Shown in pieces: positions 1-64,000 of a stretch of 64,000 nucleotides of DNA; positions within the stretch are counted from its first letter, which is position 1; each line of letters begins with the position of its first letter. Position numbers and translations under genes: made by a program. Location of the stretch: assembly GCA_022495995.1 (NCBI GenBank), contig JAFEMH010000987.1, positions 408,001 to 472,000 on the forward strand, in the 5' to 3' direction. Below the pieces are notes generated by a model. The model made no database searches. It saw nothing but the letters and a program-made list of their open reading frames with translations, and was not told the DNA's origin. The stretch comes from Adenophora triphylla var. japonica. Its lineage: Eukaryota > Streptophyta > Magnoliopsida > Asterales > Campanulaceae.

Positions 1-160
1 ACGCCAAGTTCTCGAATACAAGTCAGTCAGGGACGCCGAGTTCTCAAAATACAAATCGGTCAGAGACGCCAAGTTCTCCAAGGCAAGAAGGTCAGAGACG
101 CCAAGCTCTCCAATACAATGCGGTCAGAGACACCAAGTTCTCAAAAGCAAGAAGTCCCAA
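1..160. repeat. 31-32-bp tandem repeat, 5 units
   Basis: Units begin 'acgccaagttctc' and end 'cggtcagag', separated by a variable A-rich stretch. The array is cut by the window edge. It belongs to the 3' UTR of Tat-A. Confidence 0.85.
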
Positions 161-161
161 T

Positions 162-419
162 GTGAATACAAGCTCAACCACCTCTACAAGGTTGACGATC
201 ACCAAAGAAGATGCAGACTCAACCAAACTCCTCCTTCAGGTCAAAATGCTTCCAAAGACAGCAAATCGTCAGCAGAAACCGTCCCACGAACAGCAACTTA
301 ACAACTCTTCATCAACATCAGCCGTAGCCTCAGTCCTTCCGGCAACTACAGGTAAGCACAGCACAGGTATGAAAGCATATCTTAGTCAACTACTTTTCTA
401 AAAGAACATTATCATCAGA
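162..419. other. Spacer between arrays, no supported gene
   Basis: An open frame on the plus strand is low-complexity (Ser, Thr, Gln rich) and matches nothing I know. The minus strand at 341-365 resembles the acceptor side of intron 1 of the Tat-B antisense gene, so this may be a relic of that gene's border. Confidence 0.4.
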
Positions 420-965
420 TCATAGGGCGACTTCCCCAAGACAGTCAAAACCTTAGGGTGACTTCCCAAAAATAGTCAAACCATAGGGCGACTTCCCAAA
501 AATAGTCAGATCATAGGGCGACTTCCCAAAAATAGTCAGATCATAGGGCGACTTCCCAAAAATAGTCAAACCACAGGGCGACTTCCCAAAAATAGTCAGA
601 TCATAGGGTGACTTCCCCAAAACAGTCAAACCATAGGGCGACTTCCCAAAAATAGTCAAACCACGGGGCGACTTCCCAAAAATAGTCAGATCATAGGGTG
701 ACTTCCCCAAAACAGTCAAACCATAGGGCGACTTCCCTAAAATAGTCAATCCCTCGGGTGACTCCCAAATACAGTCAATCTCTAGGGCAACTTCCCTAAA
801 ATAGTCAATCCCTCGGGTGACTCCCAAATACAGTCAATCTCTAGGGCGACTTCCCTAAAATAGTCAATCCCTCGGGTGACTCCCAAATCTGATCAATCTC
901 TAGGACGACTTCCCTAAAATAGTCAATCCTCGGGTGACCCCCGGATACGATCAATCCTTGGTCCA
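420..965. repeat. About 29-bp tandem repeat, roughly 18 units
   Basis: Core unit 'agggcgacttcccaaaaata' followed by 'gtcaaacc'. From about 740 the array switches to a two-unit form (ggcgacttccct... then cgggtgactccc...), giving a 58-bp higher-order period. Each unit carries the pair GACT ... AGTC, a weak inverted repeat. The open frame through it on the minus strand is an artefact of repetition. Confidence 0.85.
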
Positions 966-1069
966 TCCACTTGACCGACATTGATCACCTTTCTTCCCGA
1001 TGGTTCTCGTAAGCCCGAGTCTTCCCCAGCAAGAACACCTTCAAATAGCCTCCATCAGGTAAAAAACCT

Positions 1070-1485
1070 CAACTTAGGTTCATACTCCTGAACTAAGTTC
1101 CCATTTAGGTTCATACTCCTGAACAAAACCTCAACTTAGGTTCATACTCCTGAATTAAGTTCCCATTTAGGTTCATACTCCTGAACCAAATCCCGACTTA
1201 GGATCATACTCCTGAACTAAGTCTCCATTTAGGTTCATACTCCTGAACAAAATCCCGACTTAGGATCATACTCCTGAACTAAGTCCCCATTTAGGTTCAT
1301 ACTCCTGAACAAGACCTCAACTTAGGTTCATACTCCTGAACTAAGTTCCCATTTAGGTTCATACTCCTGAACCAAATCTCAACTTAGGTTCATACTCCTG
1401 AACTAAGTCTCCATTTAGGTTCATACTCCTGAACCGAACCTCAACTGGGTTCATACTCTGAACTAAGTTCCCATTTAGGTTCATA
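1070..1485. repeat. About 30/61-bp tandem repeat
   Basis: Alternating half-units of the form 'ttaggttcatactcctgaac' joined by 'aaaacctcaac' or 'taagttccca'. About 14 half-units. Part of the Tat-A 3' UTR. Confidence 0.85.
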
Positions 1486-1489
1486 CCCT

Positions 1490-1765
1490 CTCACAAGAAA
1501 TTCCGGCGCTTAAACGTAAGACCGAGTGCCTAGAAAGATAACGGAATCCCGTTTCTTTCATCAAAATCGTCTCCCGGCAGTTAAACGTAAGGACCGAGTG
1601 CCCCGAGAAAGATAACGGAATCCCGTTTCTTTCATCAAAATCGTCCCCTGAGCGTAAACGTAAGACCGATCTCCCAGAAAGATAACGGAATCCCGTATCT
1701 TTCATCAAAATCATCCGGCGGTAAAATGTAAGGCCGATTTCCCACAAATACGTCGATTTTCCCCA
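1490..1765. repeat. About 66-bp tandem repeat, 4 units
   Basis: Units contain 'agaaagataacggaatcccg', then 'tttctttcatcaaaatcgtc' and 'aaacgtaagaccgag'. Period 60-68 bp with indels. Confidence 0.8.
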
Positions 1766-1830
1766 GGAAGGCTAACAAAATCCCCAAAGTCAACGGAATC
1801 TCAAAAGCCAACAAAATCTCGAGAAGAACT

Positions 1831-1875
1831 CGAACTACGAAAGGGCTTGATTCCCACTAAGGATACGTAGGTAGC
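1831..1875 (+). other. Two-stem 'CTACG/CGTAG' motif, form B
   Basis: CGAACTACG ... GGCTTGATTCC ... GGATACGTAGG. Outer arms CTACG (1835-1839) and CGTAG (1866-1870) pair; inner ATTC and GGAT can pair with one G.U. It is one of seven copies of this layout in the window. Confidence 0.65.
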
Positions 1876-1959
1876 CTATCATTAGGTCCGGCCCTCGACC
1901 AAAACGGTCACCCTCTCCTTCGGCGCGAGACGAAGTCCACCGAAAGGCCATTTCAAATT

Positions 1960-2345
1960 AAGGTCCGGCGCCTAAAAGCCATCATCATCAAGGTCGAGGT
2001 GCCTAAAAGCCATCATCATCAAGGTTCGAGGCACCTAAAACGCCATCCCCAAGGACCGAGGCACCTAAAAGCCATCATCACCTAGGGTTCGAGGCACCTA
2101 AAACGCCATCTCGAGGTTCGAGGCACCTAAAACGCCATCTCCAAGGTTTGAGGCACCTAAAACGCTATCACTAGGAAAGCGATAAATCGCAATCATCCCC
2201 GAGAGACCGAAAATGGTCATTCCTATCCCAGAGAGAGGATAGCCATCGGACCGAAAATGGTCATCTCTTATCCCCAAGAGTTTCTTTCCAGGCATTGCGT
2301 AACTCGCTCATCGGGATCGAGGCACCTAAAATGCCATCATCTCCA
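1960..2345. repeat. About 32-bp tandem repeat, roughly 10 units
   Basis: Core 'ggttcgaggcacctaaaa' followed by 'cgccatc' and a short variable run. Interrupted at 2170-2300 by a related stretch with 'gagaccgaaaatggtcat' repeats. Confidence 0.8.
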
Positions 2346-2357
2346 GGGTCAAAGACC

Positions 2358-2402
2358 CGAACTACGACCGGCTTGATTCCCATTCGGGATACGTAGGTAG
2401 CC
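2358..2402 (+). other. Two-stem 'CTACG/CGTAG' motif, form B, second copy
   Basis: CTACG at 2362-2366 pairs with CGTAG at 2392-2396. Inner ATTCC (2376-2380) pairs with GGGAT (2386-2390) through one U.G. It lies about 150 bp before the LTR, the same place as in Tat-B and Tat-M. Confidence 0.65.
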
Positions 2403-2466
2403 TATTGATTAGGTTCAGCCACTCGATCACTTGATCGTCCTGTCAAATATGGAGCCTTACTCTTAT

Positions 2467-2508
2467 CGACGACCCGCTTCCTTCGAAAGCACCGTCGCGA
2501 GGGCTACT
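2467..2508 (+). other. Pre-LTR hairpin and polypurine tract of Tat-A
   Basis: CGAC (2467-2470) pairs with GTCG (2494-2497), enclosing GCTTCC-TTC-GAAAGC with one C.A mismatch. 'gcgagggctact' follows and abuts the LTR start TGTAAG. The purine-rich end is where plus-strand synthesis would start. Confidence 0.6.
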
Positions 2509-2824
2509 TGTAAGCACTCCAATTTGAGTCGGTAGTTTTTTCGTTAGAAAGTTAACGAAAGTTTTAACATTTCTAACATTTCTAACAATCTCTAACCTTC
2601 CTAACCAAGCAAGAGTAGGTTAGGGTTTGCCATTTAAAGTTAAACCAAAAAAGGAATCCAAAAAGCAAAAGAATTAAGAAAATCCCGAAACTGACAAGTT
2701 GAAAAACAATTTCTGTGATATTTTGAAAAATATTCTTCCTGTTCAAAGCATGGAGCATCATTTAATGCACCAGGCACGTTTTAAAAGGACCTCCGCGCGG
2801 ACATCTTTGCATCTCCCAGTGGCC

Positions 2825-2832
2825 TATAAATT
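2825..2832 (+). promoter_or_regulatory. TATA box in Tat-A LTR
   Basis: TATAAATT in 'ggcctataaattgaac', about 315 bp into the LTR and followed by a CT-rich run, as expected for a U3/R boundary. Confidence 0.5.
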
Positions 2833-3972
2833 GAACCCTCCTCTCTCAGTTAAAACAACACAACTTACTCACAGCAACGAAGTTCTGGCGAAATATAGAG
2901 AAAACGGTGGGAATCCTTAGATTGCCACCATTTTCTCTTGAATCTTTCCCAATCAAATACCAAACACACCAAACCTTGATACTCCTCAAGCCAAACACCA
3001 AATCTTGATACTCCTCAAGTCAAATTCCAAGCCTAGGAAGATAGGGTGTCACCATTGGTAAAGCCCTCCTTCTCAAAACCCTAAAATTCTCTTTTGATCT
3101 CTTGATCATCTTGTTCTTCTTACTTTGACTTATTTTATGTCTAATTTAACTTGAGTTTTGACCTAAGATGGTCATCTTGAAGTTCATCTTCATGAATGAC
3201 CATCTCAAGTGGTCCACATTTTAGATCTTTAGTCAATTCTTTCTCCTTGGTTTCATCTTTACAAAACCCCCTTTCCCTTTGCAAAGGACATGTTTCAACC
3301 CCATAAATTCCCCAAGGATGACTTGAATATGATAACCACCTAACAAAAGGTAGTGGTATCAATTCTAGGGATGAAAATGGGGTGAACATAGATGCAAATC
3401 CCCCAAAAATCACATTTTCCCTCAAGAACATCTTGCTGTCCAGTAGCATTGTTCTGAGACCTCAGTCCATTTTCTTATTTTTTGGACCCAGTAAAACTTG
3501 GAATTGGGTGTTTACTACAAAACACTTTTTGTAGCCAACATCCAGATCTTTCCAGAAATATTTTTATTTTATTTTTTAAGTAAGTAAAACTCCTTTTTTC
3601 AATTTTCATTTTAGAGGCCAGTTCATCAGCTTCTGGAAATCCAGATTTCACATCTGAGATTTCCAGAAGGTTTTTACCCCTCAAATTACTTCCAAAATGG
3701 AAAGTTTCTTTGCAGAAACCCTATTTAGGGCGTTTTAAGCAACTTTCATTCTCGGACTTTCCCCAGATTCTGAGGTTTTGAAGCCTTTAAGTCCATTTCA
3801 AAGTCAAGGGTCAACTGCCTTCTTTCATTCTGGCAGAATTGCTTTTCAAATCCAAAAATCTTTTGAGTGCCAAGACTCAACCCAAAAATTCTCCAAAAAA
3901 TCATAGGATCAGTTTAAAGTCTTAAAAAGAGATCCCAATTTTCACTTTTCCCAGTTTCAAATTATTTTGGTC

Positions 3973-3975
<3 letters not shown>

Positions 3976-4004
<29 letters not shown>
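3976..4004. repeat. (AC)n microsatellite
   Basis: About 14 uninterrupted CA dinucleotides inside the Tat-A LTR. Confidence 0.95.
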
Positions 4005-4005
<1 letters not shown>

Positions 4006-4190
4006 CAAAAGGATTTCAAATGTTTGGAAGACTCGTTTTGCGAGGCGCGTCGGGTGCACACTAACGTCCTTCCCGACGCGTAACATGACCTCCGAACCTA
4101 AATCTCTGATCTCGGGCTTTTTTCAAAGTTTTGGCCCTTAAAATAAAAATGGCGTGGCGACTCCGTTTTAATGGCACATCGTTACACTAG

Positions 4191-5484
4191 TGCCTGTGTT
4201 TTTATACTTGTATTTCTTTCTAGATGACTGAAGACTTGAAAACCTTGAATTGCTCCAAAGAATATATTGATTAACTTGTTCAAAGGGCTCAACCTGTTAA
4301 CTTCCTTAACCGGTCATGACCTCAACTTATCACTCCCTCAACCAGTCAGTTAGTCAACCTATCATGCTCCATCAGTTACTCAGTTACTGCAGTCAGTCAA
4401 GCTTCAACAACAAGTTTCCATCAGTTGACCTAGCATTAATTTCTCTCACTTACTTAGCCTACTACTTAGCTAAAGTTGGTAGAACAGTTGCTATAAATAC
4501 ATTGTTGCCGCCTTGCCAGTAACTAATTCAAGGAATATTCAAGTTACCAGTACTCACAACAACTTCTTTACCAAGTGGAAAATTCAAATATGGTTGTACT
4601 TCAAATCTCAAGCATTCAATCCAGAAAATATTCTCTTTTAATGCTTGTCAGTCCAAGTTATCCCTTCAACCTCTTCAAAGACAACAACTCCATTTGAAGA
4701 CACTATAAATACCTTTCTTAGAGCATTAAAGAGGGTTGGTGAATTGAAGACTTTGAGAGTAAAATTGTCAAGAACTGCAAGTGCTCAAGCATTGAAGTTC
4801 AAGACATTTAGTCCTTATATTCACTAGATCATTTATTAGGACAAACATTGTGCACACTCAATCAATTCTTGTAAGTGTTCCCTAATAAGACTATGTCTGA
4901 AACATATTAATTGACCACACTACACACCCAAGAAAAATCAGTTCAACTTGTGAACACATCTCTTGAAAACACCTGGTCAAACTTGTATCACGATCCATTA
5001 GTGATCACTTTCCTTTAGGCAGCTTTCAATTTTACTTAAAGGTTAAAGCTTACAACTTGTAACAGACTAGTGACATTAATAGCGCACATTTTCTCAAATC
5101 CAAGTTTTGACCAAACTTGGTAGAGGACGTATCAGTTCGTTAACACTGTGAACCTCTCCAAACAACTGTGTCCCTTTGTTTGTGTGTTTGCTTATTTTAT
5201 CTTGTCTTGTAACCGGTTGAGCTCTATCGCCGGTTACAACCCTTTGAATCCTTAATTGTTTTGTCTTGTCTTTCTTATTGGAATATAATTTGCATGATAT
5301 TTTAACTTACTTGAAACTCATTTTCTTAACTGATTATTTGTGTGAGTAAATCAGTAATACTTTATCTGTTGTGTAACTGGTTAACATCGGTTTAGCTTTT
5401 AATAAATTACTTGGCTATTTTTGAAAGGTTTTACAAATAAGTTTTTTCAGGCTATTCACCCCCCTCTAGCCTGTTTTCCTAACA
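4191..5484 (+). repeat. 5' LTR of SIRE-1, lacking its first ~126 bp
   Basis: Matches the LTR at 44239-57775 from 'tgtgtttttatacttgtatt' onward and ends '...ctgttttcctaaca'. The full LTR starts TGTTAGTC at 44239, so the first 126 bp are absent here. Both copies have 'actag' just before the point where similarity begins, a possible microhomology at the break. Confidence 0.8.
4492..4499 (+). promoter_or_regulatory. TATA box in SIRE-1 5' LTR
   Basis: TATAAATA, preceded by U3 sequence with 'aaccggtca'-type motifs at about 4309-4350. The second LTR has the corresponding region at 44500-44680. Confidence 0.5.
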
Positions 5485-5486
5485 AT

Positions 5487-5498
5487 TGGTATTAGAGT
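5487..5498 (+). other. Primer binding site of SIRE-1 (tRNA-Met type)
   Basis: TTGGTATTAGAG directly follows the LTR end after 'at'. It differs by one base from the usual copia site TTGGTATCAGAG, complementary to the 3' end of initiator tRNA-Met. Confidence 0.75.
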
Positions 5499-5552
5499 TT
5501 TCAATTTTTGAAAACATTTTTCCAAGCTTCACAGCTTGAATTGTCGATTTCA

Positions 5553-6880
5553 ATGGCAGGAAAACTCATACAATCGTGGAACATGGCAACGATATCCATG
5601 TTAAACGAAAACGAATTTCTAGTATGGAAAAATAGAATTATGTGGATGGATTCAATTATTGACAGATTAATAATTGTATTTAGAGATGGTCCTATCATTC
5701 CTATCAAAGTCAATACAATGACAAGAGCCCCCAAAACTCCTCTCATGGATCATGCCGATAGATCATCGGAAGAAGAGTTTGAAGTTTATGAAACTATTGT
5801 TCCAAAGACTCGTGAAGAATGGACCGAAGAGGATAAGATATGAGTAGCCCTCGACAAAAAGGCTATGCACATTCTGACCTCCGATCTAGATGATAGGCTT
5901 TACAAACAAGTACAGAATTATGAGACTGCCCAGCAAGTTTGGCAAAGTATCCTAAGATACTTTGAAGGAGATCAAGTGGAAAAGGACAACCGGTTGTACA
6001 AAAGTGTAGCTGAGTTCGAATCCTTCAAGAATAACCCAAGTGAGTCACTCAGAGAAACGTACGATCAATTTTGTGAGGTAAGCAACTCATGTGCATCTCT
6101 AGATAGAATATACACAATGAAAGATCTTAGTATGCGTTTCCTTGATTCTCTTGCAGACCTATGGCATGTTAAAGTAGCTATTCTAAAAGAATGCAGAGAC
6201 TTGGATAAGACTCACATTCAGAATATTGTTTCCACTTTATTTATGTATGAGGAAGACCTCAACAGGCTTGGTGGAGTTCAAAAATAGTTCAAAAATCTTT
6301 CTCTACCAGCTCAAACTGAGATCTTCCTAGGCTTTTCCTTGTTCAATAACCTATCTGCCAACAACTCCTCTTCAACCTCTTAGTCCCAACCAACCTAAAC
6401 CAATGTCAACTACAACAAGCCTTTTAAGGAAGATGAATTTACTGCATTTGCCAGAAACTATAGAAATTTCAAAGACTTTAAGAAGTCCCAAAAACATGAC
6501 AACAAACCCTGCCACTCCAAACCTTTATCCTTTTAAAGATCTGGAAATTTCCAAAGATCTGGTCAATCCTCAACCACCGACGGCAAAAATGCTCAAGGTG
6601 AGTTTGTTTGCTACAACTGTAGGAAACTTGACCTTTTTGCTTCAAAATGCCCTCAACCTAAGTATGAATTTCTTAGGAAGAAACTCTTTAGGAAAAACCC
6701 TAGATTAAAGAGCCTAGTAGTCGATGAAGGAACATAAATGGTTATGCATGTTTGGTTTGAAACTAATTCAGAGGATGAGAATGATGTCTTAGATGAAGAT
6801 TCTGATGTTAGTTTTGTGGCCCTTGATGGAACAGAAACTGGACCCACTTGTGATGTACCCGATTTTGCGCCCGACAAAAA
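5553..6880 (+). pseudogene. gag: SIRE-type gag (UBN2-like capsid, zinc knuckle), decayed
   Basis: Capsid protein that would package the element RNA. The reading starts MAGKLIQSWN shortly after the primer site and runs through WKNRIMWMDSII, a TGA at 5841-5843, then in the same frame KKAMHILTSDLDDRLYKQV and the typical copia stretch AQQVWQSILRYFEGD to a stop at 6285. Further on, about 6600-6650, a zinc knuckle can be read as CYNCRKLDLFASKC, where the His of CX2CX4HX4C is replaced by Leu. Stops and frameshifts make it non-functional. It ends where minus-strand Tat-M sequence takes over near 6895-6960. Confidence 0.8.
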
Positions 6881-7354
6881 ACTTAGGAAGTTTTGAAAAG
6901 ATTTTTGGATTGGGTTTAATCTTTTATTGGACTTTGAAATATCAATCGAGTCGCTACGTGAAATTACTCGGGATTTCGCGCTACGCGAAACGCGGTTGTC
7001 TTTCGCTGAGGGTTGGTGTCTGAGACCTCGCTTTCGCGAAGGATAGAGGAGTCACCACGCGGTTTTTGTATTCTGAGCCCAAACGTTGAGAAACGGCTAT
7101 TGTTTGAAAATGGTGTCGTTTTTATTGGTAGCAAAAACTTAGAAAAAGGCTTTGAAAATAGGGGGTCATTTTTATTGATAGCAAAAATGAGTAAAAAGCT
7201 TTTTTAGTACCAGATATTGTTTGGTTCGGAGGTCACGTTACGTTTCGGAAAGAGTATATTGAGATCACCCGAAACGCCTCGTATGACGAGTCTTTCTACC
7301 TTTCTCAAAATCGTGTGCGCGTGTGTGTGTGTGTTTGCATTTTGAAATGGGGGC

Positions 7355-7745
7355 TTGAATGACAAGCTTAATCTTGGTTTGAATGTCAAACATTGATTAG
7401 GGTTCTGTTTGAAAAGGCGAGCGTTTGAATGACAAACGTCGGTTTTGCAGTTTTAGGAAAAGTGGCGCGAATGCTGATTTTAACTGTTTATCTTAAGTGT
7501 CAAATGTTGACTTTTAAGAAAAGAGCGTTTGAATGTCAAACGTCGGATTTTGAGTTTGAATATGAGCGTTTGGATGCCAAACGTCATTTCGCGCGTTTTG
7601 AAAGAGAGTTCGAAGGTCGAACTCCGGTTTTAAACCGGGCATGTCATTGTTAACGATTTTACGGGAAAAACGTATTAAATGATTTTGAGTGTCAAATGGC
7701 GGCTTTTAAGTTTGAAGATGAGCGTTTGGATGCCAAACGTCATTT
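7355..7745. repeat. Interspersed 20-bp palindromes 'GCGTTTGAATGTCAAACGTC'
   Basis: Clear copies at 7421-7440, 7525-7544, 7566-7585 and 7722-7741, with weaker ones near 7355 and 7375. Each has CGTTTG and CAAACG arms around a short centre. Two more copies lie outside the LTR at 10032-10088. Confidence 0.8.
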
Positions 7746-7889
7746 TGCACATTTTGAAAGAGAGTTCGAAGGTCGAACTCCGGTTTTGAACCGGGCATTA
7801 CATTGTTAGCATTTTTACGGGAAAAGGGCATTAAATGACATGCAATTAACGAATCGGGTTGCGACTCAGACTTTGAAAAGTAAATACTA

Positions 7890-8120
7890 TCACGATCCAA
7901 ACGGGTCGGACTTTGTAACTGACAGTATTTAAAGTGTGGTATCAACGGAATCAAACGATCCGGAATTGTAAAGTACGATCGACGAGTCAAACGGCTCGGA
8001 ATTGTAAAGTTGCATGAAAGTAAAGGACGTTCGAAGGATCAAACAATCTGGAATTTTTAAATGACAGGAATTTAAATGACGATCGACGGATCAAACGATC
8101 CAGAATTGGTAAATGACATA
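7890..8120. repeat. Degenerate repeats 'gatcaaacgatccggaattg'
   Basis: Five units at roughly 50-60-bp spacing. The flanks of 'caaac' change together: gatcc/gggtc, gaatc/gatcc, gagtc/ggctc, gatc/aatc, gatc/gatc. Several of these flank pairs are inverted repeats. Confidence 0.65.
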
Positions 8121-8544
8121 AAAGTAAATGGAACGGGATCGGAACGCCGTTTTAACCCGAGATTACTTCTCTTACGGGAAGAGAAGAGGATCTAGGGGCT
8201 AAAACGTATCGGACCCCGTTAGACGGAGGCGTCTACATTTCAACAGTATCATCCGAAACGGTTGTAGCGACTGGCGCGTAAATCGAGACGGAACGAGAGT
8301 TTTAAAGAGAGAGGGAGCTACCTATGGCTAGGGTCGGCTTCTTTGGCTCGGGGGACGTATACGGGATACGAAAGTGTGTTTGGAACGGTGTTTTGAGGTG
8401 GCGGGGGTCATATTTGATCAAAATATGAAGTTTTCACGCAAAACGAGGTAAAACTGGGGCTCGGGGGGAGTGGAACCAGTTTAGGCCGTGGCTTAGGGTG
8501 AAAATGGAGTGAGTTTTTGTTTTTTTAAATGGCTTTGACAGCCC

Positions 8545-8678
8545 TTGTATTTATAGGTAAAATTTCAGCATGAGTCCGGACGGACTTAGGGTGAAATCAG
8601 GGGGGTTTTGTGAAACTTTGGAAATTGGAGGGGCTTACTGGCAATTCCAGATTTCCTGCAAATGAGTCCGGCCGGACT
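8545..8678 (-). promoter_or_regulatory. U3 promoter of Tat-M LTR: TATA and two palindromes
   Basis: Minus-strand CTATAAATACAAGG (8558-8545) is a good TATA box. Just upstream in that direction are AGTCCG-GA-CGGACT (8573-8586) and the perfect 14-bp palindrome AGTCCGGCCGGACT (8665-8678). The same palindrome, followed by the same 'gag', sits before the antisense gene at 11622. Confidence 0.6.
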
Positions 8679-9081
8679 GAGACTGCATACTAGGGGTATT
8701 TTTGTTTTTTCACTCTGAATTTGATTGAAAGGTGATGGAGAGTTGTGGCATGTGAGCCACGTGTCCCTGTGACTCACAGGCCATGGGAATTTGTGTCATT
8801 ATTTCCCGGTTTTGTCTGTTTTTAAAATAACAGTCCGGAAAATGTCCGAAACGCCCCTGAAAAGTGCCAGAAAGTGCGTTTTTCAGGGAAAGATGTACTT
8901 TTACGTGCGATGACGTGTGTTGAGTACGTTTAGACGTTGGGATGCTCGGGGCAGTCCTGGGACATCTCGTTGGCTTGGCAACGGGGAGCTTAACGGGTTT
9001 CGGTTAACTTGGAGCGGGCCAGTTAACGGATTCCGATTAACTTTCTAACGAATTTTGACGATCCGGATTTGGGTACTTACA

Positions 9082-9123
9082 GTTAGCCCCTCAGCGACGT
9101 CACTTCCGAAGGAGGTGGGGTCG
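9082..9123 (-). other. Polypurine tract and preceding hairpin of Tat-M
   Basis: On the minus strand CGAC, then CACCTCC-TTC-GGAAGTG (one C.A mismatch), then GTCG, then 'ctgaggggctaac' and the LTR. Same architecture, loop and spacing as in Tat-A, with different stem bases. Confidence 0.6.
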
Positions 9124-9209
9124 TTGAAAAAAGATAAGGATCCAAATCGGGATGCCTTACTTTGAAAGAGACCTGGGCGGTCAGCTGGCTGGACCCTTAG
9201 CGAAAGGAT

Positions 9210-9250
9210 TCCTACGTATCCCGAGCGAGAATCAAGCCGATCGTAGTTCG
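9210..9250 (-). other. Two-stem 'CTACG/CGTAG' motif, form B, in Tat-M
   Basis: Minus strand reads CGAACTACGATCGGCTTGAT then TCTCGCTCGGGATACGTAGG. Outer arms are at 9242-9246 and 9212-9216. The inner ATTCT pairs with GGGAT using G.U pairs. It lies about 130 bp before the LTR. Confidence 0.65.
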
Positions 9251-9393
9251 TAAGTGCAAGGAGCCACGCGTGGGGACCTTGACCTGAGCTAGACTGTTGG
9301 GAGGCGTCTAAACCTGAATGAGACCATCGCGAGGTACCTGTACCTGAATGGAGACTATTGTGAGGCATCTGAACCTGGGACTTCTGAAACCTT

Positions 9394-9555
9394 TGAGGGC
9401 GTGTGGCGCCTCAGATCGAAGTTGCTAAAACATACGAGGGCGTGTGGCGCCTCAAACCGGAGTTGCTGAACATACGAGGGCGTGTGGCGCCACAAACTGG
9501 AGTTGCTGAACATACGAGGGCGTGTGGCGCCTCAAACCGGAGCGGTGAGGATACG
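9394..9555. repeat. 39-bp tandem repeat, 4 units
   Basis: Unit 'gagggcgtgtggcgcctcaa' plus 'accggagttgctgaacatac'. Part of the Tat-M 3' UTR. A looser series of about 31 bp with '...gaggcatctgaacctg' precedes it at 9280-9375. Confidence 0.85.
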
Positions 9556-10031
9556 TTTATCCTAAGACGAAGGCGTTCGTGCCTTGAGTACTGGACTTAC
9601 GATGAAGGCCAGGTTTATCCTCCGGGGATAGGGTGGCAATGATGGGAATGGTTGTGTTAAACTGGCGTTATTAACAACACAGAGGGATTGATGTTCTAAC
9701 CACGGGGTTAGGAACGGGATGTGGTCTCGGGAGAGACTGACACATTGCTGGGGAAAAGCGTCCAGCGTTCTGACGGGGTCAGTTAGGAACTGAGGGGGTT
9801 GATTGACGTTTCTTCTTAGGCGGATGGCCTTAGGATCCTGCTGGGGATGAACGTTCGGGCTTACGGTGATGGCCGAAGAGGGATTGTTGTGCGGGCTTAC
9901 CTTGATGGCCGCTGAGGTGGGACGATCGGGCTTACGACTGGCGGCCGGGGAAGTGAACGTTGGTGAAAACCAATAGAAATTTTGACGTCGGGAGACGGAA
10001 TTGTAACTGGAATGTCCGGAGACAGGATTGA
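9556..10031. other. Tat-M 3' UTR, no gene supported
   Basis: Contains short repeats of 'gggcttac...gatggccg' at 9855-9950. An open frame on the minus strand has no recognisable domain. Confidence 0.4.
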
Positions 10032-10088
10032 GCGTTTGAATGTCAAACGTCAACTTGAGACGGAAGTGAGCGTTTGAATGTCAAACGT
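10032..10088. repeat. Two further copies of the LTR palindrome
   Basis: GCGTTTGAATGTCAAACGTC at 10032-10051 and 10069-10088, identical to the copy at 7525-7544 in the LTR. Confidence 0.85.
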
Positions 10089-10100
10089 CAACTGGGGATT

Positions 10101-10290
10101 GAATTTAACGTCTGGAGACGAGCGTTAGTGAGGACTAACTCGGAATTTAACGTCTGGAGACGAGCGTTAGTGAAAACTAACTGGGAATTTAACGTCTGGA
10201 GATGAGCGTTAGTGAAAACTAACTGAGAATTTAACATCTGGAGATGAGCGTTAGTGAAAACTAACTGGGAATTTAACGTGTGGAGACAAA
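10101..10290. repeat. 42-bp tandem repeat, 4.5 units
   Basis: Unit 'gaatttaacgtctggagacg' then 'agcgttagtgaaaactaact'. Each unit holds two inverted repeats: CGTCT-GG-AGACG and GTTAGT-GAAA-ACTAAC. Confidence 0.85.
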
Positions 10291-10324
10291 ATTGTGATTT
10301 AACATTCGAAGACAGAATGTTAGT

Positions 10325-11225
10325 GAGGTTACGCGGCGGCGGAAGCTGCTGGTGGGACTTCACTGCGATGCGATGTATCTGGGGGAGAGGGTGACCCGTC
10401 AGCATGGCCCGGGGTCTCTTCCGATGGTGCCGGTGGATCCGCCTCTGCACATGCAGCATCCTCTGTCGATGCCGATGGAGGAGTTGGAGCGGTATAGACA
10501 GGGTGTGTTCTATACCGAGTATGTCATAGCGGGAGCCGACTATGACACTTTCTTGAGGATGAGGCCGAGGAGCCGCGAGGTGCGGCGCGGGGAGGCGAGG
10601 GCCACTGGATATCCTGAGATCTCCCGCTCCCATGCGCTAGGTGGCGTACGAGGCTGGACGGTTCGCGCGGGCGGTTGGTGATCCCGATCCCAAGGAGCCG
10701 AGACCTCGGTAGATGTGTGGACCCCAACGCTTCGGTGAGTGCCTTTGATTTTACGCATTTGATAGTAGCATTCTGCAAATGTTGCATCTCGTACTTCTGC
10801 TTGTCTTCGATGACTTTCTGGTTTGCGGTAGTGACGGGCCGTACGTATAATCAGGCCATGAGACAGTTGGACGGGTGGGCCAACTAGGCTAGGAGGCTCG
10901 TGGAGTTCCTGAGGTGCAGTTCCCGGAGGAGCATGGATGTTCGTGAGCCGAGGTCGTCTAGGCCGAGAGGTTCGTCTGCTCCCACGGCTGGTGGAGCGGA
11001 CTTTGCGTAGGGATTTGGCCAGTTCGCGGGCGGAACGGCTGGGTTTGGAGCTCATCCTCCTTCGTACTCAGGGCACGAGAGGGGAGAGTCCTTGAGTTCG
11101 CAGGCGCAGAGGAGGCCTTTCGCCTATTCCCGCCTGGAGGAATTCGGAGATTTCTTGTTTTCGACGGATCCGGCTGCTGCGGAGCAGTGCATCGAGTGCT
11201 CGGATGACGAGCAGGACTCTGAGTA
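10325..11225 (+). pseudogene. Antisense PMD-gene fragment in Tat-M (C-terminal part)
   Basis: Antisense to pol. The reading RRRKLLVGLHCDAMYLGERV then TRQH corresponds to RRLLVGLLADEMYLGERVAR in exon 3 of the Tat-B antisense gene, so this is the C-terminal half of the same plant-mobile-domain gene. The N-terminal half is absent and 3' UTR repeats abut it on the left. An intron is recognisable at 10735-10831 (cttcg|gtgagt ... gcggtag). The next exon reads VTGRTYNQAMRQ, matching VTRDSYVRAVRQ, which opens the last exon in Tat-B. An in-frame stop follows LDGWAN. The intron lies at a closely similar position in the two elements. Confidence 0.7.
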
Positions 11226-11621
11226 GTCCTCCTTTATTGCTTTTTAGACAAAATGGGTGTATTGTCCGGAACAATTTGACTTGTATTTGAAAAAAGGCGC
11301 CCTTGAGGCGGAACCTGTACTTTGCACATCTATCTAGTGATTACCTTCTTTTTATTTTGGCAAATAAGAAAGTAGGTTGATCAAAAATAAATAATATGAA
11401 ACATGCATGAAAAATTGAACGGGTCAAAATTTATGCCTATATGCACTGATTATTAATTAATTGCATTGTTGCACGAGCCCGGGGCGGAAGAGGTGTTGGC
11501 TTTGGTTAATTGAAACCATGTGAGCATGCAGATTCACAAAAGCATGAACAGGGCTTGGTTTGGAATTGTTTCCAATTTAAGAGTAACTGGCTGCAGAGTT
11601 GACCAAGTCAACTGCAGTGAG
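11226..11621. other. Spacer between the two antisense genes of Tat-M
   Basis: AT-rich stretch with no recognisable gene. It becomes the presumed 5' flank of the second antisense gene at its right end. Confidence 0.5.
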
Positions 11622-11664
11622 AGTCCGGCCGGACTGAGGATGAATTTTCAGAGTCTTTTAAATT
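11622..11664 (+). promoter_or_regulatory. Putative promoter of the second antisense gene
   Basis: AGTCCGGCCGGACT at 11622-11635 followed by 'gag', identical over 17 bases to the LTR U3 copy at 8665-8681. About 20 bp downstream is the TATA-like TTTTAAAT. The first well-placed start codon is at 11761. The palindrome-to-TATA spacing resembles that in the LTR. Confidence 0.5.
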
Positions 11665-11760
11665 GCAGTTTCAGCTTTGCAATTTGTTAAGAACTGCGCA
11701 TTTACCTCTGATCAGTTAGCTGAATTCTCTCAAATTCCTAAGGCTTCCTTCACTTTTTCC

Positions 11761-13264
11761 ATGGCTCCCTTTCCTAAGCTATCGTCCCGGATGCAAGAGC
11801 GATACTTGGAAAATTTCCAGTCGTGGGTACGGAACCACACGAGGCAAAACAAAGGGTTTTTCGAAGGCTGTTGCGGGATGAAATCTGTTTGGGCTTTGAA
11901 GGAGCTCATGCCAGATTGGGATCTTTTGAGAGCCGCGACTCGTTTCTGGGATGTAAGGAGGAATGTGTACAACTTCTCGTACAACGAAATCACTCCTACG
12001 TTCGAAGATTTTCGGGCCATTCTGGGAGGACCTGAGACGGAACAGCTAGTTCTTCCCTATGCTGGTGGCATAGCCACTGTTGAGAAGTTAGTGTCTCTGC
12101 TTGGTATCTCGACAGGAGAAGCATACGGGATGCTGATATTGAACACTGATTATGTCGACATTTCGGGACTGCCCGATAGATTTGTTGGTAGTGAGGGAAG
12201 CATTTTTGCGTGGGACGCGTTTGCTCTGTGCGCGATTGCTACTCTGTTCACATTCACGTCCCTGGGTGTGTGCCATCATAGTGTACTAGACCTGGTGAGG
12301 CAGTGCCGGAACGGGGGAGACATCGTGCCTTTGGTTCTGGGAGAGACGTTCCTGGGCATAGGTCGGATGGTGACCGGCAGCCGATACATGTGGGGAGAGA
12401 GTCCCGCTATTCTTACCATGTGGTTGAGGGAGAGGTTGCAGATGATGCCCGATGTGCCAATGTCCTGTGACGCTTGGTCCTTTTCTCGACGTCATCTGGT
12501 GATAGGGGCAATCAGGCTGAACTGGAGCTCTGGATGGCCAGACTCCGCATGCATCACTTGCAATGGTGGGTTCCCCACTGGAAGTTACAGACTTGTCGGA
12601 CCGCTCAGGGGGGTCTCTTGGTTGTTAGAGTGCCGGGGTTGTCCCAGACGTCTTTCTACATTCCATCGTTGGTGCTGCGATAGTACGGGCTGGAGCAGGT
12701 GCCACTGACAGTTTAGTTCATGCTGCTACCTTCGAGGTGGGATCTCTACTGATGGAAGATCCTTCGACGCTATTGCTGCTCACGCGGTTGTGGAAATACA
12801 CATCCTTTCCTGCCAGGGTTCTCTTTCACCGGAGAGGGGGCACTGTTCTATCTACGCAGTATCTGAACTGGTATGAAGAGTGTATAGGGGACACACAGAT
12901 GGCTATCTTGTGGAGATGGAGTGAGCTGTTGGGTGTTGATCACCTTGATAGCTCGACCTTGAGGAGGACCGAAGTGGGGGCTAACCCTCGGAATCGTACT
13001 GGGAATGACATGGCTGACTATGAGTCCAATGCTGATCGGGAGGCCAATCAAAGCACGGTTATGATGGCTCAAAGAGAGGCAGCTCAAGACAGAGCTAGGG
13101 AAAGGGGCCAGTATTGGATGTACTACAGCTCGGCTGCAGGGGCGTCGGGAAGGGTCCCTGAGCCGGGTAGAAGGACTATCGGAATATTTCCTGTGAAGGT
13201 GAAGAACACTCGCCGTGGGAAAGGGAAGGGGAAGAAGGATGAAGGACCAAGTACGGGAAACTAG
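11761..13264 (+). pseudogene. Antisense accessory gene of Tat-M (DUF7745/PMD-like), frameshifted
   Basis: I chose the start at 11761 (tccATGGct, MAPFPKLSSRMQERYLENF) because it has a good context and lies about 100 bp after the TATA-like box; the frame itself opens further upstream. Features of this family visible here are LRAATRFWDVRRNVYNFSYN, then EITPTFEDFRAILGGP, LFTFTSLGVCHHSVLDLV and the Trp-rich region. The family often appears in plant Ty3 elements; its function is unknown. The frame is lost near 12530-12700: VVRVPGLSQTSFYIPSLVLR is read in another frame, then stops. The end (12737-13264) continues in a third frame as LWKYTSFPARVLFHRRGGTV to a basic tail, KNTRRGKGKGKK. It runs antisense to pol, just beyond integrase. 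Confidence 0.65.
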
Positions 13265-13482
13265 GTTGACCTTGCTGTCCAGAGTATCCACCCACTGTCA
13301 TTGCAGATATATTAACTGATTAATGTTTTATTGTAGTTTTGCTAGCGTGTAGCGAGTCAAGAGTTGATCGTGCTTGAACTCATCAAAGATTGTTTTAACC
13401 GTAATGAATTTGTAGGTTGTTTTTTGAAACACAAGCAATTGATGCTTATTATTTTATTTTATTTTGAGACCGAACCAATGAT

Positions 13483-13540
13483 GGCTGCCTACGTTCCCCT
13501 TTTACAATTGGACTAAGGGGCTCAGGTCACCGTAGTTCGA
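13483..13540 (-). other. Two-stem 'CTACG/CGTAG' motif, form A, after Tat-M integrase
   Basis: Minus strand reads GAACTACGGTGACCTGAGCC ... AACGTAGGCAGCC. Outer arms 13531-13535 and 13489-13493; inner CCCCTT (13496-13501) and AAGGGG (13515-13520) form a 6-bp inverted repeat. It lies between the pol stop and the antisense gene. Confidence 0.65.
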
Positions 13541-13701
13541 CACTTTAGGTGAATTTGAGAAAAACAAAGACAAAAGAAGTGCGACCCTGTTTTTTACCTG
13601 GATCATTGGCGGGAATGTATCCAGTTGGGTATTACTCTTTTAGCACTTTAATTTTACTGAGGGGTGGTGTATGGGGAAGGAGAGTTGACTCGTGCTCTTC
13701 C

Positions 13702-14487
13702 TCAAATGAAGTATCTGCGGAGCTTGATTTCGTTCACGGGGTTAACGAAAGGGTTCCCGTCCAAATCTGCTAACTTCATGGCTCCTCCGGAGAAGATTCT
13801 TTGTACCATGAACTGTCCTATCCAGGTAGGCTCCCACTTTCCGAGGGGATTGGTCTGCGTAGGAGGCTTTTCCTTTAGCACCAAGTCGCCTTCTCTGATG
13901 TCTCGGATCTTGACTTTCTTATCGAATGCTCGGGCCATTCTGCTTTGGTAGGCTCGAGTGTGTTCCATGGCTTTCAATCTGCGCTCGTCGAGTAGAGCAA
14001 GTTCGTCGTGACGGCTCTGTAGCCATTCGACTTCATTGATCCCGTTTTCCAAGAGGACTCGGAGGGATGGAATTTCCAGTTCCACGGGTAGCATTGCTTC
14101 CATTCCGTAGGTAAGCGCGAACGGAGTCTCCCCTGTGGCGGTTCTGACTGATGTTCTGTATCCCCAGAGGGCTAGATGTAGCTTTTCGGGCCAGTCTCGA
14201 CCTCTGGTGGTCATTTTTCTGATTATCATGGCGAGAGTCTTGTTTGATGCCTCTACTGCACCATTGGTTTGTGGTCTGTAGGGAGAAAACTTGTGGCATG
14301 TGACTCTGAATTCGGTCAGCAGTTGGTCACAATCTCCTTCGAAGTGGGTCCCATTATGAACTTTGTTCATTAGCTCACTGGCTTTCTCTTTGTTTACACA
14401 TCGAAGGAGTGGCCCTTGGTGGCGCTTCTTGTACAACATACCCCCCAGAATGACGAAATGGGATGCCAGGCGTTTTAATGCCATCAT
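13702..14487 (-). pseudogene. Tat-M integrase with deleted catalytic core
   Basis: Integrase inserts the DNA copy into a chromosome. The read frame starts in the N-terminal part (GPLLRCVNKEKASELMNKVH) and jumps straight to NGTHFEGDCDQLLTEFRV, so most of the zinc-binding domain and the core with the first two Asp residues of the DDE triad are gone. The region SPYRPQTNGAVEASNKTL with the Glu remains, then the GPY/F-like C-terminal part (GDLVLKEKPPTQTNPLGKWEPTWIG, Trp rich). The frame is open, so the deletion preserved phase, but the enzyme could not catalyse. The stop at 13702 is the end of pol. Confidence 0.85.
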
Positions 14488-14596
14488 ATTTTTGGCTTTG
14501 ATCCCTTCTTTGTATTTTCCATCTTCACTTGTGAAGGAAGCTTCTCCACTTTGGAGGTACTGGTAGATTTGATTGTACCAAGGTTCGTCGATCGTT

Positions 14597-15100
14597 TTAT
14601 TTTTTATTTCGATCCCACATCAATAGGCGGGTGTTTCCCGTCTGCCTATTCTGAGGGGTTTTACTGATTTCCCATCGGGAATTTCGACAAGAGAGGTGAG
14701 GGTTGCCAGGGCATCTGCGAAACGGTTCCTGTCTCTTGGCAAATAGTGGAAAGAGATGTCCTTGAAATGAGCAATGAGCTCCTCCATGTACGTGTGGTAC
14801 TTCTGGAGGCCAGAATCTACCGTTTTCCATTTGTTGGACACTTGATTGATGATCAATGCTGAGTCTCCGTATACTTCCAGTTCTGAGATGTTGCCCTTGA
14901 GGGCGGCTTCCACCGGCCGCACTTTGTTGAGCTTCGTATTCTGCTGCATTGTTGGTTGTTTCAAAATTCAGCTTGATGGCTATGGGAGTGTGCTCGTCCT
15001 TGGGATCGACAAGGAGAATTCCAATACCATTTCCCTTCTTGTTGGTTGCCCCATCGAAGAAGAGTTGCCAGCGGTTTGCGCTGTCGAGTGAAAAGATTCC
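14597..15100 (-). pseudogene. Second, archaeal-type RNase H (aRNH) of Tat-M
   Basis: Tat elements carry an extra RNase H between the normal one and integrase. Here WQLFFDGATNKKGNGIGILL holds the first catalytic Asp, NNAAEYEA the Glu, and after a frameshift VYGDSALIINQVSNKWKT and RNRFADALATL the later acidic residues. The two halves overlap in different frames around 14950. It ends at 14620-14640. Confidence 0.75.
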
Positions 15101-15811
15101 ATCGTCCGGAAATTGTGGATCAGGACCCTTAGGTTCACTGCTTGGGAATTCTGCCAGCTGATCTGCCATTACTCTGCCCTTCGTTGATTTTCTGACCATG
15201 TACTTGATGTCGAACTCAGACAGGAAGAATGACCACTTGGCTAGTCGCATTGACAGGGATGGCTTGTCAAAGAGATATCGAACGGGGTCCATTTTGGAGA
15301 CCAGGAGCACTGAATGTAACTGCATGTAGTGTTTCAGTTTCCCGACTACCCATACCAAGGCGGTACAAGTTTTCTCTAATGCTGAGTAGCTGAGTTCACT
15401 TCCTTGAAGCTTCCGGATTACGAAGTAGATTTCATGTTCAACCTTGGAATCTTTCTGTTCTTATGCCAGCATTGCTCCTATTGACGTGTCTGCTATTGTC
15501 AGGTACAGGAGTAGTGGCTTGTCTTCATGTGGCGGGCACAGAATTGGGGGATTCACCAAGTATGTCTTGATTTTCTCAAAAGTTGTTTGGAACTCGGAGT
15601 CCCATTTGATGTCGAAGTTCTTCTTCATCAGTTTGAACATGGGCTCGCAGAGAGATGTCAACTGGTTGATGAAGCGACTGATGTACTGAAGTCTTCCCAT
15701 AAAGCTTTTCGCTTCTGTCAAGGTCTGAGGCGGCTTCATGTCGATGCTTCGATACCCCTTTCTGTAACCATGTACCCCAGTACCTTGCCACGCTTGACGC
15801 CGAAGGTGCAC
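15101..15811 (-). pseudogene. RT connection and first RNase H of Tat-M
   Basis: The connection reads PPQTLTEAKSFMGRLQYISR then FINQLTSLCEPMFKLMKK. RNase H begins at LLLYLTIADTSIGAMLA, where the first acidic position is degraded. The rest, after a stop near 15461, continues with KMDPVRYLFDKPSLSMRLAK and ends DIKYMVRKSTKGRVMADQLA. This domain removes RNA from the RNA:DNA hybrid. Degraded first RNase H domains are common where aRNH has taken over. Confidence 0.75.
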
Positions 15812-16430
15812 TTCGCAGGGTTCAATCTCATGGAGTGCTTTCTGAGTTTGTTGAAGAACTTTCTCAGATCTGTCATGTGATGCATGTCTGATCCTCTGGA
15901 GTGGATGATCATGTCGTCGACATATACTTCGATTTCTTTGTGAATCATGTCATGGAAGAGGGTCATTGCGGCCGTAGTAAGTAGCCCCGGCGTTCTTCGG
16001 ACCGAACGGCATGACCATGTAGCGATATGTCCCCCACGGAGTGTGAAAGCAGTCTTGGCTTGATCCTCCTCGGACATTTTGATCTGGTTGTATCCGGCGA
16101 ACCCATCCACGAAGGACTTTACTTGAAATTTGCCGTGGTGTCGACTAGCATGTCGATGTTAGGCGATGGGATATCATCTTTAGGGCTGGCCTTGTTGAGA
16201 TCCCGGAAATCCACACAAAGATCTAACCTTTCCATTGGCCTTGGTGACCGTCACGATGTTGGAGAGCCGGGTCGGGTACTCAATCACTCGATGAAACCAA
16301 CTCGAGCATTTTCTCAATCTCTTATTTCACTTGCAAGGACCACTCGGCTTGATCTTGCGCAGCCTTCGTTTGACAGGCTTGGATTCTGGATCCAGGGGAA
16401 TTCTGTGCTCCACGATCGAGGGATCGAGTC
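15736..16430 (-). pseudogene. Reverse transcriptase of Tat-M
   Basis: N-terminal part in the frame ending at 16327: YVDVFAWSYQDMPGLDPSIV then EHRIPLDP. The palm follows in another frame: MDGFAGYNQIKMSEEDQAKT, a short frameshifted patch, then the active-site motif YVDDMIIHS and KHSMRLNPAKCTFGVKRGK. The region between (16110-16327) has the expected sequence broken by frameshifts. Typical Tat RT, not functional. Confidence 0.85.
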
Positions 16431-17433
16431 CTGGCATGTCCTGGTATGACCAGGCGAACACGTCAACATACTCTCGGAGGAGGCTTATCAGGGCTTCTTT
16501 TTCTGCATCAGCAAAAAAACTTCCCACTTGTGTCTCTTTAGGCTCTTGTACTGACCCCAGGTTCACTTTGGTCATAACCTCTTCGGCAGCTTGGGCCCGG
16601 TTGTCCTCTCGGTCTACTACACGCTTGAGAACTTCTTTAATGTATTGTTCGTTTAATGTGTCTGCTTCTTTATCAATTGAGTTATTAACGTCTTTTAAGT
16701 TGTTTGTTAACTTATCAGTTGTTAAAGTGACAATGAGAGGATACTCCGAAAGGTCAGACTTTTCATTAAACGAGAACGAAAATACATAGTTGGCTACATT
16801 ATCATAGTCTTTCGGCGTAAGGCCGTTGGACGACTCAGAGGACTGGACTTTTACAAGGACTGACTCAGAGGGTTCGAGACCGGGTTTAGGGAGATGTAGG
16901 TGCAGGCCCAGCTTGTCTTCCATTTCTGTCTGGATTGCCCTTGGTCCGGTGAAAGTTACACAGTTCTTCAGTGGCATTGTTGGATGCTTGATGAGGGTTC
17001 GGGGGTCGAGAGGCTTGGCTTCTGCTGTCCCAATCATGGCGATCATGCTGTTTTCAGAGCCCAGGTCAATCAGGTTTGGCACCTCCATGACTTCTTCAAA
17101 AAGACTCTGTAGAGCTGGTTCACTGAGAGCATCTTCTATGAATTATGGTTCCTTCTGTTTTGGAGTTACTGTCTCGAATGTGGCCTCGGTGGCTGATCCG
17201 AACAATCTGTTTCCCGTGAAGAGTATCTTGAGTTGCTCTTCCGTATCTGGGATTCCTTTGAACGTGTACTCGTGCTGTATTGTGGTGGCCATTGGTCCAG
17301 GTAGAGTTGTGATGTCGAGGAACGCTCCCCTTATCAGATTAGCCCTGAGTCCTCTGAAACGCTTGAGGTCCCGTGCTAGCTTTTCCATTCTTTCTGTAGT
17401 CTCTGTGCTGACTATCCCTGCTTTTTTCTCATC
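16327..17433 (-). pseudogene. Protease-RT linker of Tat-M
   Basis: Two collinear open stretches (17388-17143 and 17088-16327) separated by one stop. They read MEKLARDLKRFRGLRANLIR ... and AEKEALISLLREYVDVFAWS. Acidic and low in conserved motifs, as this linker usually is. Confidence 0.6.
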
Positions 17434-17475
17434 TTCATCAGTTCCACGGTCGGTCCCCTCGGATTCTGGGTCGGT

Positions 17476-18442
17476 TCATTGTCGGTCCCCCTCGATTGTT
17501 GTTGGTTCCGCTGTCGGTCCCCTCAGTTCTGCTGTTGGTTCCCTTGGTGAAGTAATGAGCGAGGTCGAAACTGTAAGGTTGGAGGTTGGGTGTGCCGTTG
17601 GAGGTTCCCTTTTTGCGGGCTGCTGCCTTGGTGCGGGCGAGCCTTTTGTTTTCCCTGATGTCAGCTGGTGTTGGCACATAATCGAGCCCCTGGACCGTGG
17701 TGTGGTCCTTGACTTCGATAACTTGGTGTTGGCCTTGTAACCTTTTGCCAAGCCCCAGTCCTGGGATGAAGTTCATGAGTTTCATCATCTTCATGGCGGG
17801 AGGAATCTTGTCTTGAAACAGTGGAAGGTCCACGTTGCATATTTGGATCTTGGAGGTCTCCAGAGTGAATCCAGTTAATGCCATGTCATCATTATGCTTG
17901 ATTTCTAACACTGGAATGTCGTTGGTGCTGGTCCCCTCGGTGGTGACGCTGTCGCCGTAGACTGTGGTTAGCTCGTTGCCTTGCATGAACTTGAGGCATT
18001 GGTGAAGGGTGGATGCCACGCCATTGATTTGATGCAGCCAGGGTCGCCCTAGGATGGCTATGAAAGTGATTGGAATGTCTAACACTTGGAATTCGGTGGG
18101 GATCATCCGCTTGCCGAACCAGATATTAAGAGTAGCAACCCCGAGAACTGTACGGGAAGTAGAGTCATAGGCCTTGACAGTGTGGACTGAAGGCTTCAGA
18201 TCTGTAGGCTTGATGTCAAGCAGGTCCATCATCTTGGTGGGCAAGACATTCATTCCGGAACCTCCGTCTACCAACACACGGGGAAGGCGACGCTCGTCCA
18301 ACTGGACTGTGATGTAGAGTGGCTCATTGTGATCAGCCCCAAATTTTGGAAGGTCCAAATCTATGAAGGTGATAATGTTGCCGTAGTGGATGTTGCCGAT
18401 CATCTGAATGACTTCGTCTGGGGTTGCATCCACGGGGACCAT
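17476..18442 (-). pseudogene. Retropepsin (PR2) with G-patch-like tail, Tat-M
   Basis: Aspartic protease that cleaves the polyprotein. DLDLPKFGADHNEPLYITVQ leads to the active-site region LVDGGSGMNVLP (D-G-G instead of D-T/S-G) and the flap/C-terminal motif FIAILGRPWLHQINGVASTL. About 60 residues on is FIPGLGLGKRLQGQHQVIEV, which looks like the glycine core of a G-patch, a domain found after protease in betaretroviruses. This is the protease nearest RT, so it is the one expected to be used. Confidence 0.75.
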
Positions 18443-19426
18443 GGTACGGGCCAGACTTTCCTCTAGCTTGAGCTTGTGAGGATATAAAGATGTGAGCAGG
18501 GACCAAATGGAAATATTCGCCTGGGTCTGCTTGAGCTGAGTGAGGATCGGGTCCTCTTTCAGGGAACTTGCATCTTCGGGCTAGCCGGGTTGCAGTTCTG
18601 GCTCCGTCGGCTTTTTGGTGGCCTTAGGTGGTAATGCATGGATTTGACCCGATCGGGTTAGAACGCTGACATCAGGCTTGGTCCCTTCTGAACAGGCCGC
18701 TCTAAGTTGAGCCATAGTTAGAGGAGGATTCCTCGTAGCGTAGGGCCATATGTCTTCCCTCAATTCATTGATTGTAGATGTGTTCCCGGGAGCTTCGGCA
18801 GCTTTACGGATTCTGTCCCAGGATACCGGCTTGGGTGCCTCTGCGGGGAGGTAGCCTACGGTTTGACGCAGCTGTTCGAACGTCAGTGCGCAACAGTGGT
18901 TATCAGAGTTGAAATTTGCGTTGCTGACCCTCCGGGGGAGGTTGGAGAGTTCTTGGTTCAGGCGAACAGTCTCCTTGATCTCTTCACGGTATACCGCGCT
19001 CCTTTCCTTCTTGCTGAGCATACTCAGGGCATTCTGGAGTTGGGTTTGGCGATACTCGTGGTTTGCTAATTTTCCTCCACTCTTGGCCCAGATCAACTTT
19101 CTTGTAGTAGAGCCTGCGTCGAGAGTTAGTGCCTGCGTTTCTTCCCATGTGAGAATAGCCAGTGCTTCCTTGAACTGCGTGCGGCAGTCTAGATAAACCT
19201 TCATCGGGGAGAGCTTTCCTTTCCTCTTTATCTGAGTGGCGGGTATGTCGGAAGGTGAGTACACGGCTTCCCGAACATCTGCCCATGTAGCGGTTCTTTG
19301 TCCCAGTTGATCGTTTCTGTAAACGAATGCCGCAGACTGTGGAATCTCCTTGAGCAGTTGCTGGAGATGTATTTCTATCTTTCTATTCCTTTTGAATAGA
19401 CCTTCCTCTCTCATTTGGCCTTTCAA
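18443..19426 (-). pseudogene. Tat-M polyprotein region before PR2
   Basis: Open reading of 281 residues (19426-18581), unrecognised, ending at a stop 5' of the characteristic Tat stretch KEDPILTQLKQTQANISIWS (about 18555-18495) that leads into protease. Contains FEQLRQTVGYLP and NPPLTMAQLRAACSEG. One in-frame stop separates it from PR2. Confidence 0.5.
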
Positions 19427-20823
19427 TTTGAGTGTGGAAATGATCCGTCCCCATCCTCCCAGGACCCTTGGGATTCCGGTTTTGTTGACCTCATGCCTGG
19501 CATGGAAGAGAATGGTTTCATCGTCTTCGTTGTCGCTTTCACAGAGAACTTGCTTTCCTCGGGGAGATAAGCGCTGGTATTCGTTCTGCTATGCCATTCC
19601 ATCTCCTAGGTCATTGGGACCGTTGACCACCCTCGTTTGGCAGAGGGGGTTGGATGAGAACAAACGGTAATCGAGGAAGTTGCCCTGAGCAAAACCCCTG
19701 AGGTCGAACTGGTCTAGAGTGGCCTCTAGCTTTCTGTCTGAAGCTGCTTGTGACACTTTAATGGCTTGGTCCCTGTGGGTCTTTTGAGCTTGGTTTTCGT
19801 CCCAGAGACGGTTCTTTTGAGCGGCTAGTTCCATGAGGGATTTCCTTGCGAGAGCTAAACATTCTCCGTAGGTGCGCGCCGTCTGACTAGTGTCCAGAAC
19901 TGTGATCACATCCAAATCTCCAAATGGCGGAAACACTTGGATTATGTTGATGAAGGAAGTCGGCTGGGACATTCCATGCGGCCTTCCTTGATCTCGACTA
20001 CCAAGAAGTTCGCCCATATCTGCTTGATTGCACCCACGGGGGTGTTGAATTCTGCGATGTTGATAGTCTCGTGATCTCGCTGGATCGCCAAGTCTATCAG
20101 AGCTAGCAGTTTGCTGGCGGGATGTCTGAATCCGTGGCCGTGACGACTGGGAGCAGAATCGAACTGGAGCATGTTAATGCTGAGGTGGTCATTTCCCTCG
20201 TCGGAAGCTGACTCTGTCTTGCGGGGAAGACTTTCACAGATGTTTTCGGGGTGACTGCCGGAAGCGTTCCCGAGGTTGATCTGTTTCGTAGCGGGGTGAG
20301 GAGCTTTGTGTCCTTCGTTGTTGCCCTTGGCCTTGGCGGCGCTTGTGGCTTTAAGCTTGACTGACGGCACGGGCCGGTTGCTACTGGGGCTGGTAGTCGG
20401 AAGTGATGATGAGCTCTGAGCTCGGTAAGCCAGGGTCTCGTTTACCATGAGCAGGCAGTCATCGAGGGTAACTTTGGCGTTGCAAAATCTGATAATAAGG
20501 ACCGGATCCTTGGTATCATCAGGATATCTGGAATAGATGATGTTGACAAAGTCATCGTCAGTCACTTGATCAGAGGGGTTTTTCGTCGTGTCAACCAGTT
20601 GCTTCCAATTGTCGGATAGTTGCCTGTACTGGACGTTGAGCTTGACAATTTCCATGGTGTTGGAGCTCTTGTCGTAGGTGACCTGATCGGAACGGGTGCC
20701 GTCCTTGAAACTGAGCATGTGAATGTAGAGATCTGCCCGCGGATCTGCCGCGTCCTCGACTCCTGAGAGTCCTAATTCGTCGTCGTCTGACGGCTCAACC
20801 CAAGCGTAAGGACGCCTCGCGTC
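19427..20823 (-). pseudogene. Unrecognised Tat-M polyprotein region
   Basis: Two overlapping open stretches (20718-19942 and 20017-19589) in different frames. They read SDNWKQLVDTTKNPSDQVTD then FVNIIYSRYPDDTKDPVLII, later IDLAIQRDHETINIAEFNTP. No zinc knuckle or Tat capsid motif is visible. It may be gag-related, but I cannot show that. Confidence 0.35.
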
Positions 20824-21264
20824 CTACTGCGCTGTAGGAGCTGCTAGGAAAACATCATGCCCTTCGCTGGAGAAGAGGGGTTCAGCGGGTAGTTCCTCGT
20901 GGAGGACATCCCATACGACTGCCATACATTCATCACGAGTGTGACGATGCTTGTTGACCTTTATCACGAAAATCTCTTCGCCTGGCGGGGCCAGAGAGTT
21001 GGCTTGAAGAATGCTGACAAATCTCTGATCGGAGACAGGGGGTTTATGCGCCCGTATCATGGCGATGCTCGGTGTTTCCTTCCGAGCCGCACTCCAAATG
21101 TTGGAAACGACGGTTGAACTTGATGTACCGGATCGTCTGTGGTGCCTGCTCGAGTACGTTGACGTAGTTGGCATCTCAGGACTCTGAGGGATTCTGATGA
21201 GATTTTCCCTAGTAGTCCCTTGGTTGATTTGAAGGAGGTAGCCTCGGTGCCTGGCTGCGGGCAC
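20824..21264 (-). pseudogene. Unrecognised 146-residue region, Tat-M
   Basis: Overlaps the end of the PR1 frame by about 55 bp. Contains HKPPVSDQRFVSILQANSLA then PPGEEIFVIKVNKHRHTRDE. No known domain recognised. Confidence 0.35.
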
Positions 21265-22474
21265 GCTTGGCTGCTGTCTCAGCTTCGTTTCCTACGAGGA
21301 AACTGTCCCCTCTGATGACTTCAAGATCTCCCTGCCGGTTGATGAACTTGACGCACTGATGGAGAGTAGAGGCTACGGCTTTCATGTGATGTAGCCAAGG
21401 GCGTCCCAACAGAGCTGTGAATTCGCACGGAATGTCCATCACATGGAATTTTGCTGGCACCATTTGGCTTTCGAACCAGAGCTCTAGAGTCACCATCCCC
21501 AGGATGGGACGAGACGTGCTGTCGTAGGACTTGATAGTCCGGGTTGATGGAATCAGGTGGCTTTCGTTGATGCGTAGGGCTCGCATCATGCTGAGAGGGA
21601 GGACATTAACGGCTGACCAGTTGTCCACCAATACTCCGGGGATTGATATGGTGTTGAGCTTGAGAGTGATGTACAGAGCTTCATTATGCCCTGAGGCATC
21701 TCTTGGTAGGTCTTCGTCACAGAACGTGATCATACTGCCATACAGTCGGGAATCGTAGATCTGGTCTCTATCCGGAGAAGGAGAGACATCAAGCCATTCG
21801 TTTCCTGTCTTCCTCTTGCAAGGTAAAGCCTTTGCTGGAGCCTCGGGATTGTGTTGAGGCTGTTTGTGGCGGTTGCCGCCCTTGGTTAGCACGTTGATCG
21901 AGTGCGAGTGCCAAGATGACTTTGATCTTCCTTTGCCGGTCCGTGCTCTGAAGCTGGACAAATTGAACCTCGGCTGATCCCGCAGGGGGTTAGGTTTCTG
22001 ACTGGCAGTGAGATTGTCGAAATCTGAGGCATTCCGATGTCCTGGGGCCTGAACTCTAGTGTCTGTAGGACTTTTCGGCTTTCCCACCCCTGTCTGCTCT
22101 AAAGCTGCATGGCCTGGAGGAAGGGAGGACTGGCTGGAGTAGAGTACGTAGTAGTCGAACCTCCCGGATGGCTCTCCGAGTGTACCCACACTGGTGTCTC
22201 CAGCTTCGTATCGTTCTCCCAGTTTCTGTTGAGAGGACTTCTTCTTCTGTTTTCTCGGAGGATTGCTCCTGACCATGTCTTGGGACTCGTGCTCCAGGCA
22301 GGCGGAGCTGTCACAAACATCGTAGTTGATGTGGACATTTGATGGGGACCTGGCTGGAAGAGGCGGAGGAACTGGCTCGGCGACAATCTTCTTGGGCACC
22401 CATTCAATGGCATTCACACTGTTGTTGTTCGAAAAGGGGTTTCCGACTGTATTGGTCCTACGGGGGCGCTCCAA
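21209..22474 (-). pseudogene. Second retropepsin-like domain (PR1), upstream copy in Tat-M
   Basis: 421-residue frame. The first half is low-complexity and basic/polar (PPRKQKKKSSQQKLGE). The second half is a clear relative of PR2: SMITFCDEDLPRDASGHNEA, LVDNWSAVNVLP, TIKSYDSTSRPILG, FTALLGRPWLHHMKAVASTL. The active-site Gly after Asp-Asn is Trp, which should destroy catalysis. Having two protease-like domains 3 kb apart in one element is unusual. The start codon lies eight bases from the fusion point with SIRE sequence, so the true N-terminus is missing. Confidence 0.65.
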
Positions 22475-22485
22475 TTTTCCTTCCT

Positions 22486-22704
22486 CTAACCATCTTAGTC
22501 TTCAACAATCCTGTGATGCATTCCAAGACAAAGCACATAGACATCAAATACCACTTCCTTAAGGATCATGTTGAAAAGGGTAATGTTGTTATTTTAAAAG
22601 TTCATACTGATTATCAGTTATCTGATATTATTACAAAACCCTTAGATACTAAACGTTTTGAATTGCTTAGAGGTGAACTAGGCATGATTGATATACGTGG
22701 ATAA
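22486..22704 (+). pseudogene. C-terminal end of SIRE RNase H (copy 1)
   Basis: VFNNPVMHSKTKHIDIKYHF then LKDHVEKGNVVILKVHTDYQ and LSDIITKPLDTKRFELLRGE. This is the standard end of a copia polyprotein, stopping at 22704. The catalytic part is absent; the left side is the fusion with Tat-M. Confidence 0.9.
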
Positions 22705-23555
22705 ACTGTGCTACTTGTGTAATCTTAACTGATCAAAATGTGATATCCCTATTTTACCCTCAACCTACAACTGCTCCTTAACCTTAACCGACAGCAAGCT
22801 CTCATCCGGTCATACCCCTGACCGATCATAATCTTTCAACTGGTCATAAGTTGTAACCAGTCAAGCCTTTAACCGGTCACCTAAGTTCAACCGGTCATCA
22901 AACGCTTAATCGATAACGAACTGCGGCTGGACCAATCCATTTTAACCGGCACCTCTGAAACCCTCTGCTGTCCTTTCAAGTCTTTTCAGCCAATGTCTGA
23001 CACAACAGTGAGATGTGTACCAACTTTGTTTCATAGGTAGATCAATATTTTTATTTTTGATCAAAAAGGTAATCTCTGTATCATTCCTATTTATCCAAAA
23101 GGTTATCTTTTTGTTCATTATTATGTTTAAAATTTAAAATGTTGCACACATGTTCCTAACTATATGCTTCCATATTCTGTATGCATTAAGGTCGTGTCTC
23201 ATTATCCCTATTTTTAAGCTTCAGTTAAAACGTTTTGAACAAATTTTGCTCCTCCCTATAAAACCATTCGTCTCTTCCATTTCTCTCTCACCCTATATAA
23301 AGGATTCAACAACAAACCTTTTTCTTTTTTGAAACTCTCTCAAACTCTCTCAAGCTTTCTTCTCTCTCAATCGGCAAGCCTCAACATCTTTCGAAGATCT
23401 TCAAATTTTCAAACTCTTCTTCATCTCTCATCAATCTTTATCTGGTAACACTTAGAACACTTAGAAATTTTCAAAGTTATGAATATTTTTTTGTATATCT
23501 AATAAAATGTTCTAACTTAAAATGTTGTGTTTTTTTTTATGTTTGATGTTTACAG
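22705..23555 (+). promoter_or_regulatory. Putative internal promoter and leader intron of SIRE env-like gene (copy 1)
   Basis: Between pol and the env-like start: a cluster of 'aaccggtca' type motifs (22795-22960, with the palindrome ACCGGT), TATATAAAG at 23294-23302, a CT-rich leader (ctctctcaaactctctcaag), and a candidate intron 23445-23555 (atctg|gtaaca ... tttacag) that ends directly at ATGGCTCCC. The LTR U3 has the same 'aaccggtca' motifs ahead of its own TATA box. Confidence 0.5.
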
Positions 23556-26500
23556 ATGGCTCCCAAACCAACTCCCAAGAAAGATATATATGGAGGTTAT
23601 ATTCTATCATCTTTCTTTGAGTCTGAGCAAGGCAAGCTTTTGAAAGCTATCCTCGTTAGTGCTGGTGTTCTGCCATTTCTGTTTCCTGAAGGATTCGAGG
23701 ACATTTACTATGAGTTAGTAAATGAGATGTTTGATAATGGGTCTCTAGATGAGAATCCTAAGGATGGTGAAGTGCCGTAGATTATTTCTTCTGTTGCTGG
23801 TGTGCCTGTAACCTTTTCCCCAGCCTCCATTGCTGAAGCCTTCCCTTCTCTTGCCTCAACCAGTCCCTTAACTGTCTCAATGAAGAATATGAAGTTGGCG
23901 TGGGCTCGGATTAGAGGTGAAGAACCCTTCATAACCGGTGAGGGTGAAGAACCCTTCATAACCGGTGAGGGTAACAAGAAAGCTGAACTAGATCCCCTCA
24001 ACTACGCTCTTGCTGAAATCGTTGACCGATGCATCATCTGCCGGTCTGGATCACATCACTGCATAACAATGATCTAATTTGAAGCCATGGCTGCCATTCT
24101 TCTATAAAAAGAAATTTCACAAGGAGAAACCTCTAGCCAGGGCAAATAATGCTAGGCCTTGACATTATCTCCTTGTTAGCAGGGTGTTGAGGAAAAACCC
24201 TGCTATTCTTGCTGCTTCAACCGGTCAACCAAGCTACCCTCAGTAGTCATGGGTAAAATCATTTGATAAATATGAATGGGGAACAATCTCTAAGGAGGCA
24301 ACAACCTCAACCGGTGAAGCCTCAACTGGTGCTCAACCGATTGAAAAGAAGAAGAAGCCCTATAAGCCAAAGGTCAAGAAAGTTGTTGTTGCTGAGCCTG
24401 AGTCCTCTCAACCGGCCACCACTTTACCGGTCAAGAGGAAGGCAACCAATGCCCCATCGGTCAGCACATCCAAACGGGTTACATCGTCTCAACCGATTGC
24501 TCCTTCTACCTCCCCATCAGTCAGACCCAAAAAGACAGCCAAAAAGCAAGTTGTCCTACCCCAAGTACAAAAATTTACAGCCCCTTCTACCTCATCCTCC
24601 TTACCCAAATCCAAACATATCCAAAAATCCTCCACTCAACTGGCCAAAGAAAATGCTAATAGAAGAAAATTGATTGAAGCTGATATTTCAAATTTTGTTA
24701 CTTTCATCCTTAAGAAGTTGTTCTCTCACAAATTTTTGACCGGTCAGGTCCCTATAACCGGCCATGCCTCAAACCTATCGGTTAGAAAGTGTCAACCGAT
24801 TAGAAACCCAACCTTCTACATCTACTACAACAACCCTTGGGCAGTCCAAGACAATCTTATCCCTTCACCCAACTGGGTTCATCCCATTGATCATCTACCC
24901 CTATTCCTCAGAAAATTACTCCAATTCCAAGAGTGCATAAAGACTTTGTTTCTTTGGTGATGTGTACAAATATGTTGACTTTGAGAACACTCACGAGGAG
25001 AAAGGCATCTACTTCAGCAAATACTGCTAATTGAGTGAGTTTGATGGCTCTCTATCCAAGCAGGATCTCTTAAAGCTCTACAACCGATATTGTGATTTGC
25101 TTCCCAATCTGTGAAATGCTATCTACCTTGCTCAAGATCGGTTGCGTCAGGATATGATGGTTCATGCTTTGTATGGGTGATTTTGCAATGTTGTATGAAG
25201 TCCAAGACAAATTGAAAGAGTCGACCCTATCGGTTGGGGAGATATTAACTTCTTGATGATGCGCTTCCACACTTTAATGCTGAGCTTATCTCTTTGGGTC
25301 CACGAAGAAATCAATTGATCAGAAATGTCATGGACCTGGTTGAGAATATGTTCAAAGTGGATAGAGAGATGCAAGTCATGGGGAATGTGAATCTAGATGA
25401 CTTTTTCTCTTCAGTCCACTCTAATAAAAATAAGTGGACTACTACAACCGATGAAGTGATAGAGGATTTATTCAAGGATGATGATGATGGTGATGATGTT
25501 GATTTTTATGATTCTGCTTTGGGTGATGATAGTGAGCACTCTAGCTTCAGCTCCAATTCTAGTGGCCCTGATGATCAAAGGATGTATTTTGTGACACCTC
25601 AACCGACGAGACCGGTTAGGAGATTAGGAGGAGGCATAATTGATACATCATCAGTTACAAGCCTAGGAGGAGAAAAAATTTTGTCTGCTGCCTCATCGGT
25701 TATTCAACTGGTTGAGATGCTCTCAACCAATGCATCTACTAAACCAGTTGAGGAGGAGAAGCTTGTTCTTCTTCTTGAGGATATTCAAGCGCAGAGGCTA
25801 TGGCCAAAAGCACATTTGAAAGTAAAGCTGGACCTTGAACGGTCATCTGCAGAAGTGTTAGCTACTCAAGTTGTTATTCAAGCAAGCCTTCTTGTCAGTT
25901 AAGCCATTTCCCAGCTAAAGGGTAAATCTGTTGAGGAAGTTGATCCTATTTTTGAGGAGGGGGATGCTACACTTTCTGATTTCTTTGAATAGGATGATAC
26001 TGTAGAGTTTAAGGCACCTAAGCCTTTTGAGTATGATCCATTTGATCCTGCTCATCCTCCTGCTGACTTTGATTTCTCAGTAGACCAGAAAGATTTGATG
26101 TCTTCAAAGAACTTCTATACTTCCAAAGCTTCAATTCCACAGTTGTCAAACGGGATGTTCTTATTTGATGTTAATGAGAAAGTCATCAGTCACAGCTCTC
26201 TACAACCGATCCATATGCCTCCATCCTTAGTCGATGAGCTTCAACGCAAAAGGAGCGGGGACGGGAATGCAAACCTATGTGGATGTGGTTGAGATAATGA
26301 AAGTGGGTGCTCCTGCAGCTGATACTCCTCCTTACCAGACCAACACCAAGAGACCAGGTGAGACCAGATTAAGATTTCAGACTCCCAATATCTTAAGGTT
26401 GAAGAAAATAGCTGCTCCTCCTAGAAATGATAAGTCTATTCCTGGAAAGGCTAAGCAGCAACTAGTCATGGACTTCCCTGCCAAACGGTTATCATATATA

Positions 26501-26963
26501 CCTTCTCAGCAAGCTCGCTCAGGCTCAATCAATATTGATGGTCAAGTGGTTCAACGACTACCTCGACCAGTTAAATATTCCCTCAAATCGACAATCTTTT
26601 TATTCGTTACTTGGTTGTCAACGGTCCTATGACACAGGTATTGGAGTTGAGAATTTTCTCTTGAAGTTTTGAGGTGATAAAGATGGTTGGATTCATGCCC
26701 CAAGTGCCTCATTTATTTATCATAAGAGATGATGGGAGTGTGAAGCCTCAAAGCAACATCAGATATGCCTCCCAAATGATCAATATGTTGAGGTTGGCTC
26801 ACTTGGTTAGGCTAGCTAGTCATTCCTTTAGCTGGCCAAGCTGCAGAGATGATAGCCTTAGCTTTTGAGGAGGCCAAGGAGATAGACTATGCTATGGAGT
26901 TAAACCTTGTCAATAATGGGCGTATTACTCCAGTAGTAGTTGTTTCTGATGATGATGAGGATG
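23556..26963 (+). pseudogene. SIRE env-like gene, copy 1, decayed
   Basis: Third gene after pol, as in SIRE-type elements; role unproven. It starts MAPKPTPKKDIYGGYILSSF and stops at 23778. Conserved stretches continue beyond stops: LTVSMKNMKLAW, DPLNYALAEIVDRCIICRSG, then a Pro/Ser/Lys-rich part with many 'ccggtca'-encoded residues, and an acidic stretch EDLFKDDDDGDDVDFYDSAL (about 25460). It ends at the Tat-B LTR fragment at 26964. Compared with copy 2 it has extra frameshifts at 24926-24955, 25170-25265, 25760-25830 and 26250-26275. Confidence 0.6.
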
Positions 26964-27246
26964 TGTTAGTACCCGGTCCAAAAAAAGGCATTTTTAAATG
27001 TCTGGCCCAGTTATTTAAGTGAAACCCTAAAAAACCTAATCTTTATTCTGTCAAATCCGCCGTCGGAGCTGTCACAAACATCGTAGTTGATGTGGACATT
27101 TGATGGGGACCTGGCTGGAAGAGGCGGAGGAACTGGCTCGGCGACAATCTTCTTGGGCACCCATTCAATGGCATTCACACTGTTGTTGTTCGAAAAGGGG
27201 TTTCCGACTGTATTGGTCCTACGGGGGCGCTCCAATTTTCCTTCCT

Positions 27247-27465
27247 CTAACCATCTTAGTCTTCAACAATCCTGTGATGCATTCCAAGACAAAGCACATA
27301 GACATCAAATACCACTTCCTTAAGGATCATGTTGAAAAGGGTAATGTTGTTATTTTAAAAGTTCATACTGATTATCAGTTATCTGATATTATTACAAAAC
27401 CCTTAGATACTAAACGTTTTGAATTGCTTAGAGGTGAACTAGGCATGATTGATATACGTGGATAA
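27247..27465 (+). pseudogene. C-terminal end of SIRE RNase H (copy 2)
   Basis: Same protein as at 22486-22704, through the stop, produced by the tandem duplication. Confidence 0.9.
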
Positions 27466-28317
27466 ACTGTGCTACTTGTGTAATCTTAACTGATCAAAAT
27501 GTGATATCCCTATTTTACCCTCAACCTACAACTGCTCCTTAACCTTAACCGACAGCAAGCTCTCATCCGGTCATACCCCTGACCGATCATAATCTTTCAA
27601 CTGGTCATAAGTTGTAACCAGTCAAGCCTTTAACCGGTCACCTAAGTTCAACCGGTCATCAAACGCTTAATCGATAACGAACTGCGGCTGGACCAATCCA
27701 TTTTAACCGGCACCTCTGAAACCCTCTGATGTCCTTTCAAGTCTTTTCAGCCACTGTCTGACACAATAGTGAGCTGTTTACCAACTTTGTTTCATGGGTT
27801 GATCAAAATTTTTATTTTTTTATCAAAAAGGTAATCTCTGTATCATTCCTATTTATCCAAAAGGTTATCTTTTTGTTCATTATTATGTTTAAAATTTAAA
27901 ATGTTGCACACATGTTCCTAACTATATGCTTCCATATTCTGTATGCATTAAGGTCGTGTCTCATTATCCCTATTTTTAAGCTTCAGTTAAAACGTTTTGA
28001 ACAAATTTTGCTCCTCCCTATAAAACCATTCGTCTCTTCCATTTCTCTCTCACCCTATATAAAGGATTCAACAACAAACCTTTTTCTTTTTTGAAACTCT
28101 CTCAAACTCTCTCAAGCTTTCTTCTCTCTCAATCGGCAAGCCTCAACATCTTTCGAAGATCTTCAAATTTTCAAACTCTTCTTCATCTCTCATCAATCTT
28201 TATCTGGTAACACTTAGAACACTTAGAAATTTTCAAAGTTATGAATATTTTTTTGTATATCTAATAAAATGTTCTAACTTAAAATGTTGTGTTTTTTTTT
28301 ATGTTTGATGTTTACAG
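27466..28317 (+). promoter_or_regulatory. Putative internal promoter and leader intron of SIRE env-like gene (copy 2)
   Basis: Duplicate of 22705-23555. 'ccggtca' cluster at 27557-27715, TATATAAAG at 28056-28064, CT-rich leader, intron 28207-28317 ending at the start codon 28318. A few substitutions at 27729-27830 relative to copy 1. Confidence 0.5.
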
Positions 28318-31300
28318 ATGGCTCCCAAACCAACTCCCAAGAAAGATATATATGGAGGTTATATTCTATCATCTTTCTTTGAGTCTGAGCAAGGCAAGCT
28401 TTTGAAAGCTATCCTCGTTAGTGCTGGTGTTCTGCCATTTCTGTTTCCTGAAGGATTCGAGGACATTTACTATGAGTTAGTAAATGAGATGTTTGATAAT
28501 GGGTCTCTAGATGAGAATCCTAAGGATGGTGAAGTGCCGTAGATTATTTCTTCTGTTGCTGGTGTGCCTGTAACCTTTTCCCCAGCCTCCATTGCTGAAG
28601 CCTTCCCTTCTCTTGCCTCAACCAGTCCCTTAACTGTCTCAATGAAGAATATGAAGTTGGCATGGGCTCAGATTAGAGGTGAAGAACCCTTCATAACCGG
28701 TGAGGGTGAAGAACCCTTCATAACCGGTGAGGGTAACAAGAAAGCTGAACTAGATCCCCTCAACTACGCTCTTGCTGAAATCGTTGACCGATGCATCATC
28801 TGCCGGTCTGGATCACATCACTGCATAACAATGATCTAATTTGAAGCCATGGCTGCCATTCTTCTATAAAAAGAAATTTCACAAGGAGAAACCTCTAGCC
28901 AGGGCAAATAATGCTAGGCCTTGACATTATCTCCTTGTTAGCAGGGTGTTGAGGAAAAACCCTGCTATTCTTGCTGCTTCAACCGGTCAACCAAGCTACC
29001 CTCAGTAGTCATGGGTAAAATCATTTGATAAATATGAATGGGGAACAATCTCTAAGGAGGCAACAACCTCAACCGGTGAAGCCTCAACTGGTGCTCAACC
29101 GATTGAAAAGAAGAAGAAGCCCTATAAGCCAAAGGTCAAGAAAGTTGTTGTTGCTGAGCCTGAGTCCTCTCAACCGGCCACCACTTTACCGGTCAAGAGG
29201 AAGGCAACCAATGCCCCATCGGTCAGCACATCCAAACGGGTTACATCGTCTCAACCGATTGCTCCTTCTACCTCCCCATCAGTCAGACCCAAAAAGACAG
29301 CCAAAAAGCAAGTTGTCCTACCCCAAGTACAAAAATTTACAGCCCCTTCTACCTCATCCTCCTTACCCAAATCCAAACATATCCAAAAATCCTCCACTCA
29401 ACTGGCCAAAGAAAATGCTAATAGAAGAAAATTGATTGAAGCTGATATTTCAAATTTTGTTACTTTCATCCTTAAGAAGTTGTTCTCTCACAAATTTTTG
29501 ACCGGTCAGGTCCCTATAACCGGCCATGCCTCAAACCTATCGGTTAGAAAGTGTCAACCGATTAGAAACCCAACCTTCTACATCTACTACAACAACCCTT
29601 GGGCAGTCCAAGACAATCTTATCCCTTCACCCAACTGGGTTCATCCCATTGATCATCTACCCCTATTCCTCAGAAAATTACTCCAATTCCAAGAGCTGCA
29701 TAAAGACTTTGTTTCTGCTGGTGATGTGTACAAATATGTTGACTTTGAGAACACTCACGAGGAGAAAGGCATCTACTTCAGCAAATACTGCTAATTGAGT
29801 GAGTTTGATGGCTCTCTATCCAAGCAGGATCTCTTAAAGCTCTACAACCGATATTGTGACTTGCTTCCCAATCTGTGAAATGCTATCTACCTTGCTCAAG
29901 ATCGGTTGCGTCAGGATATGATGGTTCATGCTGTATGGACTGATTTTGCAATGTTGTATGAAGTCCAAGACAAATTGAAAGAGTCTGACCCCTATCAGTT
30001 GGGGAGATATTAACTTCTTGATGATCTGCTTCCACACTTTAATGCTGAGCTTATCTCTTTGGGTCCACGAAGAAATCAATTGATCAGAAATGTCATGGAC
30101 CTGGTTGAGAATATGTTCAAAGTGGATAGAGAGATGCAAGTCATGGGGAATGTGAATCTAGATGACTTTTTCTCTTCAGTCCACTCTAATAAAAATAAGT
30201 GGACTACTACAACCGATGAAGTGATAGAGGATTTATTCAAGGATGATGATGATGGTGATGATGTTGATTTTTATGATTCTGCTTTGGGTGATGATAGTGA
30301 GCACTCTAGCTTCAGCTCCAATTCTAGTGGCCCTGATGATCAAAGGATGTATTTTGTGACACCTCAACCGACGAGACCGGTTAGGAGATTAGGAGGAGGC
30401 ATAATTGATACATCATCAGTTACAAGCCTAGGAGGAGAAAAAATTTTGTCTGCTGCCTCATCGGTTATTCAACTGGTTGAGATGCTCTCAACCAATGCAT
30501 CTACTAAACCAGTTGAGGAGGAGAAGCTTGTTGCTGCTGCTGAGGATATTCAACTGCAAGAGGCTATGGCCAAAAGCCTGTTTGAAAGTAAACTGGACCT
30601 TGAACGGTCATCTGCAGAAGTGTTAGCTACTCAAGTTGTTATTCAAGCAAGCCTTCTTGTCAGTTAAGCCATTTCCCAGCTAAAGGGTAAATCTGTTGAG
30701 GAAGTTGATCCTATTTTTGAGGAGGGGGATGCTACACTTTCTGATTTCTTTGAATAGGATGATACTGTAGAGTTTAAGGCACCTAAGCCTTTTGAGTATG
30801 ATCCATTTGATCCTGCTCATCCTCCTGCTGACTTTGATTTCTCAGTAGACCAGAAAGATTTGATGTCTTCAAAGAACTTCTATACTTCCAAAGCTTCAAT
30901 TCCACAGTTGTCAAACGGGATGTTCTTATTTGATGTTAATGAGAAAGTCATCAGTCACAGCTCTCTACAACCGATCCATATGCCTCCATCCTTAGTCGAT
31001 GAGCTTCAACGCAAAAGGAGGCAGGACAGAATGCAAACCTATGTGGATGTGGTTGAGATAATGAAAGTGGGTGCTCCTGCAGCTGATACTCCTCCTTACC
31101 AGACCAACACCAAGAGACCAGGTGAGACCAGATTAAGATTTCAGACTCCCAATATCTTAAGGTTGAAGAAAATAGCTGCTCCTCCTAGAAATGATAAGTC
31201 TATTCCTGGAAAGGCTAAGCAGCAACTAGTCATGGACTTCCCTGCCAAACGGTTATCATATATACCTTCTCAGCAAGCTCGCTCAGGCTCAATCAATATT

Positions 31301-31722
31301 GATGGTCAAGTGGTTCAACGACTACCTCGACCAGTTAAATATTCCCTCAAATCGACAATCTTTTTATTCGTTACTTGGTTGTCAACGGTCCTATGACCTG
31401 GGTATTGGAGTTGAGAATTTTCTCTTGAAGTTTTGAGGTGATAAAGATGGTTGGATTCATGCCCCAAGTGCCTCATTTATTTATCATAAGAGATGATGGG
31501 AGTGTGAAGCCTCAAAGCAACATCAGATATGCCTCCCAAATGATCAATATGTTGAGGTTGGCTCACTTGGTTAGGCTAGCTAGTCATTCCTTTAGCTGGC
31601 CAAGCTGCAGAGATGATAGCCTTAGCTTTTGAGGAGGCCAAGGAGATAGACTATGCTATGGAGTTAAACCTTGTCAATAATGGGCGTATTACTCCAGTAG
31701 TAGTTGTTTCTGATGATGATGA
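28318..31722 (+). pseudogene. SIRE env-like gene, copy 2, interrupted by Tat-B
   Basis: Less damaged than copy 1: the stretch ending 29794 is open through LHKDFVSAGDVYKYVDFENT, and 30059-30667 keeps KLVAAAEDIQLQEAMAKSLF where copy 1 is scrambled. In-frame stops remain (28540, near 28838, 29792, 30665, about 30756). The reading VVVSDDDEDV reaches the Tat-B insertion at 31728 and resumes at 43100 as DMEASPTGQT. Confidence 0.6.
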
Positions 31723-31727
31723 GGATG

Positions 31728-32812
31728 TGTTAGTACCCGGTCCAAAAAAAGGCATTTTTAAATGTCTGGCCCAGTTATTTAAGTGAAACCCTAAAAAACC
31801 TAATCTTTATTCTGTCAAATCCGCCGTCGGCCGTACGCGTGGAAAGAACGCCAGGATATTGTGCCGATCGGCCCTTTCCCTGTTGAATGGCCGACCGGCC
31901 CTTTATTATTGTGCCGATCGAACCTAAAACAATTGGTCGATCGACCCTTCTTTCCTGTGCCGATCGGACCTTATATTTAAGGCCGATCGACCCTTTCTCT
32001 GGCCCAGCCCAAATACCGAAGCACTATAAATAGGGGTGCCCGGTATCAGCTTTTCACACACAATTTATTCGGGAGAAACGAGATTACACTTGTTTTACCC
32101 GTATTTCTTCCCATATTCTTCGAATCGCCCTAGATTCGATCCCAAAGTCTTGCTACAATTGGTAAGGCTCTTTTTAATATTTTTGTTCTCTATTATTATT
32201 ATTGTCGTATTATAATATTTGCATGTTTATTTTAATTATGTCTTTATGCTAGATGTAGGACATTTTTAATAGATTTTTAATGCAATAGCCGAGGATGATC
32301 TAAGGTTTCGCCCAAAGAAACCCAATGGATCTAGGAACTATTTCTTACTTTCCACCTTAGTTATAATTGTCCCATGATCAACAATCCCCCAAGGATGAAC
32401 GTTGATTAGTGCACCTTCCGAGGGCCTAAATCAAAGGTTCTAGGGTGTGATCATCAACTAATTCTTTCTCTTCCCTCCTCCTTATGCATGATCCCGCTTC
32501 TTCTATCTATTCCTGTAAACACCGCACACAACCAACACCCCACATGCTAGAAAGACCGATCCGTCGGGCAATAGGAGTGATAGCGTTTCTTCTTCTGTTG
32601 TAACTTGACCCCCGAACCCAATTAAATGCTTAGCCTTTTTTCAAAGCTTTGGGCTATATCAAAGTGGCGTGGCGACTCTCAAAATTAAACTAATATTTTT
32701 AATATGGTTTAAATCGAGTGTCACTAAATGAATATCCCATTTCGGTCCGACATTATATGATTATTAATTTTAAACTTCCGAATGCGCGTTGCATCGGGAC
32801 GGGGTATTCACA
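31728..32812 (+). repeat. 5' LTR of Tat-B
   Basis: 1085 bp. U3 has six 'gccgatcggcccttt'-type repeats (31863-32000), TATAAATA at 32025-32032, then R/U5 with a decamer TGGCGACTCT at 32670-32679 that repeats the primer site. Confidence 0.95.
31863..32032 (+). promoter_or_regulatory. U3 palindrome cluster and TATA box of Tat-B
   Basis: Repeats centred on CGATCG or CGACCG: gccgatcggcccttt, ggccgaccggcccttt, gccgatcgaacc, ggtcgatcgaccctt, gccgatcggacctt, ggccgatcgaccctttctct. TATAAATAGG follows at 32025. Related motifs recur at 40509-40668. Confidence 0.65.
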
Positions 32813-32813
32813 G

Positions 32814-32832
32814 TGGCGACTCTGCTGGGGAC
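32814..32832 (+). other. Primer binding site of Tat-B (tRNA-Arg type)
   Basis: TGGCGACTCTGCTGGGGAC, one base after the LTR, complementary to an Arg tRNA 3' end (...CCCCAGCAGNGTCGCCA). This is the site known for Ogre/Tat elements. Confidence 0.85.
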
Positions 32833-33765
32833 TGTTTTGAAAACTTTTTCAAACTTAGTGGGTCAGACTTTCGTTTTCTTGTATGGTGTTGTATTTTACT
32901 TTCTTTTTCTTTTCCTTCTATTCTTAACTGTTGCATTGCATGCATGCATCTCCTAAAAAAAAATCTTTCTCTTAAAAAAGAATTAGACTTCTTTACCTCA
33001 CACTACCACTGTCCGTGTCACCTTTGCCACGACTACCCCTTAACCCATCGGAAAAGCCAAAGTGCGGGAAGTGTGGTGATCATGTCGCCTCCCTTCTGAG
33101 TCTCACTTGGCCATCCACTCATCAGTGCGCTTCGGCTGCACGGTGGGAGCCTGAAACCTAACCCTTGTGTCACCCACTTTGCTAGGAGTACTCTCCCCGT
33201 GACCGGTTGGTTTGACTAGCTTTTTCATGTAGACAATTAATAAGGTCTTTGTGTTAAGTCACTACGAATCAATGATAAGTCAAGATTTATAAAGAAAATA
33301 AAGGCACTAAAAAAAAATTATTTTCCTTTTAAAGGACGTACCATGTAAAGTTTGAATGCTTGATCTTGTCCTATCATGGGTCTGTAGTACTTTCCATAAA
33401 TATCATATTAAATGTCTATATGAGACGGTTAGTCGTTAGGATCCACCACTTTAGGACATTTAGTTAGTTGCGAAAAAGGGGTATCCCTTCCAACCAAGAG
33501 TAGGTTCTATAAAAAAAATTTGTAAATAAAATGCTTAACTATCCTTCAATTTAGGACCCTTCAAAGTTCTACCTCTCATCTCTTGAACCTTTCATAGTCT
33601 GCTCCCTTAGCCTTAAAACCATCCATAGTTTAGATCCTTTATCTCTAGCACCCTTCAGCCAAAGACCAACCAAGGCCAATCCTCACCCAAGCCCAAATTA
33701 ACTCACCTAGATCACCCTCATTTGACCAAGGATCGAGTCATCTTCCTCTTTTACATTCATCCCCC
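32833..33765 (+). other. Leader region of Tat-B
   Basis: Non-coding, no long convincing frame. Presumed 5' UTR and packaging region between primer site and gag. Confidence 0.5.
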
Positions 33766-33820
33766 TCGAACTACGGTGACTTGAGACTCGTATCTTAAAT
33801 GGTAAGGGTTACGTAGGCAA
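33766..33820 (+). other. Two-stem 'CTACG/CGTAG' motif, form A, before Tat-B gag
   Basis: TCGAACTACGGTGACTTGAG ... ACGTAGGCAAC. Outer arms 33771-33775 and 33812-33816; inner TCTTA (33793-33797) with TAAGG (33803-33807). It ends 7 bp before the gag start codon at 33827. Confidence 0.65.
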
Positions 33821-33826
33821 CTTCAA

Positions 33827-34507
33827 ATGGCCAAACTCAAAATTGTGGAGGTCAAATATTTTCTCAAGGATGCCTTAAGATTAATTATGAATCTAATTCA
33901 ACTCATTGGTTTGACTCCGCCATATGTTCTTACAGAATTCCACATCATGTCTCTGGAGAAAAGCATTGAAGCCCTCAAAGAAGTCTCAAACATGAGGTTG
34001 GGAGTGATCAACCTCCTCAAAGACATGCATGAAATTGAGCAGCACCATTTGTCTTACATTCAGGAATACTTGAGAAGAGTTCCTCCTCCTGTTCAATTCC
34101 AGAGTCCCTACCATCCACATGCTTGTGGTCCCACTTATGGTTCAACGCATCAGAATTTCTCATTCAAAATGCCTGCTGTGGCCACCAACCGACGAAGGGT
34201 ACCAATACCCAAGTCACCCCCAAATTCAATCCAAGAGAAGAAGATCAACAAGGAACATTTTGATGACTTGGGAATGCCTGTGGGTGAGTTCTTCGACATT
34301 TTGGTGGGAAAGAGTTTGATCAAGCCGCTCGAGAATTACAAGCCTATTAATAGGAGAGCTAACTTGGATACATCCAAGTTTTGCAAATACCACAAGTACG
34401 ATGGGCATACCACTGACAACTGTAAGCAGCTAAAACGCTTGATTCAAAGTTTGATCAACCAAGGCCTCATTGATGAAGAAACCCTCGTACTTCAAGGAAG
34501 GATTTAG
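33827..34507 (+). CDS. gag: Gag-like protein of Tat-B (C-terminal type with zinc-knuckle variant)
   Basis: 226 residues, intact. The N-terminal part is helical (MSLEKSIEALKEVSNMRLGV, then INLLKDMHEIEQHH). The C-terminus is FCKYHKYDGHTTDNCKQLKR, a CX2HX4HX4C version of the retroviral zinc knuckle that is usual in Tat gag. It should bind the element's RNA and perhaps help packaging into particles made from an autonomous partner's gag. It is much shorter than full Tat gag, and the capsid domain is not recognisable. The start at 33827 directly follows the structured motif. Confidence 0.65.
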   Translation: MAKLKIVEVKYFLKDALRLIMNLIQLIGLTPPYVLTEFHIMSLEKSIEALKEVSNMRLGVINLLKDMHEIEQHHLSYIQEYLRRVPPPVQFQSPYHPHACGPTYGSTHQNFSFKMPAVATNRRRVPIPKSPPNSIQEKKINKEHFDDLGMPVGEFFDILVGKSLIKPLENYKPINRRANLDTSKFCKYHKYDGHTTDNCKQLKRLIQSLINQGLIDEETLVLQGRI

Positions 34508-36895
34508 ATTAATTCATTTAGTAGGTTCTAGTGTGTCTTTCTTAAGTTCACTTTGGGCATTGATATGTAATGCCCACTTTAGATTAGTTACTTCAATAAT
34601 AAAAAAGGTCTTTCTTTCTTTTCTCTCTAGACTTGAGACATAATCTCGCATTACTTTCAAGAAGATTGTCTTATTTATAATCATCACTTGATTGCTAATC
34701 TCACTGATAAACTCACCAGCTAATAACTCATGACAAAGTAAACAATTAATAAATGCTTTGATTGGAATAAACAACTCACTGTCCCTTCCTCGTATACACC
34801 ATCTCTATGCACCCTTCTCTCATACACTCTCTCCATATACTTTTCATACACTATCTCCAGACCCTCTCCTTGTACATGCCCTCTGTACTTTCTCAAGCTT
34901 ACACTTCCCCAAATACACTCTCCCCCATTTGACCTCCTTTCCATATGATCAAGACAAGCATAAAGACCGTTGTTGCTCATACAAAGAAAATGCAAGAGGC
35001 TGTTCTTATCCTTCACAAGTGCTACATGAATATCAACTTGGGGCTCACTAACCCCCCAATCTCGCGTCTCCTCTGATTTTCCATTTGATCGATAAGCTTT
35101 TGTTGAATATGCTCACATATCTTTCTCATGGTCCGAATATATTTTGCCTTACTTAATAAGTCGGTTAAATGAGTTTACATTTATTTTAAATACTCTTTTG
35201 AGAATGCTATCCAGTAGCGATTGAAGCTTAAACCTCCCACCATAGGAATACATAACCTTACCCTCACTAAATAATACCCTTTCATTTCAAGATCGACAAG
35301 TTTTGAAACCCTAAGGAAGAAGCCCATACTAGGGGCTCCCCTGACTCACAAAGGAAGTAATCACCTCCAAGCTCAAGAAAGGCGGAATAAACTCATACTA
35401 GGGGCTCCCCTCGACTCACAAAACAAGGGACCACCTCCAAGACCAAGAGGAAGAAGGTAAACGCATCCTAAGGCATACGCTAGGGGCTATCGCGAGCAAA
35501 CAAATCCGAAGGCTTTTCTCGAGAAGAGGGTGTCAAAAAAAAAAACCTCCATCACTCCGAAGTGAACCTCCCATCTCAAAGGTTAAGAAAATGAGACATC
35601 GAGTGAAGGTCCTATCGTGATCAAGTTACCTGCTGAAATCACAACAAACTCACGCAACAAAGATTCCCTCTTGGACAAATCGCGTAAACCAATTCCAAGT
35701 CCATCCTGTCACTTTTAGAGGATTCCATCACCACCCTTGACCTTGTCAAAATCAAAGTTAACCTCACTCTTAGAGGTTCTGAAGAAGCGACAACAAGAAA
35801 TCCCTTCACCTTAGAGAACCCAAACACATCCCTCAAACCAACCTCTCAGCAAAAGGCCCAGCCGACCTCTCACTTTAAGAGGTCATGTTAAGCATCACCT
35901 AATAATCGATCGCAACCCAATCGCTACCGGATGGCATTCTCATTCTGAGTCACTTGTTATCCTACGTGAGCATATTGCATACTCTCGCCAAGTTTAGGAA
36001 CTCGTCCTATTCTTGAAATTCGTTCATTTGACTCCTCAAACACTGTCTACAAAAGTCCCACTGGGGCTTCGCATCCGTGCCTCTCAACGGCACTCCGGTA
36101 AAAGCAAGGAGACGCGCGCCAGGGACTACTCCCCTCGGCTTGTGAGAACAAAGGAGCAACGAATCTTAACTTGAAAGACTGAAAAATAGAAGGGGCTATA
36201 ATCGGTCAAATCCCAATTTTTTCTTCCAATTTTTCTTCCACTCCAATCTTTTCCTTTTCTCCCTCCAATCTTTTTTCTATTTTTCATTCTTTCCCATAAA
36301 GAAGATCAATGCGTGCGGCGGCCGCACTATAATTACCATCGAACAGTCCAGAGCAGCAAGCAACAATGGAACATCCTACTCCTTCTAAAGTCAGGCCCAA
36401 TCGATTTTCCCTCTCTTATTCCAGCTTCAAATCAAAGCAATCATTATTTGTTTAATTATATAATTGGAATTTGATAAACCAATCAGTGAGGTCCATTCTC
36501 GAGCAATCAAAACATAATTCTGAACAAAACAAGTCTTCAAATGTCTCGACAAGTCTTCTTTTCTACAATCTAGGAAGAGCCAAACACTGTCTTTCTGTCA
36601 GCAGGGGCTTCCATACATTTTTCTACACCTAGTGATGCTTATACTCTCCCAAAAGAGTCAAACCCAAAAGCGAGAGTGTCATACACGAATTCGGGATCCA
36701 TTCCCACTTTCGAAAAAATGTGCCCCTGCACATATGCATTTCCGAGTCTTGTCCAAATGACTGATTGACTATTGTTCAAAACGAGGGGTCGCCTCCATGG
36801 CCGCAAGATGACTCTGTCTGCAATAGGGATACATTAAATCTCTCCAAGCCGGGGCTTTTGTTAAGCTGTTCTCTCAGGCTTTCTTTACCATATTC
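34508..36895. other. Non-coding centre of Tat-B
   Basis: No supported gene in 2.4 kb. Holds short direct repeats such as 'actaggggctcccct' with 'gactcacaaa' (35328-35420), an A-run at 35537-35546, and a CT-rich run with a NotI-like GCGGCCGC at 36317-36324. This is the position where an autonomous element would have pol. Confidence 0.6.
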
Positions 36896-36901
36896 CCTTC
36901 A

Positions 36902-37110
36902 GGCTTGCTTTGCATCATCAACTGGGGCTTCGCCATTCCCTTCGAGTTTGCTTTGCATCATCAGCTGAGGCTTCGCCATTTCCTTCGGAGTTTGCTTTGC
37001 ATCATCAAGCGGGGCTTCGCCATTCCCTTCGGGTTTGCTTTGCATCATCAACCGGGGCTTCGCCATTCCCTTCGGGTTTGCTTTGCATTATCGGCGGGGC
37101 TTCGCCAAGG
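36902..37110. repeat. About 43-bp tandem repeat, 5 units
   Basis: Unit 'tttgctttgcatcatcaact' plus 'ggggcttcgccattcccttc'. It is open in more than one frame because of the repetition; not a gene. Confidence 0.85.
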
Positions 37111-37559
37111 CCACTTCATCAAACATTGAGGCTCCCCTCAACGGAAATGGGTCGACTATGTGATTCTTCAGAAAAGGCCAAGGGCTCTAACAAGAATCGT
37201 GGCTCCAACGAAGTCATATCTAGCAAGAAGGGCATCCCTTGCATGTGGCAAACTCTTTGAGTTAGTTAGAAATATAATTAATCATAAGGCCTCCTTATCA
37301 AAATAACATACTTTCAAAATGCCACCCTCTTTGGCACCTTGTTTACAAAATCACTCTTTGGTCTCCACAAATTTTCAAAACTCTTCAAATTTACCAAAGA
37401 CGCCTCTCTGTGACTCTCAAGATGACTCGGTCCTACCCCTTATCTCTGGACATCAAACTTATCCAACCCCATCTTCTATCATAAAACACGTACTCAGCCT
37501 CGCCCTGCTTAAACCATAACCTTTTTGCTCAAATTGCCTTGTTCAGAAGTGCCACAAAT

Positions 37560-37795
37560 CTAAACCCTAGCCTCAAGTTTAGGTGACCAAAAACCTCTCA
37601 AAACCCTAGCTTCAAGCCTAGGAGACAAGTACCTTTCTAAACCCTAGCTTCAAGCCTAGGAGACAAGTACCTTTCTAAACCCTAGCCTCAAGCCTAGGAG
37701 ACAAGTACCTTTCTAAACCCTAGCCTCAAGCCTAGGTGACAAATGCCTCCCAAAACCCTAGCTTCGAGCCTAAACCCCTCTCTAAACCATAGGGT
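37560..37795. repeat. About 43-bp tandem repeat with telobox-like core, about 6 units
   Basis: Unit 'aaaccctagcttcaagccta' plus 'ggagacaagtacctttct'. Each unit begins AAACCCTAG, close to the plant telobox AAACCCTA, and contains CCTAG ... CTAGG arms. Confidence 0.85.
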
Positions 37796-38189
37796 AACTG
37801 CCTTATACGTCAATTTCTAGGATAACTTTTCATTGCAATGTACAAAATAGAAAATAGAAACATTCAAATTAACTCATTAAGCTTGTACATAAAGCATTTG
37901 CATTACATCAGTGAGTCAGCATAAAAGAGTCTGCATGCTTCTTTCCTACTGTTTCCCTACAGGAACTACAAAATAAAAAATCCTAATGACCCCGACGGGA
38001 GGTCGAAGCGCGACCACGGGAAAATCTGGATGTCGAGCTACCCTCATCATGGGATCGCTGTCTCCGCTGCGCCGGATCCACATCCACTGACCTCCGGGAT
38101 TGGCAGGAAAGTGCCTGCACTGCACTCCTCAGCAGACGGCTCAGTACATTGGTCTGCCTCACAGCCCGCACATAAGAATCTCTGGTAAC

Positions 38190-38273
38190 CTACAAAAATC
38201 AGGCGCGAGAGTTACATCATGGCTAAAACATAATAATCAGTGCATAAAGAGAAAAGAAAAGTAAGAGTTATAC
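38190..38273 (-). other. Intron 3 of antisense PMD gene
   Basis: ggcggg|gtataac ... tttttgtag|gttacc. The following exon reads VTRDSYVRAVRQ; in Tat-M the homologous exon VTGRTYNQAMRQ is also preceded by an intron. Confidence 0.7.
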
Positions 38274-38961
38274 CCCGCCGGCACCGCCTGGAGGAAGCTG
38301 AGCACCCTCGACCTCGTCAGCCTCTGTGGGTGTCAAGTCTACCCTCACCTCCCCGTCGGCCATATGCACAAAGAAATGGTCGGGGAATGGAGGCATATCC
38401 ACAATCTCAGGATGTCCAGCACCCATCGGCTCGGGGATAACCAAACCCTGCCCCCCTATACCAGCAGCCTCGGCAGCCTCAGCAGTCCGCCTCACCACCT
38501 GCGGTGATCTCAAAAAAAGTGCCACAAAGTCCGCATAACCCATATCAAGCCGGGCGATAGCGGGGACCCCAGTAGATACTCCGCCTCCTCGCCAATCGGT
38601 TCGGATACCACATGTTCCTGGGAGGATGTTGGGGCGCATAAAGCGGAGCCCACGCATAGTGCTGTCTCGCCACCCGCTCACCCAAGTACATCTCATCAGC
38701 AAGCAATCCAACCAACAATCTGCGGGAAGCAGTCACATCCCGGACAGCACCAACCGTCTCTGAGGCCTCAGGAGTCCAAGGGTAGAGCAAAAACTCGGGC
38801 CTACTGGGACCATCAAGAACAGCCCTCAGCTCAGACTCGCGGATCGTCTTCGGGAACCCCTCAATCCGATTCTCCTTCCTCCAGTAGCGCAAGACGGGCA
38901 CATCCCGAGTCTGGTCCCGCAAAGTGAACGGCGCGACGCCGAAAATCTCATAGACCCATGC

Positions 38962-39050
38962 CTGCAAAAGACACGGAAAGCAGATATTTATAAAGACAGA
39001 AAGACAAGTAACAAGTAAGAGGACAATGAAAATGATGAAAGTTGGCATAC
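38962..39050 (-). other. Intron 2 of antisense PMD gene
   Basis: ctggag|gtatgcc ... cttttgcag|gcatgg; splicing gives ...FVLE-AWVYEIF in phase 0, matching the PMD family layout. Confidence 0.75.
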
Positions 39051-39719
39051 CTCCAGAACAAACTGAAAAGCGTCAAAAGAAGAGGTATTAGACCTCGAGA
39101 CAGTATCCAGGGCCCGATACAGCTCGGCCAAGCCGGCCCCTCCCCAGGAGATATCTCGTACCAGATCCAAGTCCACTAAAGCACCCAACAAAGAAAATCG
39201 GCATACTGGGCCCGAGTTGGGAAAGAGCGCCACTGAGAATCCGTACCAAAGGAATCCCCGGACAAGTGCGTCAAGCCCGTACTGGCCAGCCCTATACCGA
39301 TCAATAGCAGCCCTAACCAGCCTGTACAACTTCCCCGCATCAACACCAAAATTCCTACTCGAGCCCAGGCTAGCACCAAACAACTGGACCTGACGAGCCG
39401 GATCAGCATGAAGAGTATCATCAAAGGGCAGTGCTATGTCTGTGAACCTCAAGCCGGTAAGAACGGCGAAGTCTGTAGGAGTGATCGTGGCCTCTCCCCA
39501 ACTCAAATGGAAGGTATGTGTCGTATCCCACCAAAACTCCCGACACGCCTTCACCACCGCAGTGCACTTCCTGGTCTGGCCCATCTGCAGGACCATGTCA
39601 AAAAGGGGGCCAACCCCAAACTCTGTACTCGCTCCCGAGGACTACCCTCACCGGCCGGCAAGGCCGCCCACAACTCCCCGACCGCCTTAAGGGAGCTGCG
39701 TCCCTTCATCTTCTTCCCC

Positions 39720-39823
39720 TACAGGTAAACACAGCACAGGTATGTGTCATTACTCGCATTTAAAATAATAAACACTTTGTACACGCATGAATTATTCTAT
39801 TGTTAAATAAGAAATTTTTGTAC
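39720..39823 (-). other. Intron 1 of antisense PMD gene
   Basis: gatgaag|gtacaaa ... ttacctgtag|gggaag; the join keeps phase. A similar acceptor region is at 341-365 in Tat-A. Confidence 0.65.
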
Positions 39824-40502
39824 CTTCATCCCGACGCGGGAGCGAAGACCGGTGGACCCATGAAAAGCCAAGCCCGGATAAAAGTCAGACTGATTGTACA
39901 ACAGAAAATGCAGCCTCGAGGGTCGATAATTGCGCAAAGCCCGTCGCCTCCTAGCCTCAATGTCCCCGCCGACGTCACTCCTATCACTCTCCCCGGCATC
40001 GGGATCACCTTCCTCTTCATCATCATCGCCGCCGCCATTGCTGCCACCATTGCCGCCATGCCCGCCACCACTGCCGCCATGCGCCGCGCCGCCGCCATGG
40101 CTGCCTTCATCACCGCCACCATAACCTCCATGGCTGCCATCATCACCACCTCCATAACCTCCATAACCACCATCAAAACCACCACCCATATTGCCATAAC
40201 CACCCCTAAAACTACCAGAACCGTGGCTGCCCCCGGCACCATGGCCACTAGCACCAACTCCTCCGCCATAGCCAAAGAAAGCATCACCCATACCAATGTC
40301 GCCGGAATACGAGCCCAAAGGTTGATGATCTGGGCGACCCATCATGGAAATCACATCGTTGACCCAATCTGGAGGATTATCCATGGCAAGATCTTCACGA
40401 AATCGGCACAAAACAAACGAAAACACTCGGAATAATTTTCGGGCGAAAGCTTGAAAACTCGACGGAGAAGAAGAGGCGTAAAAAGAAGAAGGAGACCGGC
40501 GG

Positions 40503-40668
40503 ATTTAAAGGTCGATCGGCCGAGAAGCGGCCAATAAGAAGAAGGGCCAATCGGCCCTTGATTTTGTGTTTCTTCTGATCGAGCGAACGGTCCAGATCTC
40601 ATCTCAGCAGGCGGATCCCCGTCAAAGTGTCCTTGGCCAATCAGGAGGAAGGGCCGATCGGCCCTTTC
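40503..40668 (-). promoter_or_regulatory. Putative promoter of antisense PMD gene
   Basis: Upstream of the antisense start: perfect 18-bp palindrome AAGGGCCGATCGGCCCTT (40649-40666), AAGGGCCAATCGGCCCTT (about 40542-40559), GGTCGATCGGCC (40510-40521) and TTTAAAT (40503-40509) about 120 bp before the start codon. The motifs match the LTR U3 repeats, including the flank 'ccctttctct'. Confidence 0.5.
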
Positions 40669-40804
40669 TCTTCCCTACCTTGATACGCGTCTCCTCGGTT
40701 GACCAGATATTTAATACCCCCCGTTTTTCAAAAAACTCTTACTCCTTTTATTTTTATATAACTCAAATCTTTTTTGTTTTATTATTTATAATTCAAATTC
40801 TTAT

Positions 40805-41418
40805 CTTTCGGGGTGACTCCCACAGAGTCAAATTTCTATTTTTCGGGGTGACTCCCACAGAGTCAAATTTCTTATTTTTCGGTGACTCCCACGAGAGTCA
40901 AATTTCTATTTTTTCGGGGTGACTCCCACAGAGTCACAGAGTCAAATTTCTATTTTTTCGGGGTGACTCCCACAGAGTCAAAATTATTATTTTTCGGGGT
41001 GACTCCCACAGAGTCAAATTTCTTTTTCGGGGTGACTCCCACAGAGTCAAATTTCTATTTTTTCGGGGTGACTCTTACAGAGTCAAATTTCTATTTTTTC
41101 GGGGTGACTCCAGAGTCAAAATTATTATTTTTCGGGGTGACTCCCACAGAGTCAAATTTCTTTTTCGGGGTGACTCCCACAGAGTCAAATTTCTATTTTT
41201 TCGGGGTGACTCTTACAGAGTCAAATTTCTATTTTTTCGGGGTGACTCCCACAGAGTCAAATTTCTATTTTTTCGGGGTGACTCCCACAGAGTCAAAATT
41301 CTTATTTTCCGGGGTGACTCCCACAGAGTTAAAATTCTTATTTTCCGGGTAACCCCCACAGAGTTAAAATTCTTATTTTCCGGGTAATTCCCACACAGTT
41401 AAAATTCTTATCTTCCGG
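40805..41418 (+). repeat. About 37-bp tandem array of hairpin units, about 17 copies
   Basis: Unit 'cggggtgactcccacagagt' plus 'caaatttctatttttt'. Each contains TGACTC-CCACA-GAGTCA, a 6-bp inverted repeat with a 5-base loop. Degrades to 'gggtaacccccacagagtta' at the right end. Confidence 0.9.
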
Positions 41419-41419
41419 G

Positions 41420-41735
41420 TGACCCCTTCATAGTCATATTCTTGGATGACAACCGCACAGTCATATTCTTGGATGACAACCGCACAGTCATATTCTTGGA
41501 TGACAACCGCACAGTCATATTCTTGGATGACAACCGCACAGTCATATTCTTGGGTGACGACCGCACAGTCAGACGTTGGATGACAACCGCACAGTCATAT
41601 TCTTGGATGACGACCGCACAGTCAGACGTTGGGTGACGACCGCACAGCCAGACGTTGGGTGACGACCGCACAGTCAGACGTTGGGTAACGATCGCACAGT
41701 CAGATGTTGGGTGATTCCCACACCATCATATCTTC
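41420..41735 (+). repeat. 26-bp tandem array, about 11 units
   Basis: Unit 'ttggatgacaaccgcacagt' plus 'catattc', later form 'ttgggtgacgaccgcacagt' plus 'cagacg'. It keeps the GGTGAC ... AGTCA frame of the preceding array, so the two arrays look related. Confidence 0.9.
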
Positions 41736-41787
41736 GGTTTGAGACGCCGCACGTCCGCCATTCTCGGGTACTAAACGCCCACTCTTC

Positions 41788-41833
41788 CGAACTACGACTT
41801 GGCTTGATTCCTCTTGGGATACGTAGGTAGCCC
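41788..41833 (+). other. Two-stem 'CTACG/CGTAG' motif, form B, in Tat-B 3' UTR
   Basis: CGAACTACGACTTGGCTTGA then TTCCTCTTGGGATACGTAGG. Outer arms 41792-41796 and 41822-41826; inner ATTCC with GGGAT (one U.G). Confidence 0.65.
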
Positions 41834-41968
41834 GACGTGGGTCCAGCCGCTCGACCTACCTGGTCATCTTTTTTGCGACTCAGCTCGAGTCCAAACCTCA
41901 CATCCGCGAGATCATCGTTTCACCTCCTGAAATCCCTTTTTTCAGGACGGATCCTATTCTTTTATCGT

Positions 41969-42009
41969 CGACCCTACTTGTCTTACAAGAAGTGTCGTCG
42001 AGGGGCTAC
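41969..42009 (+). other. Pre-LTR hairpin and polypurine tract of Tat-B
   Basis: CGAC (41969-41972), CTTGT-CTT-ACAAG (41977-41989), GTCG (41997-42000), then 'aggggctac' up to the LTR at 42010. Same plan as in Tat-A and Tat-M. Confidence 0.65.
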
Positions 42010-43094
42010 TGTTAGTACCCGGTCCGAAAAAAGGCATTTTTAAATGTCTGGCCCAGTTATTTAAGTGAAACCCTAAAAAACCTAATCTTTATTCTGTCAA
42101 ATCCGCCGTCGGCCGTACGCGTGGAAAGTACGCCAGGATATTGTGCCGATCGGCCCTTTCCCTATTGAATGGCCGACCGACCCTTTATTATTGTGCCGAT
42201 CGAACCTAAAACAATTGGTCGATCGACCCTTCTTTCCTGTGCCGATCGGACCTTATATTTAAGGCCGATCGACCCTTTCTCTGGCCCAGCCCAAATACCG
42301 AAGCACTATAAATAGGGGTGCCCGGTATCAGCTTTTCACACACAATTTATTCGGGAGAAACGAGATTACACTTGTTTTACCCGTATTTCTTCCCATATTC
42401 TTCGAATCGCCCTAGATTCGATCCCAAAGTCTTGCTACAATTGGTAAGGCTCTTTTTAATATTTTTGTTCTCTATTATTATTATTGTCGTATTATAATAT
42501 TTGCATGTTTATTTTAATTATGTCTTTATGCTAGATGTAGGACATTTTTAATAGATTTTTAATGCAATAGCCGAGGATGATCTAAGGTTTCGCCCAAAGA
42601 AACCCAATGGATCTAGGAACTATTTCTTACTTTCCACCTTAGTTATAATTGTCCCATGATCAACAATCCCCCAAGGATGAACGTTGATTAGTGCACCTTC
42701 CGAGGGCCTAAATCAAAGGTTCTAGGGTGTGATCATCAACTAATTCTTTCTCTTCCCTCCTCCTTATGCATGATCCCGCTTCTTCTATCTATTCCTGTAA
42801 ACACCGCACACAACCAACACCCCACATGCTAGAAAGACTGATCCGTCGGGCAATAGGAGTGATAGCGTTTCTTCTTCTGTTGTAACTTGACCCCCGAACC
42901 TAATTAAATGCTTAGCCTTTTTTCAAAGCTTTGGGCTATATCAAAGTGGCGTGGCGACTCTCAAAATTAAACTAATATTTTTAATATGGTTTAAATCGAG
43001 TGTCACTAAATGAATATCCCATTTCGGTCTGACATTATATGATTATTAATTTTAAACTTCCGAATGCGCGTTGCATCGGGACGGGGTATTCACA
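42010..43094 (+). repeat. 3' LTR of Tat-B
   Basis: 1085 bp, same length as the 5' LTR, with about 7 substitutions, six of them C/T or G/A. TATAAATA at 42307-42314. Confidence 0.95.
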
Positions 43095-43693
43095 GGATGT
43101 TGATATGGAAGCCTCTCCAACCGGTCAAACTCTGTAAACCGATGCTCCCTCCTTCAACCAATCTTCCAATCGATCAGTCTTCTCTCCCCGTTGGTCATGA
43201 CGTCATCCTTATGTCTCTCTCTTCCACCTGTTGCTGATCCCTCTCTGCCTAAAGCAACAGTGCCATCAGCTGATGACTTAGAAGCTGATCTCCATAGGCC
43301 AACTATTGTGAATGATTTGGTGGAGTTGCATGATACACTGATTGATAGTTTGGCTAATTCCAATCAGGAGGAGGAAGGAAGAAGAATTACAAGTGTTGAA
43401 ATTGGTTTTGCCAAAGCTATGGCAATTTTGTTGAAAATTTGAATGAAAAAGATGCCACAATAATTGATCTTGTAAAGGAGCTGACCAACTTAACAAATAC
43501 CAACAAGCAATTATGCGATGAAGTCATAGCAGTTCAAACAAACCTGGTTGAAGCCACAGAAGAGCTGAAGAAAGACAATCAGAAAATCCGTGATCTGAGT
43601 GCTCAACTCAGAGATTCCCAAACAGAGTTGGTCAAGGTTAGAGCCCAAAATGAGATTCTGATGAAGCTTGCTACTGATCGATCTGAGAAGTAA
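43095..43693 (+). pseudogene. SIRE env-like gene, C-terminal part with coiled coil
   Basis: Resumes after Tat-B. The first part (to 43440) has stops. The last part (43439-43693) is open and reads KDATIIDLVKELTNLTNTNK, EELKKDNQKIRDLSAQLRDS: regular heptads of Leu/Ile, predicted to be a long coiled coil as in other SIRE env-like proteins. Short remnants of coding-like sequence continue to about 43900. Confidence 0.6.
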
Positions 43694-44238
43694 AGAAAAG
43701 AAGAAAAGGATGAGATAAGAAAGGAAATATAAGGAAGCTAGGGAAGCTAAGAGATCCAAATCTGATCTGGTTGCTGTTTCGTCGGCTACAACTTCAAAGG
43801 AGAAGGGTGATCAGTCAAGAAAGAAGGACCCCTCAACCGATCCTGCTCCTTGTGCTGATAAATATAATGTAACCGATGAAATATATGTCTTTTCTTGATT
43901 GCTTGTCAATCGGTTGCATCCTTTAAATTAATGGGAATCTCTTTCCCTGAACCTTTTTTTCATTTCAAAGTTTAATATTTTCTTTCTTGAATTTTCTTTA
44001 TATTATATTTCTATGAATGACTACACTGCTACTAACTCTTTCAACTTTTAGGTTATTTCATTCCTCCATTCTTTTAAGTTTATTTTCTTTTTCATTGTAT
44101 AGCTTTACATAGGTTACATAAAGTTGTCACTTGACTTAGGGAATGACAAAAATAAAAGATAAACTATTGATCATTCTTTCACTAAGTTAAGATAGATGTA
44201 TACCTAGAATGATTGGACTTAAGTAATTATGAGGAGAT
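43694..44238 (+). other. 3' untranslated region and polypurine tract of SIRE-1
   Basis: AT-rich, no gene. 'tatgaggagat' at 44228-44238 abuts TGTTAGTC and is the likely polypurine tract. Confidence 0.6.
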
Positions 44239-45130
44239 TGTTAGTCAAATATATGTATAGATTAGTAATTGCTTAATCCTAATCATTAAATCATTACTAG
44301 TACCCCTAATTTTAACAAGACTACTTAGATTTTTCTACGTATCCCTAGGATCCATTAGTACTAGTGCATGTGTTTTTATACTTGTATTTCTCTCTAGATA
44401 ACTGAATACCTGAAGACCTTGAATTGTTCCAAAGAAGATATTGGTTAACTTGTTCAAAGGGCTCAACAGGTTAACTTCCTAAATGGGTCATGACCTCAGC
44501 TGATCACTCCCTCAACCGGTCAGTTAGTCAACCGGTCATGCTCCATCAGTTACTCAGTTGATGTAGTCAGTCAAGCTTACACAACAAGTTTCCATCAGTT
44601 GACCTAGCATTAATTTCTCTCACCTACATAGCCTACTAATTAGCTAAAGTTGGTAGAACATTTGCTATGAAGACCTTGCTGCCGCCTTGTCAGTAACTAC
44701 TTTAATGAATGTTCAAGTTACCAGTACTCACAACAACTTCTTTACTCAGTGGAAAATTCAAATATGGTTGTACTTCAAATCTCAAGAATTCAATACAGAA
44801 GATATTCTCATTTAATGCTTGTCAGTCCAAGTTATCCCTTCAACCCCTTCAAAGACAACAGCTCCATTTGAAAACACTATAAATACCTTTCTTAGAGCAT
44901 TGAACATGGTTGGTGCATTGAAGACTTTGAGAGTAGAATTGTCAAGAACTATAAGTGCTCAAGCGTTGAAGTTCAAGACATTTAGTCCTTATATTCACTA
45001 GATCATTTATTAGGAAAAACTTTGTGCACACTCAATCAATTCCTGTAAGTGTTCCCCAACAAGACTATGTCTAAAACACATTGATTGATCACACTAAACA
45101 CCCAAGAGAAATCAGTTCAACTTGTGAACA
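44239..45130 (+). repeat. SIRE LTR, left part
   Basis: Starts TGTTAGTC, the inverse of the LTR end CCTAACA. U3 contains 'caaccggtcagttagtcaac' and 'cggtcatg' (44515-44545). Ends in gaaca, the target site of the Athila insertion. Full LTR about 1.42 kb with 57247-57775. Confidence 0.8.
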
Positions 45131-46448
45131 TGATGGATGTGTTTTTACACACCCATTTTACATGTTTACGAACCTATTCTAGGCTAAAAATCCCGAGTTT
45201 TATGTTGTTTTAATACGGTTGTTGAGTGTTTATGAGTACAGGGGAAAAGGATGATTAAGTGTTGATTTTGGTCAATAAAATGGCAAGGAAACCAAGTTGG
45301 AGCGGAGCAGAGCAAGGATATTGGAAAATAATTCGAGATGCAGTTCCAGGCACCAGAGCGGTCGCGCTCTACCTAAGAGCGGCCGCCCTCCATTGAAGAA
45401 AAGAAACCCCAACTCTCGGCCAACAAGCGCGGGCGCGCTCAACCCAGTGCGGTCGCGCTCAAGTGACGTCGTTTTGAAAGCCAGGGTTACTGCCAAAGTG
45501 CGCGGGCGCGCTCAACCCAGAGCGGCCGCGCTTGTCCCGTTTCGCATGCAGTTTCGGCAACTTATGATGGGCAGTCTCAACTTTTCGCACATTTTTCCCT
45601 TGTATTTTGCCCTAGAGTATTTATACCTCAACAGCAGTTTTTAGAAACAATCTTGGATATTATTTTTGTTCTAGGTTTTGAGTTTTCGTAGACAATTATT
45701 GCTCATCAATTTCGGATCTCTCAGGTTTTGATGTTCTTTTATTTTATGATCATTATTGTTTTCGTTATGTCTTTGCGTAGCTAAGTTCTTTAGATTTGCG
45801 GATTGGTTGTAGCGATTACTAGATCTTTATGCTATTGATTTAATTCTTCCCAATTGATCTCTTTCTAGTTCTTCAAAACATTAATCTTTTAATTATTTGG
45901 GTATTGATTCTGCCATTAATTTGGGGATTGATACAATTGAACACTGTTTTGAAGATTAAACCTAATTGAGGCCATAATAGAAATCAAAAGGGTTTAGATT
46001 TAACATTCTATTGTGTTGATTAATTATTTGATTGTTGTGTGGCCGTAACAGAAAACGCAGCTTGATAATAATTAAAAGGGTTGCAATTCGGGCACCACAC
46101 TGTCCCAATCCTTATTTTTGTGAATGAATCCTAGTTTGAGATTAATGTTTTTAGCAATAAAAATAGCATAGGGTGAAAGTAATTGTGAATCCAATCCGTG
46201 AATCTCCGTGTTTATCTGAGTTAATTCGTTACTGTTTAAATCGCGTTCTTTAGTTTTAATCTGTTATTTCTGTTTTAGGATTAGATTATTATTCTCAAAT
46301 CAAAAATCTGTGGTTACCATATTCATTACTTCTACTGCATTTGTTTACCAACAAGTCTCTGTGGTTCGACCCCTGCTCATGCATACTGCTACACCGGTAG
46401 TGAGTACACTTGCTCGGTTTTTATTACTAGAGGAATTTTTCTCCATCA
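45131..46448 (+). repeat. 5' LTR of Athila element
   Basis: 1318 bp. Contains the GC-rich module cluster at 45356-45534 and TATTTATA at 45618-45625. Confidence 0.95.
45356..45534 (+). promoter_or_regulatory. GC-rich palindromic modules in Athila U3
   Basis: Three pairs of the form CGCGGGCGCGCTC - about 6 bases - AGCGGCCGCGCT (the first pair AGCGGTCGCGCTC/AGCGGCCGCCCTC). They lie some 90-260 bp before the TATA-like box. Same pairs at 56147-56326 in the 3' LTR and at 52466-52640 inside the element. Confidence 0.7.
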
Positions 46449-46454
46449 AGTTTT

Positions 46455-46473
46455 TGGCGCCGTTGCCGGGGAC
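46455..46473 (+). other. Primer binding site of Athila element (tRNA-Asp type)
   Basis: TGGCGCCGTTGCCGGGGAC, six bases after the LTR, complementary to the 3' end of tRNA-Asp (...CCCCGGCAACGGCGCCA), the Athila-lineage primer. Confidence 0.9.
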
Positions 46474-46506
46474 TTGTTGCAAGTAAACAAGTAAGTTAAG
46501 TAGTGA

Positions 46507-48060
46507 ATGCAAGGTCGTCGTTCTTTGAAGCCTACATTGGTTCCATTGGACGATAACATCAATAGACTTGAGGAAACATTTGAGGGCGATCCCCTCTTTA
46601 ATCCTCTCTTTTCGCATTCGGACATCGAGTCGAACCCTCCACCACCGAGGTAGAGGAAGAAAAAGTCGAGATGGCGTAACCACCGGCTCAAACAATGAAT
46701 GATTACACGAGACCTAGGGTAGACACTTCTACCTCATGCATAGTCTTTGTCCGAAGCGACAAAGAATTTAGAGGTCAAAGGTCAATATTTTGCTATGTTA
46801 CCTAGTTTTCGGGGCTACCAGTGAGGATGCCTTGACTTTCTTGAAAGAATACATTATGACGGTAGCCCGGTTTCTATTAAGAGAGGGAGTGACTGAAGTT
46901 CGAGATTAGACTTAAGTGCTTCCCTTACACTCTAAAAGGGCAGCGAAAACTTGGTTAATGATGCTTCCATCCCAAAGCATCGGCCACATGGACTCGAAAT
47001 GCAAGATATTTTTCTCGGGAGGTATTACCCACATCATCTGCGATCTACTTTTAGACGTAAATTGATGACTTTCACACAAGATGTGGGGGAACCTTTCCAT
47101 GAAGCTTGGGAGAGATTTAATATGATGCTTATTCAATGTCCTCGGCATAATTTTCTTTACCCTCTCTGAATCAAGCTTTCTATGATGGCTTGAATGATTC
47201 CACTCGATCTGTGGTGGATAATGCGGCGGGGAGGCTCTATAGGAGTCAAGACCCCGAGGAGACTAAGGCCTTATTTGAAATGTTGAGTGCTAATTCTCAA
47301 CAAAAGAGTTCTAGGGAAAAACAAGGGGGTATTGGATTTGGCGCTCTTGATAATTTATCCAAGCAAATTGTTGTTTTAAATAGTAAGTTTGACAAGTTAT
47401 CGCTTTCAAGGCACCTCTTCTAGTGCCAATGTGTTAAATGATTTATGTGCTTACCGTGGTTTAAATTCTCATGCTACTAATATGTGTCCAAGTGGTGTGC
47501 GGTTTGGTTGTGATCTGAGCAGGTAAATGCTATGTATGGACGGCCCCCAAGGCATCCACGTAACATGCCCTATGGCAACACTTATAATCCAGGGTGGAGG
47601 AATCATCCTAATTTCTCGTGGGGAGGTAATCGAGAATCCACAAAATAAACCTCTCCATCCTCCACCTCCACCAGGACCATTTGAAAGAAGGAAGGAGCCT
47701 TGGGAGGAAGCGGTAGAAGCGGATGAGAGAAACGACAAAGAGCGTGCAAAGAATCATGAAGGCTGCTATGAAAAATTGGAGACCCAAATAGGGCAAATGG
47801 CTGAAGCTGTTCAAGCAATGCAGGGGCACAAGTCTGGGACCTTCCCGAGTCAAGGTCACCAAGCAAAAGCCATTACCACACTCCGGAATGGTAAACAGGT
47901 AGGTAGCGAGGTAATTTCTTCTTCATCTTCTATTCCCCCTCCTGTTGTTGAAATTGTTAATGAGGAAGAAGGTACTAATGAATTGGGGGAGAAATCTAAA
48001 GTTGACTCTCCAACCCCCAATCCATATGTACCCGGTATGCCGTTTCTGGAAGATTTATGA
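46507..48060 (+). pseudogene. gag: Gag of Athila element, frameshifted
   Basis: Starts MQGRRSLKPTLVPLDDNINR at 46507. After a stop near 46650 the family hallmark FEVKGQYFAMLPSFRG is read in another frame (about 46770-46820). Then comes the capsid core FRRKLMTFTQDVGEPFHEAW then ERFNMMLIQCPRH (47050-47155), and FYDGLNDSTRSVVDNAAGRL (47170-47240). The last part (47527-48060) is acidic with EKLETQIGQMAEAVQAMQGH and VTTLRNGK-like KAITTLRNGKQVG, the stretch that precedes protease in this lineage. Several frame changes make it non-functional. Confidence 0.75.
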
Positions 48061-48683
48061 GAAATAAAATGGATCAACAAATGTCGGAGTTGATGGACAT
48101 GTTCTCTAAAGTGAACATCAATCTCCCTTTGTTGAATGTGATAAAAAATATTCCGGCTTATGCCAAGTTTTTCAAAGAAATTAATTCCAAGAAACCAAAG
48201 TATGGCAAGGATGAGAAAGCTTTTCTTGGAGAGAATGCTAGTGCAGTGGCACAACATCTCCTCCCACCCAAACAAAAGGACCCCGGAAGTTTTATAATTT
48301 CTATCAATATGGGGAACTCGAATAAGGTGAAGGCGATGTTGGACCTAGGCGCTAGTATTAATTTGTTACCCCATTATATGTATCTTGATATGGGTTTGCA
48401 CGAATTGAAACCTACATCCATGGCTCTTCAACTAGCGGATCGATCTATTAAAAGCCCGTTGGGGATTGTGGAAGATGTTTTGGTTCAGGTGGACTCATTG
48501 ATCATACCTGTGGATTTTGTTGTGCTTGAGATGCCTAATAGTGAGTGTAGTCGTCGTGATTCCCCAATTCTACTTGGGCGACCATTCATGGCGACGACAA
48601 ACACTATTATTAATGTTGGCAATGGAACTCTTTCCATGGCGTGGCCAACGAAACTATTGAAATTTATGTGCATGATATTATGA
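48057..48683 (+). pseudogene. Protease region of Athila element
   Basis: The segment overlaps the end of gag by four bases in a different frame. KVNINLPLLNVIKNIPAYAK leads to the retropepsin: GNSNKVKAMLDLGASINLLP with D-L-G-A (usual D-T/L-G-A), SPILLGRPFMATTNTIINVG near the C-terminal end. A frame change near 48640 moves on to the linker NETIEIYVHDIMKNPMDNGN (48641-49030). Further frame changes separate it from RT. Confidence 0.75.
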
Positions 48684-49188
48684 AAAATCCAATGGACAAT
48701 GGGAATTCTTGTAACTTTGTGGAGAGAGTAGATGATTGTGTGCATGAGTATCTGTGGCATGATAGAGCATGTGATGAACTTGAGATGTTGTTGAATGGCA
48801 GTGAGAAAACTAGGGATAATGCGGGTTCCGAAGTTATGGCCATTGAAAATAAGGCCGAGGAACATTATTACATTAATGGCCCGTCTCACTCCCTAGGCTA
48901 CTTCAATGAGAAGTATGCGCCATCAGTTGTGGTTCCACCGGTTCTTGAACTAAAACCCCTCCCCTCTAATTTAAAATATGCTTTTCTAGGGAGGGCGAGA
49001 CTTACCTGTGATAGTTGCCTCGAGACTTGACCCTAGAACAAGAGGCCAAATTAATTGCGTGCTTTGTGAGCCTGGAAATCGGCCCATAGGGTGGGCTTTG
49101 GCGGATATTAAAGGTATTAGCCCCTCAATGTGTATGCATAAAATTAATCTTGTAGAGGGCTAAACCTTCAAGGGAGAGACAAAGGAGA

Positions 49189-51864
49189 TTGAATCCTCAC
49201 ATGGAGGAAGCAGTGAGGAAAGAGGTCCTGAAATTATTAGATGCGGGAATTATATTCCCAATTGCGGACAGTGAGTGGGTGAGCCCGGTTCAAGTGGTTC
49301 CTAAGAGGTCGGGCATTACTGTTGTGAAAAATGATAAAAATGAGGATGTGCCCACTAGAGAGGTGACCGGGTATAGGATGTGTATAGATTTGAGAAAGCT
49401 GAATGCCGCCACCAAAAAGGATCACTTTCCTTTGCCGTTCATTGACCAAATCCTAGAGAGGTTGGCGGGTCATGCTTATTACTGCTTTCTTGATGGATTT
49501 TCGGGATATAATCAAATCACAATTGCACCCGAGGACCAATCAAAGACCACTTTCACATGTCCCTTTGGTACTTTTGCTTATAGGAGGATGCCCTTTGGGC
49601 TTTGCAATGCACCCGCTACTTTTCAAAGGTGCATGACTTCCATCTTCTCGGATATGATAGAGAAGTGTGTAGAGGTGTTTATGGATGATTTTTCTGTGGT
49701 TGGAGATAGCTTTGAGGGGTGTCTTAATAATTTGACTATGGTTTTGAGGAGATGTTGCGAGACCAATTTGACACTTAGTTGGGAGAAGTGTCACTTTCTT
49801 GTTAGGCAGGGGATTGTCTTGGGCCACATAGTGTCTAGTAGGGGGATTGAGGTCGATAAAGCTAAGATAGATGTGATTTCTAAGCTGCCTCCCCCGGTCT
49901 CAGTTAAGGGTGTTCAAAGTTTCTTAGGCCATGCGGGTTTTTATCGGCGATTTATTAAGGATTTTTCACAAATTTGTAAGCCGTTAAGTAACTTGCTAGC
50001 TAAAGATACCGAGTTCATCTTTGACCAAGACTGTTTAGATGCTTTCACTTTATTAAAAGAAAAACTTACTTGCACTCCCATTCTTTCTAGCCCTGATTGG
50101 TCTCACCCTTTTGAGATCATGTGTGATGCATCTGATTTTGCCATTGGGGTTGTTTTAGGCCAAAAGATAGATAAATTACCACATGTAATCCATTATGCAA
50201 GTAGAACTCTTAATGATGCACAGCTTAATTATACCACTACTGAAAAAGAATTTTTAGCTGTTGTGTTTGCACTTGAGAAGTTCCGTTCATATTTGCTTGG
50301 GTCGAAGGTAATAATCTATTCTGATCATGCTGCTTTAAAATATTTGTTGAATAAAAAGGATGCAAAACCTAGACTGCTTAGGTGGATGCTTTTGTTGCAA
50401 GAATTTGATTTGGAAATAAGGGACAAAAAGGGGTCCGAGAATGTAGTGGCGGATCACTTATCAAGGCTTGAGGATTTCTCGTTCCAGAATAGCAATGAAG
50501 GAGTGATTCCGGTGAATGAAAATTTCCCGGATGAACAACTACTTGCTTTACATGTTCAAGAGCCTTGGTATGCGGATCTTGTTAATTATCTTGCTTGTGA
50601 CATGATTCCTCCTCACTTTACTTATGATCAAAAGAGGAAATTTAAATCTGATGTTAAGCACTACATTTGGGATGATCCTTACTTGTGGAAAATTTGCCCA
50701 GATAAGATGGTGAGGAGGTGTGTTCCGGAATATGAACAATTGAGTGTCTTGCGCTTTTGTCATGATTTACAATGTGGTGGGCATTTCAGTGGTCAAAAGA
50801 CTGCTAGGAAAATCCTTCAAAGTGGCTTATATTGGCCCACCATATTTAAAGATGCGCAAGACTTTTGCAAAAAGTGTGATAAATGCCAAAGAACGGGAGG
50901 GATAGGTAAGCGTGATGAGATGCCCCAAAATTATAATTTAGTTGTTGACATATTTGATGTATGGGGCATTGATTTCATGGGCCCTTTCCCTCGTCCCATG
51001 GTTTTGTGTATATATTGGTTCTTTGTTGACTATGTATCTAAATGGGTGGAAGCTATTGCCACTCGGACTAATGATGCTAATGTCGTTTCAAAGTTTGTGT
51101 GTGAGAATATTTTTTGCAGGTACGGGGTGCCTCGTGCAATCATTAGTGATCAAGGAACTCATTTCACAAACAGACTTTTCAACCAAGTCCTGAAGAAATA
51201 TGGGGTTGTTCACAAGCTAGCCACAGCCTACCATCCCCAAACATCGGGGCAAGTGGAAGTGAGCAACCGCCAAATCAAGGGGGTTCTAGAGAAGAACGGT
51301 CAGGCCAAACAGAAAAGATTGGGCTTTGAAGCTCAATGATGCATTATGGGCATATCGGACTGCTTACAAAACTCCCATTGGGATGAGTCCGTACAGAATT
51401 GTGTATGGCAAGGAGTGTCACCTTCCGGTTGAGATGGAACACAAAGCATATTGGGCTGTGAAGGAACTCAACATGGATTTGACGAAGGCGGGTGAGAAAC
51501 GGATGCTTGATTTGGATGAGATTGAGGAGTTGAGGCAAGACGGCTACCAAAGTGCCAAGGCTGTATAAAGAAAGAACCAAGAGATACCATGATCAGTACT
51601 TGAAGCCGAAATTCTTAAGTCCGGGTATGAAGGTCTTATTGTTCAATTCTCGATTGAGACTTTTTCCCGGCAAATTGTGCTCCAAATGGTCGGGCCCTTA
51701 TGAGTTGGTGAAAGTATTTCCACATGGAGTCGGTCGAGCTCAAAGATTTGAAAAACGGAAGTACATTCAAGGTGAATGGGCATCGAGTCAAGCCCTATCA
51801 CGAAGGGGTGTCTATCTTGGAGGAAATTGATGTGGTGGTGTTGGTGGATGCACCGGAAATTAAA
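49189..51864 (+). pseudogene. pol: RT, RNase H and integrase of Athila element
   Basis: The first 716 residues are intact. [36 protein letters not shown], and the active site VFMDDFSVV. RNase [55 protein letters not shown]. Integrase: zinc-binding CHDLQCGGH ... CKKCDKC, and catalytic Asp in [10 protein letters not shown], Asp in ISDQGTHF and Glu in [11 protein letters not shown]. At about 51295 an extra A in gaagaacgg shifts frame. The rest ([20 protein letters not shown] ... [16 protein letters not shown]) is read in two further frames to 51864. Confidence 0.9.
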
Positions 51865-52015
51865 TGAGAAATCATGAGCATCATGTCGAGCCAAAGACTT
51901 AAAACAAAGGCGCTAGTTGGGAGGCAACCCAACCGTAGGTAACTCTCTTGCTTTCTGTCTTTATGTTCGGTTTACCACTACTTGTTAGCTTTGAATTCGC
52001 GTTGGAATCTGTTTA

Positions 52016-52060
52016 TGCAATGAGGACATCGCAAATTCTTAGTTTGTGGGTGGGGGTATT
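52016..52060 (+). other. Hairpin plus polypurine-like module 1 (after pol)
   Basis: TGCAATG-AGGA-CATCGCA (one mismatch) then AGTTTGTGGGTGGGGGTAT. Similar to the modules at 54441 and 55889. Confidence 0.6.
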
Positions 52061-52138
52061 CACAAAAAAAAAAAAAATAAATAAATAAATATATTGTTGT
52101 TTACCGTTTTTCGAGTAGTTAGTGTAGAACGTGTCGAA

Positions 52139-52200
52139 CTACGGTGACCTGAGCCTATTAATGTGGGTAGTCCGCTCACATTAATGGGGACGTAGGCAGC
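52139..52200 (+). other. Two-stem 'CTACG/CGTAG' motif, form A, after Athila pol
   Basis: CTACG 52139-52143 and CGTAG 52191-52195 enclose a perfect 9-bp inverted repeat ATTAATGTG (52157-52165) and CACATTAAT (52177-52185). Confidence 0.75.
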
Positions 52201-52465
52201 GAAAGTGCGGTCAAATGTTTGACATATTTTTGTCAAACAAAAGTTTCGTGTCACCCTTTATGGGTCTCTCCGAGTTTGTGGGTTTATAGGGGAGTGTAAA
52301 TAGTTGTCACCCTCCAAAAATATTTACTTTTAAAGTTTTGTCAATAGATATTATGCTTGTGTGTGTTTGTGGTGATGTGCAGGATAGCACACAATCGAGC
52401 AAAGTTGAAGTTTGTGGACCTTAAGGCGGTAAAAAGGAGCAAAAAGCGTTGAAATCTCGCTGTCG

Positions 52466-52640
52466 GCGTGCGCGGGCGCGCTCGGAAATGAGCGGCCGCG
52501 CTTGATTAAAGGAAAAGAAGCATCACTCTCGGCCGAGCTGCGCGGCGCGCTCAGCGAGCGGCCGCGCTCATTAAAAATCAAAAACATGAGCGGTCTACGC
52601 CATCCAGCGCGGACGCGCTTAAAGGAGAGCGGCCGCGCTC
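52466..52640 (+). promoter_or_regulatory. GC-rich modules ahead of Athila env-like ORF
   Basis: Three pairs: CGCGGGCGCGCTC/AGCGGCCGCGCTT, CGCGGCGCGCTC/AGCGGCCGCGCTC, CGCGGACGCGCTT/AGCGGCCGCGCTC, the same dimer and spacing as in the LTR U3, including the linking 'ctctcggcc'. A CT-rich leader (52680-52770) follows. Confidence 0.6.
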
Positions 52641-53115
52641 ATTAAAATTTACGGGCGAATTTGAATAAACCTAATCGGACGCCTTTTCCCAATTCACAAC
52701 AACACCGCCGCCCTTCCTTCCTCTCTCTCAATATCACGAGCCCTACTCCCTCTCTCTCTAAAAATTCATCAACCACACTCAATTTTCTTCCCTTCCACCC
52801 TCTACATCACCCTACCCCCCTTAACTCCTCCAGCCTTAGCCGATCCATGTATCCAAAAACCATTAATTCCGGCGGAGATTGAGAAATTTCGAAATTTTGA
52901 AGAAGGGTGTTCTTGAGAGCGTTCCGGTTGAAGCAAGTGGGATGAAGCTTGAATTGAAGTGGGTGCTTGTCTGCAAAGAATTGGGGTTGATTTTCCGGCC
53001 TCCTTCCCAAAGTCCGGCGACAAATTCCGGCATACTCCGGTGAGTTTTCCGCGAGCTTTGAAGGGGTAAGATTCTCTGAATTTAATTGTATTACCCTTCG
53101 AGTTGTGTTGATATA
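52641..53115 (+). other. Leader of Athila env-like ORF
   Basis: CT-rich then mixed sequence with no long sense frame. It looks like an untranslated leader between the GC-rich modules and the start codon at 53116. Confidence 0.45.
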
Positions 53116-54404
53116 ATGTCTACCTCTAATCCTAAGCGTAAAAGAGTTACAAAGAAAACCCGGTTCCACCACCATTGTTTGATGAAAACAGATTTGTGGG
53201 TGTTGATGCGTTAAAATTTTTTAATGCTTATGCCGGACGAAGTTTTAACTTAGAGAAGGTGATAGACATTACGGATATGGGGCTAGATAATATTGTAGCG
53301 GGGTATGGTTGGCAAAACTTATTGGTTGCCCAGTGAAGGAGGGAATCGCGAGTTGGTGCGTGAATTTTATGCTAATGCAGCAGCTAGAAAAGGGCTACAT
53401 AACACTTCGTATGTGCGGGGTAGAGAGGTGGGATATACCCGGGAGAGAATTATATCATATTACAACCTCCCTAGACATGTGCAAGCCAATACCTGTGCCT
53501 TCTTGCAACTTGAAAAACAAATGATGAACAACCCCAAAGGTAACCTACACCTAATTGCTTAGGAACATTTGGTGGTCTTCCCTTTGACCCAACTGTGCAT
53601 AAGGGGGTGTTAATTGCTTCTAAATTTCTTCCACCACATATGAAGTACCTTCATAGGATTATCTGTGAGAGGGTGCTCCCATCTTCCCGACCTCACGAGG
53701 TTGGATGGCGTAGAGCTGCATTAATGCATGTCATCCTGACAGGGCAACAAATTGACACCGGGTCAATCATTGCCCATGAGATTAACAGGACGTATCAGCA
53801 GATGGCGAAGAATAGCTACAACTACCCCTTAATGATTACGGGTTTGATGGGGCTCAGTGGAGTCAATTTCACTAATATCCCTAGGGACATAGGCTTGGAG
53901 CCTATCATTACAGAGAAAAAGATTAGGGATAAGAGCCACCCCAAGGGGGGAAATGTGGTTGAGCCGGAGCAAGAGGAAGAACAGGAGGAGGAAGAAGAGG
54001 AAGAACAAGAGGATGATATGGTTGGCGACTGGAGAGCGGACCCAACTGCGGGATTGTACTATCTGTCACATCAGTTAGAGGCGATGGAGCTGCGATTTGA
54101 TCAGAGATTTACCACCCTAGAGCAGAGACAGGCTGCGAATGATGATAGGGTGAGAGCTATTGACGACAGAGTACGGGGTGAGATTGAGGCGAACCAACTA
54201 TGGCGGGCCCAGCACGATAGTAGGTTGGACCAAATTCTTAGTCGGTTGCCTCCTACTGGTTACACATGGCCACAGTTCCCGCCGCAGTACCAGCAGCAGC
54301 AGCAACAATTTCCCAGTGGCTCATCCGGACAAGGAGAGCAGTGGCAGCAGCAGCAGCAATTCCCTGGAGGCTCTTCTAGCCAATGGGGTTATCAGCCACA
54401 GTGA
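53116..54404 (+). pseudogene. Env-like ORF of Athila element, frameshifted
   Basis: I chose the start at 53116 (MSTSNPKRKRVTKKTR), a basic N-terminus. After a 1-base frame change it reads LFDENRFVGVDALKFFNAYA, then REFYANAAARKGLHNTSYVR and GREVGYTRERIISYYNLPRH, the conserved core of the plant transposon-protein family found after pol in Athila elements (PF20167 type). From 53595 it is open: LPSSRPHEVGWRRAALMHVI, TGSIIAHEINRTYQQMAKNS, then an acidic block (EEEQEEEEEEEQEDD), a coiled-coil-like part (FDQRFTTLEQRQAANDDRVR) and a Gln-rich tail. No signal peptide or membrane segment is visible, so 'envelope' is a positional name only. Confidence 0.7.
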
Positions 54405-54440
54405 TCGGTTGAGGTATCCCTACCCTATGTTTATATTTAC

Positions 54441-54484
54441 TTGCATTGGGGACAATGCAACATTTTAGTTTGTGGGTGGGGGGT
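54441..54484 (+). other. Hairpin plus polypurine-like module 2 (after env-like ORF)
   Basis: Perfect TTGCATTG-GGGA-CAATGCAA, then 'cattttagtttgtgggtggg' and ggg. Lies 36 bp after the env-like stop. Confidence 0.7.
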
Positions 54485-55191
54485 ATCTATGTTTTATCCT
54501 GTTGATCACCATGTTAGTTAGGATTTTTTTTTTTCTGTTTTAGTAGAAATTTAAAAAAAAAAATTGTTCTCTTTATTATGGGATATGTTGGTCTGCGTCA
54601 GTGATGATTGAGTGTTATTTGTTGATCATTATGCTATCTTGGATTTGAGAACTAGGGTTACATTGAAACAATAAACCACGATTGCACCACCTCTCACTTC
54701 CATGCTTATCATTGATCATTGTTGTCACTCTAGGTGCCCTTTATGGGATCACTTGTGCATTCTCGGGGTCCCTAGAACATGGTTTGCATGATTGTCAATA
54801 ACACGTTATTAGGCTATTTTGATACTTATGGCTTATTCTTTCAACCCTTTTGTGTGCCTTCAGCTTTCTACCCCAGTAAATAATAATTTCCGCTAGAACC
54901 CTTGTTGAGCTTTAATAGAAAAGAATGGAAATTTAGACCACCATTCGCCTTCGTTTGATGCCTATGTTCCTACCCGTTTCACTTAGTTTTAGGATGTCTT
55001 ACCTTTTGGAAAGTGAACTAGGGAATGAATGGGAATTTGGGGTTGAATTTGGGTGAATGGAATTAAAAGCGCAAATTGGGGTCAAAATGTAAAAGGGGTG
55101 TGAAATACAATGAAGAGGGGCATAGAAAAAAAAATAAAATATGCAGTTGTATATACGTTCTTGCAACTTATAAAAAAAAATAAAAAAAATA

Positions 55192-55240
<49 letters not shown>

Positions 55241-55880
55241 CTTGCCCCTCCATTGTGTCAAAATTTGGAAATTAGAAGAGGCCCCAAAAATAAGGGAATG
55301 TAATGTGCTCAACCCAATGTTGTGTATTATGCAAAAGATTTAGTTTGTGGGTTGGCACATTGGGAAGAAAAAGGGTGAGCGGAGTGAATCATCAAAGTGA
55401 GGATGTATACATAAAAGAAGACTTCTTAGTTTATTTTCCGAGTTTGTATGTCCTTACCGTCTTTTGTAACCGTGAACCGAGCCATGCGATCCTTCGCACC
55501 ATAACGCTTAGAGCCATATCTTCATTTCGCTAGCAAGTAGCCGGGTTGACAATTGTGTAAACATGCATATGAGTGTCCCTTTGTGATTGTATTTGATACA
55601 TATTATGTTAGAGCATCATTTAGTGAATCCATAAATAATCTTAGAGTGTGACAATGATCTACCAGACTTCACTCCATTATTCATGCCGCGGTGGAAAATT
55701 GTGGGTTTTTGCTTTAATGTAATGTTAGTTGATAATTCATGATAGCATGTTTGTGATTATATTGTGTAAGGATCGAGGCTATGCCGCCGACATGATTCCC
55801 GTTTTGAAGAGAACATCCCAAAATATTGTGTTTCGTTTTCGTAGTGTAGTTTTATTGTTGTTCGATAGCTTAGTTTTGTT
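54485..55880 (+). other. 3' spacer of Athila element
   Basis: No gene. Contains runs of T and A near 54520-54560 and a (TA)n tract at 55196-55238. A partial module ('atttagtttgtgggttgg') is at 55339-55356. Confidence 0.6.
55196..55238. repeat. (TA)n microsatellite
   Basis: About 21 TA dinucleotides, preceded by A-rich sequence. Confidence 0.95.
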
Positions 55881-55888
55881 CTGTTTTA

Positions 55889-55921
55889 CTCGGGACGAGC
55901 AAAGGATAGTTTGTGGGTGTT
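55889..55921 (+). other. Hairpin plus polypurine-like module 3 (at the 3' LTR)
   Basis: CTCG-GGA-CGAG then 'caaaggatagtttgtgggtg' and the LTR at 55922. This is the copy in the proper polypurine-tract position. Confidence 0.7.
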
Positions 55922-57241
55922 TGATGGATGTGTTTTTACACACCCATTTTACATGTTTACGAACCTATTATAGGCTAAAAATCCCGAGTTTTATGTTGTT
56001 TTAATACGGTTGTTGAGTGTTTATGAGTACAGGGGAAAAGGATGATTAAGTGTTGATTTTGGTCAATAAAATGGCAAGGAAACCAAGTTGGAGCGGAGCA
56101 GAGCAAGGATATTGGAAAATAATTCGAGATGCAATTCCAGGCACCAGAGCGGCCGCGCTCTACCTAAGAGCGGCCGCGCTCCATTGAAGAAAAGAAACCC
56201 CAACTCTCGGCCAACAAGCGCGGGCGCGCTCAACCCAGTGCGGTCGCGCTCAAGTGACGTCGTTTTGAAAGCCAGGGTTACTGCCAAAGTGCGCGGGCGC
56301 GCTCAACCCAGAGCGGCCGCGCTTGTCCCGTTTTCAGTACCAGATTTCGGCAACTTATGATGGGCAGTCTCGACTTTTCGCACATTTTTCCCTTGTATTT
56401 TGCCCTAGAGTATTTATACCTCAACAGCAGTTTTTAGAAACAATCTTGGATATTATTTTTGTTCTAGATTTTGAGTTTTCGTAGACAATTATTGCTCATC
56501 AATTCCGGATCTCTCAGGTTTTGATGTTCTTTTATTTTATGATCATTATTGTTTTCGTTATGTCTTTGCGTAGCTAAGTTCTTTAGATTTGCGGATTGGT
56601 TGTAGCGATTACTAGATCTTTATGCTATTGATTTAATTCTTCCCAATTGATCTCTTTCTAGTTCTTCAAAACATTAATCTTTTAATTATTTGGGTATTGA
56701 TTCTGCCATTAATTTGGGGATTGATACAATTGAACACTGTTTTGAAGATTAAACCTAATTGAGGCCATAATAGAAATCAAAAGGGTTTAGATTTAACATT
56801 CTATTGTGTTGATTAATTATTTGATTGTTGTGTGGCCGTAACAGAAAACGCAGCTTGATAATAATTAAAAGGGTTGCAATCCGGGCACCACACTGTCCCA
56901 ATCCTTATTTTTGTGAATGAATCCTAGTTTGAGATTAATGTTTTTAGCAATAAAAATAGCATAGGGTGAAAGTAATTGTGAATCCAATCCGTGAATCTCC
57001 GTGTTTATCTGAGTTAATTCGTTCTGTTTAAATCGCGTTCTTTAGTTTTAATCATTATTTATTTGTTTTAGGATTAGATTATTATTCTCAAATCAAAAAT
57101 CTGTGGTTACCATATTCATTACTTCTACTGCATTTGTTTACCAACAAGTCTCTGTGGTTCGACCCCTGCTCGTGCATACTGCTACACCGGTAGTGAGTAC
57201 ACTTGCTCGGTTTTTATTACTAGAGGAATTTTTCTCCATCA
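55922..57241 (+). repeat. 3' LTR of Athila element
   Basis: 1320 bp, TGATGGATGTG ... TCTCCATCA. Differs from the 5' LTR by about a dozen substitutions plus small clusters near 56335 and 57050. Confidence 0.95.
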
Positions 57242-57775
57242 GAACACATCTCTCAAAAATACTTGGTCAAACTTGTATCACGATCCATTAGTGATAACTT
57301 TCCTTTATACAGCTTTCAATTTTACTTAAAGGTTAAAGCTTGCAACTTGTAATAGACTAGTGACATTAATAGTGCACATTTTCTCAAATCCAAGTTTTGA
57401 CCAAACTTGATAGAGTACAAAGCAGTTCATTAACACTGTGAACGTCTTTAAACAACCGTGTCCCTTTGTTTGTGTGTTTGCTTATTTTATCTTGTCTTGT
57501 AACCGGTTGAGCTCTATCAACAGTTACAACCCATTGAATCCTTAACTATTTTGTTCTTGTCTTTCTTATTGTAATAAAATTTGCATGATATTTTAACTTA
57601 CTTGAAACTCCTTTTCTTAACCGATTATTTGTGTGAGTAAATCAGTAATACTTTATCCGCTGCGTAACTGGTTAACATCGGTTTAGCTTTTGATAAATTG
57701 CTTGGCTATTTTCGAAAGGTTTTACAAAGAAGTTTTATCAGGCTATTCACCCCCCTCTAGCCTATTTTCCTACCA
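57242..57775 (+). repeat. SIRE LTR, right part
   Basis: Continues the LTR from the duplicated gaaca; matches 4960-5484 at roughly 93-95%. Ends '...ctattttcctacca' followed by only 'att' of the primer-site region. Confidence 0.8.
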
Positions 57776-57778
57776 ATT

Positions 57779-58800
57779 AGCCTAACACAAGACATTCTAA
57801 GGGAAGTGAGACCAGATAGAGTACATCCTATTGAAAATGTGATTGGTGATGTTTTTGGTCCCAGAATGACTAGAGGCCAAATGAGGAGTATGGAAGAACA
57901 ACACACTCTATTCTCCTTTGCAATGGTCTCAGACATAGAACCAAAAAAGACTGAAGAAGCACTCAATGATCCCAGCTCGATAAAAGCTATGCAAGAAGAA
58001 TTCAATCAGTTCGACCAATATAAAGTATGGGAATTAGTGCCTCGTCCAAATGATCAGACAGTGATAGAAACAAAATGGGTTTTTAGAAATAAATTAGATG
58101 AGTCTGGAAAAATAACTAGGAACAAAGAAAGACTTGTAGCCAAAGGGTACAGACAAGAAGAAGGAATTGATTATGACAAGATGTTTGCCCATATTGCTAG
58201 ATTAGAAGCCATTAGGTTGTTCCTTGCCTATGCTGCCTACAATGAGTTCAAGTTATACCAAATGGATATGTAAAGTGCTTTCCTCAATGGAGAACTTCAA
58301 GAGCTTGTATATGTTGATCAACCTCCCGGGTTTGAAGATCCCAAGAAGCCTAATCATGTCTATAGGTTGAACAAAGCTTTGTACGGCCTCAAGCAAGCAC
58401 CAAGAGCATGGTATGAAACTCTCTCCAAATTCTTACTTAGTGAGAAGTTCGAAAGAGGTAAAATTGATACAACATTATTCATTGCTAAGCATAATGGTCA
58501 TTCATTGTTAGTTCAAATATATGTAGATGATATTATATTTGGCTCTACTAACGAAAACTTATGCAAGAGATTTGAGAAACTTAGGCAAATCAAGTTCGAG
58601 ATAAGCAAGATGGGAGAATTAATGTTCTTCCTTGGATTTCAAGTCAAACAAACTCAAGAATAAATCTTCATCTATCAAGACAAATATACAAATGATTTTA
58701 TCAAGAAATTTGGTATTGACTCTGCTCACCCTCAAAGAACTCCAATGGCTACTAATGTACATCTTGATAAAGATGAGTCTGGTAAGAAAGTAGATATGAC
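57779..58800 (+). pseudogene. Reverse transcriptase of a second SIRE copy (SIRE-2)
   Basis: Coding sequence starts abruptly right after the LTR end at SLTQDILREV, inside the integrase-RT linker, so gag, protease and integrase are missing. RT motifs: YKVWELVPRPNDQTVIETKW, NKERLVAKGYRQEEGIDYDK, a stop in MDM*SAFLNG, then [20 protein letters not shown] and the active site [11 protein letters not shown] second stop is near 58661. Copia-type RT, non-functional. Confidence 0.85.
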
Positions 58801-59412
58801 ACTTTACCGAGGTAGATAGTATCTCTACTTTACTTAACTGCTAGTAGACCAGATATCATGTTTGACGTATGTGTATGTGCTAGGTTTCAAGTTGATCCTA
58901 GAGAATCTCACCTTCAAGCTGTTAAAAGAATCATAAGATATATTATGGAAAATGTTTACTTAGGTTTATGGTACCCTAGAGATTCATCTTTTACTTATTC
59001 AGATGCTGATTTTGCAGCTTGTATGGTCACAAGGTAAAGTACTAGTGGGACTTGTCAATTTCTATGTCACCGATTGATTTCTTGGTCCTGTAAGAAGCAA
59101 GCTTCAATTTCCACTTCTACAACTGAGGCTGAGTACATAGCTGCTGGAAGTTGCTGCTCACAAATCCTTTGGATGAACAACAACTGGTGGACTATGAAAT
59201 TCCAACTGAATTATGTCTTATCTATTGTTACAACTCCTCAACTATCTTAGTTTCCAACAATCCTGTGATACATTCCATGTTGAAAAGGGTAATGTTGTTC
59301 TTTTAAAAGTTCATATTGATTATCAGTTAGCTGTTATTGACAAAACCCCTAGACACTAAACGTTTTTTATTCCTTAGAGGTAAATTAGGCATGATTGATA
59401 TACATGGATGAA
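58801..59412 (+). pseudogene. RNase H of SIRE-2, degraded
   Basis: Frameshifted. STSGTCQFL, then LISWSCKKQASISTSTTEAE and YIAAGSCCSQILWM are readable. About 43 bp present in SIRE-1 (kHIDIKYHFLKDH region) are deleted near 59278. It ends at the same place as the SIRE-1 copy. Confidence 0.75.
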
Positions 59413-60278
59413 CTGTGCTAACTTTGCTACTTTGTGTAAGATCAACTGATCAAGAGGTGATATCTCCATCTTACTCTTAACTTACACCTTTTCTCCTAAA
59501 CCTTAATCGACGACTTCTTCTCACCCGGTTATATCAGTCAACCGGTCTAATACTCTTGACCGATCATAATCAACCGGTCAAGCCTTCAAGCGTTTACTCT
59601 CAATCGGTCACTCCAGTTCAATTGATCACCTAACTCCTAACCAACAATGAACTACAGCCGTATACAATCCATTTTAATTGGCGCGTCTGACATCCCTGTT
59701 GTCCTTTCAAATCTTTTCAGCTGCTAGTCTGACACAACTGTGAGTTGTCTACCAACTTTGTTTCATATGTTGATTAAAATTTTATTTTGATAAAAAAGGT
59801 CATCTCTGTATCATTCCTATTTATCCAAAAGGTTATCCTTTTGTTCATTATTGTGTTTAAAATTTAATCTGTTGCACACACGTTCCTAATTTTATGATTT
59901 CATATTATTATTTGTATTAAGTTCGTGTATCATTATCTCCTATTTTCAAGCTTCAGTTAAAACGTTTTAAACAAATTTTGCTCTTTCCCATAAAAACCCT
60001 TCGTATTCCCCATCTCTCTCTCATCCTCTTCACCCTATATAAGGGATTCATAAACAAACTATTCACTTTTTCAAAACTCTTTCTCTTGCTCAAACTCTCT
60101 GCTCTCAATCTTCATTGCAAGCAAGTTCTTCAAATCTCTCTTCATCTCTTATCATCCTTAATCTGATAACACTTAGAACACTTAGAAATTCTCAAAGTTA
60201 TAAATATCTTTTGTTTTATCTATATATCTAATATATTCTAACTTGAAATGTTATGTTTTTTATTTCTGATGTTTGTAG
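59413..60278 (+). promoter_or_regulatory. Putative internal promoter of SIRE-2 env-like gene
   Basis: 'cccggttatatcagtcaaccggt' type cluster at 59520-59640, TATATAAGG at 60036-60044, CT-rich leader. The intron donor is mutated (ctgataac instead of ctggtaac) while the acceptor before the start codon remains. Confidence 0.45.
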
Positions 60279-61844
60279 ATGGCTCCCAAAATAACTCCCA
60301 ATAAAGACATATATGGAGGTTACATTCTATTATCTTTGTTTGAGTCTGAGCAATGCAAGCTTTTGAAATCTATCCTCGTTGGTGCTGGGGTTCTGCCATT
60401 TTTGTTGCCTCAAGGTTCGAAGGATATTTATTATGAGTTAGTGAATGAGATGTTTGATAATGGGTCTTTGGATGAAAATGCTAAGGCTGGTGAGCGCCTT
60501 CTATACTTTCAACTGTTACTGGTGTGTCAGTCACCTTCCCAGCCTACATAGCTGAAGCATTCCCTACCCTTCCCTCAACCGCTCAACTGTCTCCATGAAG
60601 AATATGAAGTTGGTATGGGCTCAAATCAGAGGTGATGAGCCCTTCGTAACTGGTGAGGGTAATAAGAAAGCTGACTTGGACCCTTTAAACTATGCCCTTA
60701 CTGAGATTGTTGACCGATGCATCATCTGCCGGTCAGGATCACACCATTGTATTACAATGATCCAATTTAAAGTTATGACTGCCAATTGAAGAAGGAGTTT
60801 AACTGGTGTACATTTATTTATAATATCATTGTGATTGACTTCAAGAAATTTCACAAGGAGAAGCCTCTAGCCAGAGCAAACAAGGCTAGGCCATGCCATT
60901 ATCTCCTCATCAGCAGAGTGTTGAGAATTCTTGCTGCTTCTGCAAGTCAGCCTTCCTATCCCCAGTCATGGGTAAAAACATTTGATAAAGCTAACTGGGG
61001 AAGAATCTCAAAGGAGGCTACTAACTCAACCGGTGAAGCCTTAATTGGTGCTCAGCTGCTTGAGAAGAAGAAGAAACCCTATAAGCCAAAGGTCAAGATA
61101 GTTGCTGAGCCTGAGTCCTCTCAATCGACTCCCACTTTACCGGTCAAGAGGATGCCAATCGATGCCCCATCGGTCAGCACATCTAAACCGGTTGCAGCCA
61201 CTCAACCGACGACTCCTTTTACCTCCCCAACCGTCAGACCTAAGAAAACAGCAAGAAAACAAGATGTCCTTCCACAAGTCCTAAAATTTTCCTTCTCCAT
61301 CTACCTCATCCTCCTTACCCAAATCTAAAACTATCCAAAAATCCATCACTCAACTGGCCAAGGAAATTGCTGAAAGAAGAAAGCTGATTGAAGCTGATAT
61401 TGCCAATTTTGTCCCTTTCATCCCCAAACGGTTGTTCTCTCACAACTTTTGAACTAGTGAGATCCCTATAACCAGTCATGCCTCAAATCCATCGGTTAGG
61501 AAGTGTCAACCGATTAGAAATCCAACTTTCCACATCTTATATAATAACCCTTGGGTTGTGCAAAACAAACTTATTCCCTCACCCAACTGGGTTTATCCCA
61601 TTGATCATCCACCCCCCCTTTCTCAGAAAATTAATCCAATTCCATGAGTTGTGCAAATATTTTGTCCCTGCTGGTGATGTGTATAACTATGTTGATTTTG
61701 AAAACACTCACGAGGAGAAAGGCATATACTTCAGCAAATACTGCCAATTAAGTGAGTTTGATGCTTCTTTATCCAAGCATGATCTTCTGAGACTCTACAA
61801 ATGGTACTGTGACTTGCTTCCTAATCTGTGGAATGCCATCTACT
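60279..61844 (+). pseudogene. SIRE-2 env-like gene, truncated
   Basis: MAPKITPNKDIYGGYILLSL, homologous to the two SIRE-1 copies. Better preserved in 60786-61328, where WCTFIYNIIVIDFKKFHKEK is continuous though SIRE-1 has lost it. The reading ends CDLLPNLWNAIY at 61843, where Tat-N sequence begins at once. Stops at 60549, 60787 and 61326. Confidence 0.65.
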
Positions 61845-62664
61845 GAGCCAAATCGATTCCCGCTATCAAAGCTTCATACTCTGCCTGATTGTTGGAAACT
61901 GAGAACTTGAACCTCAAAGCTTTTTCATATTTACAATCTTCTCCCATCGAGACCAACATGATTCCCGATCATCCCTTATCCTTAGTCGAAGACCCATCAA
62001 CATGAAGGCTCCAGCAATTTGATGGTCTTCCTTTTGATTCAATCAAAGTTGGCACAACTTTCTTGGAAAATCTACCCTTAGTTGTCGCCTCTGCCTCCGT
62101 CTGTGACTTTATAAATGAAGTCTCCATAATAAAGTCTGCTAGGGCCTGCGCCTTGATAGCTTTGCGAGATTCATATTTGATGTCGAATTCCGTTAGTTCA
62201 ATAGACCATTTCAGCAATCTTCACGCCATATCTGGTTTTTGGAGAATTTTTCTAAGTGGAGCATCAGTCAAGACTGTGATGGTATGAGCCGAGAAGTAGA
62301 CTCTCAACTTTCGAGCAGCAATCACCAAAGCATACGCTAATTTCTATACATGGAAGTATCTCGCCTCCACCTCAATAAGCGCCTTAGAGACATAATATAC
62401 TGGCTTCTGAATACTGCCCACTTCATTTACAAAAACAGTTGCAACCCCAAAATCTGATGACACGGGATACACAAATAACTCATCTCCTTCTTTTGGGTTA
62501 CACAAAAGAGGCGGCTTTCCCAAGTAGTTCTTCATTTGTTCAAATGCCTCCTCACACACCTTGATCCATGAGAACTTTTGGGCCCCCTTAAAGATTTTGA
62601 AAAAAAGGTAAACACCTCTCAGTTGACCATGAGATAAAGCCCCCCAAGGCAATGATCCTTCCAT
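61845..62664 (-). pseudogene. RNase H and partial aRNH of Tat-N
   Basis: First RNase H: KGAQKFSWIKVCEEAFEQMK, LFVYPVSSDFGVATVFVNEV, SIQKPVYYVSKALIEVEARY and, after frame changes, LKWSIELTEFDIKYESRKAI then KAQALADFI. aRNH starts CWSLHVDGSSTKDKG (first Asp) and reaches SNNQAEYEALIAGIDLAQ (Glu) at the junction; later catalytic residues are gone. Confidence 0.8.
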
Positions 62665-63480
62665 TCAGACGCTGAATCTCGCGTATTGTTTTTTGCGGTG
62701 ACATGTCAAGCAAGGCCTGTATTTTCTCTAGATTGGCCTCTATCCCTCTTCTATTCACAAGGAATCCCAAGAATTTTCTCGGTGTGACTCCAAAGGTGCA
62801 CTTGCTAGGGTTTAACTTCATTGAATTTTTTCTTAAATTATTGAATGTTGAATGTTTCTGCGAGATCATCAAGGTGGTCGCCATCCTTCGTTTTGATCAC
62901 CATATCTTCTATGTATGCTTCAACATTCCTCCCAATCTGTGACTTAAATACTTCATTGACCATACGCTAGTATGTCGCTCCAGCATTTTTCAACCCAAAC
63001 GACGTTATCTTGTAGCAAAAATTTTCCTTTGGCGTTTTGAATGCGGTATCCGCCTTATCCTCCTCCGGCATCTTAATTTGATGATAACCTGAATAAGCAT
63101 AAATGGAACCGAACACCTTGTGCCCCGCAATGGAATCAACTAACTTATCAATTTTTGGCAAATGATAACAATCCTTGGGGCATGCCAAGTTTAAATCCAT
63201 AAAATCAATGCACATCCTCCACTTTTTGTTCGCCTTTAAAAACATCACCTTACAAGCCAACCAGATTGGGTATTGGATTTCCTCAATGATTCCCACTTTA
63301 AGCAACTTTTCCACTTCCTACAACACTGGTTTCTCTTTTTCTACTAACAAGTATCTGACTTTTTGTTTGAATGGCTCTATATTTGGATCGACATTTAGGC
63401 AATGCATGGCGACATTCTCATCTACTCCTCTCATATCTTCCGGCTGCCACACAAACACATCTAAACTTTATTTCAAATAC
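62588..63480 (-). pseudogene. Reverse transcriptase of Tat-N
   Basis: LDVFVWQPEDMRGVDENVAM, then VGIIEEIQYPIWLACKVMFL, WRMCIDFMDLNLACPKDCYH and SGYHQIKMPEEDKADTAFKT. The catalytic region reads as AYIEDMVIKT (YVDD changed to YIED) in a shifted frame near 62900. MKLNPSKCTFGVTPRKFLGF follows. Stops present. Confidence 0.8.
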
Positions 63481-63990
63481 TCAACCAAACGATCTCGCTC
63501 TTCCTTGGAAAATTGTTTCCCGATTTTGATCTTTTGTTCGGGAAAAACGCTATTGATCTCTACCTCCTCTAACTCCTCAAGAGCTTGATTGTTTGGTTCA
63601 TTTCTCATTTGCAAAGTATCTATTTCAATTTTCTTCCTTTTTCTTTCTATTGGCGAGAATCTCCACATCATTTTTTAGTAACACTTCTTCTATGGATTTC
63701 CCATCTAAGGTCTCCATCTCCATTTCCTCGCATTCCTCTTCAATTTCTTCTATTTTTAGTCCTTCCATTCTTACAAGCATAGCTCTCACCCACTTCAATG
63801 TTGGGTTCACGCATATCAACTCCATGGCCAAATTGATCTCACCAGATCCTTCTGCCTTTCCCTCATCTAAACTTTCCATGGCTTCTACTTGCTCCTCCTG
63901 TTTAATCATTTCTCGCGTTTCATGCCTTTCATCCAATTCAATTCCTTCCTCCTGCGGCTCCCTGATTGTCTCCACTGCAATGATTGCCAA
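63481..63990 (-). pseudogene. Protease-RT linker of Tat-N
   Basis: Highly acidic (EEIEEECEEMEMETLDGKSI) with no conserved motif. Runs to the window edge. Confidence 0.5.
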
Positions 63991-64000
63991 GTTATTTCTC

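What the first reader, a model, noticed from the sequence alone, without database searches (positions are those of the whole stretch)
4191..60278. Four unrelated retrotransposons repeat LTR U3 palindromes just upstream of their accessory gene
Seen: Tat-M has AGTCCGGCCGGACT+gag in its U3 (8665-8681) and again at 11622-11638 ahead of the antisense gene. Tat-B has GGCCGATCGGCC-type palindromes in U3 (31863-32000) and at 40510-40668 ahead of the antisense PMD gene. Athila has the dimer CGCGGGCGCGCTC-N6-AGCGGCCGCGCT in U3 (45356-45534) and at 52466-52640 ahead of the env-like ORF. SIRE has 'aaccggtca' motifs in U3 and at 22795-22960, ahead of a TATA box, CT leader and leader intron. Inference: each element copied its LTR promoter module to give the accessory gene its own promoter, on either strand, so that one set of host factors would control both transcripts.
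Basis: partly seen in the sequence, partly recalled or inferred. Interest (0 to 1): 0.9.

Follow-up and report, generated by a model that had tools for sequence, protein, structure and literature searches.

The report
Shared LTR and accessory-gene promoter palindromes
Several jumping genes nested in this plant DNA carry the same short mirror-image DNA signs in their main promoter and in front of an extra gene, which suggests that both are switched on together; this layout was published for one group of such elements in 2010 and is seen here in other groups too.

Summary
In detail: clear for three Ty3/gypsy elements, weaker for SIRE. In Tat-M, Tat-B and Athila the accessory-gene 5' flank matches the element's own U3 better than any other internal window (0 of 253, 172 and 178 windows reach it; 0 of 1000 shuffles each). 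The flanks do not match the U3 of the other elements, and sharing is with U3, not R-U5. SIRE fails with its 5' LTR U3 (21 of 78 windows, 94 of 1000 shuffles) and passes with its 3' LTR U3 (0 of 78, 3 of 1000).

Best reading: an internal accessory-gene promoter sharing a palindromic cis-module with the LTR. The kind is known: Bousios et al. 2010 (PMC2829016) reported such palindromes in Sirevirus LTRs, with 77 of 79 linker copies upstream of ENV. What looks new, within the searches made, is its presence in Ty3/gypsy elements, twice for antisense genes of PMD/DUF7745 type. The elements are not four unrelated ones: two are Tat. Whether the trans-acting factor is a host protein or the accessory protein is undecided. 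No expression data and no further family members could be reached.

The parts
8556..9083 (-). Tat-M 3' LTR U3 (element on minus strand), TATA at 8555, palindromes at 8573-8586 (1 mismatch) and 8665-8678
   Evidence: the second LTR is not in the window, so the LTR is inferred by eye from the PPT, the TG start and the TATA box
11621..11638 (+). Tat-M internal copy, 18 nt shared with U3; TTTAAAT at 11657; ATG at 11761
11761..12705 (+). Tat-M antisense accessory ORF, DUF7745-like (E 2.5e-4, below the gathering score); a relative 49% identical over 70% of the ORF carries PF24924
31728..32024 (+). Tat-B 5' LTR U3 with six palindrome units (31862-31992), TATA at 32025
40510..40666 (-). Tat-B internal module: three palindromes ahead of the antisense PMD gene; TTTAAAT directly after the proximal one (40509); ATG at 40384
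38548..40384 (-). Tat-B antisense PMD gene: Gly-rich first part 39806-40384 (no Pfam match), PMD pieces 38991-39641 (E 1.9e-18) and 38548-39072 (E 1e-4, below the gathering score)
42010..42306 (+). Tat-B 3' LTR U3 with the same kind of palindromes (LTR pair 99.4% identical)
45356..45534 (+). Athila 5' LTR U3 palindrome cluster, TATTTATA at 45618
52466..52640 (+). Athila internal module: palindrome dimers, part of it probably a copy of a U3 block including spacer
53116..54401 (+). Athila accessory gene region: begins MSTSNPKRKRVTKKT (NLS-like by eye); frame broken; Transposase_32 (PF20167, E 1.1e-14) in 53544-54401
56143..56323 (+). Athila 3' LTR U3 palindrome cluster
4308..4364 (+). SIRE 5' LTR U3 motifs, including CGGTCATGACC at 4311
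44482..44538 (+). SIRE 3' LTR U3 motifs (AACCGGTCA at 44514 and 44530; GGTCATGACC at 44486)
22804..22897 (+). SIRE linker motif cluster before the env-like gene, including CGGTCA-N6-TGACCG at 22807; repeated at 27565-27658 in a tandem duplication
23290..23790 (+). SIRE env-like gene start: TATATAAA near 23295, CT-rich leader, possible leader intron, ATG at 23556 (MAPKPTPKKD...), stop within this stretch

Best explanation
Each element carries a family-specific palindromic cis-module in its LTR U3 and a second copy in front of its accessory gene, where it serves as the upstream part of an internal promoter, on the sense strand (Athila, SIRE) or the antisense strand (both Tats). One DNA-binding activity would thereby act on both the genomic transcript and the accessory transcript. 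Shown: the shared modules, their U3 specificity, their placement and (for the gypsy elements) their family specificity. Inferred: promoter activity, factor binding and co-regulation. I hold a host factor slightly more likely than the accessory protein as the trans-acting factor.
For: In Tat-M, Tat-B and Athila the accessory 5' flank is the internal region most similar to U3 (0 of 253, 172 and 178 windows that do not overlap the flank reach it; 0 of 1000 shuffles each); the same holds with the 3' LTR U3 of Tat-B and Athila (0 of 172, 0 of 178, 0 of 1000 each) and for SIRE with its 3' LTR U3 (0 of 78; 3 of 1000). Scores between elements are at background, 16-20. U3 12-mer positions (overlapping, so not independent) fall in the flank 7 of 9, 9 of 9 and 14 of 14 times; R-U5 12-mers 0 of 0, 2 of 2 (a CT-rich tract) and 0 of 1. 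A TATA-like element or TTTAAAT lies downstream in five of the six gypsy U3s and flanks. SIRE inverted repeats GGTCA-N0-6-TGACC: 4 hits in the window, in the two U3s and the two tandem copies of the linker. Precedents: Sirevirus RMs, 77 of 79 linker copies upstream of ENV, and the 4 RM-bearing Sireviruses without ENV lack linker copies (PMC2829016); maize Grande gene23 has its own promoter (stated in PMC7264820).
Against: No transcript data. One copy per family (no second Tat-M LTR in the window). TTTAAAT is a weak TATA (it also occurs at 31757 in the Tat-B U3), the Athila flank showed no TATA-like pattern, and other ATGs (52847, 52942) lie between the Athila module and the accessory ATG. SIRE fails the alignment test with its 5' LTR, its motif also occurs in the env-like ORF, the inverted repeat is absent from the second SIRE copy's linker, and the motif cluster is poorly conserved between the two SIRE copies (0.60-0.64 identity; the other 12 blocks 0.57-0.90). 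The whole Tat-B module folds well as RNA too (z -4.2). Three of the four accessory genes have broken reading frames here.
Confidence: 0.6

Rival explanations
1. Self-encoded regulator: the accessory protein (PMD, DUF7745, Transposase_32 kinds) binds its own family's palindromes as a dimer, at the LTR and at its own promoter, and activates or un-silences both. This would be a circuit like foamy virus Tas or Arabidopsis VANC.
For: The flanks match only their own element's U3. The Athila protein starts with PKRKRVTKK, NLS-like by eye. PMD and DUF7745 look distantly related (hhalign P 5e-4 over 71 columns, probability only 31.5%). VANC21 binds a 9-bp motif repeated in non-coding regions of its own element (PMC5735166 passages). 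Retand antisense TRP28 proteins are proposed to bind DNA (PMC11963269 passages). Host PMD proteins MAIN/MAIL1 act on genes and TEs, with a promoter motif whose direct binding was not shown (PMC7156037 passages). The SIRE motif cluster turns over while motifs remain, as reported for VANC targets. Tat-B shows no pol yet keeps the PMD gene.
Against: No DNA-binding domain was identified. AlphaFold models are too poor to judge (pLDDT 31.5 and 49.8). Four RM-bearing Sireviruses lack ENV (PMC2829016 Table 3), so the sites exist without the local accessory gene. Similar CGG-CCG cores in unrelated elements point to a host factor.
Confidence: 0.3
2. RNA-level or silencing role: the palindromes fold in RNA and feed small-RNA production or host epigenetic recognition; the promoter position is secondary.
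For: Palindromic motif clusters in maize Sirevirus LTRs attract excess small RNAs (described in PMC10760457 and PMC5311732 passages). The U3 modules of Tat-B and Tat-M fold better than shuffles (z -7.4 and -3.8), and so does the whole Tat-B internal module (z -4.2, 0 of 200 shuffles).
Against: The Athila U3 and internal modules do not stand out (z -1.45 and -1.58), nor does the Tat-M internal module (z -1.9). It does not explain the position at the accessory gene.
Confidence: 0.1
3. Neutral copying or chance: recombination or template switching placed U3 fragments there without function.
For: The Athila module includes shared non-palindromic spacer, so a copying event probably occurred. Most accessory genes here are damaged.
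Against: In three gypsy elements the copies sit at the same kind of place, sharing is with U3 and not R-U5, and the Tats share the motif without surrounding sequence. Chance similarity is excluded at 0 of 1000 shuffles for three.
Confidence: 0.06

Closest known systems
Sirevirus repeated motif (RM) boxes (Bousios et al. 2010, PMC2829016; abstract, passages, sections 9 and 11 read)
   Same: Family-specific palindromes, 12 of 13 with a CGG-CCG core, ahead of the TATA box in the LTR and again ahead of the accessory (ENV) gene; an internal promoter proposed. The SIRE half-site CGGTCA here matches half of the Osr8 box CGGTCAGACCG (by eye).
   Different: Reported in 13 Ty1/copia Sireviruses, 9 of them with ENV. 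Here three Ty3/gypsy elements, two with antisense genes. The Tat-B core is CCG-AT-CGG, the reverse order.
Maize Grande gene23 and other antisense accessory genes (PMC7264820 passages; the original Grande paper not read)
   Same: Antisense accessory gene between pol and 3' LTR with its own promoter.
   Different: No shared LTR module was mentioned in the passages seen.
VANC anti-silencing proteins of VANDAL transposons (PMC5735166 passages)
   Same: A family-specific short motif repeated in several non-coding regions of one element.
   Different: DNA transposon; binding of an element-encoded protein is shown there, untested here; the word palindrome does not occur in that text.
Foamy virus LTR plus internal promoter driven by Tas (abstract starts in search listing)
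   Same: An LTR promoter and an internal promoter share one regulator.
   Different: Animal retrovirus; the regulator is known to be virus-encoded. A comparison of working, not of descent.

Membership tests
Sirevirus RM architecture | Palindromic repeated motif in U3 upstream of TATA | tested here: met
   Tat-M 2, Tat-B 6, Athila several units; SIRE CGGTCATGACC
Sirevirus RM architecture | Further copies upstream of the accessory/ENV gene | tested here: met
   SIRE by motif and with the 3' LTR U3, not with the 5' LTR U3
Sirevirus RM architecture | At least 8 copies per element (one LTR plus linker) | tested here: inconclusive
   Counting hits in the 3' LTR plus flank: Tat-B 8 (2 mismatches), Athila 11 on the plus strand (2 mismatches), Tat-M 3 (3 mismatches). 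The paper's own counting threshold was not seen
Sirevirus RM architecture | CGG-CCG core signature | tested here: inconclusive
   Met by eye in Tat-M and Athila (CGGCCG); SIRE has CGGTCA...TGACC(G); Tat-B is CCG-AT-CGG
Sirevirus RM architecture | Element is a Ty1/copia Sirevirus | tested here: not met
   Tat-M has a Ty3/gypsy-type RNase H match and Athila RT, RNase H and integrase matches; Tat-B gave no pol; the SIRE has copia gag, with RVT_2 beyond its second LTR
Self-encoded transactivator circuit (Tas/VANC-like) | Element-encoded protein binds the shared motif | not testable with these tools
   needs EMSA, DAP-seq or ChIP
Self-encoded transactivator circuit (Tas/VANC-like) | Internal promoter active | not testable with these tools
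   no expression data held
Tat elements with antisense PMD-type gene | PMD-type gene antisense, upstream of the 3' LTR | tested here: met
Tat-B PMD, E 1.9e-18 on the minus strand of a plus-strand element; Tat-M DUF7745 only below the gathering score.

The most novel reading that the evidence does not exclude
Plant LTR retrotransposons of several lineages have repeatedly evolved a retrovirus-like regulatory circuit: a nuclear accessory protein of the PMD/DUF7745/Transposase_32 kinds recognises its own family's palindromes in the LTR and in its own internal promoter, on either strand, and so controls or un-silences its family. The so-called env-like gene of Athila would then be a transcription regulator, not an envelope.
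Probability: 0.25. Interest if true: 0.88.

Novelty: new variant of a known kind. Interest (0 to 1): 0.55.

Why it matters
The role of accessory genes in plant LTR retrotransposons is described as unknown in the papers seen (PMC7264820, PMC11963269; passages). A palindromic module shared between LTR and accessory promoter in Ty3/gypsy as well as Ty1/copia elements gives a direct, testable handle: which protein binds it, and does the accessory gene feed back on the LTR? It would also give a sequence signature for annotating accessory-gene promoters genome-wide.

Tried and rejected
Related elements: viral contigs scanned with Athila pol, a Tat-M RNase H piece, A1 and A2, and genome contigs with A1; no relative. 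Protein searches found one relative for the Tat-M ORF, one for the PMD piece and none for the Athila ORF, too few for covariation. The own-genome search did not complete.

Structure: AlphaFold models of the Tat-M ORF and the Athila ORF were too poor for fold searches, so none was run. PDB sequence searches gave only E 0.62 and 0.92.

CpG decay as a sign of selection: substitutions between the LTRs of a pair inside the modules are too few (2 of 7 in Tat-B, 2 of 16 in Athila). A strict inverted-repeat scan (6-nt perfect arms) finds none of the Athila units and none of the Tat-B U3 units, so it was used only for Tat-M and SIRE.

'The SIRE cluster is conserved as a promoter' was rejected: at 0.60-0.64 it is among the least conserved of 14 blocks between the two SIRE copies; only the leader block (0.57) is lower. 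'Internal modules do not fold as RNA' was also changed: one search had cut off one Tat-B palindrome; the whole module gives z -4.2, so I raised that rival from 0.07 to 0.1.

Papers: 10 of 10 searches used. A paper on maize Sirevirus palindromes (PMC4728375) is not held and is known here only through other papers' passages. For gypsy elements I noticed no report of this layout in the listings; lists were capped and subscription papers are not covered.
Full report
WHAT IS IN THE WINDOW. The 64 kb is a nest of plant LTR retrotransposons. A SIRE-type Ty1/copia element has LTRs at 4186-5487 and 44360-45130 + 57242-57778; the second LTR is split by an Athila element (LTRs 45131-46448 and 55922-57241, 98.3% identical). 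A Tat-type element on the minus strand (Tat-M; 3' LTR ending near 9083) lies inside the SIRE. A Tat-type element on the plus strand (Tat-B; LTRs 31728-32813 and 42010-43095, 99.4% identical) lies in the SIRE env-like region. Copia gag is at 5844-6284 and RVT_2 at 57761-58660 (the latter beyond the second SIRE LTR); gypsy-type RNase H is in Tat-M, and RT, RNase H and integrase are in Athila.

CHECK OF THE OBSERVATION. Tat-M: the 14-bp palindrome AGTCCGGCCGGACT is at 8665 (U3) and 11622, inside a shared 18-mer. With up to 3 mismatches the only other hit in 64 kb is a third copy at 8573, again in U3. Tat-B: six units at 31862-31992 in U3 and three at 40510-40666. The promoter-proximal unit has the same letters (GGCCGATCGACC) in both places, read in the direction of each transcript, and is followed by TTTAAAT in front of the antisense gene. 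SIRE: clusters of AACCGGTCA-like motifs in U3 and in the linker.

MORE THAN CHANCE? I slid 200-bp windows over each element's internal region and scored local alignment to its own U3, leaving out windows that overlap the flank. The accessory-gene flank scored 36 (Tat-M), 35 (Tat-B) and 62 (Athila). No other window reached it (0 of 253, 0 of 172, 0 of 178), nor did any of 1000 dinucleotide shuffles of U3. The flank of one element against the U3 of another scored 16-20, the background. SIRE with its 5' LTR scored 22: 21 of 78 windows and 94 of 1000 shuffles reached it, so it fails. With the 3' LTR the SIRE flank scored 30: 0 of 78 windows and 3 of 1000 shuffles reached it; Tat-B and Athila held with their 3' LTRs (35 and 67; 0 of 172, 0 of 178; 0 of 1000 each). 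The SIRE 5' LTR U3 is CpG-poor (observed/expected 0.09), so decay of the motifs there is a likely reason for the difference, but two LTRs were tried and one failed. The second SIRE copy's linker scored 21 and 28 against the two U3s (no control run).

A control with shared words: U3 12-mer positions found inside the element lie in the accessory flank in 7 of 9 (Tat-M), 9 of 9 (Tat-B) and 14 of 14 (Athila) cases, although the flank is 2.3%, 3.7% and 7.1% of the internal region; SIRE has 1 of 1 with a flank of 20%. R-U5 12-mers give 0 of 0, 2 of 2 (a CT-rich tract), 0 of 1 and 0 of 0. Overlapping words are not independent.

SIRE at motif level: AACCGGTCA with at most 1 mismatch is at 6.5/kb in U3, 5.9/kb in the linker, 2.9/kb in the env-like ORF and 0 in the gag part and pol end. 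The inverted repeat GGTCA-N0-6-TGACC has four hits in the window, in the two U3s and the two tandem copies of the linker, and none in the second SIRE copy. I found that pattern after looking, so it is suggestive only.

COPY OR CONVERGENCE. In Athila the shared stretch includes spacer that is not palindromic; with most palindromes masked the score is 26, reached by 2 of 1000 mononucleotide shuffles (highest 32). That suggests a copied block. In the two Tats nothing beyond 16-18 nt is shared, which looks like multiplication of a site and not like copying of a promoter.

ANATOMY. In U3 the palindromes lie ahead of TATA boxes (Tat-M TATA 8555, Tat-B 32025, Athila 45618). In the Tat flanks they lie ahead of TTTAAAT (Tat-M 11657, Tat-B 40509) and then the ATG (11761, 40384); Tat-B has a pyrimidine-rich leader. 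The Athila flank shows none of the three TATA-like patterns tried, but a pyrimidine-rich stretch follows the module; other ATGs (52847, 52942) precede 53116. SIRE has TATATAAA near 23295, a CT leader and a possible leader intron before ATG 23556; in the second SIRE copy the TATA-like stretch and the ATG are there but the possible intron donor is not. The SIRE motif cluster is at 0.60-0.64 identity between the copies; the other 12 blocks range from 0.57 (leader) to 0.90. Both copies keep several motifs. CpG observed/expected is 1.25 and 1.11 in the Tat-B and Athila U3 and 0.97 and 1.71 in their modules, against 0.73 and 0.66 in their internal regions. Tat-M differs: 0.96 in U3, 0.36 in the module, 0.77 inside. 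SIRE: 0.09, 1.11 and 0.38.

ACCESSORY GENES. Tat-B: antisense PMD (E 1.9e-18). Tat-M: antisense, DUF7745-like (E 2.5e-4, below the cut-off), with a relative 49% identical over 70% of it that carries PF24924. hhalign of the two gives P 5e-4 over 71 columns but only 31.5% probability, from two-sequence profiles, so a distant kinship is suggested and not shown. Athila: Transposase_32 (E 1.1e-14) with an N-terminus MSTSNPKRKRVTKKT that reads like a nuclear localisation signal (my reading, no predictor run). The Athila and SIRE frames and the Tat-B PMD are broken; the Tat-M ORF is open over 343 codons but its completeness is unknown. Tat-B shows no similarity to the Tat-M or Athila pol pieces, so it may be non-autonomous, yet it keeps the gene and the modules.

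PRIOR ART. Bousios et al. 2010 (PMC2829016; abstract, passages, sections 9 and 11) described palindromic repeated motifs in 13 Sireviruses, 12 with a CGG-CCG core, clustered in the upper half of the LTR ahead of the TATA box, with 77 of 79 linker copies upstream of ENV, and took this as support for an internal ENV promoter. The four RM-bearing elements without ENV had no linker copies. They compared with other Ty1/copia elements and called the motif Sirevirus-specific. The SIRE part of this finding is therefore known in kind. I noticed no report of the same layout in gypsy elements in the listings, which are capped and cover open-licence papers only. That an antisense accessory gene can have its own promoter is stated for maize Grande (PMC7264820 passages). 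PMD is a frequent extra domain of plant gypsy elements (PMC9289625 passages).

HOW IT MOST LIKELY WORKS. An internal promoter that shares the LTR's palindromic module, so that one binding activity serves both (0.6). Which activity is open. For a host factor: similar CGG-CCG cores in unrelated elements and species, and RM-bearing Sireviruses without ENV. For the accessory protein: each gypsy family has its own palindrome, the gene products are of kinds with nuclear or chromatin links (Athila by its N-terminus; host PMD proteins MAIN/MAIL1, PMC7156037 passages), and VANC21 does this in VANDAL21 (PMC5735166 passages), as Tas does in foamy viruses (abstract starts). An RNA-level role is not excluded: the Tat-B and Tat-M U3 modules (z -7.4, -3.8) and the whole Tat-B internal module (z -4.2) fold better than shuffles, while the Tat-M internal module (z -1.9) and both Athila modules (z -1.6 internal, -1.45 U3) do not stand out.

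LIMITS. One copy per family (two for part of the SIRE), mostly with damaged genes; no transcripts; no other family members, because the own-genome search did not complete.

VERDICT. A real and well-placed feature, known in kind from Sireviruses, here extended to Tat and Athila elements including antisense genes: a new variant of a known kind, interest 0.55.

Noticed in passing
22303-27066 and 27064-31830: A 4.76-kb tandem duplication (99.1% identical) whose first copy ends about 103 bp into a Tat-B LTR start, so it arose after the Tat-B insertion (or is an assembly artefact).
   Followed up: partly
32814-42009: Tat-B shows no similarity to the gypsy pol pieces of Tat-M or Athila, yet has nearly identical LTRs and an antisense PMD gene: a possibly non-autonomous element that keeps its accessory gene.
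   Followed up: partly
10319-10462: A stretch on the plus strand of Tat-M resembles part of a Tat-B PMD piece (52% over 48 aa), upstream of the DUF7745-like gene: a possible remnant of a second antisense gene.
   Followed up: no
61759-63587: Remains of another gypsy pol on the minus strand next to the second SIRE copy.
   Followed up: no
2511-4170: What looks by eye like another Tat-type LTR, whose short U3 has TCCGCGCGGA ahead of its TATA box; a 10-bp palindrome alone is not significant and its accessory region lies outside the window.
   Followed up: no
17441-18580 and 21212-22501: Two minus-strand ORFs in the Tat-M region are about 50% identical over 163 aa; the first has a G-patch match. 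Either a duplication within Tat-M or a second element.
   Followed up: no
11591-11617: Directly before the Tat-M palindrome lies a second imperfect inverted repeat, CTGCAG..TTGACCAAGTCAA..CTGCAG, with W-box-like TTGAC cores (recalled).
   Followed up: no
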